In this document: piece by piece, positions 1 to 64,000 of the stretch
Position numbering within the stretch: position 1 is the first letter of the stretch
Layout of the letters: each line of letters begins with the position of its first letter
From: Azonexus sp.
Lineage (GTDB): Bacteria > Pseudomonadota > Gammaproteobacteria > Burkholderiales > Rhodocyclaceae
DNA length: 64,000 nucleotides
Direction of reading: 5' to 3'
NCBI GenBank assembly: GCA_017983615.1
Contig: JAGOBB010000005.1
Location: 1 to 64,000, forward strand
Made by a program: the position numbers and the translations under genes
Notes under the pieces: generated by a model
What the model was told of the DNA's origin: nothing
What the model saw: only the letters and a program-made list of their open reading frames with translations
Databases searched by the model: none

Positions 1-127
1 TCGATCATCAGCAGCATGCTGTTGATTCCTTGCCTGTTTCGTAAGCCCTGAATTCTACATCAAGAGCCTGTTTCGGTCGTTCGGAGGCTTTTCGATTAAA
101 ATGCGCCCTTTCCCGCCGGATTAGTTC

Positions 128-1138
128 ATGAGCGCCGCCCTCTCGATTCCCCCGCACCGCTTGTCCATCGTCGTCCCGTTCTACAACGAGGAGGACAACA
201 TCGCGCCGCTGGTCAAGCGCGTGCACGAAGCGCTGGTCGGCTACGAACACCCGTGGGAACTGGTGCTGGTTGACGACGGCAGCAGCGATGCGACGGTCGA
301 TCGCGCCGTCCAGTGCAGCCGCGAATATGGCCCGCACGTCCGCGTCGTCGAGCTGACCCGCAATTTCAAGCAGACGGCGGCCATGCAGGCCGGCATCGAC
401 GCGGCGCGCGGCGATGTCATCGTGACCATGGATGGCGACCTGCAGAACGATCCGGTTGACATCCCGCGCATGGTTGCCCGGCTGCTGAACGAAGACCTTG
501 ATCTGGTCGCCGGCTGGCGCCAGAACCGCCAGGACGGCCTCGTCCTGCGCAAGATTCCGTCGAAGATCGCCAACCGTCTGATCGCCCGGATGACCGGCGT
601 CCATCTGCGCGACTACGGCTGCAGCCTGAAGGCTTACCGCGGCGACGTAATCAAGCGCGTGCGCCTGTATGGCGAGATGCACCGCTTCATTCCGGCCTGG
701 ATGGCGACCGTGACCACGCCGCGCCGCATCGCCGAAGAACCGACAACGCACCACGCCCGTACCGCCGGCGTCTCCAAATACGGCATTTCGCGCACCTTCC
801 GCGTCATCCTCGACCTCGTCGCCGTCTATTTCTTCATGCGCTTCCGCGCCCGGCCCGGCCACTTCTTCGGCGGCATCGGCCTCGGCCTGACGGCGCTTTC
901 CGGCCTCGTGCTGACCTGGCTGGCCTGGGTCAAGTTCGGCCTCGGCGAGAACATCGGCAGCCGCCCGCTGCTGATCGTCGGCATCGGCGGCCTGATTGCC
1001 GGCGTGCATTTCATCACCACCGGCGTGCTGGCCGAACTGCTGGCCCGCATCTACTTCGAGTCGGGCACCGTCCGCTCCTACTCGGCGCGTCCGGAGCGCC
1101 CGCTGGCAGCCGATGAAGGCTGGCACAAAACGGCATGA
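128..1138 (+). CDS. GT2 polyprenyl-phosphate glycosyltransferase (ArnC/GtrB-like)
   Basis: 336 aa. The GT-A fold of family 2 shows VPFYNEEDN (about residues 16-24), DDGSSD and the MDGDLQNDP metal/nucleotide-binding region, then DYGCSLKAYR, typical of ArnC/GtrB/DPM1-type enzymes that load a sugar onto undecaprenyl phosphate at the inner membrane face. Two hydrophobic C-terminal segments (about residues 245-310) are probable membrane anchors. The stop overlaps the next ATG (ATGA), so it is translationally coupled to the GT39 gene. With the following GT39 and PAP2 genes this suggests lipid A or other envelope glycan modification. The sugar cannot be told from sequence. Upstream (1-127) I see no complete gene, and only a weak TAAAAT -10-like hexamer at 97-102. 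Confidence 0.9.
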   Translation: MSAALSIPPHRLSIVVPFYNEEDNIAPLVKRVHEALVGYEHPWELVLVDDGSSDATVDRAVQCSREYGPHVRVVELTRNFKQTAAMQAGIDAARGDVIVTMDGDLQNDPVDIPRMVARLLNEDLDLVAGWRQNRQDGLVLRKIPSKIANRLIARMTGVHLRDYGCSLKAYRGDVIKRVRLYGEMHRFIPAWMATVTTPRRIAEEPTTHHARTAGVSKYGISRTFRVILDLVAVYFFMRFRARPGHFFGGIGLGLTALSGLVLTWLAWVKFGLGENIGSRPLLIVGIGGLIAGVHFITTGVLAELLARIYFESGTVRSYSARPERPLAADEGWHKTA

Positions 1139-2601
1139 ATGCTACGGTCAGCCCGTTTTTTTGCCCAAAAACGAAATTTCTGATCGGCCTGACGGCCGCC
1201 CTGCTCGCCTGGCGTTTCTGGGCCGTCCCGCAGCTCGGCATCACGCTCTACGTCGATGAAGCGCAATACTGGACCTGGGCGCAGAACCTCGACTGGGGCT
1301 ACTTCTCCAAGCCGCCCGGCGTCGCTGCGCTGATCTGGCTGTCCACCGCGCTGTTCGGCGACGGACTGCTCGGCGTCAAGGCGCTGGCCATGCTCTGCTA
1401 CCCGCTGGCCGCCGGTGTCTGCTATGCCATCGCCTGCCGCCTTTACGACGAGCGGGTCGCTTTCTGGTCGGCCATCGCCGTGCTGACCCTGCCGATGTTC
1501 GCCTGGCTCGGCCTGTTCGTTTCCACCGATGCGCTGCTCACCCTGTTCTGGACCCTGGCGCTGTGGTCCTACCTGCGCGCGCTGGACAGCGACGCCTGGG
1601 GCGACTGGCTGCTGCTCGGCCTGATCTGCGGCCTCGGCCTGCTCTCCAAATACACGATGGCGGCCTGGCTGGGTGCCGCCTTCCTGCATCTGATCGTCTT
1701 CCACCGCGCCAAACTCGCCTCGTCCAAGCCCTGGGCCGCCGCGACGCTGGCCTTGCTGATCCTGTCGCCAAACATCTACTGGAACATCGCCCATGACTTT
1801 CCGACCCTGAAGCACACCGCCTACATCACGCTGGAAAGAAAATCCGGCGGCGGACTGCCCTCGTTCGGCGAATTCTGGGCCGCCCAGTGGCTGGCCTTCG
1901 GCCCGGTACTCGGCTGCGTTTTCGCACTGATGCTGCTGCGCGCCCGGCAAAGCTGGCGCGACGACAACACCCGTCTGCTGCTCTGGTTTGCGCTGCCGCT
2001 GTGGGCCATCGTTTCGATCCAGGCGATCAAGGGCGGCGCCAATGCCAACTGGGCCGCCCCCGCCTTTGCGCCAACCGCCATCGCGGCCGTCGCCTGGCTG
2101 CTGAAGCGAGGCAAACTGAAATGGCTGCTCGCCGGCATCGCCTTCAACGTCGCAGTCGTCGGGCTGGTTTATCACTGGGCGCCGCTGAAAGACGCGATCG
2201 GCTCGCAAAAGCTGGCCAAGCTGAACCCCTACAAACGCGCCCAGGGCTGGGACGAACTTGGCCGGCAACTGCAGCCCATCCTCGTCGCCAATCCCAAAGC
2301 CGTACTGGTCGCCGACAACCGCACGCTGCTCGCCCACATGCTCTACGAACTGCGCGACCTGAAGCCGGCCGCCGCCAGCTGGAATCCCTCCGGCGCACCA
2401 AGCGACCATTACAAGCTGACCACCGATCTGCGCCCGTGGATCGGCAAGGATGCCATCCTGATCATCCAGAAACCCGTGGGCAACGAGTTCTCGACCCGCT
2501 TCGCCGGCATCGAAAAGCTCGCCACGCTGAAAGCCCCGCTCGATGCCGCGACTTCCCGCGACATGGACGTCTATCTGCTGCATGAATTCAAGGGTTACTG
2601 A
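1135..2601 (+). CDS. GT39 family membrane glycosyltransferase (ArnT/PMT-like)
   Basis: 488 aa integral membrane protein of the PMT_2/ArnT class. The first luminal loop carries YVDEAQYWTWAQ, with the DE acidic pair used by lipid-phosphate-sugar transferases, followed by many hydrophobic segments and a soluble C-terminal third. It would move a sugar from an undecaprenyl-phosphate carrier, probably made by the preceding GT2, to a periplasmic acceptor such as lipid A. The ATG overlaps the GT2 stop by 4 bp. Codons 2 to about 13 (NATVSPFFCPKTK) are a copy of the dispersed repeat described below, so the cytoplasmic N-terminus is repeat-derived. Whether the substrate is aminoarabinose is unknown; no arnA/arnB genes are in the window. 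Confidence 0.88.
   Translation: MNATVSPFFCPKTKFLIGLTAALLAWRFWAVPQLGITLYVDEAQYWTWAQNLDWGYFSKPPGVAALIWLSTALFGDGLLGVKALAMLCYPLAAGVCYAIACRLYDERVAFWSAIAVLTLPMFAWLGLFVSTDALLTLFWTLALWSYLRALDSDAWGDWLLLGLICGLGLLSKYTMAAWLGAAFLHLIVFHRAKLASSKPWAAATLALLILSPNIYWNIAHDFPTLKHTAYITLERKSGGGLPSFGEFWAAQWLAFGPVLGCVFALMLLRARQSWRDDNTRLLLWFALPLWAIVSIQAIKGGANANWAAPAFAPTAIAAVAWLLKRGKLKWLLAGIAFNVAVVGLVYHWAPLKDAIGSQKLAKLNPYKRAQGWDELGRQLQPILVANPKAVLVADNRTLLAHMLYELRDLKPAAASWNPSGAPSDHYKLTTDLRPWIGKDAILIIQKPVGNEFSTRFAGIEKLATLKAPLDAATSRDMDVYLLHEFKGY
1138..1172 (+). repeat. Dispersed ATGCTACGGTC repeat, copy 1
   Basis: Core at 1139-1149, then AGCCCG, a run of seven T, GCCC and AAAAACGAAA. It lies immediately after the ATG of the GT39 gene, in its reading frame. 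See the first finding for the family description. Confidence 0.9.
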
Positions 2602-3280
2602 GCTGCGCCTTGCCGGCGTGGCCTTCGCGCTGCTGGCTATCCTGTTCGTTGCCTGGCCGCAACTCGACATCGCCGCCAGCAGCGTGTTCTTCGACGCCGA
2701 CGGCCGGTGGTTCCTGTACCGAGGCGAACCGGCCGTGCTGCAATGGCTGTACCTGGGCGTTCCGCCTGCCGGCCAGAGCCTGTTGGCGCTTCTCGCCCTT
2801 GGCTTGCTGCTCGGCTGCCTGCCGCGCTTCGCCTGGCTGCGCAGCCGGCGAACCATTTTCGGCTTCACGCTCGCCGCCGCCCTGCTCGGCCCTGTTCTGG
2901 TCGTCGATGCCGGCCTGAAGAATTACTGGGGTCGCGCCCGCCCTCAAACCGTCGAAGCCTTCGGCGGTACCCGCCACTTCACGCCGGCCTTCGTGATCAG
3001 CGACCAATGCCCGAAAAACTGCTCCTTCGTCAGCGGCCACGTTGCCACGGCCTCTTTCGTCATGGCCTTCGGCTGGCTGGCCGCACCGGCCATCCGCCGC
3101 CGCTGGCTGCTGGCCAGCCTGGGCACCGGCGCCCTGCTCGCCGTCGTCCGGATGTCGGCCGGCGGCCATTTCCTGTCCGACACCATCTTCGCCTGGTTTG
3201 CCACTTATTTCAGCCTGTGGCTGACCGAATGGGCCTTCCGGCGGCTTGGCTGGCTGCCGGCCCAGGCATCCCAGGACTAA
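2582..3280 (+). CDS. PAP2-family phosphatase (lipid phosphatase)
   Basis: About 232 aa, membrane-embedded type 2 phosphatidic acid phosphatase. All three signature blocks are present: KNYWGRARP (KX6RP), CSFVSGHVATASF (the SGH block) and RMSAGGHFLSDTIFAW (the HX3D block). Such enzymes remove phosphate from lipid A, undecaprenyl pyrophosphate or phosphatidylglycerol phosphate on the outer face of the inner membrane. I chose the ATG at 2582, inside the end of the GT39 gene, because its product starts just before the first membrane segment. An upstream in-frame ATG at 2543 would overlap more. Third gene of the envelope-modification operon. Confidence 0.88.
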   Translation: MNSRVTELRLAGVAFALLAILFVAWPQLDIAASSVFFDADGRWFLYRGEPAVLQWLYLGVPPAGQSLLALLALGLLLGCLPRFAWLRSRRTIFGFTLAAALLGPVLVVDAGLKNYWGRARPQTVEAFGGTRHFTPAFVISDQCPKNCSFVSGHVATASFVMAFGWLAAPAIRRRWLLASLGTGALLAVVRMSAGGHFLSDTIFAWFATYFSLWLTEWAFRRLGWLPAQASQD

Positions 3281-3303
3281 GCCTCCGCCTCTCCCGCCGA
3301 CCT

Positions 3304-3346
3304 TCGGAAATCCGACGCCGCCCCGGCGCAATCATCGGAAATCCGG
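3304..3346 (+). promoter_or_regulatory. Paired AauR-type upstream activator sites (aspA)
   Basis: Two inverted repeats, TCGGAAATCCGA at 3304-3315 and TCGGAAATCCGG at 3335-3346, lie 31 bp apart centre to centre, i.e. on the same DNA face. They match TTCGG-N4-CCGAA, the site described for the acidic amino acid regulator AauR of Pseudomonas. The downstream site is about 70 bp from the -24 element of the aspA promoter. The identical pair, with identical spacing, precedes gltI. Confidence 0.72.
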
Positions 3347-3412
3347 CAGTCGCGCGCCACGATTTGAAAAAAATCCCTTGAAAATCAAGACCCCGCAAAA
3401 CCATCGCCCCAT

Positions 3413-3426
3413 GGCACGGCCCATGC
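3413..3426 (+). promoter_or_regulatory. Sigma-54 promoter of aspA
   Basis: TGGCAC...TGC with GG at 3413-3414, ten bases, then GC at 3425-3426, the exact -24/-12 geometry. Predicted transcription start is near 3437. A stem-loop follows at once (CGGACGGCGT at 3441-3450 against ACGCC/GTCCG ending at 3465, one bulge). The aspA ATG is at 3486. Confidence 0.8.
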
Positions 3427-3485
3427 AATGCTAACTCCACCGGACGGCGTACCAACGCCGGTCCGACCATACCAAAGGAGACAGC

Positions 3486-4910
<1,425 letters not shown>

Positions 4911-4950
4911 GCCGGCACCTTCATTCAATGCACACAAAAAGGAAACCCTC

Positions 4951-6255
4951 ATGAAAATGAACCGGTTAACCACCCAGATCATGATCGCCATGGTGCTCGG
5001 CATCGTCGTCGGCTACGCCTGCAACACGCTGGCCGGCGGCCCGGCCGGCAGCAAGGAAATCGCCGGCTACTTCGGCATCCTGACCGACATCTTCCTGCGC
5101 CTGATCAAGATGATCATCGCCCCGCTGGTCTTCGCCACCCTGGTCGCCGGCCTGGCCGGCATGGGTGATTCGAAGACGGTCGGCCGGATCGGCGCCAAGG
5201 CCCTCGGCTGGTTCGTCGTCGCCTCGCTTTGCTCGCTGTCGCTCGGCCTGCTCTTCGCCAACCTGCTCCAACCCGGCGCCAATCTCGGCGTACCGCTGCC
5301 CGAAGTCGGCGCCGCCGTCGGCCTGAAGACCAGCGCGCTGAACCTCAAGGACTTCATTACCCACGTCTTCCCGAAGAACATCTTCGAGGCGATGGCGGCC
5401 AATGAAATCCTGCAGATCCTCGTCTTCGCCGTCTTCTTCGGCCTGGCGCTCGGCCACCTGCACAACCAGGCGGCGCGCAGCCTGGTCAATACGATGGAAG
5501 AAGTCGTCCACGTCATGCTCAAGGTCACCGACTACGTGATGCGCTTCGCCCCGATCGGCGTCTTCGGCGCCGTCGCCGGCATCATTACGATCCAGGGTCT
5601 GGGCATGCTGGTCGTCTTCGGCAAGCTGTTGGCCAGCTTCTACATCGCCCTCGCCGTGCTCTGGCTGGTGCTGATCGTGGCCGGTTACCTCGTGCTCGGC
5701 AAGGAAGTCTTCCGCCTGCTCAAGCTGGTGCGCAGCCCTATGCTGCTCGGCTTCTCGACCGCCAGCAGCGAATCGGCCTACCCCAAGCTGATGGAGCAAC
5801 TGGAAAAGTTCGGCGTCCGCGACCGCATCACCGGCTTCGTTCTGCCGCTCGGCTACTCCTTCAACCTCGACGGCTCCATGCTCTACTGCGCCTTTGCCGC
5901 GCTGTTCATCGGTCAGGCCTATGGCATCGACCTCAGCCTGTCGACGCAGATCACCATGCTGCTGGTCCTGATGATCTCCAGCAAGGGCGTTGCCGGCGTG
6001 CCGCGCTCCTCGCTGGTCGTCGTCGCTGCCGTGCTGCCGATGTTCGGGCTGCCGGAAGCCGGCCTGCTGCTGATCCTCGGCATCGACCACTTCCTCGACA
6101 TGGGCCGCACCGCCACCAACGTGCTCGGCAATGCCATCGCCACCGCCGTCGTCGCCAAGTGGGAAAAGGGCATCGACCCGGTTGACGAATCGCTCGCCGA
6201 GATCGACGACGCACTGCCAGTTGCCGGTGACAACGCCGTGCCGGCCGCTGCCTGA
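4951..6255 (+). CDS. Dicarboxylate/amino acid:cation symporter (DctA/GltP family)
   Basis: 434 aa DAACS-family secondary transporter. The serine-rich re-entrant loop reads FSTASSESAYP, close to the SSSESALP form of DctA, and the substrate/cation region GYSFNLDGSMLYC is present. Likely substrates are fumarate, succinate, malate or aspartate/glutamate; the family does not allow a firmer choice. It starts 40 bp after aspA with an AAAAGGAAA ribosome site, so co-transcription is likely, and a perfect terminator follows. It may import aspartate or exchange it with the fumarate formed by AspA. Confidence 0.92.
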   Translation: MKMNRLTTQIMIAMVLGIVVGYACNTLAGGPAGSKEIAGYFGILTDIFLRLIKMIIAPLVFATLVAGLAGMGDSKTVGRIGAKALGWFVVASLCSLSLGLLFANLLQPGANLGVPLPEVGAAVGLKTSALNLKDFITHVFPKNIFEAMAANEILQILVFAVFFGLALGHLHNQAARSLVNTMEEVVHVMLKVTDYVMRFAPIGVFGAVAGIITIQGLGMLVVFGKLLASFYIALAVLWLVLIVAGYLVLGKEVFRLLKLVRSPMLLGFSTASSESAYPKLMEQLEKFGVRDRITGFVLPLGYSFNLDGSMLYCAFAALFIGQAYGIDLSLSTQITMLLVLMISSKGVAGVPRSSLVVVAAVLPMFGLPEAGLLLILGIDHFLDMGRTATNVLGNAIATAVVAKWEKGIDPVDESLAEIDDALPVAGDNAVPAAA

Positions 6256-6305
6256 GAAAAGGCTCCTCAAGGGGTCGGCGCCCCTGATGCCGAACCCTCC
6301 CCTTC

Positions 6306-6337
6306 GACCCGGCGCCCCCCGCGCCGGGTCTTTTTTT
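6306..6337 (+). terminator. Rho-independent terminator after the dctA-like gene
   Basis: Perfect 10-bp stem GACCCGGCGC / GCGCCGGGTC (6306-6315, 6321-6330) with a CCCCC loop, followed by seven T. It ends the aspA-dctA transcript. It lies only 10 bp before the next start codon, so the TauE gene depends on read-through unless an unseen promoter overlaps the stem. Confidence 0.93.
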
Positions 6338-6346
6338 GAGCGCATC

Positions 6347-7102
6347 ATGACTATCGACTGGTTCATCCTCGCCCCAGCTGCCTTCTTCGCCGGCATGGTC
6401 GACGCCGTGGTCGGCGGCGGCGGCCTGATCCAGATCCCGGTGCTGCTCTCCGCCTTTCCGCAAACCGGCATTCCGACACTGTTCGGCACCAACAAGGTGT
6501 CGAGCATCGCTGGCACCGGCGCTTCGCTGTGGCGCTACGCCCGCGCCGTGCGCATTCCCTGGCGGCTGGTGCTGCCCGCCACCGCCGCCGCGCTGCTCGG
6601 CGCCTGGCTGGGCGCCGCCGTGGTCGCCTGGATTCCGCGCGAAGCCATGCGGCCGCTGGTCGTCGTCATGATGCTGGCCGTCGCCATCTACACCTTCCTG
6701 CGCAAGAACCTCGGCCACGTCGAGACGCACGAGCCACGCCCCGGGGATCTCTGGCGCGGCGCGCTGTTCGGGCTGGTCATCGGCTTTTACGACGGCTTCT
6801 TCGGGCCGGGCACCGGCAGCTTCCTGATCTTCGGCTTCGTCCGCCTGTTCGGCTTCGATTTCGTCCGCGCCTCGGCCAGCGCCAAGGTCATCAACTTCGC
6901 CACCAACGTCTCGGCCATCGGCTTCTTCGCCAGCCACGGCCCCATCCTGTGGGAGGTCGGCCTGACCATGGCCGCCTGCAACCTGGCCGGCGCCTGGGTC
7001 GGCACCCACCTCGCGCTGAAGCACGGCGCCGGCTTCATCCGCAAGGCCTTCCTCGGCGTCGTCACGGTGCTGATCATCAAGCAGCTGCTCGAACTCTTCT
7101 GA
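6347..7102 (+). CDS. TauE/SafE-family membrane permease
   Basis: 251 aa, 7-8 membrane segments. The duplicated family motif is visible: FFAGMVDAVVGGGGLIQIP at the N-terminus and GFYDGFFGPGTGSFLIFGF in the second half. These proteins export sulfite, sulfonates or other organic anions; the substrate here is unknown. The start is the ATG at 6347 (MTIDWF), since upstream in-frame codons run through the terminator. Its place between the symporter and asparaginase genes suggests, but does not show, a role in organic anion export linked to amino acid catabolism. Confidence 0.88.
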   Translation: MTIDWFILAPAAFFAGMVDAVVGGGGLIQIPVLLSAFPQTGIPTLFGTNKVSSIAGTGASLWRYARAVRIPWRLVLPATAAALLGAWLGAAVVAWIPREAMRPLVVVMMLAVAIYTFLRKNLGHVETHEPRPGDLWRGALFGLVIGFYDGFFGPGTGSFLIFGFVRLFGFDFVRASASAKVINFATNVSAIGFFASHGPILWEVGLTMAACNLAGAWVGTHLALKHGAGFIRKAFLGVVTVLIIKQLLELF

Positions 7103-7115
7103 GGCCGGCGCGCCA

Positions 7116-7159
7116 TCGCCAATCCGATAGCCAGCCGGGCCAAAGCCTCGACTTTCCGT
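7116..7159 (+). promoter_or_regulatory. Degenerate AauR-like site pair upstream of asparaginase
   Basis: TCGCCAATCCGA (7116-7127, one mismatch to TCGG-N4-CCGA) and TCGACTTTCCGT (7148-7159, two mismatches) lie about 32 bp apart, close to the spacing of the good pairs at aspA and gltI. They are weak matches and may be chance. Confidence 0.3.
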
Positions 7160-7235
7160 CAGAAGCCGACAGCCCAGAAACAACGATCAGCATAAATTCA
7201 ATCACTTAAAAACACATCGCATTACCGAAGCATCT

Positions 7236-7249
7236 GGCACGCCGTGTGC
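7236..7249 (+). promoter_or_regulatory. Sigma-54 promoter of the asparaginase gene
   Basis: TGGCACG...GTGCTG with GG at 7236-7237, ten bases, GC at 7248-7249. Predicted start is near 7260. A small hairpin (AAACCG at 7265-7270 / CGGTTT at 7276-7281) begins the leader, and the ATG is at 7308. The -24 heptamer TGGCACG equals those of aspA and gltI. Confidence 0.78.
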
Positions 7250-7256
7250 TGATTAA

Positions 7257-8366
<1,110 letters not shown>

Positions 8367-8509
8367 GCCCCAGCGCAGCACCTGACCGCATAGACCACCG
8401 CCCCGGGCCGGCCCAGCCGCCGGCCTGACGCCCCCCCTTTGCCCGCCCTCCCGATTGCCGCTGCGAAAGCGCGGCAAGGGACCGGCTCATTCTTCAAAAA
8501 GGACACATC

Positions 8510-9685
8510 GTGAACAAAAAACTGATCACCCTGGCCGCCGCCACCGTCATCGCCACCCTCGCCCCGGGACTCGCCAGCGCCGGCGAAATCGACGAACTGA
8601 AGCAGGCCATGAAACAAATGCAGGATCGCCTCGCCCAGCTCGAAACCCAGCAGAAGGAAGCCCCCCGCCCGGCCGCGACGGCGCCGGTGCTGTCCGCCGG
8701 CTCGCTCGGCGCCAACGCCAACGTCACCCTCTACGGCAAGCTTGACCTGTTCGCTGAGGTCAACGGCGGCGGCGGCAAGGGCGACCGCGTGGCGCTGGAA
8801 TCCGGCGGCCTCAACGGCAGCCGCCTGGGCGTCAAGGGCGGCGCCGACATCAGCGACGGCCTGCGCGCCGTCTTCCAGCTCGAAGCCGGCTTCTTCGCCA
8901 ACAAGGGCACGCTGGCCCAGGGCGGCCGCTTCTTCGGCCGCCAGGCCTACGCCGGCCTGGAAGGCAAATGGGGCCGCCTGACCGCCGGCCGCCAGTATTC
9001 GCCGCTCTATAACAGCGTGATCAGCTTCGACCCCTACGAACAAGGCTACGGCTCGCCGACCACCGACGGCAATGTCAGCACCGGCAGCACCCGTTTCGAC
9101 AGCTCCATCGTCTATGCGACGCCGAAATACGCCGGCCTGAGCGGCAACGTGATGGTCGCCTTCGGCGGCGAAACCGGCAAATCCCACAATGTCGGCGCCG
9201 TCTCCGTCAATTACGAAAACGGCCCCTTCGGCCTCGGTGTCGCCTACCAGAACGACGACCACGTCAGTTCTTCGACCGCCACCATCCGCCAGGGCTTCCT
9301 CGGCGCCAGCTACCAGTGGGGCAAGACCAAGCTGATGGCCGGCTTCAGCCATGTCGAGAACGACCCGGATGCCGGCAGCACCACCACCCGGCGCGAATGG
9401 ATGATCGGCAGCCAGACCGCAGCAACTGCCACCGGCCAGCTGCTGCTCGCTTACGCCGAAGGCCGCACGCAGGATGCCTCGCCGAGCGACAGGGGCCAAG
9501 TCGCCACCCTCGGCTGGGTCGAGACCATCGGCGCCCAGTCCAAGGTCTACGCCATCCTCTCCGGCCACAAGAACAGCGCCGGCTCGGCACTGGTCCCAAT
9601 GGGCACCAGCTCGGCCGGCAACTACACGGTCAATCCGGGTGACGATGCTTTCGGCCTGGCGCTGGGGTATCAGTACTGGTTCTAA
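8510..9685 (+). CDS. Outer-membrane porin with N-terminal coiled coil
   Basis: 391 aa, Gram-negative porin. It begins at a GTG (8510) after AAAAAGGA, with a signal peptide ending ASA. A short coiled coil follows (EIDELKQAMKQMQDRLAQLE, about residues 26-45), then the beta-barrel opening NVTLYGKLDLF and a C-terminal LGYQYWF with the terminal Phe needed for barrel assembly. The coiled coil resembles that of trimeric porins. It probably admits asparagine and acidic amino acids for the periplasmic asparaginase and GltI, by neighbourhood. No convincing promoter in the 143 bp after the asparaginase gene, so co-transcription is likely. Confidence 0.9.
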   Translation: MNKKLITLAAATVIATLAPGLASAGEIDELKQAMKQMQDRLAQLETQQKEAPRPAATAPVLSAGSLGANANVTLYGKLDLFAEVNGGGGKGDRVALESGGLNGSRLGVKGGADISDGLRAVFQLEAGFFANKGTLAQGGRFFGRQAYAGLEGKWGRLTAGRQYSPLYNSVISFDPYEQGYGSPTTDGNVSTGSTRFDSSIVYATPKYAGLSGNVMVAFGGETGKSHNVGAVSVNYENGPFGLGVAYQNDDHVSSSTATIRQGFLGASYQWGKTKLMAGFSHVENDPDAGSTTTRREWMIGSQTAATATGQLLLAYAEGRTQDASPSDRGQVATLGWVETIGAQSKVYAILSGHKNSAGSALVPMGTSSAGNYTVNPGDDAFGLALGYQYWF

Positions 9686-9696
9686 GGCCGCAAACG

Positions 9697-9736
9697 AGAA
9701 CGGCGAACACAGAGATGGATTCGCCGTTCTTGCTTT
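9697..9736 (+). terminator. Hairpin terminator after the porin gene
   Basis: 11-bp perfect stem AGAACGGCGAA / TTCGCCGTTCT (9697-9707, 9720-9730), 12-base loop, followed by TGCTTT. The T-tract is short, so termination may be partial. It lies between the porin and the convergent DUF262 gene. Confidence 0.65.
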
Positions 9737-9804
9737 ACCAAAGTCCGCTACACGTCCCGAAGCACCATTGGCCAAGAGGGAAGCGGACATTGAGTGACAG
9801 TTTT

Positions 9805-11574
9805 TCAGGAGAATGTCGCGTTCACCGCGAGAAGTTTCTTTCCCGATGCCTCTGTTGTGGATGAGCCTTCACGGATGTATGCCTTTTCACCCAAAAAAGA
9901 AACCTCTTTTTGCGGCGGTACCCTCAGGCGAATAACAGAAAGTCCCTTGTAGGTAATAGTGTCGACTTGAGACGCCACTTGATGCTTCAGGTTTGGCGAC
10001 AATTCAGACGCAGAGACGACCCCGACAATACGTTTCACATACGCTTCCAGGTTAGTAGCAAGCAAGGGCAGTTCGCGATCTACTCCAACGACGAAACGGT
10101 TTCCTACCCGGACAGCCTGTACGCCGTCTAGCTGCTCAATTCTATTAGAGTCACTTTCCTTGTCGGCGACACCGAAGAACACGAACCCGTCACTGTCAGG
10201 GCCAATGTTCGCGATAGCGCAGATAGTTTCGAGAATCTTCTGGTCGAGTGATTTGTCAAACTCCCTCTTGTCCGCGAGGGACACAAACCCTTGTTTGCAC
10301 TCGTAACGTCCTGATTCGATTTTGGATCTGCGCAGTGCGTTCTCGAAGTCCAATGCGAGTCCAGCACCATGCCTAAGCATGGGAGGATCTTTTTTCACGA
10401 AATGGCGCTGGATTAAACCTTTAGTTTTATCTGTGTTCTTAATCCGATCTTCTGTCTTTGCGTATTTCGCAGTGCTGATCATGTCCTTCTGCAGCCCTGC
10501 CAGTGCCTTCATTATTTTGTCTTCATCGCACGGGGACTTTTCCTCAACAATCACCAGATCGTGGAAGGCCATGAAAAGTGCAAAAAAAGAGGCCTTAATT
10601 GGATTGGTGGAACCGGGATTGATGATGGTCCGTAGAGCATTCGGCTGAGGGTTATGGTGCTCGATCACTTCTCTCAGAACAGAGAGCGTGACTTTGATTT
10701 CCTCGTATAGCCGGTCAACGCCGTAGGCATTCAGTTTCCTTAGCATCTCCGCGTGTTCGGACGTTGAATCGTCGTAGATGACATCGAGCAGTTCACGGCT
10801 TCGCGCTATCGGCTGTCCCAGCACAATAGAAGCGCAGATGTCTGCCAAGATTTCTTCGTCCTCGCTTTCCCGCAACTGCTTCGTCCAGAGAATGCCCTGC
10901 TTGCACCAGAATATTTCCTCAGCCTTCAGCGAATAACCCAGACCACGGCGGGCAGTGTCGATGCTGATTTCGGGCATCTCTGAAAGCGACAGAATCTCGC
11001 GCGAAGCGTCGCCTCGAATTTCCGAAGCCAAACGCCGAACGAGAGTTGAAAATTCGTTTACCTTTCCAGCCTGCCGTTTCTCCTGCCAACTGAGTTGCTG
11101 TCCACCAGAATTGATCCGGCCGAATACTTCCGTGACCTGGCTATCGCTTACAGAAGGGAAAATCGTGACTGCAAGTTGGTAATCTAGGAAGTCAGCACAG
11201 GAGGCTGCTTCTAGCAGTGAGGCTCCTTCCAGCACCTCGAAGGCACCAGCCTCGGCTGCCTGCTTGGCTCGGGCGAATTGGGCAATGTCAAAATATTGCT
11301 CTTTCACACTAAATTCGTGTTCGATGAATCCGAATATGGCGTTCAGCCTTTGCATTCCGTCAATGATCTCGTAGAAAGAGGCGCCACCAGTCGCCTTCTC
11401 AGCAAATAGGATCAGCGGAATGGGGTAATCGTTCACGATGCTGTCGATCAGGCTCTCTTTTTCCTCTTGAGTCCAGACGAGTTTGCGTTGATATTTGCGA
11501 TTGACGACAAGTTTGTCATCCCGGTATAGCCGGTATGCTTCTTGGACACTCATGCCTCGTGGCGTTATGCTCAT
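9805..11574 (-). CDS. DUF262 (GmrSD-N/ParB-like) - AlbA_2 (Schlafen-type) fusion protein
   Basis: 589 aa. The N-terminal half has the DUF262 blocks: KYQRKLVW (about 28-34), IDGMQRL (71-77; usual form DGQQRL, so one Gln is Met here) and EVFGRINSGGQQLSWQE (149-165). After a helical middle, the C-terminal third (about 405-589) fits an AlbA_2/Schlafen DNA-binding domain: ESGRYECKQGF, ICAIANIGPDSDGFVFFGVAD and a final KAYIREGSSTTEAS block. DUF262 enzymes include NTP-dependent restriction nucleases such as GmrS, and AlbA_2 domains occur in regulators and defence proteins. The gene stands alone, has visibly lower GC than its neighbours, and splits an otherwise coherent sigma-54 regulon, which suggests horizontal acquisition. 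Function as anti-phage defence is an inference. Confidence 0.8.
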   Translation of the reverse strand: MSITPRGMSVQEAYRLYRDDKLVVNRKYQRKLVWTQEEKESLIDSIVNDYPIPLILFAEKATGGASFYEIIDGMQRLNAIFGFIEHEFSVKEQYFDIAQFARAKQAAEAGAFEVLEGASLLEAASCADFLDYQLAVTIFPSVSDSQVTEVFGRINSGGQQLSWQEKRQAGKVNEFSTLVRRLASEIRGDASREILSLSEMPEISIDTARRGLGYSLKAEEIFWCKQGILWTKQLRESEDEEILADICASIVLGQPIARSRELLDVIYDDSTSEHAEMLRKLNAYGVDRLYEEIKVTLSVLREVIEHHNPQPNALRTIINPGSTNPIKASFFALFMAFHDLVIVEEKSPCDEDKIMKALAGLQKDMISTAKYAKTEDRIKNTDKTKGLIQRHFVKKDPPMLRHGAGLALDFENALRRSKIESGRYECKQGFVSLADKREFDKSLDQKILETICAIANIGPDSDGFVFFGVADKESDSNRIEQLDGVQAVRVGNRFVVGVDRELPLLATNLEAYVKRIVGVVSASELSPNLKHQVASQVDTITYKGLSVIRLRVPPQKEVSFLGEKAYIREGSSTTEASGKKLLAVNATFS

Positions 11575-11918
11575 TGCCTACTCTCCGTACGGCTACTCTG
11601 ACTGAATCCTTTTATCATATTTCGGGATATCCCACTCAGACAGAGCCGTCCTAATCCGAATTTTTTGGGTGATGGCCTACGCTTCTGTTACACACGATAG
11701 AAATTGCAACCGAGGGGCGAGCTGCCAAAGTTGGCTACTGACCAATCCAGCCGTTGATGGCTTCTGTGGAGTAGCACTGCAGTTCAATTTCGGCGATTGG
11801 CAGCATGCGAGACCGGCAGCTCTAGGCAGCGGTCTCAGACACTGAGGCTGCAGCTTCATTCGAGAATGCTACGGTCGGCCCGAAAAAACGGCCAAAACCA
11901 AAACGCCGGTCGGGCCGC
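11575..11918. other. Intergenic region without a convincing gene
   Basis: 344 bp between the start of the DUF262-AlbA_2 gene and the end of the response regulator gene. The half next to the DUF262 gene is AT-rich and should hold its promoter. The rest holds only a short low-confidence ORF and a copy of the dispersed repeat at its right edge. No terminator recognised. Confidence 0.6.
11865..11899 (+). repeat. Dispersed ATGCTACGGTC repeat, copy 2
   Basis: Core 11866-11876, then GGCCCG, six A, CGGCC, AAAACCAAAA. It is one of the fullest copies and shows the two GGCC blocks flanking the A-tract. Intergenic, just past the 3' end of the response regulator gene. Confidence 0.93.
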
Positions 11919-13238
11919 TCAGATCATCCCGTACTTCTTCAGCTTGTCGTACAGCGTCGTCCGCGCCACTTTCAGCGCTTCGCTGGTGCGGGCGATATTG
12001 CCGTCCTGCAGCGTGAATTCGCGGGTGATCAGCAGGCGTTCGTAGTTGTCGACGGCTTCGGTCAGCGACTGCGGGGCGTTGCTGGCGCTGGCCACGGCGT
12101 CGAGGCCGATGCCGAGGGCGTGGCAGTCGGCGGCGTTGCGCAGTTCGCGGATGTTGCCCGGCCAGTCGCGGGCCATCAGGTGGCGCAGGTAGTCCGAGGT
12201 CAGCGGCGGCAGCGGCCGGTTGTAGCGCTTGGCGGCCTGGAGCAGGAATTCGTCGTAGAGGGCCGGGATGTCCTCGCGCCGTTCGCGCAGCGCCGGCAGT
12301 TCGATGCGCACGACGTTGAGCCGGTAGTAAAGGTCGGCGCGGAATTTCCCTTGCTCGGAGAGCAGCTTGAGGTCGTCCTTGGTGGCGGCGATGACCCGGC
12401 ACGACACGGGAATCTGCTGGTTGGAGCCGAGCCGTTCGATGACCCGCTCCTGCAGCACGCGCAGCAGCTTGATCTGCATGTTCATCGGCATCGACTCGAC
12501 TTCGTCGAGGAAGAGCGTGCCGCCGCTGGCGTATTCGATCTTGCCGATGCGCCGCTTCTGCGCGCCGGTGAAGGCGCCCGGCTCGTGGCCGAAGAGTTCG
12601 CTGTCGAGCAGGTTGTCAGCCATGCCGCCGCAGTTGAGGGCGACGTAGTTTTCCTGGCCGGGGTGCGACAGGTCGTGCAGGCAGCGGGCGACCATTTCCT
12701 TGCCGGTGCCGGTTTCGCCGAAGATCAGCACGTCGACGGCCGCCCCGGCAACGTCGAGGATCAGCTGGCGGACCTTGGCCATCTGCGGCGAGCGGCCGAT
12801 CAGGCGGGATTCGATGTCGTCGCGATGGTCGAGCCGGCGGCGCAGGGCGTCGACTTCGAGGACCAGTTCGCGCTTTTCCAGCGCCCGGCGGACGACCTCG
12901 ATCAGGTCGCCGGTCGAGAACGGCTTCTGCATGAAATCGTAGGCGCCGCTGCGCATCGCCTCGACTGCCAGCGTGACGTCGCCGTGGCCGGTGATGATGA
13001 TGACCGGCAGGTCGGCGTCGCGCTCGACGACCCAGCGCAGCAGCGCCATGCCGTCGATGCCGGGCAGGCGCATGTCGGTGACGACGATGCCCGGGTAGCC
13101 GGCGGCCAGGCGGCGCTGCGCCTCTTCGGCCGAGCCGACGGCCTCGACCGGGATGCCGGCGAGTTGCATGGCCTGTTCGCAGCCGAGGCGGACATTGGGA
13201 TCGTCTTCAACGAGCAGGACGGAGAGTGGGGGTTTCAT
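11919..13238 (-). CDS. aauR: Sigma-54-dependent response regulator (AauR/DctD type)
   Basis: 439 aa NtrC-family activator. Receiver domain with phospho-acceptor Asp55 (VVTDMRLPG); AAA+ domain with Walker A GETGTGKE (174-181) and the sigma-54 contact loop GAFTGA (221-226); C-terminal Fis-type helix-turn-helix ending ARTTLYDKLKKYGMI. Phosphorylated by the kinase encoded just upstream (4-bp overlap), it would bind TTCGG-N4-CCGAA-like sites and open sigma-54 promoters. Exactly such sites and promoters precede aspA and gltI in this window, and a sigma-54 promoter precedes ansB. The AauR name rests on this context; DctD and GltR are close relatives. Confidence 0.9.
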   Translation of the reverse strand: MKPPLSVLLVEDDPNVRLGCEQAMQLAGIPVEAVGSAEEAQRRLAAGYPGIVVTDMRLPGIDGMALLRWVVERDADLPVIIITGHGDVTLAVEAMRSGAYDFMQKPFSTGDLIEVVRRALEKRELVLEVDALRRRLDHRDDIESRLIGRSPQMAKVRQLILDVAGAAVDVLIFGETGTGKEMVARCLHDLSHPGQENYVALNCGGMADNLLDSELFGHEPGAFTGAQKRRIGKIEYASGGTLFLDEVESMPMNMQIKLLRVLQERVIERLGSNQQIPVSCRVIAATKDDLKLLSEQGKFRADLYYRLNVVRIELPALRERREDIPALYDEFLLQAAKRYNRPLPPLTSDYLRHLMARDWPGNIRELRNAADCHALGIGLDAVASASNAPQSLTEAVDNYERLLITREFTLQDGNIARTSEALKVARTTLYDKLKKYGMI

Positions 13239-15160
13239 GGCTTGCCTTGTTCAGGGGGAGCCGGCGGCACGGCCGGCAACAGGATGACGAAGCGCGCGCC
13301 GCCGCCCGGCGCCGGGCCGGCCAGCAGGTCGCCGCCGAAATCGCGCAGGATGTCGCGCGAGATGGTCAGGCCGAGGCCGAGGCCTTCGCCCGGCTGCTTG
13401 GTGGTGAAGAAAGGCTCGAACAGGTGTTCCAGCGCCTTGTCGGTAAAACCGACGCCGCTGTCGCAGACGGCCAGCGCGATCTGGCCGGATTCGGTGGGTT
13501 CGGCGGCGAAGCTCAGGCGACGTTCGGGCACCTCGGCCATGGCGTCGATGGCGTTGCCGATCAGGTTGACCAGCACCTGCTGCAGGCGATTCTGGTCGCA
13601 CCAGGCGATTGGCGAATTTGGGCCAAATTTTCGCTCGACCGTAGCATTCTGCTTTTTCAGGCGCGCATCGAACAGGAACAGCGCCGCATCGACCGCCTGC
13701 GCCACATCGACCGGCGCCGAGACGGCCGGCGACTTGCGGGCGAAGGTTTTCAGCGGCGTGATGATGCCGCCGGCCTGCTCGGCCAGCTGGCCGACGATGC
13801 CGAGGTTCTTTTCGGCGGTGGCAAGGTCGCCGCGATGCATGAATTCGACGGCGTTGGCCGACAGCGTGCGGATGGCGCCGAGCGGCTGGCTGAGTTCATG
13901 GGTGATGCCGGTCGCCATCTGGCCGAGCACGGCGAGCTTGGCGGCCTGCACCAGTTCATCCTGGGCGGCGCGCAGGGTGTGTTCGGCACGCTGGCGTTCG
14001 GCGACTTCGCGCTGCAGGCCGGCGACGGCCTCGGAGAGATCGGCGGTGCGCGCGGCGACGTTGCGCTCCAGTTCCTGGTTGGCCCGTTCGAGCATGGCGC
14101 GGGCTTCTTCACGGCCGCGTGCCAGGCGCCGGCGCTGGCTAAGGAAGAGCAGCCAGAGCAGGAAGCAGCCGACGGCCGCGGCGGCCAGCGCGGCGTGCGT
14201 TGCCGCCTGCACATGGACCGGCCGCAGATCGGAAAAGACGACAATGCGCCAGGCCGTGCCGGGCAGGTGGCGGCTCAGCGCGAGGTAGGACCTGGCGCCC
14301 TGCAGCGGCCCGGGGTCGGGCTTCAGCTGGCGCGACAGGCGAACGACCGTGCCTTCCTGCGCGGCGTCGATGGCGATGTCCAGCGAGGTGACGCCGACCG
14401 GCTGGCCGGCGAACTGCTCGCGGCTGATGCTCGCCAGTTCTTCCCGGCTTTTCGGCTGCAGCGTGGCGTAGCGCCATTCAGGCGGCGAGGCGAGCAGCAC
14501 GACGCCGCTGGCATCGACGATCAGGGCCGGCGCCTCCTGGCCGAGCCAGCGCCGCTCCAGTTCGTGCAGGCTGGACTTGACGACGGCGACGCCGATCACC
14601 TTCCAGTCCTGCGTCTCGTCGCGGATGGGCAGCGCGAAGAAATAGCCCGGCTCCTTGCGCACGTCGTCCACCGCATAGCGCCGCCCCGGCGTGCCGGCGA
14701 TGGCGGCGCGGAACAGCGGGTTGTAGGAAAGATCGGCGCCGAGCAGGTTGTCGGAGAAGATCCAGTCGCTGGAAGCGACCACCCGGCCGCTGGTGTCGAG
14801 CACGAAAATGGCTGGCCCGCCGAGATGGTCGTTGAGCTTTTGCAGGAAATGGTTGGCCGCGGTTCGCAAGTTTTCCTGCCGGCCGGCCGGGGCGCGCAGC
14901 AGGGCGAGAACGTCCGGGTTCAGTTCGACGGCGCTGGGGATCGAGGCATGGCGCGTCACCTCGCTGTCGATGGCGGCGGCGAGGACATCCAGCTGGTGGC
15001 TGGCCTCGTCGCGCATCTGGCTGAAGCCCTGCTGCTCGGATACCCGGTAGGCGAGCAGCGCAGTGACCATGATCAGGACCAGCATGCCGACCAGCACCAG
15101 CGCGTGATGCGGCTTGGGCAAGGCGACCGGGATGGGCTGGCGGGTTTCAGGCATGGTCAT
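13235..15160 (-). CDS. aauS: Sensor histidine kinase (AauS/DctB type)
   Basis: 641 aa. One membrane segment near residues 20-40, a large periplasmic sensor region (about 45-300), a second membrane segment (about 310-330), a coiled linker, then the kinase core: H-box GITHELSQPLGAIRTL, N-box NLIGNAIDAM and the G boxes near CDSGVGF and GEGLGLGLTI. The DctB-like architecture suggests direct sensing of periplasmic glutamate/aspartate. It overlaps the regulator gene by 4 bp. A dispersed repeat copy is embedded in frame just before the ATPase domain (QNATVERKFGPNSP), a spot that is variable among kinases. Confidence 0.92.
   Translation of the reverse strand: MTMPETRQPIPVALPKPHHALVLVGMLVLIMVTALLAYRVSEQQGFSQMRDEASHQLDVLAAAIDSEVTRHASIPSAVELNPDVLALLRAPAGRQENLRTAANHFLQKLNDHLGGPAIFVLDTSGRVVASSDWIFSDNLLGADLSYNPLFRAAIAGTPGRRYAVDDVRKEPGYFFALPIRDETQDWKVIGVAVVKSSLHELERRWLGQEAPALIVDASGVVLLASPPEWRYATLQPKSREELASISREQFAGQPVGVTSLDIAIDAAQEGTVVRLSRQLKPDPGPLQGARSYLALSRHLPGTAWRIVVFSDLRPVHVQAATHAALAAAAVGCFLLWLLFLSQRRRLARGREEARAMLERANQELERNVAARTADLSEAVAGLQREVAERQRAEHTLRAAQDELVQAAKLAVLGQMATGITHELSQPLGAIRTLSANAVEFMHRGDLATAEKNLGIVGQLAEQAGGIITPLKTFARKSPAVSAPVDVAQAVDAALFLFDARLKKQNATVERKFGPNSPIAWCDQNRLQQVLVNLIGNAIDAMAEVPERRLSFAAEPTESGQIALAVCDSGVGFTDKALEHLFEPFFTTKQPGEGLGLGLTISRDILRDFGGDLLAGPAPGGGARFVILLPAVPPAPPEQGKP
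13614..13648 (-). repeat. Dispersed ATGCTACGGTC repeat, copy 3
   Basis: Core on the minus strand at 13637-13647, then GAGCG, AAAATTT, GGCCCAAATT. Lies inside the histidine kinase gene in the sense direction and is translated as NATVERKFGPN. Confidence 0.9.
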
Positions 15161-15190
15161 GAAAGCGATGAAGGCTTCATTGTAAGTTTG

Positions 15191-15225
15191 AAAACTGCCT
15201 TTTTTTGGGGGGTGACCGTAGCATT
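15191..15225 (-). repeat. Dispersed ATGCTACGGTC repeat, copy 4
   Basis: Core on the minus strand at 15214-15224, then ACCCCCC, seven A, GGCAGTTTTC. Sits in the gap between marC and the histidine kinase gene. Confidence 0.9.
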
Positions 15226-15239
15226 TGGCGACGCGGCAC

Positions 15240-15884
15240 TCAAATGCCGGCCATGAAGCTACGGATGCCCGAACCGACGAACTGCACGCCGATGCAGATG
15301 AGCAAAAAGCCAGTCAGGCGGGCGACGACGTTGATGCCCTCCGCCCCCAGCCGGCGCGACACCCAGCGCGCCGAGCGCAGGACCAGCCAGATCAGCAGGC
15401 AGGTCGCGGCGATGCTGGCCACCGTTGCCGCGTAGGCCAGCAGGCGGCGCGCGCCGCCGGCCAGTTCGGCGATTTCGCTGGAAATGCCGATTACCGTCGC
15501 CAGCGCCCCCGGCCCGGCGATGCCCGGCATGGCCAGCGGGAAGAAGGCGAAGCTGCCGCTGCCGCCACCCTGCACCGTGTCGCCGGTGCCGAACAGCATG
15601 CGGTAACCGATCAGGGCCACGGTCAGGCCGCCGGCGATACGCAGGGCACCGAATGAAATGCCGAAGGCTTCAAGGATGAAGACGCCAGCGAACAGTCCGA
15701 CGGTGAGCAGCAAAAAACCGTAGAAACAGGCCCGACGCGCTTCCTGCGAGGCGCTGCCGACTTCGAGGTCGGCCGCCAGCGTCAGGAAGACGGGAATCTT
15801 CGACAGCGGGTTGGTGATCGTCGCCAGGCTGACCAGACTGCCGAGAAAGAAGCTGATCGCCAGACGGTTCAGGCTATCGTCCAT
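15240..15884 (-). CDS. MarC family integral membrane protein
   Basis: 214 aa from the ATG at 15884; a TTG at 15908 would add eight residues. Six hydrophobic segments and the MarC/NAAT opening LVSLATITNPLSKIPVFL, with GGLTVALIGYRMLFG in the middle. The biochemical role of MarC proteins is poorly known; the family was once annotated as neutral amino acid transporters and as multiple antibiotic resistance proteins. It starts about 20 bp after gltL on the same strand and could be the last gene of the glt operon. Confidence 0.88.
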   Translation of the reverse strand: MDDSLNRLAISFFLGSLVSLATITNPLSKIPVFLTLAADLEVGSASQEARRACFYGFLLLTVGLFAGVFILEAFGISFGALRIAGGLTVALIGYRMLFGTGDTVQGGGSGSFAFFPLAMPGIAGPGALATVIGISSEIAELAGGARRLLAYAATVASIAATCLLIWLVLRSARWVSRRLGAEGINVVARLTGFLLICIGVQFVGSGIRSFMAGI

Positions 15885-15904
15885 CAGGGACGGGCTCAAG
15901 GGGT

Positions 15905-16633
15905 TCAATGGTGGAGGATCTTGGCCAGGAACTGCTGCGCCCGCTGCGAACGGGGGTTGGCGAAGAAGGCCTCCTTGCTGTCGTCCTCGACGATGGCGCC
16001 CTGGTCCATGAAGATGACCCGGTCGGCGACGCGCTTGGCAAAACCCATTTCATGCGTCACGCACATCATGGTCATGCCTTCGTGGGCCAGTTCGGTCATC
16101 ACGTCGAGCACCTCATTGACCATTTCCGGATCGAGCGCCGAGGTCGGCTCGTCGAACAGCATGCAGATCGGGTCCATGGCCAGCGCCCGGGCGATCGCCA
16201 CGCGCTGCTGCTGGCCGCCGGACAGCTGGCCGGGGAACTTGGCGGCCTGCGCCTTGAGGCCGACCCGGTCGAGCAGCTTGAGGCCCTTGTCCATCGCCTC
16301 TTCCTGACTGCGGCCGAGCACCTTGACCTGGGCGATGGCCAGGTTCTGGGTGATGCTCATGTGCGGGAACAGCTCGAAATTCTGGAAGACCATGCCGACG
16401 CGGGCGCGCAGTTTGGAGAGGTTGGTTTTCGGGTCGCCGACCGAGGTGCCGTCGACGATGATTTCACCGGCCTGGAAGGGTTCCAGGCCATTGACGCACT
16501 TGATCAGCGTGGACTTGCCGGAGCCGGACGGGCCGCAGACGACGATGACTTCGCCCTTGGCGACCGAGGTGGTGCAATCCTTGAGCACCTGGAAGCTGCC
16601 GTAGTGCTTGCTGACGTTGGCGATATTGATCAT
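15905..16633 (-). CDS. gltL: Glutamate/aspartate ABC transporter ATP-binding protein
   Basis: 242 aa. Walker [13 protein letters not shown] signature [15 protein letters not shown], Walker [14 protein letters not shown] and the switch His in [10 protein letters not shown] are all intact. It powers uptake of acidic amino acids through the GltJK channel. The start is the ATG at 16633 ([12 protein letters not shown]), preceded by AAGGAGA, so the longer upstream reading frame is not used. Confidence 0.96.
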
Positions 16634-16655
16634 GGGATGTCTCCTTGGGCGGCGC

Positions 16656-17339
16656 TCAGGCCGGGGTGTATTTTTTCTGGAGGCGCTTGACGATCTGCGA
16701 AGCGCTGAAGCAGATGACGAAATAGACGGCGCCGGCGAAGAGCAGCATTTCGACCAGCCGGCCGTCACGGTCGCCGACCTTGTAGGCGGCGCCAAAGAAG
16801 TCGGCCAGTGCCGAGACATAGACCAGCGAAGTATCCTGGAACAGGATGATGGCCTGCGTGAGAAGCAGCGGAACCATGTTGCGGAAGGCCTGCGGCAGCA
16901 CGACGAGGCGCATGGCCTGGGCGTAGTTCATGCCCAGCGCCGAGGCGGCGGAAATCTGCCCCTTCGGTACGCTCTGGATGCCGGCCCGGATAATTTCCGA
17001 GTAATAGGCTGCTTCGAACAGGGCAAAGCCGGCCATGGCCGAAGACAAACGCAAGTCAGTCCCCTTCGGAATGTTGAACAGCTGCCCAACAAACTCCGGC
17101 ACGATCAGGAAGAACCAGAGCAGCACCATGACCAGCGGCACGGCGCGGAACAGATTGACGTAGCCTGCGGCGAACCACGACAGCGGTTTGACCGACGACA
17201 GCCGCATCATGGCCAGCAGGGTGCCCCAGACGATGCCGATGACCACCGCCTGGGCGGTGATGACCAGCGAAATCTTCATGCCGTCCCAGAGGAAGGGCAA
17301 GGCGCCGGGGATGGAGGACCAGTCGAATTCGTAGATCAT
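16656..17339 (-). CDS. gltK: Glutamate/aspartate ABC transporter permease GltK
   Basis: 227 aa, HisM/GltK-type polar amino acid permease. About five membrane segments and the EAA loop [20 protein letters not shown] that docks the ATPase. It pairs with GltJ as a heterodimer in the inner membrane. Its start overlaps the gltJ stop by 4 bp and gltL follows after 22 bp. Confidence 0.95.
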
Positions 17340-18076
17340 GATTTGCCTCCGATATAGCCGGGCACGGCGATGCGCTTTTCAAACTTGTGCATCAGGGTCA
17401 TCACGGTGACGTTGATGATGATGTAGGACAGCGTCACGGCGATGAAGGACTCGTAGGGCTGCGCGGTGTAATCGACCAGCTGACGGCCCTGGGCGGCCAG
17501 TTCGAGGAGGCCGATGGTCGAGCAGACGGCGGAGTTCTTGAAGATGTTGAGGAATTCCGAAGTCAGCGGCGGTACGACCAGGCGGAAGGCCATCGGCAGC
17601 ATCACGAAGCGGTAGGTTTGCGGCAGCGTGAAGCCGAGCGCCAGGCCGGCGTTCTTCTGGCCCCGCGGCAGCGAGTTGATGCCGGCGCGCACCTGCTCGG
17701 CGACGCGGGCGCTGGTGAACAGGCCGAGGCAGACCATCGAGGCGAGGAACTGCTGGAGCACTGGGTTGGACTGCTTGTACGCATTACCGATACTGGCCGG
17801 CAGCAGCTCCGGCAGCACGAAATACCAGATGAACAGCTGGACGAGCAGCGGCACGTTGCGGAACAGTTCGACATAAGCCGTGGCGATGCCGGCCAGCGTC
17901 TTGTTCGGCACTGTGCGCAGGACGCCGACCAGGGCGCCGAGCAGCAGGGCGATCACCCAGGCGGTCAGCGACAGCGCGATGGTCATTTTGAAGCCGGCGA
18001 ACATCCAGCCCAGGTAGGTGTCGTCCCCGCTCGCGCTCGGCTGCAGGAAGACGCCCCAATTCCATTGATAACCCAT
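17336..18076 (-). CDS. gltJ: Glutamate/aspartate ABC transporter permease GltJ
   Basis: 246 aa. The EAA loop reads [21 protein letters not shown], and [18 protein letters not shown] is the typical early block of the family. The N-terminus ([12 protein letters not shown]) matches GltJ proteins. Second gene of gltIJKL, separated from gltI by a hairpin that probably keeps gltI mRNA more abundant. Confidence 0.95.
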
Positions 18077-18105
18077 GACGGTCTCCTCAAGGATATTTTT
18101 GTTGC

Positions 18106-18129
18106 CCCTCCCCCGCTGGCGGGAGAGGG
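18106..18129. repeat. REP-like hairpin between gltI and gltJ
   Basis: CCCTCCCCCGC-TG-GCGGGAGAGGG, an imperfect stem with one mismatch, of the CCCTCTCCCGC type common between proteobacterial genes. Its position between the binding-protein and permease genes suggests mRNA stabilisation of gltI or partial termination. Confidence 0.6.
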
Positions 18130-18140
18130 TGCGGGGAGAC

Positions 18141-19040
18141 TTATTCGAACGCCTTGTCGTTCGGCGCCTTGAAGGCGGCCTTCATTTCATCGGACAGCGG
18201 CATGTTGAGGTTCAGGCCCTTGGGCGGAATCGGGCTCATGAACCATTTGGCGTAGATCTTCTCGGCGTCGCCCGAGGTCAGCGCCTTGGTCAGCGCGGCG
18301 TCGACGACCTTCTTGAAGCCCGGGTCGTCCTTGCGCAGCATGCAGCCGTAGGCTTCCTTGGACTGGGCGGTGCCGGTAACGATCCAGTCGGCCGGCTTCC
18401 TGGCCTTGGCCATTTCGCCGTAGAGCAGCGCGTCGTCCATCATGAAGGCGACGGCACGGCCGGTTTCCAGGGTCAGGAAGGCTTCGCCGTGATCCTTGGC
18501 GGAGATGACGTTCATGCCCATCTTCTTGTCTTCGTTCATCTTGCGGATCAGGCGTTCGGAGGTGGTACCGGCGGTGGTCACGACATTCTTGCCGGCCAGA
18601 TCGGCGAAGTCCTTGATGCCGGAATCCTTCTTGGTCATCAGGCGGGTACCGATGACGAAGATGGTGGTCGAGAAGCCGACCTGTTTCTGACGTTCGAGGT
18701 TGTTGGTGGTCGAGCCGCATTCGATGTCGACCGTGCCGTTCTGGATCAGCGTGATGCGGTTGGCCGAGGTGACCGGCATCAGGCGGGTGTCGATCTTGGC
18801 CAGCTTCAGCTCGCTCTTGATGCTGTCGACGACCTTCAGCATCAGTTCGTGCGAATAGCCAATGACCTGCTGCTTGTCGTCGTAGTACGAAAACGGAATC
18901 GACGATTCGCGATGACCCAGCGTGATGCTGCCGGTGTCCTTGATCTTCTTCAGGGTGGCTGATTCCTGGGCGTGGGCCGATGAAATGGCGGTGGTGCCGA
19001 GAGCGGTGGCGAGTACAGCAGCAATAGCAAAGCGGTTCAT
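18141..19040 (-). CDS. gltI: Glutamate/aspartate periplasmic binding protein
   Basis: 299 aa SBP family 3 protein with a signal peptide ending SSAHAQ. The core GSITLGHRESSIPFSYYD is characteristic of GltI/DEBP, and VDIECGSTTNNLERQ is part of the ligand pocket. It captures L-glutamate/L-aspartate in the periplasm for GltJKL. I take the ATG at 19040, which has AAAAGGAGA upstream, over an in-frame ATG 30 bp earlier. First gene of the operon, driven by a sigma-54 promoter with two AauR-type sites. Confidence 0.95.
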   Translation of the reverse strand: MNRFAIAAVLATALGTTAISSAHAQESATLKKIKDTGSITLGHRESSIPFSYYDDKQQVIGYSHELMLKVVDSIKSELKLAKIDTRLMPVTSANRITLIQNGTVDIECGSTTNNLERQKQVGFSTTIFVIGTRLMTKKDSGIKDFADLAGKNVVTTAGTTSERLIRKMNEDKKMGMNVISAKDHGEAFLTLETGRAVAFMMDDALLYGEMAKARKPADWIVTGTAQSKEAYGCMLRKDDPGFKKVVDAALTKALTSGDAEKIYAKWFMSPIPPKGLNLNMPLSDEMKAAFKAPNDKAFE

Positions 19041-19093
19041 GTCGTCTCCTTTTTTGTCAGAAGCCATCACCCGGCTCCAATGACGATAACTAC

Positions 19094-19107
19094 GCAGCTA
19101 GCGTGCC
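19094..19107 (-). promoter_or_regulatory. Sigma-54 promoter of gltIJKL
   Basis: On the minus strand TGGCACG...GCTGCG, GG at 19107-19106, ten bases, GC at 19095-19094. Predicted start near 19082, 42 bp before the gltI ATG. The leader opens with a short stem (GAGCC / GGCTT). Confidence 0.82.
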
Positions 19108-19182
19108 AGGAAAGCAACGCCAGCACAAAAGGCCAGACGCCTGATTTATCGGGGTTTTTTTGACACCGCGCAGACCATGGCA

Positions 19183-19225
19183 TCGGAAATCCGACACTTG
19201 GATAGTATAGCCATCGGAAATCCGA
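19183..19225 (-). promoter_or_regulatory. Paired AauR-type upstream activator sites (gltI)
   Basis: Two identical copies of ATCGGAAATCCGAC, with palindromic cores TCGGAAATCCGA at 19183-19194 and 19214-19225, 31 bp apart centre to centre. They are 75-120 bp upstream of the -24 element, the usual position for NtrC-type activators. Same motif and spacing as at aspA. Confidence 0.75.
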
Positions 19226-19257
19226 CACCAGCATCGCCACTAAGTTCAGGGGAACAA

Positions 19258-19292
19258 AATGCTACGGTCGTCGTAAAAAAACCGCCTTTTTC
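19258..19292 (+). repeat. Dispersed ATGCTACGGTC repeat, copy 5
   Basis: Core 19259-19269, then GTCGT, seven A and CCGCC. The A-tract and CCGCC form part of the trpE terminator read on the minus strand, so repeat and terminator overlap. Confidence 0.9.
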
Positions 19293-19300
19293 GGCGGTTT
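19273..19300 (-). terminator. Rho-independent terminator of trpE
   Basis: On the minus strand AAACCGCC-gaaaaa-GGCGGTTT followed by a T run (complement of the A-tract from 19274). It lies 23 bp past the trpE stop. The T-tract is supplied by the dispersed repeat copy 5. Confidence 0.88.
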
Positions 19301-19323
19301 CCTTTTGCTGTCCAAGGTGAAGC

Positions 19324-20799
19324 TCAGTCGAAGCGCGTATCCAGCCCCTGTTCGGCCAGCTCGGCGGCACGCAGCACAGCGCGGGCCTTGTTGCGGGTTT
19401 CTTCCCATTCCGACTGCGGATCGGAATCGGCGACGATGCCGGCGCCGGCCTGGACGTGCAGCTGCTTGTCCTTGAGCACGGCGGTGCGGATGGCGATGGC
19501 CAGGTCCATGTCGCCATTGAAGCCGAGGTAGCCGACGGCGCCGGCGTAGATGCCGCGCTTGACCGGTTCCAGTTCGTCGATGATTTCCATGGCGCGGATC
19601 TTCGGCGCGCCGGAGACGGTGCCGGCCGGGAAGGTGGCGCGCAGCACGTCGAGGGCGTCGAGGCCCGCCTGCAGCTTGCCGTCGACGTTGGACACGATGT
19701 GCATCACGTGCGAGTAGCGCTCGACGATCATGTTCTCGGTCAGCTTGACCGAACCGATCTGGGCGACGCGACCGCAGTCGTTGCGACCTAGGTCGAGTAG
19801 CTGCGTGTGCTCGGCGCGTTCCTTCTCGTCGGCCAGCAGTTCGGCGGCCAGCGCGGCATCCTCTTCCGGCGTCGCGCCGCGCTTGCGGGTGCCGGCAATC
19901 GGCCGCACGGTGACGACGTCGCCTTCGAGGCGGACCAGAATCTCCGGCGAAGCGCCGACGACGTAGTAGTCCTCGAAGTCGAAATAGAACATGTAAGGCG
20001 ACGGATTGAGGCTGCGCAGCGTGCGGTAAAGGGCCAGCGGGCTGGCTGCGAAGGGCTTGGTCATCCGTTGCGACAGCACGACCTGCATGATGTCGCCTTC
20101 GGTGATGTACTCCTTGGCCTTGAGCACGGCCTGCTTGAAAGCCTCTTCGCCAAAATTCGACACGGCCGGCTCGGAATGAACCGGCTGTTCGGCCGGAATG
20201 GTCACCGGCATGCGCAGTTTGGCCAGCAGTTCCTTGAGGCGCGCCCTTGCCTTCTGATAGGCGCCGGGGAAGCCCGGTTCGGCGAAGACAACCAGCGTCA
20301 GCTTGCCGGACAGGTTGTCGACGACGGCGATTTCCTCGGAGAGCAGCAGGCCGATGTCCGGCGTGCCGATCTGGTCCGGCTTGTCGGCGGCGGCCAGCTT
20401 GCTTTCGACGTAGCGAATGGTGTCGTAGCCGAAGCAGCCGACCAGGCCGCCGCAGAAGCGCGGCAGGCCGGAGCTCGGCGGCGCCTTGAAACGCTGCATG
20501 AATTCGTCGATGAAGTCGAGCGGATTGATGTCGTCGCGGCGTTCGGCGACGCGGTGGCCGGAAAGCACCAGCACCTGCTTGCCATTGACCACCACGCGGG
20601 TCTGGGCGCCGAGGCCGATGATCGAATAGCGGCCGAAGCGCTCGCCGCCCTGCACCGATTCGAGCAGGTAGGTGAACGGCGCGTTGGCCAGCTTGAGGTA
20701 GATGGAGAGCGGCGTGTCGAGGTCGGCAAACGTTTCCAGCGTGACGGGAATACGGTTGTAGCCTTGCGCGGCAAGCGCGTTGAATTCGGTTTCAGTCAT
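19324..20799 (-). CDS. trpE: Anthranilate synthase component I
   Basis: 491 aa. Chorismate-binding enzyme of tryptophan synthesis; makes anthranilate with glutamine-derived ammonia from TrpG. The N-terminal feedback region contains [18 protein letters not shown], with LLES and the following block being the tryptophan-binding signature. The C-terminal catalytic part has [22 protein letters not shown] and [17 protein letters not shown]. It follows rpe-gph as in other betaproteobacteria, but a terminator comes next, so trpG/trpD/trpC are not co-transcribed here. Confidence 0.97.
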
Positions 20800-20822
20800 G
20801 GGGAAGCCTCGGAAATGACAGG

Positions 20823-20833
20823 GTGCTACGGTC
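20823..20833 (+). repeat. Dispersed repeat, copy 6 (core only)
   Basis: TGCTACGGTC at 20824-20833, 10 of 11 core bases, in the trpE-gph gap. The downstream A-tract and tail are absent, so it is a decayed or partial copy, or possibly a chance match. Confidence 0.6.
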
Positions 20834-20921
20834 TGGAGCGTTGCGCCGGATGGGCGCGCGAAGGGAGATCAGCGGCGCCAGAGACGCCAACCGTGCCATT
20901 CGTGCCAGAGTCGCAGAGGGG

Positions 20922-21602
20922 TCATTTGTTCGGGAGGTCTTTGAAAGTAAGGGCTTGCCGGTAGGCGACAAGCAGATCGGATACTAGCGCATCGCAATCG
21001 GCACTGTCCACCGGCTTGCCCTCGTTGTAGCCATAGGGCACGCAGAAGGTCGGCGAACCGGCGGCGCGGGCCGCCAGGATGTCGTTTTCCGAATCGCCGA
21101 CATGCAGGTTGCGGTCCGGCCGCACGCCGAAGAGGCGGCAGGCATGCAGGATCGGTTCGGGATGCGGCTTCTTGTGCGCCGTCGTGTCGCCGGAAACGAT
21201 CACGTCGAAATAGGCGGTCATGCCCATGCGATTGAGCAGAGCTTCGGTGAACATGCCGGGCTTGTTGGTCACGACGCCCATCTTCAGGCCGCTGGCTTTC
21301 CAGGCCTCAAGGCCTTCGATCACCCCCGGATAGACCTGGGAAAACTGGCCATTGACCACCGTATAGTGGCGCTTGAAGGATTCGATGGCAGCGTGCAGCT
21401 GCTCGGCAGAAGGTGGCTGCGCGTGGGTCAGGCAGCGCTCGACCAGCACGGCCATGCCCTTGCCGACGAAGCTGTGCACTTCCGCCTGGCTACGCTGCGG
21501 TGCGCCGATTTCATCGAGCATCAGCCGGCAGGCCTCGGCGAGGTCGGCGATGGTGTCGAGCAGCGTGCCGTCGAGATCGAAGGTGACCGACTGGAAATGC
21601 AT
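20922..21602 (-). CDS. gph: Phosphoglycolate phosphatase
   Basis: 226 aa HAD-superfamily phosphatase. Motif I DLDGTLLDT with the nucleophilic Asp, motif II VVTNKP, motif III Lys in AHKKPHPEP and motif IV VGDSENDILAA are all present. It hydrolyses 2-phosphoglycolate from DNA repair or oxygenation. It starts 2 bp after the rpe stop, the usual rpe-gph coupling. Confidence 0.94.
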   Translation of the reverse strand: MHFQSVTFDLDGTLLDTIADLAEACRLMLDEIGAPQRSQAEVHSFVGKGMAVLVERCLTHAQPPSAEQLHAAIESFKRHYTVVNGQFSQVYPGVIEGLEAWKASGLKMGVVTNKPGMFTEALLNRMGMTAYFDVIVSGDTTAHKKPHPEPILHACRLFGVRPDRNLHVGDSENDILAARAAGSPTFCVPYGYNEGKPVDSADCDALVSDLLVAYRQALTFKDLPNK

Positions 21603-21604
21603 GA

Positions 21605-22306
21605 TCAGACCTTCGCCAGTTCGCCACGCAGCGCGCCGAGGATCGAATCGTAGCGATGCGGATCGCTGTCCTTCCCGGCGCCATAGACGGCCGAGCCGGC
21701 GACAAAGGCATCGACACCGGCGCGGGCGATTTCGGCGATGTTGGCGGTGTTGACGCCGCCGTCGATCTCCAGACGGATGCGCCGGCCGGTTTCACGCTCA
21801 TAGGCATCGAGCTTGGCACGCGCCTGTCTGGCCTTGGCCAGCGTGCTAGGAATGAACTTCTGGCCACCGAAGCCGGGGTTGACGCTCATAAGTAGCACGA
21901 CGTCGATCTTGTCGAGGACGTAGTCCATGTAATCAAGCGGCGTCGCCGGGTTGAAGACCAGGCCGCCCAGGCAGCCGGCATCGCGGATCAGCGACAGGCT
22001 GCGGTCAACGTGTTCGGAGGCCTCTGGATGGAAGGTGATGATATTCGCCCCGGCCTTGGCAAAATCGGGGATGATGCGATCAACCGGTTTGACCATCAGG
22101 TGTACGTCGATCGGCGCGGTGGTGCACGGCCGGATCGCCTCGCAGACCAGTGGGCCGATGGTCAGGTTGGGAACATAATGATTGTCCATCACGTCGAAGT
22201 GAATCCAGTCGGCGCCCGAAGCGATGACGTTGGCCACTTCCTCGCCCAGCTTGGCGAAATTGGCAGACAGAATGCTCGGCGCGATGACGTAATCTTTGAC
22301 TGACAT
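21605..22306 (-). CDS. rpe: Ribulose-phosphate 3-epimerase
   Basis: 233 aa TIM-barrel enzyme interconverting ribulose-5-phosphate and xylulose-5-phosphate in the pentose phosphate pathway. Recognised by [33 protein letters not shown] (metal ligands His and Asp), [10 protein letters not shown] and EIDGGVN. The start is the ATG at 22306 ([11 protein letters not shown]); the longer open frame upstream reads back into apaG and is not used. Divergent from apaG with only 36 bp between the start codons. Confidence 0.96.
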
Positions 22307-22342
22307 GATGCTTCCCTGAACAAGAACAGACGAAATTATCCC

Positions 22343-22726
22343 ATGCCCGACGACGACAAGTACCGAATCGAAATCCACTCCATGCCGCAGTTCATTCCGG
22401 ATCAGTCCGACCCGGAAAACGACCGGTATGTGTTCGCCTATACCATCACCATCAAGAACGTCGGCACCATACCGGCGCAACTGGTTTCGCGTCACTGGAT
22501 CATCACCGACGCCAACAACGAGGTGCAGGAAGTGCGCGGCATCGGCGTTGTTGGGAAGCAGCCGCTGCTGCAACCCGGCGAGAGCTTCCAGTACACCAGT
22601 GGCTCGGCGCTGACGACGCAGATCGGCACGATGAAGGGTACTTACCAGATGGTCGCCGAGGATGGCACGCATTTCGAGGCCGAAATTCCCGAGTTCGTGC
22701 TGGCCAGCCCGCGCGCCCTGCACTGA
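22343..22726 (+). CDS. apaG: ApaG domain protein
   Basis: 127 aa, the full length of the family. Immunoglobulin-like fold with [43 protein letters not shown] and the glycine-rich [20 protein letters not shown]. Linked historically to Co/Mg efflux and Ap4A levels; the exact biochemical role is not settled. Divergent from rpe. Confidence 0.95.
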
Positions 22727-22733
22727 AGTCCGC

Positions 22734-23327
22734 TTGAGCCTCAAGCACAGCTACACGCTGATCGCGCCGTTCTACGATGCGGCGATTGCCCGGGCCACCC
22801 ACGCTGCCCGGGCGCGTAGCCTGACCGCGCTGCCGTCCGAACCGGGTAGCGTTCTGCTGGCCGGCGTCGGCACCGGACTCGACCTGCCCCACCTGCCGCC
22901 GCAGCACCGCTATGTCGGCCTCGACCTGACCCATGCCATGCTCCGTCGCGCCCTGCCACGGGCCGGGAAGCTTGAATTCACCCCGGTCCAGGGCGACGCC
23001 CAGTGCCTGCCGTTTGCCGATGCGTCGTTCGATAGCGCGGTGTTGCACCTGATCCTTGCCGTCGTCCCCGAACCGGCGGACTGTTTCGCCGAAATCGCCC
23101 GGGTTATCAAGCCGGGCGGCCAGGTCATTGTTTTCGACAAATTTCTGCGCCGCGGCCAGCCGGCGCTGATGCGGCGGATGATCAATCCGCTGCTTCGCCG
23201 GGTGGCCACCCGGCTCGATGTGGTCTTCGAGGATCTGCTGTGCGCCGCGCCGACACTGGCGCTTGAGCACGACCAGCCGGCGCTAGTCGGCGGCTGGTTC
23301 CGGCTGATCCGGCTCCGGAAGCTTTGA
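22734..23327 (+). CDS. Class I SAM-dependent methyltransferase
   Basis: About 197 aa if started at the TTG at 22734, 8 bp after apaG; an ATG at 22662 would overlap apaG by 65 bp. UbiE-like fold: motif [15 protein letters not shown], Asp at the end of beta-2 in [11 protein letters not shown], then [19 protein letters not shown] and [11 protein letters not shown]. Close to phosphatidylethanolamine N-methyltransferase-like proteins, but the substrate is not evident. Its last 45 bp overlap the 3' end of the convergent AI-2E-type gene. Confidence 0.82.
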
Positions 23328-24401
23328 CGGCAGCGGGTCGGAGCGATCCTTGCCGAGCGCATCTTCGATCCAGGCCAGCATCAACGTCCAGGTCACGGCC
23401 AGCACGACCGGGCCGACGAAAATGCCGATCAGGCCAAAACTCAGCATGCCACCAATGACGCCGGCGAAGATCAGGAGCAGCGGCAGGTCGGCGCCGCGCC
23501 GGATCAGCATCGGCCGCAGGAAGTTGTCCAGACTGCCGACGATCAGGCTCCACACGAGCAGCGCAGTCGCCCAGCCGGTATCGCCCATCCAGTACATCCA
23601 GCCGACAGCCGGCAGCAAAATCAGCATCGGCCCGATCTGGGCGATGCACAGCATCAGCATGACCGCCGAGAGCAGCGCGGCGAAGGGGACGCCGGCGACG
23701 GCCAGCCCGAGCCCGCCAAGTAACGTCTGGACGATGGCGGTAACACCGACACCGAGCGCCACGCCGCGAATCGCCTGCCCGGCCAGGATGATCGAATTTT
23801 CGCCGCGCTCGCCGGCCAGTCGGCGACCGAAGCGACGCATCAGCCGCGCCCCGTCTTCGCCGCCGGCATAGAGGATGGCGGCAATGGTCACGACCAGCAG
23901 GAACTGGATCAGCATGCCGCCGAAACCACCAACTTGAGCGAGCACCCACTTACCGGCATCGGCCGAGTAGGGCGTCACCTTGGCGACGATGCCGGAGGTA
24001 CCTGCTGCGTCGAGCTGAGCCCACGCGGTGGCCAGACGCTCACCAACCAGCGGCAGGGTTTTGACCCAGGCCGGCGGCGCCGGCAAGCCGTTGGCCGCCA
24101 GGGACTGGAATGCTACGGTCAGCTGCCCCGAATGCTCAAAAATCGTATCGATCGCCAGCCACAGCGGCAACACCAGCAGCAGCAACATGGCCAGCGTCAT
24201 GATCGCCACGGCCGGCCCGCGGCGATTGCCGAGGCGAGCTTCCAGCGACAGGAACAACGGCCAGGTGGCGACGACGATCATCGCCGCCCAGACGCTGGCC
24301 GCCAGGAAGGGCCTCAGCACCCAAAGACTCAGACCAATCAGCCCGAGAATGCAAAGGATGGCCAGCGTGTTGCGAGCCAGGTCGCGGCGGATATCGGTCA
24401 C
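23283..24401 (-). CDS. AI-2E family transporter (PerM/YdiK-like)
   Basis: 372 aa with about eight membrane segments. The C-terminal family signature is clear: GSLDNFLRPMLIRRGADLP and FGLIGIFVGPVVLAV. Members include the AI-2 exporter TqsA and Na+/H+ antiporters; the substrate here is unknown. The tail (about 20 residues rich in Pro, Glu and Asp) overlaps the end of the opposing methyltransferase gene. A dispersed repeat copy lies inside in antisense (GQLTVAFQS), in a soluble stretch after the second membrane hairpin. Confidence 0.88.
   Translation of the reverse strand: MTDIRRDLARNTLAILCILGLIGLSLWVLRPFLAASVWAAMIVVATWPLFLSLEARLGNRRGPAVAIMTLAMLLLLVLPLWLAIDTIFEHSGQLTVAFQSLAANGLPAPPAWVKTLPLVGERLATAWAQLDAAGTSGIVAKVTPYSADAGKWVLAQVGGFGGMLIQFLLVVTIAAILYAGGEDGARLMRRFGRRLAGERGENSIILAGQAIRGVALGVGVTAIVQTLLGGLGLAVAGVPFAALLSAVMLMLCIAQIGPMLILLPAVGWMYWMGDTGWATALLVWSLIVGSLDNFLRPMLIRRGADLPLLLIFAGVIGGMLSFGLIGIFVGPVVLAVTWTLMLAWIEDALGKDRSDPLPSKLPEPDQPEPAAD
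24109..24143 (+). repeat. Dispersed ATGCTACGGTC repeat, copy 7
   Basis: Core 24110-24120, then AGCTGCCCCGAATGC and TCAAAAATCG. Antisense within the AI-2E-type gene, coding for LTVAF on the gene strand. The A-tract is short in this copy. Confidence 0.85.
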
Positions 24402-24429
24402 GGCTCGCTTCCAGTCGGTTCCGGCTTGA

Positions 24430-25656
24430 TCAGCTGCGGTAATCCGCGTTGATCTTCACGTAATCGTAGGAGAAATCGCAGGTGTAAATGTTCGCCCTGG
24501 CAGCACCGCGACCGAGATCGACACGGACGGTGATCTCGGCCTGTGCCATCACACGGGCGCCGTCGGCTTCCTTGTAGGCTGCGGCTCGGCCACCGTTCTC
24601 GGCGACCAGCACATCATCCAGCCAGACCTTGACGCCATCGACATCGAGGTCGGCGATGCCGGCGTAGCCAATGGCGGCCAGGATACGGCCGAGGTTGGGG
24701 TCGGAGGCAAAGAAAGCGGTCTTGACCAGCGGCGAGTGACCGATGGCGTAACCGACCTTGCGACACTCTTCGGCGTCCTTGCCGCCTTCAACGGCGACGG
24801 TGATGAACTTGGTGGCGCCTTCGCCATCGCGGACGATGGCCTGCGCCAGCTCGACGGCAACGGCAATCATCGCCGCCTTGATCTCGGCCCAGCCGGCATC
24901 GGTCTCATGGGCAATCGTCACGCCGGACTGGCCGGAGGCGATCATCACGAAGGAATCGTTAGTCGAGGTGTCGCCATCGACGGTGATGCAGTTGAACGAG
25001 GCGTCGGCAGCTTCCTTGACCAGTTGGTCGAGCAGCGGCTGGGCGATGCCGGCGTCGGTGGCGACGAAGCCGAGCATGGTCGCCATGTTCGGCTTGATCA
25101 TGCCGGCGCCCTTGGAAATTCCGGAAATGGTCACTTTTTTGCCATTGACCGTAGCATTCCGCGACGCGGCCTTGGCAATGGTGTCGGTGGTCATGATGGC
25201 GTGCGCGGCGGCATGCCAGTTGTCGGCATTCAGGTTGGCCTTGGCCGCCGGCAGCCCGGCAACCAGACGGTCAACCGGCAACGGTTCGAGAATGACGCCG
25301 GTCGAGAAGGGCAGCACCTGGTCGGCGCCGATGCCGAGCAATTCGCCGACTGCATCGCACGTGGCTTGCGCCGCCTGACGACCCGGCTCGCCGGTGCCGG
25401 CATTGGCGATGCCGGTATTGATGACCAGCGCGCGAATGCCCTTGCCAGCCGCCAGGTGGTTACGGCAGAGCTGAACCGGTGCTGCGCAGAAGCGGTTTTG
25501 CGTAAACACGCCGGCCACCGTGCAGCCGGCATCTAGGGCGACCAAGGTCAGGTCGCGGCGGTTCTTCTTGCGGATTTCGGCTTCGGCGACACCGAGGCGG
25601 ACGCCGGCCACCGGAAACAGTTGATCGGCAGCGGGCGTGGCGTAATTGACGGGCAT
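24430..25656 (-). CDS. argJ: Bifunctional ornithine acetyltransferase / N-acetylglutamate synthase
   Basis: 408 aa. ArgJ recycles the acetyl group between N-acetylornithine and glutamate in arginine synthesis. The autoproteolytic site [16 protein letters not shown] is intact; the precursor is cut before the Thr of ATML, which becomes the nucleophile of the beta chain. The C-terminus [17 protein letters not shown] is typical. A dispersed repeat is embedded in frame shortly before the cleavage site ([12 protein letters not shown]), at a surface beta-hairpin position by family comparison. Starts at ATG 25656. Confidence 0.96.
25124..25158 (-). repeat. Dispersed ATGCTACGGTC repeat, copy 8
   Basis: Core on the minus strand at 25147-25157, then AATGGC, six A, GTGACCATTTCC. 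Sense and in frame within argJ (NATVNGKK). Confidence 0.9.
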
Positions 25657-25685
25657 GGGAGGATCCAGGTCGAGTGAATAGGATC

Positions 25686-25708
25686 GAGGCCAGCGCTTGG
25701 CTGGCCTC
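25686..25708. other. Hairpin between secA and argJ
   Basis: Perfect 9-bp stem GAGGCCAGC / GCTGGCCTC with a 5-base loop. No T-tract on the minus strand, which carries both flanking genes; on the plus strand CTGATTTT follows. Possible weak terminator or mRNA 3'-end structure for secA. Confidence 0.5.
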
Positions 25709-25717
25709 CTGATTTTG

Positions 25718-25745
25718 CTAACAGCTAACGACTACCAACTAACAA
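25718..25745. repeat. Tandem heptad repeat (CTAACAA-like) beside secA
   Basis: Four consecutive 7-mers: CTAACAG, CTAACGA, CTACCAA, CTAACAA, followed by CTAG, which contains the secA stop on the minus strand. The same heptad family forms the long hairpin after ahpC at 57.6 kb. Confidence 0.75.
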
Positions 25746-28460
<2,715 letters not shown>

Positions 28461-28499
28461 CGCGATGGAATAGGGTTTGCGCAGTGCGGCAAAACGGCG

Positions 28500-28508
28500 A
28501 TTCTAACA
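28500..28508 (-). promoter_or_regulatory. Extended -10 promoter of secA
   Basis: On the minus strand TGTTAGAAT: TG at 28508-28507 and -10 hexamer TAGAAT at 28505-28500, giving a start near 28493 and a leader of about 33 bases. No good -35 hexamer, as expected for extended -10 promoters. Confidence 0.5.
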
Positions 28509-28559
28509 CGCCCCCATGACCCGATGATGACGACCTAAATCAAGGCAATCGGCAACCGA

Positions 28560-29483
28560 TCAACGGCGCTTGACCAGCGCGTAATCGTCGCCCTGCTTGA
28601 GAAAATGCGCGGGATTCTGCGCCACGCCGAGCATGCGCACCTCGAAGTGCAGATGCGGCCCGGTCGACCGGCCGGTGGTACCGACCGCACCGATCCGCTC
28701 GCCCCGCTTGATCAGCATGCCGGGTTTGACATCCATGACGGACAAATGGGCGTAGCGCGAGGTCAGGCCGTCACCATGATCGACGTCAACCAGATTGCCG
28801 TATTCCGGATGATAGTTGGCCGACAGCACAACACCATCCGCAGCAACAGCGACCGGCGTGCCGATCTCGGCAGAAAAATCGAGGCCCTCGTGCATGGCGC
28901 GCACACCCGCGACCGGATCCTCACGGTGGCCAAAAACAGACCCCAGGGTGGCATTCCTGACCGGTAAGGTGGTCGGCAAGAGGCGATCCTTGACACGCTT
29001 CTCGAGCAGTTTGAATTCAAGGAATCCGAAATCGTCGGTTCGCCGTTCGACCTCGCTGGCCAGGCGGTCGATTTCCGCCTGCAACTCGACCGGCGTCAGC
29101 ACCGCAATGAACGGGCCGCCCTGCCCCGGTTTGCCGGGAACGGCGACCGCCTGCGGTTCGCGCTTGATCCCGGCCAGCCCGGAAACGCGATCGCCCATGG
29201 CATCAAGCTGCAGCACGCGAGCCTGCAGTTCGCCCAGGCGGGTCGCCATCAGTTGCAGGTTGTTGTCGAGGTAATCCCGGGTCTTCCGGGTTTCCTGGAG
29301 CTGCATGGAAACCAGCAGATCCTCGATCAGTGGCAGGCGCAGATGGACGGACAGCCAGGAAAAGAGCGCCGAGGTCGAGAAGAGCAGCGCCAGAAAGACG
29401 AGCACCGCCGCGACCAGATGCCGGGGCATAATGGTGATTGTGCGCGCTGCCTTCAGATGGCGCGAAACCAGAATGATCTGCAC
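28560..29483 (-). CDS. M23 family peptidoglycan endopeptidase, membrane anchored
   Basis: 307 aa from a GTG at 29483 with a perfect AGGAGG 5 bp upstream; an ATG start further up would run into the divergent gene. A single N-terminal membrane segment (HLVAAVLVFLALLFSTSALF) precedes a helical stretch with coiled-coil character. The C-terminal LytM/M23 domain keeps the zinc ligands: H and D in MHEGLDFSAEIG and the HLHFEV motif. It probably cuts peptidoglycan cross-links at the inner membrane face. It lies between secA and dciA as in many betaproteobacteria. Confidence 0.92.
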   Translation of the reverse strand: MQIILVSRHLKAARTITIMPRHLVAAVLVFLALLFSTSALFSWLSVHLRLPLIEDLLVSMQLQETRKTRDYLDNNLQLMATRLGELQARVLQLDAMGDRVSGLAGIKREPQAVAVPGKPGQGGPFIAVLTPVELQAEIDRLASEVERRTDDFGFLEFKLLEKRVKDRLLPTTLPVRNATLGSVFGHREDPVAGVRAMHEGLDFSAEIGTPVAVAADGVVLSANYHPEYGNLVDVDHGDGLTSRYAHLSVMDVKPGMLIKRGERIGAVGTTGRSTGPHLHFEVRMLGVAQNPAHFLKQGDDYALVKRR

Positions 29484-29493
29484 GGAACCTCCT

Positions 29494-29928
29494 ATGTACA
29501 AAGGGCCTGAGCAATACCTCGACAGCGATGCCGCAGCGGGCCGCATCATGGCCCACGCTCGCCTGTTGCTCAAACTCTCGCGTCGCTTCGAAGCAGTCGC
29601 ACCCACCGGGCTGCGCCATGCCGCTCACGTTGCCAACTACAAGTCGGGGAAAATCATTATCCACGCCGATAACGGCGCGGTCGCCGCCAAGATTCGCCAG
29701 TTGAGTCAGCGCTTGAGCGACGAGTTATCGAAAGGAGGGACGGAGTGTAACGGCATAGAGGTTAAAGTTCAACCCCGCCAAATTCCTTCCCAATCAACGA
29801 GTTCTACTCAAAAGCCAATCTCTGGCAAGGCCATTGGAATGCTACGGTCGGCCTCCGAAAACATGCCAAAAGGCGCGCTCAGGGAGGCGCTCGAGCGCCT
29901 GCTCGAACGCAGCGCTAAAGCGGAATGA
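29494..29928 (+). CDS. DUF721 / DciA-like protein
   Basis: 144 aa. The N-terminal half fits DUF721 (DciA), the helicase-loading partner of DnaB in most bacteria: LDSDAAAGRIMAHARLLLKL and LRHAAHVANYKSGKIIIHAD, then QLSQRLSDEL. It is short for the family. The ATG at 29494 lies only 10 bp from the divergent M23 start and lacks a Shine-Dalgarno, so initiation may be weak or leaderless, with its promoter inside the M23 gene. The C-terminal tail (GMLRSASENMPKG) is encoded by a dispersed repeat copy. The DciA role is inferred from domain and locus (between secA and lpxC). Confidence 0.8.
   Translation: MYKGPEQYLDSDAAAGRIMAHARLLLKLSRRFEAVAPTGLRHAAHVANYKSGKIIIHADNGAVAAKIRQLSQRLSDELSKGGTECNGIEVKVQPRQIPSQSTSSTQKPISGKAIGMLRSASENMPKGALREALERLLERSAKAE
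29838..29872 (+). repeat. Dispersed ATGCTACGGTC repeat, copy 9
   Basis: Core 29839-29849, then GGCCTCCG, AAAA, CATGCCAAAAGG. Sense within the DUF721 gene, but in a different reading frame from the other sense copies (read as MLRSASENMPK). Confidence 0.9.
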
Positions 29929-30103
29929 TCGCCAGGCGCTCGATGAACATCAGCGCGAAGACGATCAGGGCAAAGACGATACCGTACTTGAAGAGACGCC
30001 CACTCAGGGCGAGATAACTGCGGTTGCCGGTCAGCGCATAGATCAGCAGACCGGCGCCGATGGCAATAACCAGAATGGCTGCGAGTAGACGCAGCAGCCA
30101 CAT
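29915..30103 (-). CDS. Small two-helix membrane protein
   Basis: 62 aa, two predicted membrane helices (LLRLLAAILVIAIGAGLLIY and KYGIVFALIVFALMFIERL) around a short NRSYLALSGR loop. It starts 6 bp after the lpxC stop, so it is probably the last cistron of the lpxC transcript, and its 3' end overlaps the dciA-like gene by 14 bp. Its function is unknown to me. It looks coding rather than a shadow because of spacing and clean hydrophobic pattern. Confidence 0.7.
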   Translation of the reverse strand: MWLLRLLAAILVIAIGAGLLIYALTGNRSYLALSGRLFKYGIVFALIVFALMFIERLAIIPL

Positions 30104-30109
30104 CGCTAG

Positions 30110-31024
30110 CTACGCCACTTGCTCGAGCCAGCGGGTGACGCCGCTCGGCGCATGTTCGGCCTGCTCAAAGGTGGCGATTTCCCACGAAGCCTGCTGTTCG
30201 AGCAGGGCGCGGGCCAGCTGGTTATTCAGCGCATGGCCGCCCTTGTGCGACGAATAGGCGGCGAGCAGCGGATGGCCGAGCAGGTAGAGGTCGCCGATGG
30301 CGTCGAGTATCTTGTGTTTGACGAACTCGTCGCCGTAGCGCAGGCCATCCTGGTTCAGCACGCGGAATTCGTCGAGGACGATGGCGTTTTCCAGACCACC
30401 ACCGAGGGCCAGACCGTTTTCGCGCAGGTATTCGACTTCCTGCATGAAGCCGAAGGTACGGGCGCGGGCCACTTCGCGGGTGTAGGACTGCTCGGCGAAA
30501 TCGATCTCGGCCTTCTGGGCCGACTTGTCGATGGCCGGATGGTTGAAGACGATGGAGAAAGCGAGCTTGTAGCCGTCATAGGGCTCGAAACGCGCCCACT
30601 TGTCGCCGTCGCGGACCTCGATGGGCTTTGTGACGCGGATGAATTTCTTGGCGGCGTTCTGTTCCTCGATGCCAGCCGACTGGATCAGGAACACAAACGG
30701 CGCAGCCGAACCGTCGAGGATGGGCACTTCCGGTGCATCCAGATCGACCCAGGCGTTGTCGATGCCAAGACCCGCAAGGGCCGACATCAGATGTTCGATG
30801 GTACCTACCTTGACCCCGTCCTTTTCCAGACAGGAGCACATGCGCGTATCGCCGACCATGAAAGCCTTGGCAGGAATGTCGATCGGTTCGGGCAGGTCGA
30901 CGCGACGGAAGACGATGCCGGTATCCGGGGCGGCCGGGCGCAGGGTCATGTTGACCTTGACGCCACCGTGCAGGCCAACGCCGGAGGCGCGGATGACGGT
31001 CTTCAACGTGCGTTGCTTGAGCAT
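30110..31024 (-). CDS. lpxC: UDP-3-O-acyl-N-acetylglucosamine deacetylase
   Basis: 304 aa, usual length. Zinc enzyme for the committed step of lipid A synthesis. The first zinc His is in [11 protein letters not shown], the second His/Asp pair in [16 protein letters not shown] and the catalytic His in [11 protein letters not shown] use the ATG at 31024 (MLKQRTLK); the in-frame codons before it run through the promoter. It follows ftsZ at the end of the dcw cluster, as in E. coli, with its own extended -10 promoter. Confidence 0.97.
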
Positions 31025-31057
31025 GCTAAGTGTTTGAATGATTGGGGAAGGCAGCGG

Positions 31058-31066
31058 ATTGTAACA
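31058..31066 (-). promoter_or_regulatory. Extended -10 promoter of lpxC
   Basis: On the minus strand TGTTACAAT, TG at 31066-31065 and TACAAT at 31063-31058, start near 31051, between ftsZ and lpxC. Confidence 0.5.
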
Positions 31067-31107
31067 CAAGCCGCCGCCACCCTTTTTCAGAGAGAGTTTT
31101 TGTTACT

Positions 31108-32295
31108 TCAATCCGCCTGCTTGCGCAGGAAAGCCGGAATGTCGTAACGATCGACACCGCTGTTGGCCAGCGCCTCAACCGTCACATTGCGATTGCCCTT
31201 GCGCACCACGGCCGGGACATCGGCGATCTGGTTGTAGTCGATGGCCGGGCCGGCGGCAAAAGCGACGGCATCGCTGGTGCCGGTTGCCTGGACGAGGACC
31301 GGCTGCTGATAGACCTCCGGCTTCGGACGGGCTACAGCGGCGACCTGGCCGAGGCCGGTAGCCACGACGGTAACGCGCAGGGCATCGCCCATCAGTTCGT
31401 CATAAACCGCACCGAAGATGATGTGTGCGTCTTCTGCCGCAAAGGCCTTGACGGTGTTCATCACTTCGTTGACTTCCTTCATCTTCAGGTTGCCCTTGGC
31501 GGCGGTGATGTTCACCAGAACGCCCTTGGCGCCGGACAGATTGATGCCTTCGAGCAGCGGCGAAGCGACGGCCTGCTCGGCAGCGATGCGGGCGCGGTCG
31601 ACGCCGGCAGCGGCGGCGGAGCCCATCATGGCGCGGCCCATTTCGCCCATAACCGTGCGGACGTCTTCGAAGTCGACGTTGACCAGGCCAGGGTAGGTAA
31701 TGATTTCAGCGATACCGCCAACGGCATTTTTCAGCACGTCGTCGGCAGCCTTGAAGCAATCGTCGACATCGGCGTCGTCGCCCATGACTTCCATCAGCTT
31801 GTCATTGAGGATGACGATCAGCGAATCGACGTGCTTGGAAAATTCGGCGATGCCGGCTTCGGCCGACTTCATCCGCTTGCCGCCTTCGAAGCCGAACGGC
31901 TTGGTGACGACGCCAACGGTCAGGATGCCCATTTCGCGGGCGATCTCGGCGACGACCGGCGCGGCGCCGGTACCCGTGCCGCCACCCATGCCGGCGGTAA
32001 TGAAGGCCATGTGAGCGCCTTCCAGCGTCGCGCGGATCTCGTCGCGGTGCGCATCGGCGGCTGCCTTGCCGGCCTCCGGCTTGGCGCCAGCGCCGAGACC
32101 GGTCTTGCCCAGCGACAGCTTGCTCGACGCTGCACTGCGGCTGAGCGCCTGGGCATCGGTGTTGGCGGCGATGAATTCAACGCCGCTGACGCCTTCGCGA
32201 ATCATGTGCTCGATGGCATTGCCGCCGGCACCACCCACGCCGAATACCTTGATGATCGTACCGGCTTCTTCGTCTTTCTCGATGATCTCAAACAT
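31108..32295 (-). CDS. ftsZ: Cell division GTPase FtsZ
   Basis: 395 aa. Tubulin-type GTPase that forms the Z-ring. Nucleotide motifs are intact: VFGVGGAGGNAI, the tubulin signature GGGTGTGAAPV and the T7 loop NVDFEDVRTVM. The C-terminal peptide DIPAFLRKQAD is the conserved tail that binds FtsA and ZipA. A strong AGAGGAGGT precedes the ATG. Follows ftsA after 38 bp. Confidence 0.98.
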   Translation of the reverse strand: MFEIIEKDEEAGTIIKVFGVGGAGGNAIEHMIREGVSGVEFIAANTDAQALSRSAASSKLSLGKTGLGAGAKPEAGKAAADAHRDEIRATLEGAHMAFITAGMGGGTGTGAAPVVAEIAREMGILTVGVVTKPFGFEGGKRMKSAEAGIAEFSKHVDSLIVILNDKLMEVMGDDADVDDCFKAADDVLKNAVGGIAEIITYPGLVNVDFEDVRTVMGEMGRAMMGSAAAAGVDRARIAAEQAVASPLLEGINLSGAKGVLVNITAAKGNLKMKEVNEVMNTVKAFAAEDAHIIFGAVYDELMGDALRVTVVATGLGQVAAVARPKPEVYQQPVLVQATGTSDAVAFAAGPAIDYNQIADVPAVVRKGNRNVTVEALANSGVDRYDIPAFLRKQAD

Positions 32296-32333
32296 GGTAA
32301 CTACCTCCTCTGAAAAAACTGTTCAACAACAAA

Positions 32334-33563
32334 TCAAAAATTCTTGGCAAACCAGGACTTCATGCCTTCGAAGACATCCTTGAAGCCCTGCTTTTCCTGG
32401 ATCTTCTGGCCGCGCTTGCGCTGCGCCTGCGCTTCGAGCAGCAGGCCGTAGGCGGTCGAGAAGCGCGGGCTCTGCACGACGTCGGCAAGGCTGCCGGTGT
32501 ATTTCGGGTTGCCGAGACGAACCGGCATGTGGAAGATTTCCTCGCCCAGTTCGACCATGCCCGGCATGACGCTGGCGCCGCCGGTCAGCACGATGCCGGA
32601 GGACAAAACCTCCTCGAAGCCGGCGCGGCGCAGTTCGTTCTGGATCAATTCGTAAAGCTCTTCGACGCGCGGCTGGATGACGTCGGCCAGGGCCCGGCGC
32701 GACAGCTTGCGGCTCGGCCGGTCGTCGACGCCGGCGACATCGAGGTTTTCGCTGACGTCAGCCAGCTGCGACAGGGCGCAGCCATACTTGCACTTGATGT
32801 CTTCCGCCTCGCGGGTCGGTGTGCGCAACGCCATGGCAATGTCGTTGGTGATCTGGTCGCCGGCGATCGGAATGACCGAGGTATGGCGGATGGCGCCCTG
32901 CGTCCACACGGCAATGTCGGTGGTGCCGCCGCCGATGTCGATCAGGCAGACGCCGAGATCCTTCTCGTCTTCGGACAGCACGGCATAGCTGGAAGCCAGC
33001 GGCTGCAGCACCAGATCATTGACCTCCAGGCCGCAGCGACGGACGCACTTGACGATGTTCTGGGCGGCCGACACGGCGCCGGTCACGATATGGGTCTTCA
33101 CTTCCAGGCGCATGCCGCTCATGCCGATCGGCTCGCGGATGCCGTCCTGGCCGTCGATGACGAATTCCTGGGTCAGGATGTGGAGGATCTCCTGGTCGGC
33201 CGGAATTGGCATCGCCCGCGCCGTTTCGATGACCCGCTCGACGTCGCTCTGGGTCACTTCCTTGTCCTTGATCGCCACCATGCCGTTCGAGTTGAAGCTC
33301 TTGATGTGGCTGCCGGCGATCCCGGTGTAGACGTTGCTGACCTTGCAGTCGGCCATCAACTCGACTTCCTGGACGACGCGGCTGATGGTGTGCACCGTTT
33401 CCTCGATGTTCACCACGACGCCCTTCTTCAGGCCGCGCGAATCCTGCGAGCCCATGCCGATCACGTTGAGGCTGCCCTCGTTGTTGATCTCGGCGACCAG
33501 CGCGACGATCTTCGACGTCCCGATGTCCAGCCCGACGATCAGATCCTTGTTGTCCCTGCTCAT
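32334..33563 (-). CDS. ftsA: Cell division protein FtsA
   Basis: 409 aa actin-like ATPase tethering FtsZ to the membrane. Phosphate-1 DIGTSKIVALV, the SHIKSFNSNG region of the 1C domain, phosphate-2 IDIGGGTTDIAVW and the adenosine loop LTGGASVMPGM are all visible. The C-terminus WFAKNF is the amphipathic membrane-targeting helix end. The ATG at 33563 lies 4 bp after the ftsQ stop; a longer in-frame start would overlap ftsQ. Confidence 0.97.
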   Translation of the reverse strand: MSRDNKDLIVGLDIGTSKIVALVAEINNEGSLNVIGMGSQDSRGLKKGVVVNIEETVHTISRVVQEVELMADCKVSNVYTGIAGSHIKSFNSNGMVAIKDKEVTQSDVERVIETARAMPIPADQEILHILTQEFVIDGQDGIREPIGMSGMRLEVKTHIVTGAVSAAQNIVKCVRRCGLEVNDLVLQPLASSYAVLSEDEKDLGVCLIDIGGGTTDIAVWTQGAIRHTSVIPIAGDQITNDIAMALRTPTREAEDIKCKYGCALSQLADVSENLDVAGVDDRPSRKLSRRALADVIQPRVEELYELIQNELRRAGFEEVLSSGIVLTGGASVMPGMVELGEEIFHMPVRLGNPKYTGSLADVVQSPRFSTAYGLLLEAQAQRKRGQKIQEKQGFKDVFEGMKSWFAKNF

Positions 33564-33567
33564 ATGC

Positions 33568-34308
33568 TTACTTTCCCTTCGCCTCGCCCGCGACTCGCAT
33601 CGCGAAACCATTCGGATACCGCAAATCCACCACTGCCGGCCGGACCGCCCGTTTGGCGACCGTTTCCGGATAAATTTCGATAAAGCGCGCCAGCCGGACG
33701 CCGACTGGCGACTTCGGCTGCTCGCGGCCGATATCGACCAACATGCCGTTCTGCAACTTCAACTGCCAGGCCAGGCGCGGCGACAGCGTCACCTGCACCG
33801 GCATTTCGCCGACTGCCTTGAACGCCCCGATGAAATCGCCGTAGTGCTTCAGCACTTCCTGCGCCGTGCCCTGTGGCCCGTAGAGCAGCGGCAGCAGGGA
33901 ACGCTCGGTTTCCGGCAACAGCGCCGCAAAGACCTCTCCGTAGCTGTTGACCAGCTCGCCGCGCGCGTCGCCCCAACGGGCAACCGGCTTGTGCTCCTCG
34001 ATGCTGATTTCCAGCCGGTCCGGCCATTGCCGGCGCACGGCCACCTTGCGCACCCAGGGCAGCTTTTCCAGCGCCCCGCGCACTGCATCCAGATTCAGGC
34101 TGAAGAAATTGCCCTTCAGCGCCTGCGGCAACACCTGCTCCACCTCGCCGCGCTTGGTGTGCGGCAGAGGCTCGGCAAATACCACATGCTTGACCGGCAA
34201 GGACGGCACGCGCACCAGCCAGACCGCCCCGGCGGCCAGCAACGCGGCGGCAGCGACCAGCATAAGCAGGTCGGCAATCGCGTTCAGCAGGTGCGGTTTG
34301 TTCCACAT
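33568..34308 (-). CDS. ftsQ: Cell division protein FtsQ
   Basis: 246 aa bitopic protein: short cytoplasmic N-terminus, one membrane segment (about residues 12-32), a POTRA domain (VKHVVFAEPLPHTKRGEVEQ) and the beta domain with LPWVRKVAVRRQWPDRLEIS. It links FtsBL to the early divisome. Placed between ddlB and ftsA as usual. Confidence 0.95.
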   Translation of the reverse strand: MWNKPHLLNAIADLLMLVAAAALLAAGAVWLVRVPSLPVKHVVFAEPLPHTKRGEVEQVLPQALKGNFFSLNLDAVRGALEKLPWVRKVAVRRQWPDRLEISIEEHKPVARWGDARGELVNSYGEVFAALLPETERSLLPLLYGPQGTAQEVLKHYGDFIGAFKAVGEMPVQVTLSPRLAWQLKLQNGMLVDIGREQPKSPVGVRLARFIEIYPETVAKRAVRPAVVDLRYPNGFAMRVAGEAKGK

Positions 34309-34316
34309 TCATTGCC

Positions 34317-35222
34317 TCAGTCGTTGGCAGCGAGTTCTAGGACGCGACGAACCAGGGCCGGGTAATCCAGGCCATTGACGCGGGCTGCCATCGGCACCAG
34401 CGAGTGGTCGGTCATGCCCGGCGCGGTGTTCACTTCGAGGAAGTAATGCTTGCCGTCCTCGTCCATCAGGAAATCGACCCGGCCCCAGCCACGGCCGCCG
34501 AGGATGCGGAAGGCTTCCAGCGCACCCTTGCGGATTTCCATTTCCTTGGCTTCCGGCAGGCCGCAGGGGCACAGGTATTTGGTGTCGTCGCGGTTGTACT
34601 TGGCTTCGTAGTCGTACCACTCGGTGGCCGGCTCGATCTTGATGATCGGCATCGCTTCGTCGCCGATGATGCCGACCGTGTATTCGCCGCCGAGCACGCC
34701 CTTTTCGGCGATGACCAGCGGGTCGAGTTTGGCCGCAGCTTCGTAAGCCGCCTTCAGGGCGCCGCGCTGCTTGACCTTGGTGATGCCGATCGACGAACCT
34801 TCGTGCGCCGGCTTGACGAACAGCGGCAGGCCGAGCTGTTCCTCGACCTCGGCGAAATCGGAATCGGCGGTCAGCACCGCGTAATCGGGGATCGGCAGGC
34901 CGGCGGCACGCCACATCAGCTTGGTGCGAAACTTGTCCATGGCCAGCGCCGAGGCCAGCACGCCTGAGCCGGTGTAGGGGATGTGCATGACTTCCAGGGC
35001 GCCCTGGATGGTGCCGTCCTCGCCGTGCCGGCCGTGCAGCGCGATGAAGGCGCGGTCGTAGCCTTTCAGGGCGTCGAGCGGCTGCGAGGCGGGGTCGAAG
35101 GCGTGGGCGTCGATGCCCTGGCCCTGCAGGGCGGCCAGTACACGCGAACCGCTGTTCAGCGAGACTTCGCGCTCGGCGGACGTACCACCGAAGAGGACGG
35201 CGACCTTGCCAAAATCAGACAT
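34317..35222 (-). CDS. ddlB: D-alanine--D-alanine ligase
   Basis: 301 aa ATP-grasp ligase forming the D-Ala-D-Ala dipeptide for peptidoglycan. [17 protein letters not shown] starts the N-domain; [11 protein letters not shown] is the catalytic block; [16 protein letters not shown] binds [24 protein letters not shown] carries the Mg ligands. The start is the ATG at 35222 with GGAG upstream. A repeat copy lies between it and murC. Confidence 0.97.
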
Positions 35223-35244
35223 GCTTTGCTCCACAAACAATTTC

Positions 35245-35279
35245 AAAAATGGCCATTTTTTTGGGCCGACCGTAGCATT
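35245..35279 (-). repeat. Dispersed ATGCTACGGTC repeat, copy 10
   Basis: Core on the minus strand at 35268-35278, then GGCCC, seven A and the perfect palindrome AAAAATGGCCATTTTT (35245-35260). Fills the 63-bp gap between murC and ddlB, the only sizeable gap from murF to ftsA. Confidence 0.93.
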
Positions 35280-35285
35280 TGAGTT

Positions 35286-36677
35286 TCATGCCTGCCCCGC
35301 CAGCTTGCCCGGCACCGCGCCGATCGAACCGGCGCCCATGCACAGCACGACATCGCCATCGCGGGCGACATCCAGAATGGTTTGCGGCATCGCCGCGATG
35401 TCCTCGACGAAGACCGGCTCGACCTTGCCGGTCACGCGCAGGGCGCGGGCCAGCGAGCGGCCGTCGGCGGCGACGATGGGCGCTTCGCCGGCGGCGTAGA
35501 TTTCGGCCAGACACAGCGCATCGACCGTCGACAGCACCTTGACGAAATCCTCGAAGCAATCGCGGGTCCGCGTGTAGCGGTGCGGCTGGAAGGCCAGCAG
35601 CAGCCGGCGGCTGGGGAAGGCGCCGCGGGCGGCGGCCAGCGTGGCGGCCATTTCGACTGGGTGATGGCCGTAGTCGTCGACCAGCGTAAAGCTGCCGCCA
35701 GCCGGCAGCGCCACTTCGCCATAGCGCTGGAAGCGGCGACCGACGCCCTTGAACTCGGCCAGCGCCTTGACGATCGCGGCGTCGGATACCTGCACCTCGG
35801 TGGCCACGGCAATTGCCGCCAGCGCGTTGAGGACGTTATGCAGGCCCGGGGTGTTCAGGGTGATCGCCAGGCGCGAAGTCGTCCCATTGACGCGGACGCA
35901 GTCGAAGCGCATCCGGCCGTCCTCGGCAACGACGTTTTCGGCGTAGAAGTTGTTTTCCTTCGACAGGCCGTAGGTGATGATCTGCTTCGGCACGCGCGGC
36001 AGGATGTCGCGGACGTTGGCGTCGTCGCCACAGACCACGGCCACGCCGTAGAAGGGCAGACGGTTCAGGAAATCGACAAAGGCCGACTTCAGGCGCTCGA
36101 AGTCATGGCCGTAGGTTTCCATGTGGTCGGCGTCGATGTTGGTGACCACCGAAATGACCGGCGACAGGAACAGGAAGGAGGCATCGGACTCGTCAGCCTC
36201 GGCGACCAGGAAGTCGCCGCTGCCCAGCCGGGCGTTGGCGCCGGCGGCGTTCAGGCGGCCGCCGATGACGAAAGTCGGGTCGATGCCGCCTTCGGCCAGG
36301 ATGCTGGTGACCAGGCTGGTCGTCGTCGTTTTGCCGTGCGTACCGGCGATGGCGATACCGCTCTTCAGGCGCATCAGCTCGGCCAGCATCTGGGCGCGCG
36401 GAACGACCGGAATCTTCCGCTCGCGTGCCGCCATCACTTCCGGGTTGTCAGCCTTGACCGCCGTCGAGATAACCACTGCGTCGGCTCCCGCGGCGTTTTC
36501 GGCGGCATGGCCGATCATCACCTTGACGCCCTCGCCTTCGAGGCGGCGGGTCGTCGCGCTGGCCGCGATGTCCGAGCCGGTCACCGTGAAGTCGAGGTGG
36601 GCCAGCACTTCGGCAATGCCGCTCATGCCCGAGCCGCCGACGCCGACGAAGTGGATGTGTTTGACCTTGTGTTTCAT
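35286..36677 (-). CDS. murC: UDP-N-acetylmuramate--L-alanine ligase
   Basis: 463 aa Mur ligase adding L-Ala to UDP-MurNAc. [17 protein letters not shown] is the N-terminal UDP-binding motif, [12 protein letters not shown] the ATP P-loop, and [14 protein letters not shown] the conserved C-domain block. The ATG at 36677 overlaps the murG stop by 4 bp. Confidence 0.97.
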
Positions 36678-37732
36678 TTTGCGATCTCCGCGCAGAGTGT
36701 CGCCACTTCTTCGGTGGCATCGGGCTTGGCCAGGCTGCGGGCCTTCTCGGACATTTCCAGCAGCTGGCCGCGGGAATAATTGCGGATCAGCGCCACGGCC
36801 TCCGGCGTCAGCTCGCCTTGCGGCAACAGGAAGGCACCGCCGGCATGGACCAGGAATTTGGCATTGGCGGTCTGGTGGTCGTCGACGGCATGCGGGAAGG
36901 GCACCAGGATGCTGGCCACGCCGGCCGCCGCCAGTTCGGCGATGGTCAGCGCGCCGGCGCGGCAGATGACCAAGTCGGCCCATTCGTAGGCGCCGGCCAT
37001 GTCTTCGATGAAGGACACGCAATGGGCCTGGACGCCGACCGCGGCGTAATTGGCCTTCAGCGCCTCCAGATGCTTCTCGCCGGCCTGATGGACGATCTGC
37101 GGCTGGTCGCTTTCGGCGAGCAGGGCCATGCCCTTGGGCACCGTATCGTTCAGCGCCTGGGCGCCGAGGCTGCCGCCGATGACCAGCACGTGCAGCGCGC
37201 CGCTGCGCTCAGCCAGGCGTTCGGCCGGCGACGCGATCCTGGCGATCTCCGGGCGGACCGGATTGCCGATCCAGGTACCTTCCTTGAAGACATCCGGGAA
37301 GCCGGTCAGGATGCGGTCGGCGACACCCGCCAGCACGCGATTGGCCAGCCCGGCCACCGAGTTCTGTTCGTGCAGCACCAGCGGCACGCCGGTCAGCGCT
37401 GCCATCATGCCGCCCGGGAAGGTGATGTAGCCGCCCATGCCGAGCACGACATTCGGCTTGACCTGGCGGATGGCCTTGAGGGCCTGCCAGAAACCGCGCA
37501 GCAGATTGAGCGGCAGCAGCAGCTTGCGCACGATTCCCTTGCCACGCAGCGCAGCGAATTTCAGGTTGACCATTTCGAAGCCGTGCTGCGGCACCAGCTT
37601 CGCTTCCATTCCTTCCGGATTGCCGAGCCAGACGACCCGCCAGCCGGCATCGCGCAGCGCGTGGGCGACGGCCAGGGCCGGGAAGATGTGACCGCCGGTA
37701 CCGCCAGCCATTACCAGGATGGTCTTGCTCAT
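36674..37732 (-). CDS. murG: Lipid II synthase MurG (N-acetylglucosaminyltransferase)
   Basis: 352 aa GT28 enzyme at the inner membrane that adds GlcNAc to lipid I. G-loops [16 protein letters not shown] and [11 protein letters not shown] plus the UDP-GlcNAc pocket [13 protein letters not shown] are present. It overlaps ftsW by 4 bp and murC by 4 bp. Confidence 0.97.
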
Positions 37733-38892
37733 AGCTTCCCTCCTCTCATGAGCTGCCTGTTCTCCCAGTCAACTCGCAAGAGAATCGCCAGCGCCACGCA
37801 GTTGGCCAGGATGCCGGAACCGCCGAAGCTCATCAGCGGCAGGGTCAGGCCCTTGGTTGGCAGCAGGCCCATGTTGACGCCCATGTTGATGAAGGACTGG
37901 ACGCCCATCCAGACGCCGATGCCCATGGCGACCAGCGCCGGGTAGAGACGGTCGAGCTGGACGCACTGGCGGCCGATGGCGAAGGCGCGCTGGACAAGAA
38001 TGGCAAACAGCGCGATGACCGCCAGCACGCCGAAGAAACCGAGTTCCTCGGCGATCACGGCAAGCAGGAAATCGGTATGCGCTTCCGGCAGGTAGAACTG
38101 CTTTTCGACGCTGGCGCCGAGCCCGACGCCGAACAGTTCGCCGCGGCCGAAGGCGATCAGCGAGTGCGACAGCTGGTATCCGCGCCCGAAAGCATCGGCC
38201 CACGGGTCCATGAAGCCGAACACCCGGTCGCGCCGGTAGGGCGAGACGACGATCATGATCGTGAAGGCGATCAGCAGGCCAATGATCAGCAGCGCGAACA
38301 GCCGAGCCTTGAGTCCTCCGAGGAAGAGGATGCCCATGGCGATCGAGATGATGACGACGAAGGCGCCGAAATCCGGCTCCTTGAGCAGGAACATGCCGAC
38401 GATGGCCATAGCACCGAACATCGGCAGGAAGGCCTGCTTCAGGTCGTGCATCACGTTGATCTTGCGCACCGTGTAATCGGCAGCATAGAGCACGGCGAAC
38501 AACTTCATCAGTTCGGACGGCTGCAGGTTGGCAAAGCCGAGCGAGATCCAGCGGCGGGCGCCATTGACGTCGCGGCCGATGCCGGGAATCAGGACCAGGG
38601 CGAGCATCACCACGCCGGCCATGAACAGGTAGGGGGCATATTTCTGCCACAGCTTGAGCGGCACCTGGAAGGTGACGGCGGCGGCGACCAGGCCGATGCA
38701 CAGGAAGACGCCCTGGCGCACGAGGTAATAGGCCGGCTGATGGCCGGTCGAACGCCCGCCTTCGGCGATCACGATGGACGCCGAATAGACGAAGACGAGC
38801 CCGGTGAACAGCAGGATCAGCACGCTCCACAGGAGGGTGTGGTCGATCTCGGCCACCTGGCGGCGGGGAGCGTCGAGGGCGCCGATCAGCAT
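37729..38892 (-). CDS. ftsW: Septal peptidoglycan polymerase FtsW
   Basis: 387 aa SEDS protein, about ten membrane segments. Catalytic loop Asp in [14 protein letters not shown] and the signature [15 protein letters not shown] are intact; [15 protein letters not shown] is the periplasmic loop motif. It works with FtsI. It overlaps the 3' end of murD by 7 bp and murG by 4 bp. Confidence 0.97.
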
Positions 38893-40241
38893 GGCTTAAG
38901 CGCCTCCACCGCCTCGATGAAGGCCTGCGCGCGATGCGCGTAGTTGCGATACATGTCCAGGCTGGCGCAGGCCGGCGAAAGCAGCACGCAGTCACCGGAT
39001 TGGGCCTGGGCGGCCAGCCAGCGCACGGCGGCGGCCATGTCGCCGACGATGCAGGTCGGTACGCCGCTGCCTTCGAGCGCCATGCCGATGGCTGCGGCAT
39101 CGCGGCCGATCAGCGCCACGGCGCGACCGTGTTTTTCCAGGGCCGGCTTGAGCGGCGAGAAATCCTGGCCCTTGCCGTCGCCGCCGAGAACGATGGCGAC
39201 CTTGCGGCCCATGCCTTCGATGGCGGCCAGCGTGGCGCCGACATTGGTGCCCTTGGAGTCGTCGACATAGAGCACGCCGCCGATTTCGGCCACCGTCTCG
39301 ACGCGGTGGGCGAGGCCTTTGAAGGCTTTCAGTGGCTCGACCAGGCGTGCCGGCTCGACGCCGAGCGCTTCGCACAAGGCCAGCGCTGCCATCGCGTTGG
39401 CGGCATTGTGCAGGCCGGACAATTTCAAATCGGCCAGCGCGACCAGTTGTTGCTGGCCACGGCAGATGGCGCCGTCGACAAAGCCGTAGTCGACGCCGCG
39501 CGGCGCAGCATTCAGGCCGAAAGTCACCATCGTCCGGCCGCAACGGCCATTGGCCATCGACCAGTCGTCGTCGCGGTTCAGGACCATGACGCCCTGCCCC
39601 TGGAAGACGCGCGACTTGGCGGCGGCGTAGTTGGCCAGGCTGCCCTCGTAGCGGTCGAGATGATCCTCGGAAATATTGAGCACGGTGGCCGCGGCGGCGT
39701 TCAGGTGGTGCGTCGTCTCGAGCTGGAAGCTGGACAGCTCGACGACCCAGACTTGCGGCGGAGTGCCGGCGTCCTGGGCATCCATCAGTGCATCGAGGGC
39801 CGACGGCGAAATGTTGCCGCAGGCGACGGCCGACACGCCGACACCGTTCAGCAGGTGGGCAGTCAGCGCGGTGGTCGTCGTCTTGCCGTTGCTGCCGGTG
39901 ATGGCGATGATCTTCGAGCCCGGCACCTGCTCGCGCACGCCGGCGGCGAACAACTCGATTTCCGAGACAATTTTGCCGGCGACCGTAGCAATCACCGGCT
40001 CGGCCTTGGGGACGCCCGGCGACAGGGCAACGATCTCGGCCCAGGCGAACGGCGCTCCCGTAAACGGCCCGGCAATCAGTTCGGCACCCGGCGCCACGCG
40101 CTGCAGGGCGTCTACGTTGGGCGGGGTGTCGCGCGAATCGGCGACGCGGACTACCGCGCCCTGGCGATGCAGCCACTTGGCCATCGCCAGTCCGGACTCA
40201 CCGAGTCCGACGACCAGAACGCGTTTGCCCTTGAGATCCAT
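38886..40241 (-). CDS. murD: UDP-N-acetylmuramoyl-L-alanine--D-glutamate ligase
   Basis: 451 aa. [15 protein letters not shown] binds [18 protein letters not shown] is the P-loop; [20 protein letters not shown] is the C-domain signature. It adds D-Glu to UDP-MurNAc-Ala. A copy of the dispersed repeat is embedded in the sense frame at [13 protein letters not shown], just before the P-loop domain. It abuts mraY directly. Confidence 0.97.
39958..39991 (-). repeat. Dispersed repeat, copy 11 (10/11 core)
   Basis: TGCTACGGTC on the minus strand at 39981-39990, preceded by T instead of A, then GCCGGC, AAAATT, GTCTCGGAAA. In frame within murD ([10 protein letters not shown]). Confidence 0.78.
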
Positions 40242-41345
40242 TTAGCGCAGCTTCAAGGTAGAGAGCCCGATCAGCACGAGCATGATGGTGATGATCCAGA
40301 AGCGGACGACAACCTGCGTCTCCTTCCAGCCGGTTTGTTCGAAGTGATGGTGCAGCGGCGCCATGCGCAGGATGCGGCGGCCCTCGCCGTATTTCCGCTT
40401 GGTGTATTTGAACCAGCCGACCTGCAGCATCACCGACAGGGTTTCGATGACGAATACGCCGCCCATGATCAGCAGCACGATTTCCTGGCGGACGATCACG
40501 GCAACGGTACCGAGCGCCGCGCCGAGCGCCAGCGCGCCGACGTCGCCCATGAACACTTCGGCCGGATAGGCGTTGAACCACAGGAAGCCAAGCCCCGCCC
40601 CGGCGATGGCGCCGAGGAAGATGCACAGCTCGCCTGCCCCCGGCACGTAGGGAATCAGCAGGTACTTGGCGTACACCGCGTGGCCGGTGACGTAGGCGAT
40701 CAGCGCAAAGGCGGCGGCGATCATCACGGTCGGCATGATCGCCAGGCCGTCCAGGCCATCGGTCAGGTTGACCGCATTGCTGGTGCCGACGATGACGAAG
40801 TAGGTCAGCGTGATGAAGCCGACGATCCCCAACGGGTAGGCCATGGTCTTGAAGAAGGGGATGATCAGTTCGGTCTGCGCCGGGCTCTTGGCCGAGAAGG
40901 CGATGAACAGCGCTGCGCCGATGCCGAGCACCGACTGCCAGAAAAATTTCCAGCGGCTAGCCAGGCCGTTCGGGTCGCGATAGACGACCTTCTTCCAGTC
41001 GTCGTACCAGCCGATGATGCCGTAGCCAAGCGTGACAACCAGAACGGTCCACACGTATTTGTTGGTCAGGTCACCCCAGAGCAGCGTGGTGAAGCCGATG
41101 GCGATCAGGATCAGCACGCCGCCCATGGTCGGCGTGCCGGACTTGACGAGGTGGGTTTGCGGGCCGTCGTTGCGCACCGCCTGGCCGATCTTCTTGGCGG
41201 CCAGCCAGCGGATGACGCTCGGGCCGGCGGCCAGCGAAAGCAGCATGGCCGTCATGGCGGCGAGCACCGTGCGCAGCGTGATGTAGTTGAAGACGTTGAA
41301 GAAGCGAACGTCCTGGGCGAGCCATTGGGCGAGTGCCAGCAGCAT
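40242..41345 (-). CDS. mraY: Phospho-N-acetylmuramoyl-pentapeptide transferase
   Basis: 367 aa polytopic enzyme forming lipid I. The Asp-rich and Mg-binding blocks are present: [37 protein letters not shown]; the C-terminal [15 protein letters not shown] is the HHH motif. Its start overlaps the murF stop by 1 bp. Confidence 0.98.
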
Positions 41346-42715
41346 CAGTGTTTCTCCTCGACAGCGACGGGTGCTGCCAGTGCATCGGCCACCCGTTCCA
41401 TTTTCATGAAGCGCGAACCCTTGACCAGCACGGTGGTTTCAGGCCCCAATTCCTTGTCGACGGCGGCGATCAGCTTGTCGACGTTGCAGTAGTGCCGCGC
41501 CCCTTCGCCGAAATTGCGCACCGCCAATTGCGCCTGGTCGCCCAGCGCGAACAGGCGGTCGATGCCCTGGCTCTTGGCGTAGCCGCCGATCTCGTCGTGG
41601 TACTGGCCGCTCGCTTCGCCGATCTCGCCCATGTCGCCAAGGACCAGCAGCTTGCGGCCGATGGTCGCGGCGAGCACGTCGATGCCGGCGCGGACCGAAT
41701 CGGGGTTGGCGTTGTAGGTGTCGTCGAGGATCTCGGCGCCCTGCTTGCCGGCCCGACGTTGCAGACGGCCCTTGACGCCTGAAAAGGCTTCCAGCCCTTC
41801 GGCCACGGCGGCCAGCGGTACGCCGGCGGCCAGGCAGGCGGCGGCAGCGGCCACGGCGTTGCGGGCGTTGTGCCGGCCGGGGATGCGCAGGGTCAACGTG
41901 GCATTGCCTTCCGGGGCCACGAGGTCGAGGCCGATTTCCAGGCCGTGCTGGCGGACAACGGCGGATACGTCGGCCGGACAGTCAATCGCGAAAGTCCGCA
42001 CCGGACGACCTTCGGCCATGCCGCGCCAGAGGCCGGCATAGGCATCGTCGGCATTGATCACGGCGATGCCGTCGGCCGGGAGGCCGCTGAAGATGGCGCC
42101 TTTTTCGCGGGCCACTTCGTCCAGGTCGCCCATGCCTTCGAGGTGGGCGCGCTGGGCGTTGGTGATCAGCGCCACGGTCGGCGCGCCGATCGGCGCCAGA
42201 TAGGCGATCTCGCCCGGATGGTTCATGCCCATCTCGATCACCGCGGCGCGGTGCGAGGCGCGCAAACCGAGCAGGGTCAGCGGCAGGCCGATGTCGTTGT
42301 TCAGGTTGCCGCGGGTGGACAGCACCGCGGCGCCGAAGGCGGCCTTGAGGATGGCAGCGATTATTTCCTTGGTCGTCGTCTTGCCGTTGGATCCGGTGAC
42401 GGCGATGACCGGCAGCGAGAAGCGGGCACGCCAGGCTGCGGCCAGACGGCCCAGGGCCAGCCTTGTGTCGTCGACGACGACGGCCGGAACGCCGGCCGGC
42501 AACTTGCTCTCGTCAGCGACCAGCAGCGCGACGGCACCGGCCGCCACGGCCTGATCGAGAAATTCATGGGCATCGAAACGCTCGCCGGCCAGGGCGATAA
42601 ACAACTGGCCTTCGCCAATGGCGCGGGTATCGGTCGATACGCCATCGACGGTCACGTCGGCGCCGACAAGGCGGCCGTTGACGGCTTGGGCGACTTGCGA
42701 GAGCAGCCAGTTCAT
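41345..42715 (-). CDS. murF: UDP-MurNAc-tripeptide--D-alanyl-D-alanine ligase
   Basis: 456 aa. [19 protein letters not shown] is the P-loop, [15 protein letters not shown] the catalytic Lys/His region neighbourhood and [15 protein letters not shown] the C-domain motif. It adds D-Ala-D-Ala made by DdlB. It overlaps murE by 4 bp. Confidence 0.97.
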
Positions 42716-44193
42716 GCCGCTTCCTCCTGTTGGTTGCGGCGCAGTGCCAACGCGGCCTGCGCCTGCTCGACATCGGAGAAGGGCAGGCGAACGCTGCCCA
42801 GATCCTGATAGGGTTCATGACCTTTGCCAGCGAGCAGGATCACGTCATTTTCACCGGCCTCAACCACGGCGCGACGGATTGCCGTGGCGCGGTCTGCCTC
42901 GACCTCGGCATGGGTCATGCCGGCAAGAATTTCGTCGATGATGGCCTGGGGCGACTCGCTGCGCGGGTTGTCGCTGGTAACCAGCACGCGGTCGGCCAGG
43001 CGTTCGGCGATCTGGCCCATTTGCGGACGCTTGCCCTTGTCGCGGTCGCCGCCGCAACCGAAGACGACGCACAGGCGGCCACCGCGCGGGGTTGCCACGT
43101 CGCGCAGTGCTTGCAGGGCATTTTCCAGGGCGTCCGGGGTGTGGGCATAGTCGATGACGACCAGCGGCTCGCCGTTGCCGCCAACGCGTTCCATGCGCCC
43201 CGGCGGCGGCGTCAGTTCGGCAACGCGACGCGCCACCTCGGCGGCCGGCAGGCCGGCGTCGTGCAGCACGGCAGCGACGGCCAGCAAATTGGAGATGTTG
43301 TAGCGACCGACCAGCCCGGTTTCGACGGTGACCCGACCGTTCGGCAGAACAAGGCTGAACGACTGACCCGAAGGCGTATCGACCAGGTTTTCAGCGCGGA
43401 CCAGCGCTGGGAAGTCGCGGCGCGCTTCGCCGATGGCGTAGCCGAGAACGCGCATGGCACTGGTCTCGCGCATCAGCTTGAGGCCGAACTCGTCATCCAG
43501 GTTGATGATCGCAGTGCGCAGGCGCGGCCAGTGGAAGAGCTTTTCCTTGGCGTCGGCATAGGCTTCCATGCTGCCGTGGTAATCGAGGTGGTCGCGGGTG
43601 AAATTGGTGAACACCGCGACGTCGACGCGGGCGCCGTTCATCCGGCCCTCCTCGATGCCGATCGAGCTGGCTTCCAGCGCGCAGGCGGCGGCGTGTTTGG
43701 CGCGGAACTCGGCCAGGTAGCGCATCAGGGTCGTCGCTTCCGGCGTCGTGAAGCCGGTTTCGACCAGCGCATCCGGGAAGCCGGCGCCGAGCGTACCGAT
43801 GATCGCGCAAGGCTTCGGGTAGGCGCGGGCCAGGCACTGGCTGATCGTCGTCTTGCCATTGGTGCCGGTGATGGCGATCAGCGACAGGTTTTCGCTCGGG
43901 TGACCATAGACCATGTGGGCCAGCGGGCCGGCCAGCGGGCGCAGGGCGTGAACGGGCAATGCTACGGTCGGCCCGAAATTTTGTCCAAAATCAAAATCAC
44001 CGCCGGGTTGCCAGAACACGGCTACGGCGCCACGCGCCAGCGCGTCGGCGATGTAACGGCGGCCATCGGCCAGATCGCCCGGATAGGCCAGGAAGAGATC
44101 GCCCGGCCGGACCTGGCGACTGTCGTCGGCAACACCGGTCGGCACGACGCCCATCGCCTCCAGGCGGTCAAGGAGTTCGCGCGGCGCGCTCAC
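42712..44193 (-). CDS. murE: UDP-MurNAc-Ala-Glu--meso-diaminopimelate ligase
   Basis: 493 aa. P-loop IAITGTNGKTTISQCLA, carbamylated-Lys region, and the diaminopimelate-selecting motif TSDNPRSE (DNPR) near residue 405, so the third peptide residue is meso-DAP. Between the N-terminal domain and the P-loop a dispersed repeat copy is read in antisense as GQNFGPTVALPV. It overlaps ftsI by 4 bp. Confidence 0.97.
   Translation of the reverse strand: MSAPRELLDRLEAMGVVPTGVADDSRQVRPGDLFLAYPGDLADGRRYIADALARGAVAVFWQPGGDFDFGQNFGPTVALPVHALRPLAGPLAHMVYGHPSENLSLIAITGTNGKTTISQCLARAYPKPCAIIGTLGAGFPDALVETGFTTPEATTLMRYLAEFRAKHAAACALEASSIGIEEGRMNGARVDVAVFTNFTRDHLDYHGSMEAYADAKEKLFHWPRLRTAIINLDDEFGLKLMRETSAMRVLGYAIGEARRDFPALVRAENLVDTPSGQSFSLVLPNGRVTVETGLVGRYNISNLLAVAAVLHDAGLPAAEVARRVAELTPPPGRMERVGGNGEPLVVIDYAHTPDALENALQALRDVATPRGGRLCVVFGCGGDRDKGKRPQMGQIAERLADRVLVTSDNPRSESPQAIIDEILAGMTHAEVEADRATAIRRAVVEAGENDVILLAGKGHEPYQDLGSVRLPFSDVEQAQAALALRRNQQEEAA
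43958..43992 (+). repeat. Dispersed ATGCTACGGTC repeat, copy 12
   Basis: Core 43959-43969, then GGCCCG, AAATTTT, GTCCAAAATCAAAATC. Very close to copy 2 in the tail. Antisense inside murE, yet it leaves the frame open. Confidence 0.93.
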
Positions 44194-45938
44194 AGTCTGC
44201 CCTTTCCGGAACCGGCTTCGGCGACCTGGATCGGGGCGTCCGGCGGCACGCCGAGGGTGCGCAGCGCACCGCCGACGATTGCCGAAAAGGCGGGGCCGGC
44301 CACGTCGCCGCCATAGTGACCGCCAGCCGTCGGCTCGTCGATCATCACCGCGACGACCAGACGCGGATCGCTGATCGGCGCGATACCGACAAAGGAGGCG
44401 ATGTATTTCCTGGCGTAGACGCCACCCTCGATCTTGTATGCGGTGCCGGTCTTGCCGCCGACGCGGTATCCCGGCACGCGCGCCTTCGGGGCGGTGCCTT
44501 CCGGCTGAACGGCCATTTCGAGCATGATGCGCAACTCGCGTACCGTTTGTGGCGAGAAAACACGCGCGCCATGCGGCGGTGCTTCATCGATCTTGGTCAG
44601 CGATAGCGGCATCAATTCGCCGTCATGCGCAAACACCGTATAGGCGCGCGCCATCTGCATCAGGCTGACCGCAACGCCGTGGCCGTAGGACATCGTCGCC
44701 TGTTCGATCGGGCGCCAGTTCTTCCAGGGCCGCAGCCGGCCGTTCACTTCACCGGGAAAACCGAGATTGGGTGCCTGACCGAACCCCAGGCTGTCGAACA
44801 TTTCCCACATCTCCTTGGGCGTGAAGCCGAGGGCGATTTTGGTGGTACCAACGTTGGAAGACTTCTGGATCACTTCGGCAACGGTCAGCGCACCGTGCGG
44901 ATGGGCATCCGAAATCGTCGCCGTGCCGATGGTCATCCGGCCTGGCGCACAATTGATCACGGTATCGAAGCGAACCTTGCCCCTTTCCAGCGCCAGCGCC
45001 GCCGTAAACGGCTTCATGACCGACCCCGGTTCATAAGTGTCGGTCAGCGCGCGGTTGCGCAGTTGAGCGCCGGACAGACGCTCGCGGTTATTGGGGTTGT
45101 AGGTCGGCCAGTTGGCCAGGGCGAGAATCTCGCCGGTGCGGGCATCGATGACGACCGCCCCACCGGCCTTGGCATTGTGCGTCTCGACCGCTGCCTTCAA
45201 CTGGCTGTAGGCGAGGTACTGGATCTTGGAGTCGAGCGCCAGGCGGACATCCTTGCCGTCCTGCGGCGGCTTGGTCGCGCCGACGTCCTCGACGATGTTG
45301 CCGCGCCGGTCGCGAATCACCGTACGGCTGCCGGGACGGCCGAGCAGGCTGTTCTGGAAAGCCAGCTCGACGCCTTCCAGGCCTTTGTCATCGACGCCGG
45401 TGAACCCGACGATATGCGCCGTCATGTCGGCCGTCGGATAGAAGCGGCGATATTCCTTTTCCTGGTGGATACCGGGCAGCTTGAGCGCCGCAATGCGGTC
45501 GGCGGTTTCCGGCGAGACCTGGCGCTTGACGAAGGTGAAGGTCTTCTCCGATGCAAGTTTGCCGTCGAGTTCGCGAACGTTCATGTCGAGCATTTCGGAC
45601 AACTGGCGCTTCTGCTGGGCGCTCATCGTCCGTGCATCGCCGGGAATCGCCCAGATCGACTTCATCGGCGTCGACACGGCCAGCATGTCGCCGTTGCGGT
45701 CCACGATCTTGCCGCGCGAGGCGGAAATCTCGATGTCGCGCAGATAGCGGGAATCGCCCTTCTGCTGCAGAAAATCGTTGTGGATCACCTGCAGATAGAA
45801 ACCGCGCGCCACCAGCGCCAGGAAAGCCGCCATCAACAGCAGGCCAACCGTGCGCGACCGCCAGCCCTGGAGGGCCAGTTGCAGCACCGGGCTTTCGGTA
45901 TAGCGATGACCGCGCTGTGGACGACGACGGACGACCAT
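44190..45938 (-). CDS. ftsI: Septal transpeptidase FtsI (PBP3)
   Basis: 582 aa class B PBP. One membrane segment near residues 30-50, a pedestal domain starting RGKIVDRNGDMLAVS, then the transpeptidase motifs: SVMK (active Ser, in YEPGSVMKPFTAAL), SSN (IQKSSNVGTTKIAL) and KTG (VGGKTGTAYK). It cross-links septal peptidoglycan with FtsW. Its start touches the ftsL stop. Confidence 0.97.
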   Translation of the reverse strand: MVVRRRPQRGHRYTESPVLQLALQGWRSRTVGLLLMAAFLALVARGFYLQVIHNDFLQQKGDSRYLRDIEISASRGKIVDRNGDMLAVSTPMKSIWAIPGDARTMSAQQKRQLSEMLDMNVRELDGKLASEKTFTFVKRQVSPETADRIAALKLPGIHQEKEYRRFYPTADMTAHIVGFTGVDDKGLEGVELAFQNSLLGRPGSRTVIRDRRGNIVEDVGATKPPQDGKDVRLALDSKIQYLAYSQLKAAVETHNAKAGGAVVIDARTGEILALANWPTYNPNNRERLSGAQLRNRALTDTYEPGSVMKPFTAALALERGKVRFDTVINCAPGRMTIGTATISDAHPHGALTVAEVIQKSSNVGTTKIALGFTPKEMWEMFDSLGFGQAPNLGFPGEVNGRLRPWKNWRPIEQATMSYGHGVAVSLMQMARAYTVFAHDGELMPLSLTKIDEAPPHGARVFSPQTVRELRIMLEMAVQPEGTAPKARVPGYRVGGKTGTAYKIEGGVYARKYIASFVGIAPISDPRLVVAVMIDEPTAGGHYGGDVAGPAFSAIVGGALRTLGVPPDAPIQVAEAGSGKGRL

Positions 45939-46222
45939 CAGCGAGCCCCCTTCCCAGCCACGGCCTGGGGCGGCACGACCCGCCCCGTTGCATCCGGCGT
46001 CACCATGTGCAGTCGGTCGCGGGCAATTTTTTCGATGCGCGGATGCGTCGCCCAGGTCGACATCTCAAGCTGCAGCTGGCCGTATTCGACGTCGAGCTGA
46101 CGCGCCCGTTCCTGCTCCGCCTCGAGCGCCTGGAACAGCTTGCGCGCCCGATGCTGGGAGGTCACCACACCCAGCGCGCAAACGACGACGATCAAAAGAA
46201 GGATCATGTTGAAACGGAGCAT
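45938..46222 (-). CDS. ftsL: Cell division protein FtsL
   Basis: 94 aa bitopic protein: one membrane helix (MILLLIVVVCALGVVTSQ) followed by a leucine-zipper-like coiled coil (about residues 28-70) that pairs with FtsB, then RIEKIARDRLHMVTPD. It overlaps rsmH and ftsI by 1 bp each. Confidence 0.93.
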   Translation of the reverse strand: MLRFNMILLLIVVVCALGVVTSQHRARKLFQALEAEQERARQLDVEYGQLQLEMSTWATHPRIEKIARDRLHMVTPDATGRVVPPQAVAGKGAR

Positions 46223-47148
46223 TACAGCTTCTCGGCCACCCGCATCACTGCGCTGCGTGCCCGGGGATTCGCTTCGATCTCGGCAGCAGAAGGCTTGATG
46301 GCCTTGCCGACCAGGCGCAGCTTGGGCTTGGGCAACTGATCGGCACGCAAGGGCAGCCCCTTGGGCAGCGCATCGGCGGTCGACTGGTCGCGCATGAAGT
46401 TTTTCACGATGCGGTCTTCGAGCGAATGGAAGGAAATCACCACCAGCCGGCCACCCGGTTTCAGCAAACCGAGCGCCTGCGGCAGGGCTACCTCCAGCTG
46501 GCGGAGCTCTTGATTGATATGAATCCGTAGAGCTTGAAAGCTGCGCGTCGCCGGGTCCTGCCCTGGCTCACGGGTGCGCACGGCCTCGCGTACGAGGGCC
46601 GCGAACTGACCTGTTGTGACAATAGGTTGTTCGACCCGAGCAGCCACAACCTTCTTTGCAATCTGGAAAGCAAACCGTTCTTCGCCATAGTTTCTAATGA
46701 CCTCCGTTATGTCTCTTATCTCCGCACGCGCCAACCACTCGGCCGCCGTCTCGCCCTGCGTCGTATCCATACGCATGTCGAGCGGCGCGTCGTAGCGAAA
46801 GCTGAAGCCGCGTTCCCCGTCGTCGATTTGCGGCGACGACACCCCTACATCAAACAAAACCCCATCAACCTCGCCAACACCTGCCTCGCCCGCGGCCTCG
46901 GCCAACTCGCCGAAGGCGCGATGCACCAGCACGAAACGGGAATCGCCAATGGCCGCCCCAGCAGCGATCGCCTGCGGATCACGGTCAAGCGCAACCAACC
47001 GGCCCTGATCGTTCAGCGATGAAAGAATCCGGCGGCTATGGCCGCCACGCCCGAAGGTGGCGTCAACGTAAGTGCCGTCGGCTTTGATCGCCAGGGCACC
47101 CACCGCCTCTTCGAGCAGTACCGTCACATGGGCGGCACTGCGGGTCAC
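46222..47148 (-). CDS. rsmH: 16S rRNA m4C1402 methyltransferase
   Basis: 308 aa MraW/Rsm[14 protein letters not shown] opening, SAM motif [31 protein letters not shown] and the C-terminal [18 protein letters not shown] are all diagnostic. Methylates C1402 of 16S rRNA at the P site. It overlaps mraZ by 4 bp. Confidence 0.97.
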
Positions 47149-47591
47149 AGGACAAGGTCTCCGAAGCCCGGTGGCAGATCGCCGGACAGCGCCTGGGCCG
47201 CCAGATCGTTCTGCTGTTTCCAGCCAGCCTCGCTCCAGATTTCGAAATGCGTGCCCATGCCGACCAGGAAAACCGTCTTTTCAAACTGGGCGTACTCGCG
47301 GAGCTCTGGCGCAATCAGGATGCGACCGGCCGAATCCGGCTCCTCGGTCCGCGCATTGCCGACCAGCACGCGCTTGATGGAGGCTGCGCGCGGATCGAGG
47401 CTGGAGGCCTTGAGGATCTGGTCGCGGATCGGCTGCCAGGCCGGTGATGGGTAAAGCAGCAGGCAGCGATGCGGATGCGCCGTTAGGACGAGCGAGCCCT
47501 CGCTGGCGGCGAGCAGGGCTTCGCGGTGCCTTGCCGGTATGGCAAGCCGCCCCTTCGCATCCAGATTAAGTGCTGCCGCGCCTTCGAACAT
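47145..47591 (-). CDS. mraZ: Transcriptional regulator MraZ
   Basis: 148 aa, two SpoVT/AbrB-like DNA-binding repeats: [16 protein letters not shown] and the second with [16 protein letters not shown], each with the DxxGR turn. It represses the dcw operon from GTGGG repeats. I use the ATG at 47591 ([11 protein letters not shown]), the position of family N-termini; a GTG 27 bp upstream lies inside the operator. First gene of the dcw cluster. Confidence 0.95.
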
Positions 47592-47604
47592 CCCTCGTCT
47601 CGCT

Positions 47605-47659
47605 CCCCGTTTACCCACTTTTCAACACGTTTACCCACTTTAGTAGAACAACTCCCCAC
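47605..47659 (-). promoter_or_regulatory. MraZ operator (GTGGG array)
   Basis: On the minus strand GTGGG occurs at 47659-47655, 47638-47634 and 47618-47614, about 20 bp apart, with a further GGGG at 47608-47605. Two of the boxes belong to a repeated block, AAAGTGGGTAAACG. MraZ is known to bind TGGG repeats in register with the helix. The boxes overlap the -10 and leader. Confidence 0.75.
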
Positions 47660-47665
47660 AGTCAA
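47637..47665 (-). promoter_or_regulatory. Sigma-70 promoter of the dcw cluster (Pmra)
   Basis: On the minus strand TTGACT (47665-47660), 17 bp, TAAAGT (47642-47637); predicted start near 47630, about 39 bp before the mraZ ATG. The -10 touches the second GTGGG box, which explains repression by MraZ. Confidence 0.72.
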
Positions 47666-47897
47666 TAGCGGAATCACGAATTTTTTCTTATGCAACAAGG
47701 ACTTACGAGCGCTTTTGGTGACGATTTTTTGGAAATATTTTCCTTATAAATCAATGCAAGGAAATAGACACTTAAAGTGACTTATCAGGAGTTGATCGAG
47801 GTCAAAAACATTCCCTCATGCAGCATGCCGCCGTGGTAGAAAGTGGAATGCTTGGGCAGAAATCCCACCCATCCGGCCCAGGGCCGGTAACCGCCGA

Positions 47898-49865
47898 TCA
47901 GGCGGAAAAGACGGAAACCCTGTTGCGCCCTTCGTTCTTGGCGCGGTAGAGCGCCTGATCCGCACAACGGGTCAGGTCATCCGGCGTCTTGCCGTGCTCG
48001 GGGTAAGCAGCCACCCCGAGTGAAATGGTAAAGGTGATACGGAAATTCCCGAGCGCGACACAAAGCCCCTCGACAGCCACCCGCCAAGCCTCGGCCCGCA
48101 TCATGGCGGTCTCCAGCGGCATGTTCGGCAAAAGGATCAGGAATTCCTCGCCGCCGTAGCGGCAGGCCACATCCTCGGCACGAATGTCGGCCAAAAGCGT
48201 GGCCGCAAGCATGCGCAGCCCCTCGTCGCCAACCTGGTGCCCGTAGGTATCGTTGACCTTCTTGAAATGATCGATATCGAGCATCACCAGCGAGAGTGGA
48301 TTTCCTTCGCGACGAGCTCGAGAAACCTCACGCTCAAGTGTTTCGTCGAGATAGCGCCGGTTGTACAAGCCAGTCAGGCTGTCACGCACGGCCAGTTCCT
48401 GTAGCGCCACCTGCAAACGCCCGATTTCCTCAATCCGGGCATGCAACTGCCGGTTGGTTTCGCGCAGCGCAGTCTCGGCCGCCTTGCGCTCACTGACGTT
48501 GCGGGTGATTCCCAGGATGGTATGCGGCACCCCTTCGGCATCGAGCAGGTAACTGGACACCACTTCGGTTGAAATGACATTGCTGTCCTTGCAACGCTGC
48601 TCAAGTTCGCTGATGACCACGCCAGCCGACTTGTCGCCGGCAGCAATGCGGCGCAGCCGCTGATCGACCTCGCGCACGACGCGCCCCGCCGACTCCGGAG
48701 TCAATGTCGCCTCCAGCGGCTGCCCGACGACCTCCTCCGGCAGATAGCCACACATATCCGTCACCGAAGGACTAACATAGGTGTAGCAACGACTTGGAAT
48801 ATCGAGCGTCCAGATCACATCGTGGCTATTCTCGGCGAGCATCCGGTAGCGCGCCTCGCTCTCGATCAATTTGCCGGACGTCGCGCTCTCTTTTTCTCCG
48901 GCGCGCAGCAGGCGAATCAGGACCAGCGACAATGCCAGGAACAGCAGCGCGGCCGAAGCCAGCGCCATGAAAAGCGTTTGCCGCCAATCGGACAGGTAAT
49001 CGGCCGTTGCAATTCCGGTCGTAACGTAGAGCGGGTAATCGCCGATACGCTGAAAACCATACACTCGCTCAACGCCGTCAATTGTCGCCAGAAAACGATA
49101 GGTTCCCTTCCCCCCGCCATCGACTGCCCGCGCATGCAGGGGATTGTCCTTGAGCGGCTGATTGACCAGATCCGCCACGGCCGGGCGGCGCAGGACGAGA
49201 CGGCCATCCTCGATGCGACGAACCGAAACGACACCGCCCGTACCGACATTGATGCCATCAGCCATTCGCGCCAACACCCCGAGATCGAGCAGCGCAACAA
49301 CCAGCCCCCTGGCCCCCACCGCTGCATCTGGCACCGGCAGCGCAAGCGCCATCGTCGAGCGCCCGGAGCGACCATCGACATTGACTTCGGAAAAATGGAG
49401 CCCGCGCCCCCCCCCGGCCAACAATGCTTTCACGCAGTCCTGATCGAGGGCACCGGCAGATTGAGTTGACCAACCACCCACATAGAGCGGGCTGCCCGTC
49501 GGGTCGAGGACACGCAAGCCGGTCACCTCGGCAAAGCCACGCACGTGCAAATCCAGTTCACGGACAATCTGCTCGCGAAAACGTGCTGTGGCACCGCTTT
49601 TGAAGGCATCCGCAGGAAGGGATTCGACCAGGTGTTCAAGGTCTCCCTGAACACGCCTCAGCGTTGTGACCAGACGCGCCTCCAGCAACCCGGCGGCAGC
49701 CAGCGCATCCGACTCCGCCTTGCGCTCGGCAGCACGATAGCCGTCATAAAGCAGGAAAGCGAGCAAAGCCGCCCCCCCCAGCCAGGTCAGTCCAAAAAAC
49801 AGGACCAAACGCATCCGCGGCTCGAAGGCACGACAAAAGAAAGTTCCGGAGGCACGCTTGTCCAT
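47898..49865 (-). CDS. Membrane-anchored PAS-GGDEF diguanylate cyclase
   Basis: 655 aa from the ATG at 49865; a GTG 33 bp upstream is possible. Order: membrane helix (about 20-40), a periplasmic Cache-like sensor region of some 240 residues, second membrane helix (about 300-320), PAS domain (YRMLAENSHDVIWTLD), short coiled coil, GGDEF domain. The active site RYGGEEFLILLP is intact, and RAED five residues before GGEEF is an I-site for product inhibition by c-di-GMP. Likely an active cyclase sensing an extracytoplasmic ligand. No EAL domain. Confidence 0.92.
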   Translation of the reverse strand: MDKRASGTFFCRAFEPRMRLVLFFGLTWLGGAALLAFLLYDGYRAAERKAESDALAAAGLLEARLVTTLRRVQGDLEHLVESLPADAFKSGATARFREQIVRELDLHVRGFAEVTGLRVLDPTGSPLYVGGWSTQSAGALDQDCVKALLAGGGRGLHFSEVNVDGRSGRSTMALALPVPDAAVGARGLVVALLDLGVLARMADGINVGTGGVVSVRRIEDGRLVLRRPAVADLVNQPLKDNPLHARAVDGGGKGTYRFLATIDGVERVYGFQRIGDYPLYVTTGIATADYLSDWRQTLFMALASAALLFLALSLVLIRLLRAGEKESATSGKLIESEARYRMLAENSHDVIWTLDIPSRCYTYVSPSVTDMCGYLPEEVVGQPLEATLTPESAGRVVREVDQRLRRIAAGDKSAGVVISELEQRCKDSNVISTEVVSSYLLDAEGVPHTILGITRNVSERKAAETALRETNRQLHARIEEIGRLQVALQELAVRDSLTGLYNRRYLDETLEREVSRARREGNPLSLVMLDIDHFKKVNDTYGHQVGDEGLRMLAATLLADIRAEDVACRYGGEEFLILLPNMPLETAMMRAEAWRVAVEGLCVALGNFRITFTISLGVAAYPEHGKTPDDLTRCADQALYRAKNEGRNRVSVFSA

Positions 49866-49930
49866 CGGACAATCATGCCTCCGGAATGATTTAATCACAA
49901 GAGGACGTCAGCGGAAGCCCCCACCGATCT

Positions 49931-50635
49931 TTATCTGGCGGCGCCCAGCTTCTGTTCGATGCGAGCCAGCGGCATCGCGCCGGGAACGCGTTCGCCATCG
50001 CTGAAGAACATGGTCGGGGTCCCCGAGATATTCAGCTTGCGGCCAAATTCCTGGTTCTTGGTCACCGCCGAGGTGTCGCAATCTTCGCGCCCGGCCGGCG
50101 CCTTACCGTCAATCATCCAGTCGTTCCACGCCTTGGCACGATCAGCGGAGCACCAAATCTGCTTGGATTTTCGAACAGAATCCTCGGAGAGGATCGGCAG
50201 CAGGAACGTGTAGACCGTGACGTTCTCGAGCTTTTGAAGATCCTTTGCCAGGCGCTTGCAATAACCGCAGTTCGGATCCTCGAACGTTGCCATGACCCGC
50301 TTGCCATCGCCGCGCACCTGCTTGATGGCACGCTCCAGAGGCAATTCACTGAACTTGATCGCAGTCAGCTTCTTCATGCGCTCGTCAGTAACGTTCTTCA
50401 TGGTCTTGGCATCGATCAACTGTGCCCCCACCACAATCGCAGTCAGCTTTTCATCCGTATACAAAAGCTGACCATCGGCATAGACCTCGAAAAGCCCCAG
50501 GTAGCCCGACTTGGTTACGCTCTCAACCTTGGTGCCGAGCTTGGCCTCCATGGCCTTCTTGATTTCGGCCTCGTCGGCAACAGCCATGGACGTGCAGGAA
50601 GCGGCCAGTAGCATCGGAAACAACTGCTTCAACAT
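49931..50635 (-). CDS. dsbC: Thiol:disulfide interchange protein DsbC
   Basis: 234 aa periplasmic disulfide isomerase with a signal peptide ending AVADE. N-terminal dimerisation domain, then a thioredoxin fold with the CGYC active site (FEDPNCGYCKRLAKDL) and the cis-Pro in ISGTPTMFF. A second Cys pair (IWCSAD, EDCDTS) is as in E. coli DsbC. It starts 9 bp after the UbiH-type gene. It may help mature the exported cytochromes and NapA partners. Confidence 0.95.
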   Translation of the reverse strand: MLKQLFPMLLAASCTSMAVADEAEIKKAMEAKLGTKVESVTKSGYLGLFEVYADGQLLYTDEKLTAIVVGAQLIDAKTMKNVTDERMKKLTAIKFSELPLERAIKQVRGDGKRVMATFEDPNCGYCKRLAKDLQKLENVTVYTFLLPILSEDSVRKSKQIWCSADRAKAWNDWMIDGKAPAGREDCDTSAVTKNQEFGRKLNISGTPTMFFSDGERVPGAMPLARIEQKLGAAR

Positions 50636-50644
50636 GCGATTCTC

Positions 50645-51808
50645 CTATAGTGCGCCAAGCGCATAGCGCACCAGGGCATTCTTTAAAATGGGCAGGCCAT
50701 TTGTCAGGCCCAGGCCAAAATTGCGCAATGGGCGCAATCCCGGCGACGAGTTCTTGAACAGCCGGCGCAAGCCATCAGTGGCGGTCTGCATCAACAACGT
50801 TTCTTCGCGGCGAGCGCGCTGGTAGCGCTGCAACAAACGCTGCTCGCCGATATCTTGCCAGGGTTGCGTTGCGGCCAGCAGACAGGCCAGTTCGCGTGCG
50901 TCCTGAAAACCAAGGTTGATACCGTGTCCGGACAAGGGATGAATGCCATGCGCCGCATCTCCAACCAGTGCCAAGCGGGGCGCAACCGTCTGCGGCACGC
51001 GCATCAATCGCAAGGGAAACGCCGCCGGGGGCGTCAGTGGCTCAAGCCGTCCGAGGGTGAATGAACCAGCCTCGGCCACACGCTCGGCCAACAATGCCGG
51101 CGACAGTTCACAAAGGGTATCGGCATGATCATCCGGGGTGGACCACACAATGGAGATTTGGTTGCCGGGAAGCGGCAGGTAAGCCAGAACACCATCGTCT
51201 CGGAACCACTGGTAGGCCGTATTGAGATGCGCCTTTTCAGTCGAAAAGTTGGCGACCACGCCCTTCTCGCCGTACGGCGTATTGATGGCGGCCAACCCGG
51301 CCGACTGACGAACCCAAGAATCCCGGCCATCGGCACCGACCAGCAGGCGCGAGGAGAGCACGGTACCGTCGCGCAAGCGGAGCACTGCAGCGTCATGGCG
51401 GAATTCCAGCCCCTCCGGGCATGCCGGACAGAAAAGCGTCAGATTGGCCTGCCGCTTGGCGCTTTCCCAGAACTCGCAAGCCATCAGGGAGGACTCGACA
51501 ATCCAGCCCAGTTCGGAAACACCTGTCTCAAAGGCGGAGAAATCGAGCCGACCGCTGCCATCACCATGAATTTGCATGGCACGAATCGGCGCCATGCGGG
51601 CGCTTTCGAAATGCCGCCACGCGCCTATGGACTGCAGGAATGCAGCATTGGCCGGACTGATCGCATAGATACGTGCATCCCAACCTTCAGGCCTGCTCGG
51701 CGAGTGGCTCTCCACCAGCGCGATGCGCAGGCGCGTCTCGCGCAAAGCTAAAGCGAGACTGGCGCCGGCCAGGCCACCGCCGACAATGATCAGGTCAAAC
51801 TGCTGCAT
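50645..51808 (-). CDS. UbiH/UbiF/COQ6-family FAD-dependent ring hydroxylase
   Basis: 387 aa. FAD dinucleotide motif LIIVGGGLAGASLALAL, the DG motif VGADGRDSWVRQSAG, and the second FAD motif LALVGDAAHGIHPLSGHGINLGFQDA. It hydroxylates the polyprenyl-benzoquinone ring in ubiquinone synthesis. Which position (C1, C5 or C6) cannot be decided by eye, hence no symbol. Upstream of dsbC, likely same transcript. Confidence 0.93.
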   Translation of the reverse strand: MQQFDLIIVGGGLAGASLALALRETRLRIALVESHSPSRPEGWDARIYAISPANAAFLQSIGAWRHFESARMAPIRAMQIHGDGSGRLDFSAFETGVSELGWIVESSLMACEFWESAKRQANLTLFCPACPEGLEFRHDAAVLRLRDGTVLSSRLLVGADGRDSWVRQSAGLAAINTPYGEKGVVANFSTEKAHLNTAYQWFRDDGVLAYLPLPGNQISIVWSTPDDHADTLCELSPALLAERVAEAGSFTLGRLEPLTPPAAFPLRLMRVPQTVAPRLALVGDAAHGIHPLSGHGINLGFQDARELACLLAATQPWQDIGEQRLLQRYQRARREETLLMQTATDGLRRLFKNSSPGLRPLRNFGLGLTNGLPILKNALVRYALGAL

Positions 51809-51848
51809 GACGGCAATTATGCCGCTTCAGGGCTTTGAAACAAACCAC

Positions 51849-52211
51849 TCAGGCTGGATTGCCGCCACCGGACTGCGGCTTGTTCGGGCGCGGCCGACGA
51901 TTGTTGTTGGTGCGCGGGCGATGCTTCTTCTGTTGCCCACCAACACCTCCGCCACCACCACCGGCCCCGCCACCAGGCTTGCCGTGCGACATGGGGTTGC
52001 GGCCTTGACTGCCGCCACCGTGGGATTCATTGCCGGAGATACGGTTACCCGGAGCGAGCTGAATTTCGAGCTCGATGATTTCGTCCCATTGTTCGTCGGT
52101 TCGATCGCGCTCAGGCACGGACAGGAGTTCGCGCAGGCGGCGACGGGTATCTACCTGCGGTGCGGCTGCAGGGATATTTTCGGGAGGATTTTCGGGATTG
52201 GAATCGTTCAT
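51849..52211 (-). CDS. Low-complexity Gly/Asn/Arg-rich protein of unknown function
   Basis: 120 aa. Residues 1-55 are acidic with a helical RRRLRELLSVPERDRTDEQW segment; residues 60-120 are a disordered tail rich in Gly, then basic RPRTNNNRRPRPNKP. The basic disordered tail suggests nucleic acid contact, an inference only. It starts 9 bp after the T-tract of the hupB terminator and ends 40 bp before the UbiH-type gene on the same strand. No strong ribosome site. Confidence 0.65.
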   Translation of the reverse strand: MNDSNPENPPENIPAAAPQVDTRRRLRELLSVPERDRTDEQWDEIIELEIQLAPGNRISGNESHGGGSQGRNPMSHGKPGGGAGGGGGGVGGQQKKHRPRTNNNRRPRPNKPQSGGGNPA

Positions 52212-52220
52212 TGGGAAATT

Positions 52221-52254
52221 AAAAAGCGGGGGTCACCACGATGGCAAACCCCGC
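52221..52254 (-). terminator. Rho-independent terminator of hupB
   Basis: On the minus strand GCGGGGTT (52254-52247), 13-base loop, ACCCCCGC (52233-52226), then TTTTT. About 17 bp after the hupB stop. Confidence 0.85.
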
Positions 52255-52270
52255 ATTCCGTGTTACCGGA

Positions 52271-52570
52271 TTATTTTTTCTTGGCAGCGCTCTTCTTGGC
52301 GGCAACCGATGCCTTGAAAGCCGTACCTGCGGTGAACTTCGGCACCGTGGTTGCGGGAATCTTGAGCGTGGCGCCGGTCTTGGGATTCTTGCCGGTGCGC
52401 GCTGCGCGCTTGGCGGACTTGAAAGTACCGAAACCGACGAGAGTAACCGACTCTCCCTTGGTGACGGTCTTGACCACCGCGCCGATAATGGCAGTCAGCG
52501 CCTTATCGGCAGCAGCCTTGGTGATACCAGCTTCTTTTGCAGCAACTTCGACCAGCTCGGATTTATTCAT
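52271..52570 (-). CDS. hupB: DNA-binding protein HU
   Basis: 99 aa. MNKSELVEVAAKEAGITKAA opening, GFGTFKSAKRAARTGKNPKTG (HU signature and arm) and the KIPATTVPKF beta arm end. It has a Lys/Ala-rich tail (KKSAAKKK), slightly longer than E. coli HU, common in betaproteobacteria. Nucleoid protein. AGGAGG precedes the ATG. Confidence 0.96.
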   Translation of the reverse strand: MNKSELVEVAAKEAGITKAAADKALTAIIGAVVKTVTKGESVTLVGFGTFKSAKRAARTGKNPKTGATLKIPATTVPKFTAGTAFKASVAAKKSAAKKK

Positions 52571-52696
52571 CTAAGTGCCTCCTGTTACTTGTTTAAGATT
52601 AAGAAAACTGGCCGTTGGAACGGCAGCACGGTAAAAGTAGCATACCTTTTTGAATAAGTGTTGGCCCAGTGGGGCTTTATGGCCGCCCGGTCCGTG

Positions 52697-52731
52697 AATT
52701 TTTGTAATTTTCAGACGTCGACCGTAGCATT
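52697..52731 (-). repeat. Dispersed ATGCTACGGTC repeat, copy 13
   Basis: Core on the minus strand at 52720-52730, then GACGTCTG, AAAATT, ACAAAAATTC. Intergenic between napC and hupB. Confidence 0.9.
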
Positions 52732-52792
52732 TGCCCTGCAAAAGACAACCCCGGCCATGGGCCGGGGCAATCTTCATACTGCGAGGATGCGA

Positions 52793-53434
52793 TTATTTCT
52801 TCTCGGCAGCCTCGGCTGGCTCTGCCGGTTTTTCGCCATGCGAAATGGCGACTGCACCTTCGTTCTGCTTGCCGATATGCTGATCGATGGCCGGCAACTG
52901 GTGGGCAATACCCTTGTGGCAGTCGATACAGGTCTTGCCTTCGGTAAATGCCTGCGGGTGCATGCGCGCCGCCCGATTACCCTGCTCCGTGTAGTCCATG
53001 TAGTCATAGCGGTGACAGTTGCGGCATTCCTGCGAGTCGTTGGCCTTCATCCGCTTCCATTCGTTCTGTGCCAGCTGACCGCGCTTGGCATTGAACTTCT
53101 CAGGCGTATCGATGGTGCCAAGAATCTTGTGCAGCACTTCGTTGGAAGCCTGGATCTTGCGGATCATCTTCGGGCCCCATTCCTTGGGCACGTGGCAATC
53201 CGGGCAGGTGGCGCGAACGCCGGTCCGGTTGGTGTAGTGCACGGTGTTCTGGTATTCCTTGAAGACGTTTTCTTCCATCTCATGACAGGAAATACAGAAG
53301 GACTCCTTGTTGGTTGCTTCCAGCGCCCAGTTGAAACCGCCCCAGAAAACGATACCGGCCACGAACAGCAGCAGCGCCGAGACCAGACCGATCCGCTTGA
53401 CCCAAGTGGGCAAATATTTATCGAGACTCATCAT
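52793..53434 (-). CDS. napC: NapC/NirT tetrahaem cytochrome c
   Basis: 213 aa. An N-terminal membrane anchor (about 14-34) and four CxxCH haem sites: CISCH, CPDCH, CRNCH, CIDCH. It passes electrons from menaquinol/ubiquinol to the periplasmic NapAB. The C-terminal tail is rich in Glu, Ala and Lys. The ATG overlaps the napB stop by 4 bp. Last gene of napDABC. Confidence 0.95.
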
Positions 53435-53871
53435 TCCCCCTTCTTGGCAGCCGGTTTATAGGTATTTTCGACCAGCGGTTTGGCATCGAACTGCGGTACG
53501 TGGCACTGCATGCAGAAATAGCGACGGGGCGAGATATTGCCCAACTTCTTGTCTTCCCGGTCCAGGTAGTGCGACTTGGCGACCTTGGTCGCGCCAGTTT
53601 CCTCGGCGCGTTCCTTGGAGTGGCAGTCCATGCACTTGTTGAAGTTCTGCGTGATGTTGTAGCCCTTGACGCTGTGCGGGATCAGCGGCGGCTGCTTCTG
53701 GAAGTTGCGGGGAATGCTCTCCTTGTCCTTTTCAGGACGGAACATGTCGACCTTGGAATTTCCCTCGATCGAGACATTACCGATTTCATTCACCTTTTCC
53801 TGCGCGCCGACGCCGCCAACTCCCCCCAGGAGCATGCCTGCGGCCAAGGCCAGTGCAGTGATCAATCTCAT
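53431..53871 (-). CDS. napB: Periplasmic nitrate reductase dihaem subunit
   Basis: 146 aa with signal peptide (ending VGAQE). Two haem sites CMDCH and CMQCH, and the usual [20 protein letters not shown] block between. It relays electrons from NapC to NapA. GGAGG lies 8 bp before the ATG. A 7-bp GC hairpin (53891-53897 / 53907-53913) sits in the napA-napB gap. Confidence 0.95.
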
Positions 53872-53942
53872 ATCATTTACCTCCGATGAACGGCCGGGGA
53901 GAACCGCCGGCCGCTTTGTCGATTATTTTTTCGTTGACCGGA

Positions 53943-56456
53943 TCAGGCCCGGGTCACCTTGACTGCACATTTCTTGTAGTCCGTTTCCTTGGAAATCGGG
54001 CAGGTCGCGTCGAGCGTCAGCTTGTTGATCAGGCGACCGGCGTCGAAGAAGGGCACGAAGACCAGCCCGCGCGGCGGCTTGTTGCGGCCCCGTGTTTCGA
54101 CGCGCAGCGTGATTTCGCCACGCCGGGAAGCCACCTTGACCTCCATGCCACGCTGCAAGCCACGCGCCTTGGCGTCGTCCGGATGCATGAACAGCACGGC
54201 ATCAGGGAAGGACTTGTACAGTTCAGGAACACGGCGCGTCATCGTGCCGGTATGCCAGTGCTCAAGCACGCGTCCGGTACTCAGCCAGAGGTCGAATTCC
54301 TTGTCCGGCGACTCGGCGGGCGGCTGGTAAGGCAACGCGAAAATCACAGCCTTGCCATCCTTGTGGCCGTAGAACTTCACGCCCTCGCCCTTCTTGACGT
54401 AGGGGTCGTAGCCTTCGCGGAAACGCCACAGCGTTTCCTTGCCGCCGACAACCGGCCAGCGCAGGCCGCGGGCCTGATGGTAGGTCTCGAACGGGGCCAA
54501 GTCGTGGCCGTGACCGCGACCGAACGCTGCGTATTCCTCGAACAGCCCCTTCTGGACATAGAAGCCGAAGTGCTTGGACTCGTCGTTGTCGAAACCGGCA
54601 GCCATTTCGCTGGTTTTGTATTTGTTGACCACGCCGTTGGCGAACAGGGCGTCGAACATCGTCTTGCCCTTCAGCTTTGGCGCCTTGGCAAGCAGTTCGG
54701 CTGGCCAGACTTCTTCCATCTTGAAGCGCTTGGCGAATTCCATGACCTGCCAGACGTCTGAACGGGCCTCGCCCGGCGCCTTGACCTGCTGGCGCCAGAA
54801 CTGGGTACGGCGTTCGGCATTGCCGTAGGCGCCTTCCTTTTCGACCCACATGGCGGTGGGCAGGATGAGGTCGGCGGCCATCGCCGAAACCGTCGGATAC
54901 GGATCGGAGACAACGATGAAGTTCTCCGGCTTGCGCCAGCCCGGGTACAGCTCTTCGTTGATGTTCGGACCGGCCTGCATGTTGTTGTTGCACTGCTGCC
55001 AGTAGAAATTGACCTTGCCGTCCTTCAGCGCACGGGCCATGGCCACGGCGTGGAAGCCGATCTTGTCGGGGATCGTGCCTTCCGGCAGGCCCCATAGCTC
55101 TTCGGTGTGCTTGCGGTGATCCGGGTTGGTGACGACCATGTCGGCCGGCAGGCGGTGGGCAAAGGTGCCGACTTCGCGCGCCGTGCCGCAGGCGGACGGC
55201 TGGCCGGTCAGCGAGAACGGGCTGTTGCCCGGCTCGGAAATCTTGCCGGTCAGCAGGTGGATGTTATAGACGAGGTTGTTGGCCCAGGTGCCGCGGGTGT
55301 GCTGGTTGAACCCCATGGTCCAGAAGGAGACGACCTTGACCTTGGGATCGGCATAGAGCTCGGCCAAGGTGTTCAGATCCTTGACCGAGACGCCGGACAG
55401 CTTGGAAACCTTCTCGGCGGTGTAGTCGGCAACGAACTTCTTGTACTCGTCGAAGGTGATCGCCTCGGACTTGCCGGTATCGCCCTTCGGCTTGCCGTCG
55501 GCGCCGGGATAACCATTGCTGGTCGCATCTTTTTCCAGGGCATGCGTCGGACGCAGGCCGTAGCCGATGTCGGTGGCGCTCTTCTTGAAGTTGATGTTCT
55601 TGGTGACGAAGTCCTGATTCACCTTGCCGTTCTGGATGATGTAGTTGGCGATGAAATTGAGGATCGCCAGGTCGGTCTGCGGCACGAAGGTCATCGGGAT
55701 GTCGGCCAACTCATACGAGCGGTGCTCGAAGGTCGACAACACGGCGACCTTGACGCCCTTGTTCGACAGCTTGCGGTCGGTGATGCGGGTCCACAGGATC
55801 GGGTGCATCTCGGCCATGTTCGAGCCCCACAACACGAAGGCGTCGGCATGCTCGATGTCGTCGTAGCAGCCCATCGGCTCGTCGATGCCAAAGGTGCGCA
55901 TGAAGCCGGCAACGGCCGAGGCCATGCAGTGGCGGGCATTGGGGTCGAGGTTATTGGTGCGGAAACCGGCTTTCATCAGCTTGGCGGCGGCATAGCCTTC
56001 CCAGACCGTCCATTGGCCGGAACCGAACATGGCCAGTCCATTCGGCCCCTTCTCCTTGAGGGTTGCCTTGGCCTTCTCTTCCATGATGTCGAATGCCTTG
56101 GTCCAGGAGATCGGCGTGAACTCGCCGTTCTTGTCGTACTTGCCGTCCTTCATGCGCAGCAGCGGCGTCTTGAGGCGGTCGGAGCCGTACATGATCTTGG
56201 ACAGGAAATAACCCTTGATACAGTTCAGACCACGATTGACCGGGGCATCCGGGTCGCCCTGGGTGGCCACCACGCGGCCCTCCTGGGTACCGACCAGGAC
56301 GCCGCAACCGGTGCCGCAGAAGCGGCAGGCAGCCTTGTCCCAGCGGATTTCGTCCTTGCCTTGGGCAAGGACGGTGGTCGGCGCAGACAAGCCTGCTGCC
56401 GAAATGGCCGCTGCGGCTGCGTTGGCCTTGATGAAATCGCGTCGATTGAGTTTCAC
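53943..56456 (-). CDS. napA: Periplasmic nitrate reductase catalytic subunit
   Basis: 837 aa, starting at a GTG that overlaps the napD stop. Twin-arginine signal [16 protein letters not shown] for folded export; [4Fe-4S] cysteines in [11 protein letters not shown] and the later RGLNCIKG; molybdenum ligand Cys in [17 protein letters not shown]. It reduces nitrate to nitrite with Mo-bis-MGD. No EFGH genes accompany it. Confidence 0.97.
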
Positions 56457-56713
56457 GCCTGTACCTCCTCGGTATCTACTGATTCGTCGTCGCTGTATTG
56501 ATAGACCATGGCTACCGAGGCGACGCCGGGAATGCCATGCAGGGCTACATATTTGTCCGCAGCCGAATTCGTGTTGTCATCCTCCAGAGTAACGACCACC
56601 TTCCCCTCGGGACTCTGGGCATGTATCTCCACGCCGGGCATCGTGAGCAACGCGCGGCACGCCTCGTCGAGGCACTGCGGTGCGATGTGCAAAATGGCGC
56701 TGGATATGTTCAT
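56453..56713 (-). CDS. napD: NapD, chaperone for the NapA signal peptide
   Basis: 86 aa, usual length. [20 protein letters not shown] and the second half with [18 protein letters not shown] match NapD, a small ferredoxin-like fold that binds the NapA twin-arginine peptide until cofactor loading is done. The start is the ATG at 56713; codons upstream in the same frame cross the promoter region. First gene of the operon. Confidence 0.92.
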
Positions 56714-56789
56714 CCGACTCGACCTCCTAAGCATCGGCAGTCCACGACTGCCACGGGGGGCCATCTTGCCGGACCAAGTAGCTATTCCA

Positions 56790-56803
56790 TTGATTTGAAT
56801 CAA
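56790..56803 (-). promoter_or_regulatory. FNR/Anr-type box upstream of napDABC
   Basis: TTGAT-TTGA-ATCAA, a perfect palindromic match to the FNR consensus, centred about 83 bp before the napD ATG. If used as a class II site, transcription would start near 56755. It suggests oxygen-limited induction of nitrate reduction. It could also act on the divergent ahpC, about 200 bp away. Confidence 0.75.
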
Positions 56804-56997
56804 GCCCATACCGTAGTACGTGTCGAACTACTCCCAATGAACCGGCCTTTGCTACTACTTTGTAACTATGTGCGCCACCAATCATCAGATAGCCAAACCA
56901 AATTGATAGGATTGAAGCAATCAATTGGATCAATTTCAAGCTGCCGCCTAATATCCAATTCGTGTTCAACACCCAACCCTCTCAGGAGAAAAAAACC

Positions 56998-57561
56998 ATG
57001 TCGCTGATCAACACCCAGGTTCAACCGTTCAAGGCCCAGGCTTTCCATAACGGCAAGTTCATCGAAGTCACCGAAGCCAGCCTGAAGGGCAAATGGTCCG
57101 TCATGATCTTCATGCCGGCTGCCTTCACCTTCAACTGCCCAACCGAAATCGAGGACGCCGCCAACAACTACGCCGAGTTCCAGAAGGCCAACACCGAGGT
57201 GTACATCGTCACCACCGACACCCACTTCTCGCACAAGGTCTGGCACGAGACTTCGCCGGCCGTCAGCAAGGCCCAGTTCCCGCTGATCGGCGACCCGACG
57301 CACCAGCTCACCCGCGCTTTCGACGTGCATATCGACGCTGAAGGCCTGGCATTGCGCGGCACCTTCGTGATCAATCCGGACGGCGTGATCAAGACCGTTG
57401 AAATCCACTCCAACGAAATTGCCCGCGATGTGTCCGAGACCCTGCGTAAGCTGAAGGCCGCCCAGTACACCGCCAGCCACCCGAACGAAGTCTGCCCGGC
57501 CAAGTGGCACGAAGGCGAAGCCACCCTGGCCCCGTCGCTGGACCTGGTCGGCAAGATCTAA
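56998..57561 (+). CDS. ahpC: Alkyl hydroperoxide reductase subunit C (peroxiredoxin)
   Basis: 187 aa. Peroxidatic Cys47 in FTFNCPTE and resolving Cys166 in EVCPAKW; the decameric 2-Cys Prx of the AhpC-F system. It reduces H2O2 and organic peroxides in the cytoplasm. The start is the ATG at 56998 after CAGGAGA. ahpF follows after a long hairpin and a dispersed repeat copy. Confidence 0.97.
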   Translation: MSLINTQVQPFKAQAFHNGKFIEVTEASLKGKWSVMIFMPAAFTFNCPTEIEDAANNYAEFQKANTEVYIVTTDTHFSHKVWHETSPAVSKAQFPLIGDPTHQLTRAFDVHIDAEGLALRGTFVINPDGVIKTVEIHSNEIARDVSETLRKLKAAQYTASHPNEVCPAKWHEGEATLAPSLDLVGKI

Positions 57562-57563
57562 TA

Positions 57564-57629
57564 AGTCGTTAGTCGTTAGTTGCTAGTTGTTAGCGCTTGC
57601 TCGCAACTAGTAACTACCGACTAATAACT
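57564..57629. repeat. Long hairpin of tandem heptads after ahpC
   Basis: Left arm 57564-57589, right arm 57604-57629, 14-base loop. The 26-bp stem has 22 Watson-Crick pairs and two G-T pairs. Each arm is built of 7-mers (TTAGTCG, TTAGTTG, CTAGTTG; CAACTAG, TAACTAC, CGACTAA). It begins 3 bp after the ahpC stop and is followed by a run of six T at 57644. It may terminate or attenuate transcription before ahpF. Related to the heptads beside secA. Confidence 0.8.
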
Positions 57630-57633
57630 CGCA

Positions 57634-57668
57634 GATTTCAGTGCTTTTTTCCGGCCGACCGTAGCATT
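57634..57668 (-). repeat. Dispersed ATGCTACGGTC repeat, copy 14
   Basis: Core on the minus strand at 57657-57667, then GGCCGG, six A, GCACTG. Intergenic between ahpC and ahpF; on the plus strand the A-tract is a T-tract just after the heptad hairpin. Confidence 0.9.
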
Positions 57669-57718
57669 TGTCCCTGGCCGGGAAAAACCAGTGAAATTGA
57701 AGTCAGGGAGAAAATAAT

Positions 57719-59260
57719 ATGCTCGACGCCAACATCAAGGCCCAATTGACGGCCTACCTTGAAAAGCTGCAACGCCCGATCGAACTGGTCGCCTCGCTCG
57801 ACGACAGCGCCAAGGCCGGCGAAATGCGCGACCTGCTCGCCGACATCGCCAGCCTATCCGCCAAGGTCAGCCTGCGCGAGGACGGTACCGCCGCACTTCG
57901 TCCCTCTTTCGCCGTCGGCCTGCCCGGCGAAGCGCCGCGCATCCACTTCGCCGGCATCCCGATGGGCCACGAATTCACCTCGCTGGTCCTTGCCCTGCTG
58001 CAGACCGGTGGCCATCCGCCGAAGGTCGACGCTGCCGTCATCGAAGCCATCAAGGCCCTGCCCGGCAGCTTCAATTTCGAGACCTTCATCTCGCTGTCCT
58101 GCCACAACTGCCCCGACGTCGTTCAGGCACTGAACCTGATGGCCGTGCTCAATCCCGGCGTGACCAGCACGATGATCGATGGCGGCATGTTCCAGGACTT
58201 GGTCAATGAACGCCAGATCATGGCCGTGCCGACCACCTGGCTGAATGGCGCCGAATTCGGCGCCGGCCGGATGCTGATCGAGGAAATCCTCGCCAAGGTC
58301 GATACCGGCGCTGCCGCCCGTGCCGCCGAAGAGCTCGCCAAAAAAGACGCCTTCGACGTGCTCGTCGTCGGCGGCGGCCCGGCCGGCGCTGCGGCGGCCA
58401 TCTACGCGGCCCGCAAAGGCATCCGCACTGGCATCGTCGCCGAACGCTTCGGCGGTCAGGTCATGGACACGCTGGGCATCGAGAACTTCATCTCGGTCAG
58501 CCACACCGAAGGGCCGAAGCTGGTCGCCGCGCTGGAACAGCACGTCAAGGATTACGACGTCGATGTGATGAACCTGCAGCGCGCTGCAAAATTGATTCCG
58601 GGCGATCTGATCGAAGTGCAGCTGGAGAACGGCGCGACCTTGAAGAGCAAGTCGGTCATCCTCGCCACCGGCGCCCGCTGGCGCGAAATGAACGTGCCCG
58701 GCGAGCAGGAATACAAGGCCAAGGGCGTCTGCTTCTGCCCGCACTGCGACGGCCCGCTGTTCAAGGGCAAGCGCGTCGCGGTGATCGGCGGCGGCAACTC
58801 CGGCGTCGAGGCGGCGATCGACCTGGCCGGCCTGGTCGCTCACGTCACGCTGCTCGAATTCGCCGACACGCTGCGCGCCGACGCCGTGCTGCAGAACAAG
58901 CTGAACAGCTTGGCCAACGTCACCGTGATCAAGTCGGCGCAGACCACCGAAGTGACCGGCGACGGCCAGAAGGTGAACGGCCTGACCTACAAGGACCGGC
59001 TGACCGACGACGTCAAACACGTCGAACTGGAAGGCATCTTCGTTCAGATCGGCCTGCTGCCCAACACCGACTGGCTGAAAGGCACGGTTAACCTGAGCCG
59101 CTTCGGCGAAATCGAAATCGACGCCAAGGGCCAGACCTCCGTGCCCGGCGTCTTCGCAGCCGGCGACTGCACGACCGTGCCGTACAAGCAGATTGTCATT
59201 GCCATGGGGGCCGGCGCAACGGCCTCGCTGAGTGCCTTCGATCACCTGATCCGCAGTTGA
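57719..59260 (+). CDS. ahpF: Alkyl hydroperoxide reductase subunit F
   Basis: 513 aa flavoprotein. The N-terminal tandem thioredoxin-fold domain has the CHNC active site ([12 protein letters not shown]); then come the FAD motif [21 protein letters not shown], the catalytic CPHC in [14 protein letters not shown], the NAD motif [14 protein letters not shown] and the C-terminal FAD motif GVFAAGDCT. It transfers electrons from NADH to AhpC. 157 bp after ahpC. Confidence 0.97.
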
Positions 59261-59266
59261 TCGCCG

Positions 59267-59294
59267 CTGGCGCCGGGCAACTCCCCGGCGTCAG
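59267..59294. terminator. Bidirectional hairpin between ahpF and the NuoM-like gene
   Basis: 11-bp stem CTGGCGCCGGG / CCCGGCGTCAG (one G-T pair), 6-base loop, between convergent genes and partly covering the NuoM-like stop codon. No T-tract on either side, so termination would be weak or the structure only protects 3' ends. Confidence 0.45.
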
Positions 59295-60748
59295 CGCCCC
59301 AGGCCGGCCGCCCAGGCCTCCGAAGCCGGGCGGACGACCTCGATCCACGGCCCGGGGTAGACGCCGATGCCGACGATCATCACGATGATCGCGACCACGA
59401 CCAGCCATTCGCGCGGTCGCAGGTCGCTGGCCTGGGCGACGGTCTCCCGCTCGACCGGGCCGAAGAAGGCCTGCCGGTAGAGCGCCAGGAAGCTGCCGGC
59501 GGCGATGGCCAGCCCGAACAGCGCGGCCATGCCGGCACCGGTATGGCTGTGCAGGGCCGCGATGATGAGCATGAATTCGCCGGGGAAGCTGCTGGTGCCG
59601 GGCATGCCGACGCCAGCCAAACCGCAGATCAGAAAACCGGTGGCCAGCATCGGCATCGTCTTCGCCGCGCCACCCAGTGCGTGGATATCCGTCGAACCGG
59701 TGCGCTGGCGCAGGAATTCAAGCAGCACGAAAGCGCCGCCGGTCGCCACCGAGAAGCTGAGCAGCAAAGACACTGCCCCCTGCGCGCCCTGCGCCGTATA
59801 GGAGGCCAGCCCGAGCACGGCCAGCCCGACGTGGCAGATGCTGGCATAGGCCAGCGCAACGCGTAGATTGCTCTGGGCCAGCATGCCGACCGCGCCGTAG
59901 AGAATGGCCACCGTGCCCAGACCGGCCAGCAGCCAGTGCAGGTCGAGCGCTGCCTGCGGCGCCAGTGGCACGGCGAAGCGGATCAGGCCGAAGGCGCCGA
60001 GCTTGAGGCCAACCAGCAGGGCGGTCAGCGAACCGGGCGCGGCCAGCGAGAACTGCGGCAGCCAGGTGTGCAGCGGGACCAGCGGCACCTTGACGCCAAA
60101 ACCGAGCAGGCAGAGCAGGAAGACCGCTGTCTGCGTCGACCGCGGCAGCGGCGCGGCGAGCAGGGCCATCAGGTCGAAGGTCGGCACCGGCTGGCTGGCA
60201 GCCAGGATGACGATGGCCAGCAGCAGCGGAATGCCGCCGGCCAGCATGATCAAAAAATAGCGCGTCGCCGCCGCCCCACCGCCCGCGGTGACGCCCCAGC
60301 GGCCGAGCAGGAAGTAGATCGGAACCAGCGTCAGCTCCCAGAAAACGAAGAACAGCGCTGTATCCAGTGCGCAGAAGATGCCCAGCGTCGCCGTCTGGAG
60401 CAGCAGCAGCAGGCTGTAATAGAGCCGCGGCGCCGCGCGCACCGCGTTCCAGCCGGCGACCAGCGAGCCGAGGAAGAGCAGCGCAGTGGCCGGCAGGAAA
60501 AGCACCGACAGGCCATCGACGGCGAGCAGATAATGGATGTTCAAGCTGCCGATCCACACCGCCCGCTCGACCAACTGGAAGCGCTCGCCGGAAGGAACAT
60601 AGGCAAGCAGCACGGCGGTGGACCACAGCAGCGCCGCCAGCATCGCCAGCGCCGCGACATGGCGGGCGGCGCGCGCCGGCAGCAGCCAGAGCAACGCAGC
60701 CCCGGCCAGCGGCAGAAAAATCAGCATCGACAGCAGTGGCAGGTTCAT
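59291..60748 (-). CDS. NuoM-like proton-translocating antiporter subunit
   Basis: 485 aa, about 14 membrane segments. Proton_antipo_M family: the Glu of FFVFWELTLVPIYFLLG and the Lys of GFGVKVPLVPLHTWLPQ match the key Glu/Lys of NuoM/NdhD; FPGEFMLI and YRQAFFG occur late. No other complex I subunits (NuoA-K) are nearby. With the two following related proteins and the DUF2309-like end it is better read as part of a dedicated ion or carbon pump. Last gene on the minus strand; overlaps the next gene by 4 bp. Confidence 0.88.
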   Translation of the reverse strand: MNLPLLSMLIFLPLAGAALLWLLPARAARHVAALAMLAALLWSTAVLLAYVPSGERFQLVERAVWIGSLNIHYLLAVDGLSVLFLPATALLFLGSLVAGWNAVRAAPRLYYSLLLLLQTATLGIFCALDTALFFVFWELTLVPIYFLLGRWGVTAGGGAAATRYFLIMLAGGIPLLLAIVILAASQPVPTFDLMALLAAPLPRSTQTAVFLLCLLGFGVKVPLVPLHTWLPQFSLAAPGSLTALLVGLKLGAFGLIRFAVPLAPQAALDLHWLLAGLGTVAILYGAVGMLAQSNLRVALAYASICHVGLAVLGLASYTAQGAQGAVSLLLSFSVATGGAFVLLEFLRQRTGSTDIHALGGAAKTMPMLATGFLICGLAGVGMPGTSSFPGEFMLIIAALHSHTGAGMAALFGLAIAAGSFLALYRQAFFGPVERETVAQASDLRPREWLVVVAIIVMIVGIGVYPGPWIEVVRPASEAWAAGLGR

Positions 60749-62244
60749 CGCACGAACCTCGCCGCGGCGGCCTGGCTGGCCGTTTCGGTCAGGTATAGCC
60801 AGGGCTCGGTGAAAAAGCCGATGGCGAGCATGGCGGCCAGCGCGATGCCGCAGACGACGTATTCCATGGGCAGCGTCTTGTCGACGTCGTGGCCGCCCTC
60901 CTTGGCCTGCGACAGGAAAGCCCGCTGAAAAGCCCAGAGCAGGAAGCCGGCCGCCGCAACGTTGCCGAGCGCGGTCGCCACCGTGGGCAACGCGCCGAAC
61001 TTGTCGATCGACGCCTCGAGGATCAGGTGGGCGGCGTCGAAGCCGGGCGTGCCGGGCATGCCGACAATGGCCAGGCCAAAGGTCAGGAAGGCGATGGCGA
61101 GGAAGGGGATGCGTTCGAACAGGCCGGATAGTTCGTGCAGTTCGGTCGTCCCGGTGCGCCGGAAGACGAAGCCGACGATGAACCACATGCCGGTCACCGC
61201 CAGCCCGAAGTTGGCGGCCAGCAGCATGGCGCCCTGGATGCCCGACTCGTGCAGGCTGAACAGGCCGATGACCAGCAGGCTGGTGTGACTGACCACGGCA
61301 AAGGCGAGCAGCCGGCGCAGGTTACTTTGCTGGAAGGCGAGCGCCGCCGTGAAGAAAACGCCGGCCATGGCGAAGCCGACGACGTAGGGCTGCCAGGTCT
61401 GGACCGCACCCGGCGTCAGCGGCAGGACGAAGCGCAGCATGCCGTAGATACCGACCTTGACCCCGACCATCAGCGCCGGGGCGACGGCGATCAGGCCGTG
61501 CTGCGCCATGTTGGGCAACCAGCCGTGCAGCGGAAAGAGCGGCGTGCGCACGGCCAGCCCGTAGAACAGCAGGTAGAAGGCCGCCGTCTGGAACTTGCCG
61601 ACCGGAATGACACCGGCCAGGTCGAACAGATCGAAACTCCAGCGCCCGCCGGTCGCCTCGGCATGGCCCCAGCCGAGCACCAGGCAGCCAGCCGCGAACA
61701 GCGCCCAGCCGAAGGCCTGATACTGGACGAAACGCGCCAGCGCCTGGATTTCGGCGCGCGACGAAGCCCAGCGGCGCAGCAAGTAAACGACCGACCACAA
61801 CTCCAGCGCTGAAAAAGCGGCGAACCACGCCACATTGACCGTGACCAGCATCCCGATCAGCCCGGCCTCGGCCAGCAGCAGCACGGCAAACAGCCGGCCC
61901 GGCGAGATCATGCCGCGACTCATGCCGTACAGCGTCATCAGCAGGGTCAGCAATGCCGTCGACAACACAAAGAGCAGGCTGAGGCCATCAACGGCGACAT
62001 GGTAGGCCAGCGGTGCGAAGCGTTCGGCCAGTTGCAGCGCCGGCGACAGCGGATTGATCCGGCTGACGACAATGATCGCCAGTCCCAACTCGGCGAGCGC
62101 GAAGACCTTGCCGAGCAGCACGGCGCTGGCCCGCTCCTTCAAGGCATAGACGACGGCGGCGCCGATCAGCGGCAGCAGCTGCAGACAAAGCAGCAGCGGC
62201 AGGCCGGCCTGCTCGTTCCAGAAGATTTCGCGCAGCCCGTTCAT
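60745..62244 (-). CDS. NuoN/NuoM-like proton-translocating antiporter subunit
   Basis: 499 aa polytopic protein with the Proton_antipo_M core: NVAWFAAFSALELWSVVYLLRR with its central Glu, FYGLAVRTPLFPLHGWLPN and QQSNLRRLLAFAVVSHTSLLV. In the third segment group the usual Lys of KxPLFP is Arg (VRTPLFP), which may alter coupling. I start at the ATG 62244, overlapping the NuoL-like stop. Middle gene of the cluster. Confidence 0.85.
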   Translation of the reverse strand: MNGLREIFWNEQAGLPLLLCLQLLPLIGAAVVYALKERASAVLLGKVFALAELGLAIIVVSRINPLSPALQLAERFAPLAYHVAVDGLSLLFVLSTALLTLLMTLYGMSRGMISPGRLFAVLLLAEAGLIGMLVTVNVAWFAAFSALELWSVVYLLRRWASSRAEIQALARFVQYQAFGWALFAAGCLVLGWGHAEATGGRWSFDLFDLAGVIPVGKFQTAAFYLLFYGLAVRTPLFPLHGWLPNMAQHGLIAVAPALMVGVKVGIYGMLRFVLPLTPGAVQTWQPYVVGFAMAGVFFTAALAFQQSNLRRLLAFAVVSHTSLLVIGLFSLHESGIQGAMLLAANFGLAVTGMWFIVGFVFRRTGTTELHELSGLFERIPFLAIAFLTFGLAIVGMPGTPGFDAAHLILEASIDKFGALPTVATALGNVAAAGFLLWAFQRAFLSQAKEGGHDVDKTLPMEYVVCGIALAAMLAIGFFTEPWLYLTETASQAAAARFVR

Positions 62245-63770
62245 CAGAGGATCACCACGAAAGTCGCCATCACCGCCATCATCAGGTAGCGCGGCTGTTC
62301 GAGCAGGGTTTCCAGCGTCCGCAGGTAGGCGCCGGCCCGGTGCATCAGCTTCTCGGCGGTGCCGCCCTTGCCGCGCAGCAACAGGCGGTATTCGATGTGC
62401 TGCAAAGCATCCGAAACCGAGCCCAACAGGCGCCCCGGCAGGCCGTCGGCGACGACCAGCGGGCGGTCGTGATGGACCGGCTTGCCTTGCCCCGGCTGAC
62501 CGATGGCGTGGTCGATGAAATGCTCCTCGAGGGCCCGTAGGTCGCGGGAAAAGGCGGCCGTCGGCTCGACGAGCAGCGTCTGCGACAGCTTGTCCAGCCA
62601 GAAGCGTTGCACGGCGACGGTATACAGCAACTGGTTGTTGCGCAGCCAGGCAGGCGGCGGTTTCGGTCGCTGTCGAGAGAGCTGCAGCCAGGACGGGGCG
62701 ACCAGGAACTGCCAGACCCGCCAGGCGGCATGCAGACAGAGATGGACCAGGGCCAGCGTCGTCCAGCCCAGCCCAATGGCGACGAACATCAGCGAGACCT
62801 GGAACAGCGTGGCGAAGATCAGCGCCGACTTGACGTCGGTCTGGACCAGCCCGCACAGCCAGGCGTAGATCGCCGTGAGCGCCCCGGCGACGACCAGGCC
62901 GAGCATCACGTCGGGGACCTGGACGAGCAGCGGTTCGAGCCGCAGCATCAGGTAGACGCCGGCGTGCACCATCACCGCGCCGTAAAAGATCGCCGACGAC
63001 GGTGTCGGCCCTTCCAGCGCCCGGCTGATCCACGCCGAGAACGGCAGTTGCGCCGACTTGGCCAGCGCGGCGATGACGAAGCCGATGACCAGCAAGCGGT
63101 CGTCGACCACGCTGAGCTGCTTCGCGTTGGCCAGCGCCGTCCATTCGAAGCTGCCGAGCCAGGCCGCGGCCAGCCCGAGGCCGAGCAGGAAGCCGGCGTC
63201 GCCGCCGCGATTGGTGACGAAGGCGAACAGCGCATTGCCGGTGGCCACCTGCCGGTGCCAGGCATAGCCGATGAGCAGGAAGGACGAGATGCCGCACATT
63301 TCCCAGCCGACGAAGGCGAGCAGGCCATTGCCGGCCAACAGCACGAGCTGGATGCCGGCCAGGAAGAAGGTGAGGCCGATGAAGAACCGGTGGAAGCCGG
63401 CCTCGCGGTGCAGGTAGTTAGCCGAGAAGCGGACGACCAGCCAGCCGATCAGCGCGGTCAGCGTGCCCAGCGTCAGCGACAGCCGGTCGAGCATGAACGA
63501 GAAAGTACCGGCCCAGTTGCCCGAACCAAACCAGTGGCCGAGGACGCGATGCCCCGGGGCGCCTTGGGTCAGCGCCACGCCGTCGATGGCGAGCAGCAGC
63601 AACAGGCCGCCGAATGCGGCCAGCGAGGAGAGGCGCGCCGTCAACGGCTCGGCGGCATCGCCGCTGGCCCGGCCGAGCAGCACACGGCTGCCGTTGATGA
63701 CGACGGCGAGCAGCGGCAGGCCGGGCACCAGCCAGACCCAGTCGGGCAGATGGATCAGCAGCGCCATCAT
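62244..63770 (-). CDS. NuoL/DabB-like proton-translocating subunit
   Basis: 508 aa from ATG 63770 (or 63767). NuoL/MrpA-type core: GLLAFVGWEMCGISSFLLIGYAW with the Glu, NRGGDAGFLLG, LAKSAQLPFSAWISRALEGPTPSSA with the Lys, then VMVHAGVYLM. It is shorter than complex I NuoL and lacks the long lateral helix; length and the Lys-Ser-Ala-Gln-Leu-Pro-Phe form resemble DabB, the membrane partner of DUF2309/DabA. It overlaps the upstream gene by 4 bp. A soluble stretch near residues 390-470 contains several His. Confidence 0.85.
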   Translation of the reverse strand: MMALLIHLPDWVWLVPGLPLLAVVINGSRVLLGRASGDAAEPLTARLSSLAAFGGLLLLLAIDGVALTQGAPGHRVLGHWFGSGNWAGTFSFMLDRLSLTLGTLTALIGWLVVRFSANYLHREAGFHRFFIGLTFFLAGIQLVLLAGNGLLAFVGWEMCGISSFLLIGYAWHRQVATGNALFAFVTNRGGDAGFLLGLGLAAAWLGSFEWTALANAKQLSVVDDRLLVIGFVIAALAKSAQLPFSAWISRALEGPTPSSAIFYGAVMVHAGVYLMLRLEPLLVQVPDVMLGLVVAGALTAIYAWLCGLVQTDVKSALIFATLFQVSLMFVAIGLGWTTLALVHLCLHAAWRVWQFLVAPSWLQLSRQRPKPPPAWLRNNQLLYTVAVQRFWLDKLSQTLLVEPTAAFSRDLRALEEHFIDHAIGQPGQGKPVHHDRPLVVADGLPGRLLGSVSDALQHIEYRLLLRGKGGTAEKLMHRAGAYLRTLETLLEQPRYLMMAVMATFVVIL

Positions 63771-64000
63771 CGGACGCCCCCAAGAACGATGGCCGGCGCC
63801 AGCGCTTCGCTTTCGCCGGCGAACCAGTCGGTCGAGCGCGCCACCTGTGGCAGCACGGCCGGGCCGGACCACGGCAACCAGCCGCGGCGCGGGCAATACA
63901 GCTGCAATGCTACGGTCGATGGGTTTTTTGAGGCCAAAACGATCCACGCGTTGCCGACCAGTTCCTGCAGCGCTGGCTGGCGTTCAAGGATGGCGGCCAG
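63767..64000 (-). CDS. C-terminal end of a putative DUF2309/DabA protein (truncated by window)
   Basis: The last 77 codons of a gene that continues beyond the right edge, ending in TGA overlapping the NuoL-like ATG. The readable part contains LERQPALQELVGNAWIVLAS, resembling the conserved C-terminal block of DUF2309 (DabA/YbcC) proteins, then RRGWLPWSGPAVLP. DabA is a zinc, carbonic-anhydrase-like subunit that with DabB accumulates inorganic carbon. The call rests on this tail and on the DabB-like neighbour, so it is tentative. A repeat copy is embedded in antisense (NPSTVALQL). Confidence 0.55.
   Translation of the reverse strand: MAAILERQPALQELVGNAWIVLASKNPSTVALQLYCPRRGWLPWSGPAVLPQVARSTDWFAGESEALAPAIVLGGVR
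63906..63940 (+). repeat. Dispersed ATGCTACGGTC repeat, copy 15
   Basis: Core 63907-63917, then GATGGG, six T, GAGGCCAAAACG. Antisense within the truncated DUF2309-like gene without breaking its frame. Confidence 0.9.

Follow-up and report, generated by a model that had tools for sequence, protein, structure and literature searches.

A dispersed 40-bp repeat of Azonexus/Dechloromonas as a probable DNA uptake signal sequence

An element of about 40 bp, scattered through the genome of an Azonexus species, very likely acts as a DNA uptake signal sequence in a naturally competent host, a betaproteobacterium from the Azonexus/Dechloromonas group (Rhodocyclaceae). We favor this reading because the abundance of the element, its strand neutrality, its even spacing, its excess of exact cores, its origin by substitution and its dialects all match published descriptions of uptake sequences. 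An earlier reading made from the sequence alone had listed a DNA-uptake-like signal as one of three possibilities, and it is the one that the present data strongly favor. Self-specific DNA uptake is described, in the introduction of a 2025 paper, as confined to Neisseriaceae and Pasteurellaceae (PMC12616744). The genus would very likely be the third lineage in which DNA uptake is sequence-specific.

Abundance, architecture and placement of the element

The sequence-only reading had named a chance-level count across the genome as the outcome that would speak against its repeat. That outcome did not occur, and the repeat is confirmed: the exact 11-mer has 468 copies across the 2.92-Mb genome, 234 of them on each strand, and its reversed control 0 in the same whole-genome count. 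In the window, by which we mean the whole 64-kb stretch of DNA that was analyzed, ATGCTACGGTC occurs 13 times exactly and three times with one mismatch, a total of 16 where chance predicts 0.72 when one mismatch is allowed. The earlier reading likewise counted 13 exact cores. Of its two near-exact ones, that at 20824 (20823 in our numbering) has no AT tracts, as is also the case for a one-mismatch match at 288, and both are absent from the list of profile sites described below.

Similarity between copies extends well beyond the 11-mer. The aligned copies define an element of about 40 bp, where 35 bp had been proposed, with the layout rAATGCTACGGTC-N6-A6-N5-AAAAT-N2-AAAw: a fixed core, followed by AT tracts spaced about one helical turn apart. 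The sharp left edge seen earlier (R-A) is borne out by the alignment, in which it falls at rAA. The right part, first described as a GGCC-like block, an A/T tract and a CAAAA-like tail, consists instead of an AT tract, after which come a GGCC-like block, another AT tract and finally a weaker third one. When tract positions were searched within +8 to +16 and +18 to +26 from the C of CGGTC, the two tracts lay at about +12 and +23 in six of six sample sets.

A 41-column profile was trained on the 89 exact copies of TGCTACGGTC in 456 kb and then run over the same 456 kb, where it found 87 sites at a score of at least 20; the reversed profile found 0 sites at that score. The density of copies is about 1 per 6 kb. 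In the window, the profile detected 14 sites, 7 per strand (Table 1); eight plus-strand and seven minus-strand copies had been counted before. The 12-bp core is perfect in 77 of the 87 sites, but this figure is partly circular because the profile was trained on exact cores and penalizes core mismatches. As evidence for an excess of exact cores we therefore used a count free of that circularity, namely 89 exact 10-mers against 23 one-mismatch copies in the 456 kb, all 30 variants pooled. No Rfam family matched in the window, and a literature search by the letters of the core returned unrelated titles among the matches listed.

Table 1. Copies of the element in the 64-kb window, with profile scores
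Position	Strand	Score	Placement	Remark
1137..1177	+	48.7	core overlaps end of gene 128-1138 and start of gene 1135-2601	
11864..11904	+	54.5	intergenic	dialect-B word in place in both spanning orthologs (G084, G012; both dialect B species)
13609..13649	-	45.5	within histidine kinase-like gene 13235-15160	
15186..15226	-	44.8	intergenic	
19257..19297	+	34.9	intergenic	
24108..24148	+	29.5	within AI-2E family transporter gene 23283-24401	
25119..25159	-	39.2	within argJ 24430-25656	
29837..29877	+	24.6	between called genes	stretch conserved in congeners
35240..35280	-	58.1	intergenic	window maximum
39953..39993	-	30.5	within MurD-like Mur ligase gene 38886-40241	one core mismatch (TTGCTACGGTC)
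43957..43997	+	54.0	within Mur ligase gene 42712-44193	
52692..52732	-	38.4	intergenic	
57629..57669	-	39.7	intergenic	
63905..63945	+	29.0	outside called genes	

Where do the copies lie? Intergenic copies make up 48 of 87 where 10.6% is expected, a 5-fold enrichment, and 36 of 87 lie within genes. The gaps that hold intergenic copies separate tandem (24), convergent (15) or divergent genes (7; n = 46). Copies are spaced more evenly than by chance (CV 0.56 versus 0.92), with 0 of 3000 class-matched simulations as low. Strand showed no relation to local GC skew (44 of 87 sites), and no two profile sites form a close or inverted pair less than 300 bp apart. Copies are scarcer in the fifth of 5-kb windows that has the lowest GC (0.56 versus 1.06, p 0.006).

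Dialects and the origin of the copies

Counting in relatives, a check suggested with the sequence-only reading, covered 76 species whose record titles place them in the genus (Azonexus/Dechloromonas). Three related words, all with RCGGTC in common, were counted, and 32 of the 76 species have 90 or more copies of one of them: word A in 3, word B in 11 and word D in 22 species, together 32 different species. Dialect A reads TGCTACGGTC and dialect D TGCTGCGGTC, in which GCGGT is preceded by TGCT; dialects A, B and E have ACGG in place of GCGG. Elsewhere in the family, the tract architecture is absent from the 285 genomes examined, which represent 67 further genera and have no more than 19 copies each, close to control. 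Element-bearing records are titled Dechloromonas, Azonexus, Rhodocyclaceae or Betaproteobacteria, plus a few others.

Small samples miss dialects, as seen for G024 and G078, which show no clear word in samples of 19 to 20 kb and carry dialect D genome-wide (115 and 187), and so the 34 of 76 species without an assigned word are to be read as below the cuts that we set for the three words (A, B and D) and for the tract pattern. They have at most traces of the three words, yet share the genes around the sites. Some exceed control by a small margin (the tract pattern in G031, 53 versus 12; word D in G066, 10 versus 0). In a secA phylogeny that covered 19 genomes, the B species group together (80/94), whereas D requires 2 changes and A requires 3; word A is scattered over the tree, and a single clade for A is not rejected (p-AU 0.278).

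These distributions bear on a second possibility raised earlier, a binding site, comparable to those known as matS, parS or IHF sites, for a protein that organizes the chromosome or nucleoid, with a lineage-specific and fast-changing sequence. Such a site would account for the even spacing, the intergenic preference, the lack of strand bias and AT tracts that could be bent. However, it also predicts dependence on position or strand, whereas strand is unrelated to GC skew; moreover, species within a single genus, sister species included, have different words, and 34 congeners fall below all cuts though the genes around the sites are shared. It fits less well than an uptake signal, and we regard it as unlikely.

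More doubtful still are a recombination signal of the Chi type, a word tied to restriction-modification, and a scattered site for a regulator or terminator. Chi and restriction words are far shorter than this 40-bp discontinuous motif, and its strand does not follow GC skew, even if an over-represented, genus-specific word that changes between species and is enriched between genes would otherwise agree with readings of this kind. These readings are further opposed by the copies inside genes, by the occurrence of the intergenic ones in tandem, convergent and divergent gaps and by the lack of an Rfam match in the window; a terminator was rejected, there being no pairs within 300 bp able to form a hairpin. 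A phage origin was also discarded: the extended dialect-A motif occurs in 6 stretches of a viral collection, with one copy per stretch read and GC from 34% to 64%, and these matches look like chance.

Orthologous loci were aligned, as the sequence-only reading had proposed. At three genic sites of the window, every one of the 43 orthologous stretches keeps its net length, and 37 of them align without a gap. Seven window sites gave 68 alignments with orthologs, and none has a clean loss of the element (a net loss of at least 30 bp); the intergenic ones among them are few and gapped, so that the length test rests on the genic sites. The alignments indicate that the copies at these three genic sites arose by substitution in place, not by insertion. 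At the argJ site, the non-carriers G035 and G069 also read ACGGTCAA; where relatives have the word at genic sites, ordinary protein conservation is part of the reason. The third possibility of the earlier reading, a small mobile element, here taken as a non-autonomous or copied repeat of REP or MITE type that spread by insertion, is hardly credible: it would suit the sharp left edge and the hundreds of dispersed copies in few species, but the unchanged lengths rule out a mobile element at the genic sites, and neither clean losses nor close or inverted pairs were seen.

Competence genes and a proposed uptake cycle

comEC is present in 71 of 76 genomes of the genus and comEA, above cut-off, in 67 of 76; the window genome has comEC, comEA and prepilins. 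Competence genes fail to discriminate carriers from non-carriers among the 76 genomes, being as common in the latter. A comEA match above cut-off is missing in 4 of the 32 strong carriers (G003, G076, G094 and G097), including the complete, single-contig genome G097, and in another carrier, G002, comEC is split by an insert.

None of the minor pilins examined as candidate receptors tracks dialect. A GspH/FimU-type minor pilin, found in 69 of 76 genomes, varies inside dialect B (G070 and G073 versus G084, G085 and G002), and a second, weaker GspH family looks like an MSHA pilin, judged from neighboring genes. PilA-type pilins, in a prepilin search that covered ten genomes, are of two kinds, both within dialect B (G070 and G084 versus G097).

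What mechanism could maintain such an element? We infer that a pilus-associated surface receptor would recognize the RCGGTC-centered core, and that the two downstream AT tracts, one helical turn apart, would aid bending or melting of the stiff duplex at the secretin. ComEA and ComEC would import the DNA, and recombination would follow. Word-bearing fragments would be taken up by preference, so that imported DNA would come mostly from close relatives. The word would arise, or be improved, by point mutations, which would spread via biased uptake and recombination; hundreds of copies could thereby build up in place without transposition, and words could shift into dialects between species. Several observations count against an uptake signal: (i) the receptor was not found among the candidates; (ii) competence genes are no commoner in carriers, four strong carriers have no comEA match above cut-off and comEC is split in G002; (iii) there are no inverted pairs; (iv) the density is well below that of H. 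influenzae and Neisseria, quoted as one uptake word per kb in PMC1626085; (v) protein conservation accounts for part of the word's occurrence at genic sites in relatives; and (vi) word A is scattered on the secA tree.

Comparison with known uptake sequences and repeats

The element shares with REP- and MITE-type repeats its shortness, its dispersal in hundreds of copies and its restriction to a lineage, but unlike them it leaves no insertion footprint at genic sites, where substitution in place is indicated. With the Neisseriaceae DUS, as portrayed in PMC3630211 and PMC1626085, it has in common hundreds of strand-neutral copies, regular spacing and several dialects that share a short inner core (for the DUS, within one family). 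In contrast, the neisserial DUS is an unbroken 10-12-mer that has CTG as its core and lacks AT tracts, whereas the element has phased AT tracts and no constant CTG; inverted pairs are frequent in Neisseria and Haemophilus and absent among the copies of the element.

In design, the element most resembles the USS of Pasteurellaceae, which we compared as Hin-type AAGTGCGGT and Apl-type ACAAGCGGT words. The hosts belong to different families, and the core words differ, with the USS core ANNNGCGGT present in neither dialect A nor dialect D. A G/C-rich 6-mer lies between the core and the first tract of the element, whereas the first tract of the USS lies just 3' of its core. The element is about six-fold less dense and more intergenic (48 of 87, versus 35% implied for H. 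influenzae). Yet both, going by PMC1626085 and PMC7811141, combine a fixed core with inner GCGG (in the element, dialect D) and two one-sided AT tracts at about helical spacing, and both have a point-mutation origin, more perfect than one-mismatch copies and lineage-specific variants.

Since uptake signals are known from two families, why they evolve, and why the USS has AT tracts, has been judged from two cases. A third case, with several dialects and below-cut sister species in one genus, would be an independent replicate in which convergence of the tract layout could be put to the test, and its species would form a natural series in which to look for the receptor; sequence dialect would also channel gene flow in these environmental bacteria. 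We consider it probable that the element belongs to a third, separately evolved uptake system, with at least three dialect groups and many species from which the signal was lost or in which it never arose, and that its layout is convergent on that of Haemophilus. If so, a core with bendable tracts would answer the physical need of pulling folded DNA through a secretin and would not be the accident of one family.

A dispersed element of about 40 bp

The sequence-only reading of this DNA had claimed that the 11-mer ATGCTACGGTC is over-represented in the window, and our counts agree: it has 13 exact copies there, and 16 matches with at most one mismatch against 0.72 expected. The excess holds genome-wide, since the assembly (2,921,885 bases, 34 contigs, 85.66% complete) contains 234 copies per strand and none of the reversed word. 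Similarity also extends beyond the 11-mer. In 456 kb of the window's genome (the window plus 20 stretches), 89 usable copies of TGCTACGGTC aligned without gaps into an element of about 40 bp, made of rAATGCTACGGTC, a G/C-rich 6-mer, an A6-like tract (T allowed too), nGGCC, AAAAT, two looser bases and AAAw. In the stacked copies, information is near background 4 bp left of AA and ~38 bp right of T. Using a 41-column profile (score ≥20), we found 87 sites in the 456 kb, 14 of them inside the window, against 0 for the reversed profile and a mean of 0.2 for column-shuffled ones. One copy previously listed, at 20824, is without the AT tracts.

Genes were called with a hexamer-based method of our own (414 genes, 88.7% coding). 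By these calls, 48 of the 87 cores are intergenic, 36 lie within genes and 3 on an edge, an intergenic excess given that only 10.6% of positions are intergenic (binomial p 1.8e-24). The 46 intergenic copies with called neighbours on both sides lie between tandem (24), convergent (15) or divergent (7) genes. Genic copies are on the strand of the gene in 24 of 36 cases, and 20 of these 24 encode xATV, including 16 NATV. Profile sites split 44 to 43 between strands; strand showed no relation to local GC skew (44/87). One-strand runs were not in excess in three contigs of the four; the remaining one carries six copies, all plus. Copies are also over-regularly spaced: the gaps have a CV of 0.56, lower than in any of 3000 class-matched (gene/intergenic) simulations, which gave 0.92, and 2 gaps were ≤1 kb versus 15.2 simulated. 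Copies are halved in the lowest-GC fifth of 5-kb windows (0.56 vs 1.06, p 0.006).

Origin in place and dialects

How did the copies arise? Window positions 11000-30900 were matched in all 76 genus genomes (the window's own included), and we sampled 20 stretches from 19 congeners. At the three genic copies in this interval, all 43 spanning ortholog alignments have zero net length change and 37 are gapless; judged from these alignments, the element copies at these three sites are the product of substitution, not insertion. The AI-2E transporter gene site reads TGCTGCGGTCAAC in G030, G032, G070 and G097, and the histidine kinase gene site ACGGTCAACC in G070, G097, G012, G085 and G084. At argJ, ACGGTCAA is shared by two non-carrier congeners, G035 and G069; thus, the word at genic sites partly reflects ordinary protein conservation. 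The intergenic copy at 11864-11904 escapes that objection: CCACGGTCAACC is present in both orthologs, the only two, that span it (G084 and G012, dialect-B species). The other two intergenic copies had three and six orthologs, all gapped. Conservation is higher around 29837-29877, a copy lying in a conserved stretch, where 12 of 14 orthologs are gapless.

Dialect words were taken from samples, and each was counted across all 76 genomes. Word A, AATGCTACGGTC, reaches 451 copies in G000, 372 in G094 and 310 in G029, with ≤53 in all others; word B, ACGGTCAACCGG, has 97 to 462 copies in eleven species; and word D, TGCTGCGGTCRAC, has 93 to 357 in 22 species, including four from the B list. The chosen cuts divide the 76 species into 32 strong carriers, 10 weak ones and 34 that fall below, some of these last still slightly over control. 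Samples from G034 and G061 suggest two further variants, C and E respectively. All variants have CGGTC with A or G before it, and AT peaks ~+12 and ~+23 from its C in each of six small sample sets (6 to 89 copies), searched in two position ranges only; in D the first-tract peak is weak, and in C both peaks are. The pattern CGGTC-N6-W4-N7-W4 reaches up to 77x the reversed control in the genus. Outside the genus, in 67 further genera of the family (285 genomes), it has ≤19 copies, about control level, the clearest excess being 13 versus 2 in G122.

In a 19-genome secA tree, dialect B forms a single group (80/94), two changes are required for D and three for A (a single A clade is unrejected, p-AU 0.278), and non-carriers are nested among carriers. 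Dialects thus appear partly to track descent, with losses or regains. Among named genomes, at least 87 stretches matched the extended dialect-A motif, those listed including Dechloromonas sp. Dech2017, Azonexus sp., Rhodocyclaceae bacterium and Betaproteobacteria MAGs, as well as one cyanobacterial, one soil Proteobacteria and one Gammaproteobacteria MAG.

Other words turned up during sampling. In G075 (L204-L205), GTAACAGCT, TAGCTGTTA and others are strongly over-represented in 40 kb, perhaps as a local repeat; in G070 (L029-L032), AGAAGTCCGAGAA, unrelated to the CGGTC word, occurs ~9 times in 80 kb.

Competence genes and pilins

ComEC (PF03772) was found in 71 of 76 genomes, including 51 of 51 good ones, and ComEA (TIGR00426) above cut-off in 67; the window's genome has both, with prepilins. 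We counted three observations against a role in uptake: (i) four strong carriers (G003, G076, G094 and G097) have no ComEA above cut-off; (ii) comEC is split in carrier G002; and (iii) species without the signal have both genes just as often. The minor pilins examined yielded no candidate receptor.

The interruptions of comEC in G088 and G002 lie near one place (PF03772 positions 26-29). Both inserts carry, after the N-terminal piece, a ~597-aa serine recombinase (Resolvase + Recombinase domains), and the next gene differs. The comEC matches in G018 and G019 also start at positions 26-27. This looks like an integrative-element family targeting comEC.

Split comEC genes and their inserts
Feature	Stretch	Location	Remark
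Split comEC	L224	G088:C1:2217000-2222000	~33-kb insert
Split comEC	L225	G002:C33:108000-113000	~33-kb insert

Within this one genus, two kinds of major-pilin locus occur (L226, L227/L246, L231 and L239 versus L229, L233, L234, L237 and L238), short cysteine-bearing pilins (112-130 aa) versus ordinary PilA-like ones (140-170 aa). The short pilins are paired in G029 and G070.

Predicted function and known uptake sequences

What would the element do? Its abundance, strand neutrality, regularity, origin in place, exact-core excess, dialects with a constant inner core, and core with phased AT tracts match published uptake sequences, and from this match we infer an uptake function. A surface receptor would read the core, the AT tracts would ease bending at the pore, and the word would accumulate via uptake-biased recombination. 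The case that the element represents a new lineage of DNA uptake sequences is circumstantial but strong, with uptake as the predicted function.

Among the matches listed in the open-licence literature, we found no relevant report of an uptake sequence in Rhodocyclaceae, Dechloromonas or Azonexus, of the element's core letters, or in recent uptake-sequence papers. A passage of an October 2025 article (PMC12616744) gives Neisseriaceae and Pasteurellaceae as the only families known to discriminate self-DNA by such motifs. In Verminephrobacter, a betaproteobacterium, sequence-limited uptake was suspected, the portion consulted naming no motif (PMC4212676). Dialects are described for Neisseriaceae in part of PMC3630211. 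For the uptake signal sequence (USS) of Pasteurellaceae, sections of PMC1626085 report origin by substitution, somewhat regular spacing, and core and tracts roughly single helical turns apart; an excerpt of PMC7811141 gives the inner GCGG a crucial role and describes uptake as favoured by AT tracts that are rigid and slightly bent. The Pasteurellaceae USS is the nearest design to the element, but the element is not a member of that family.
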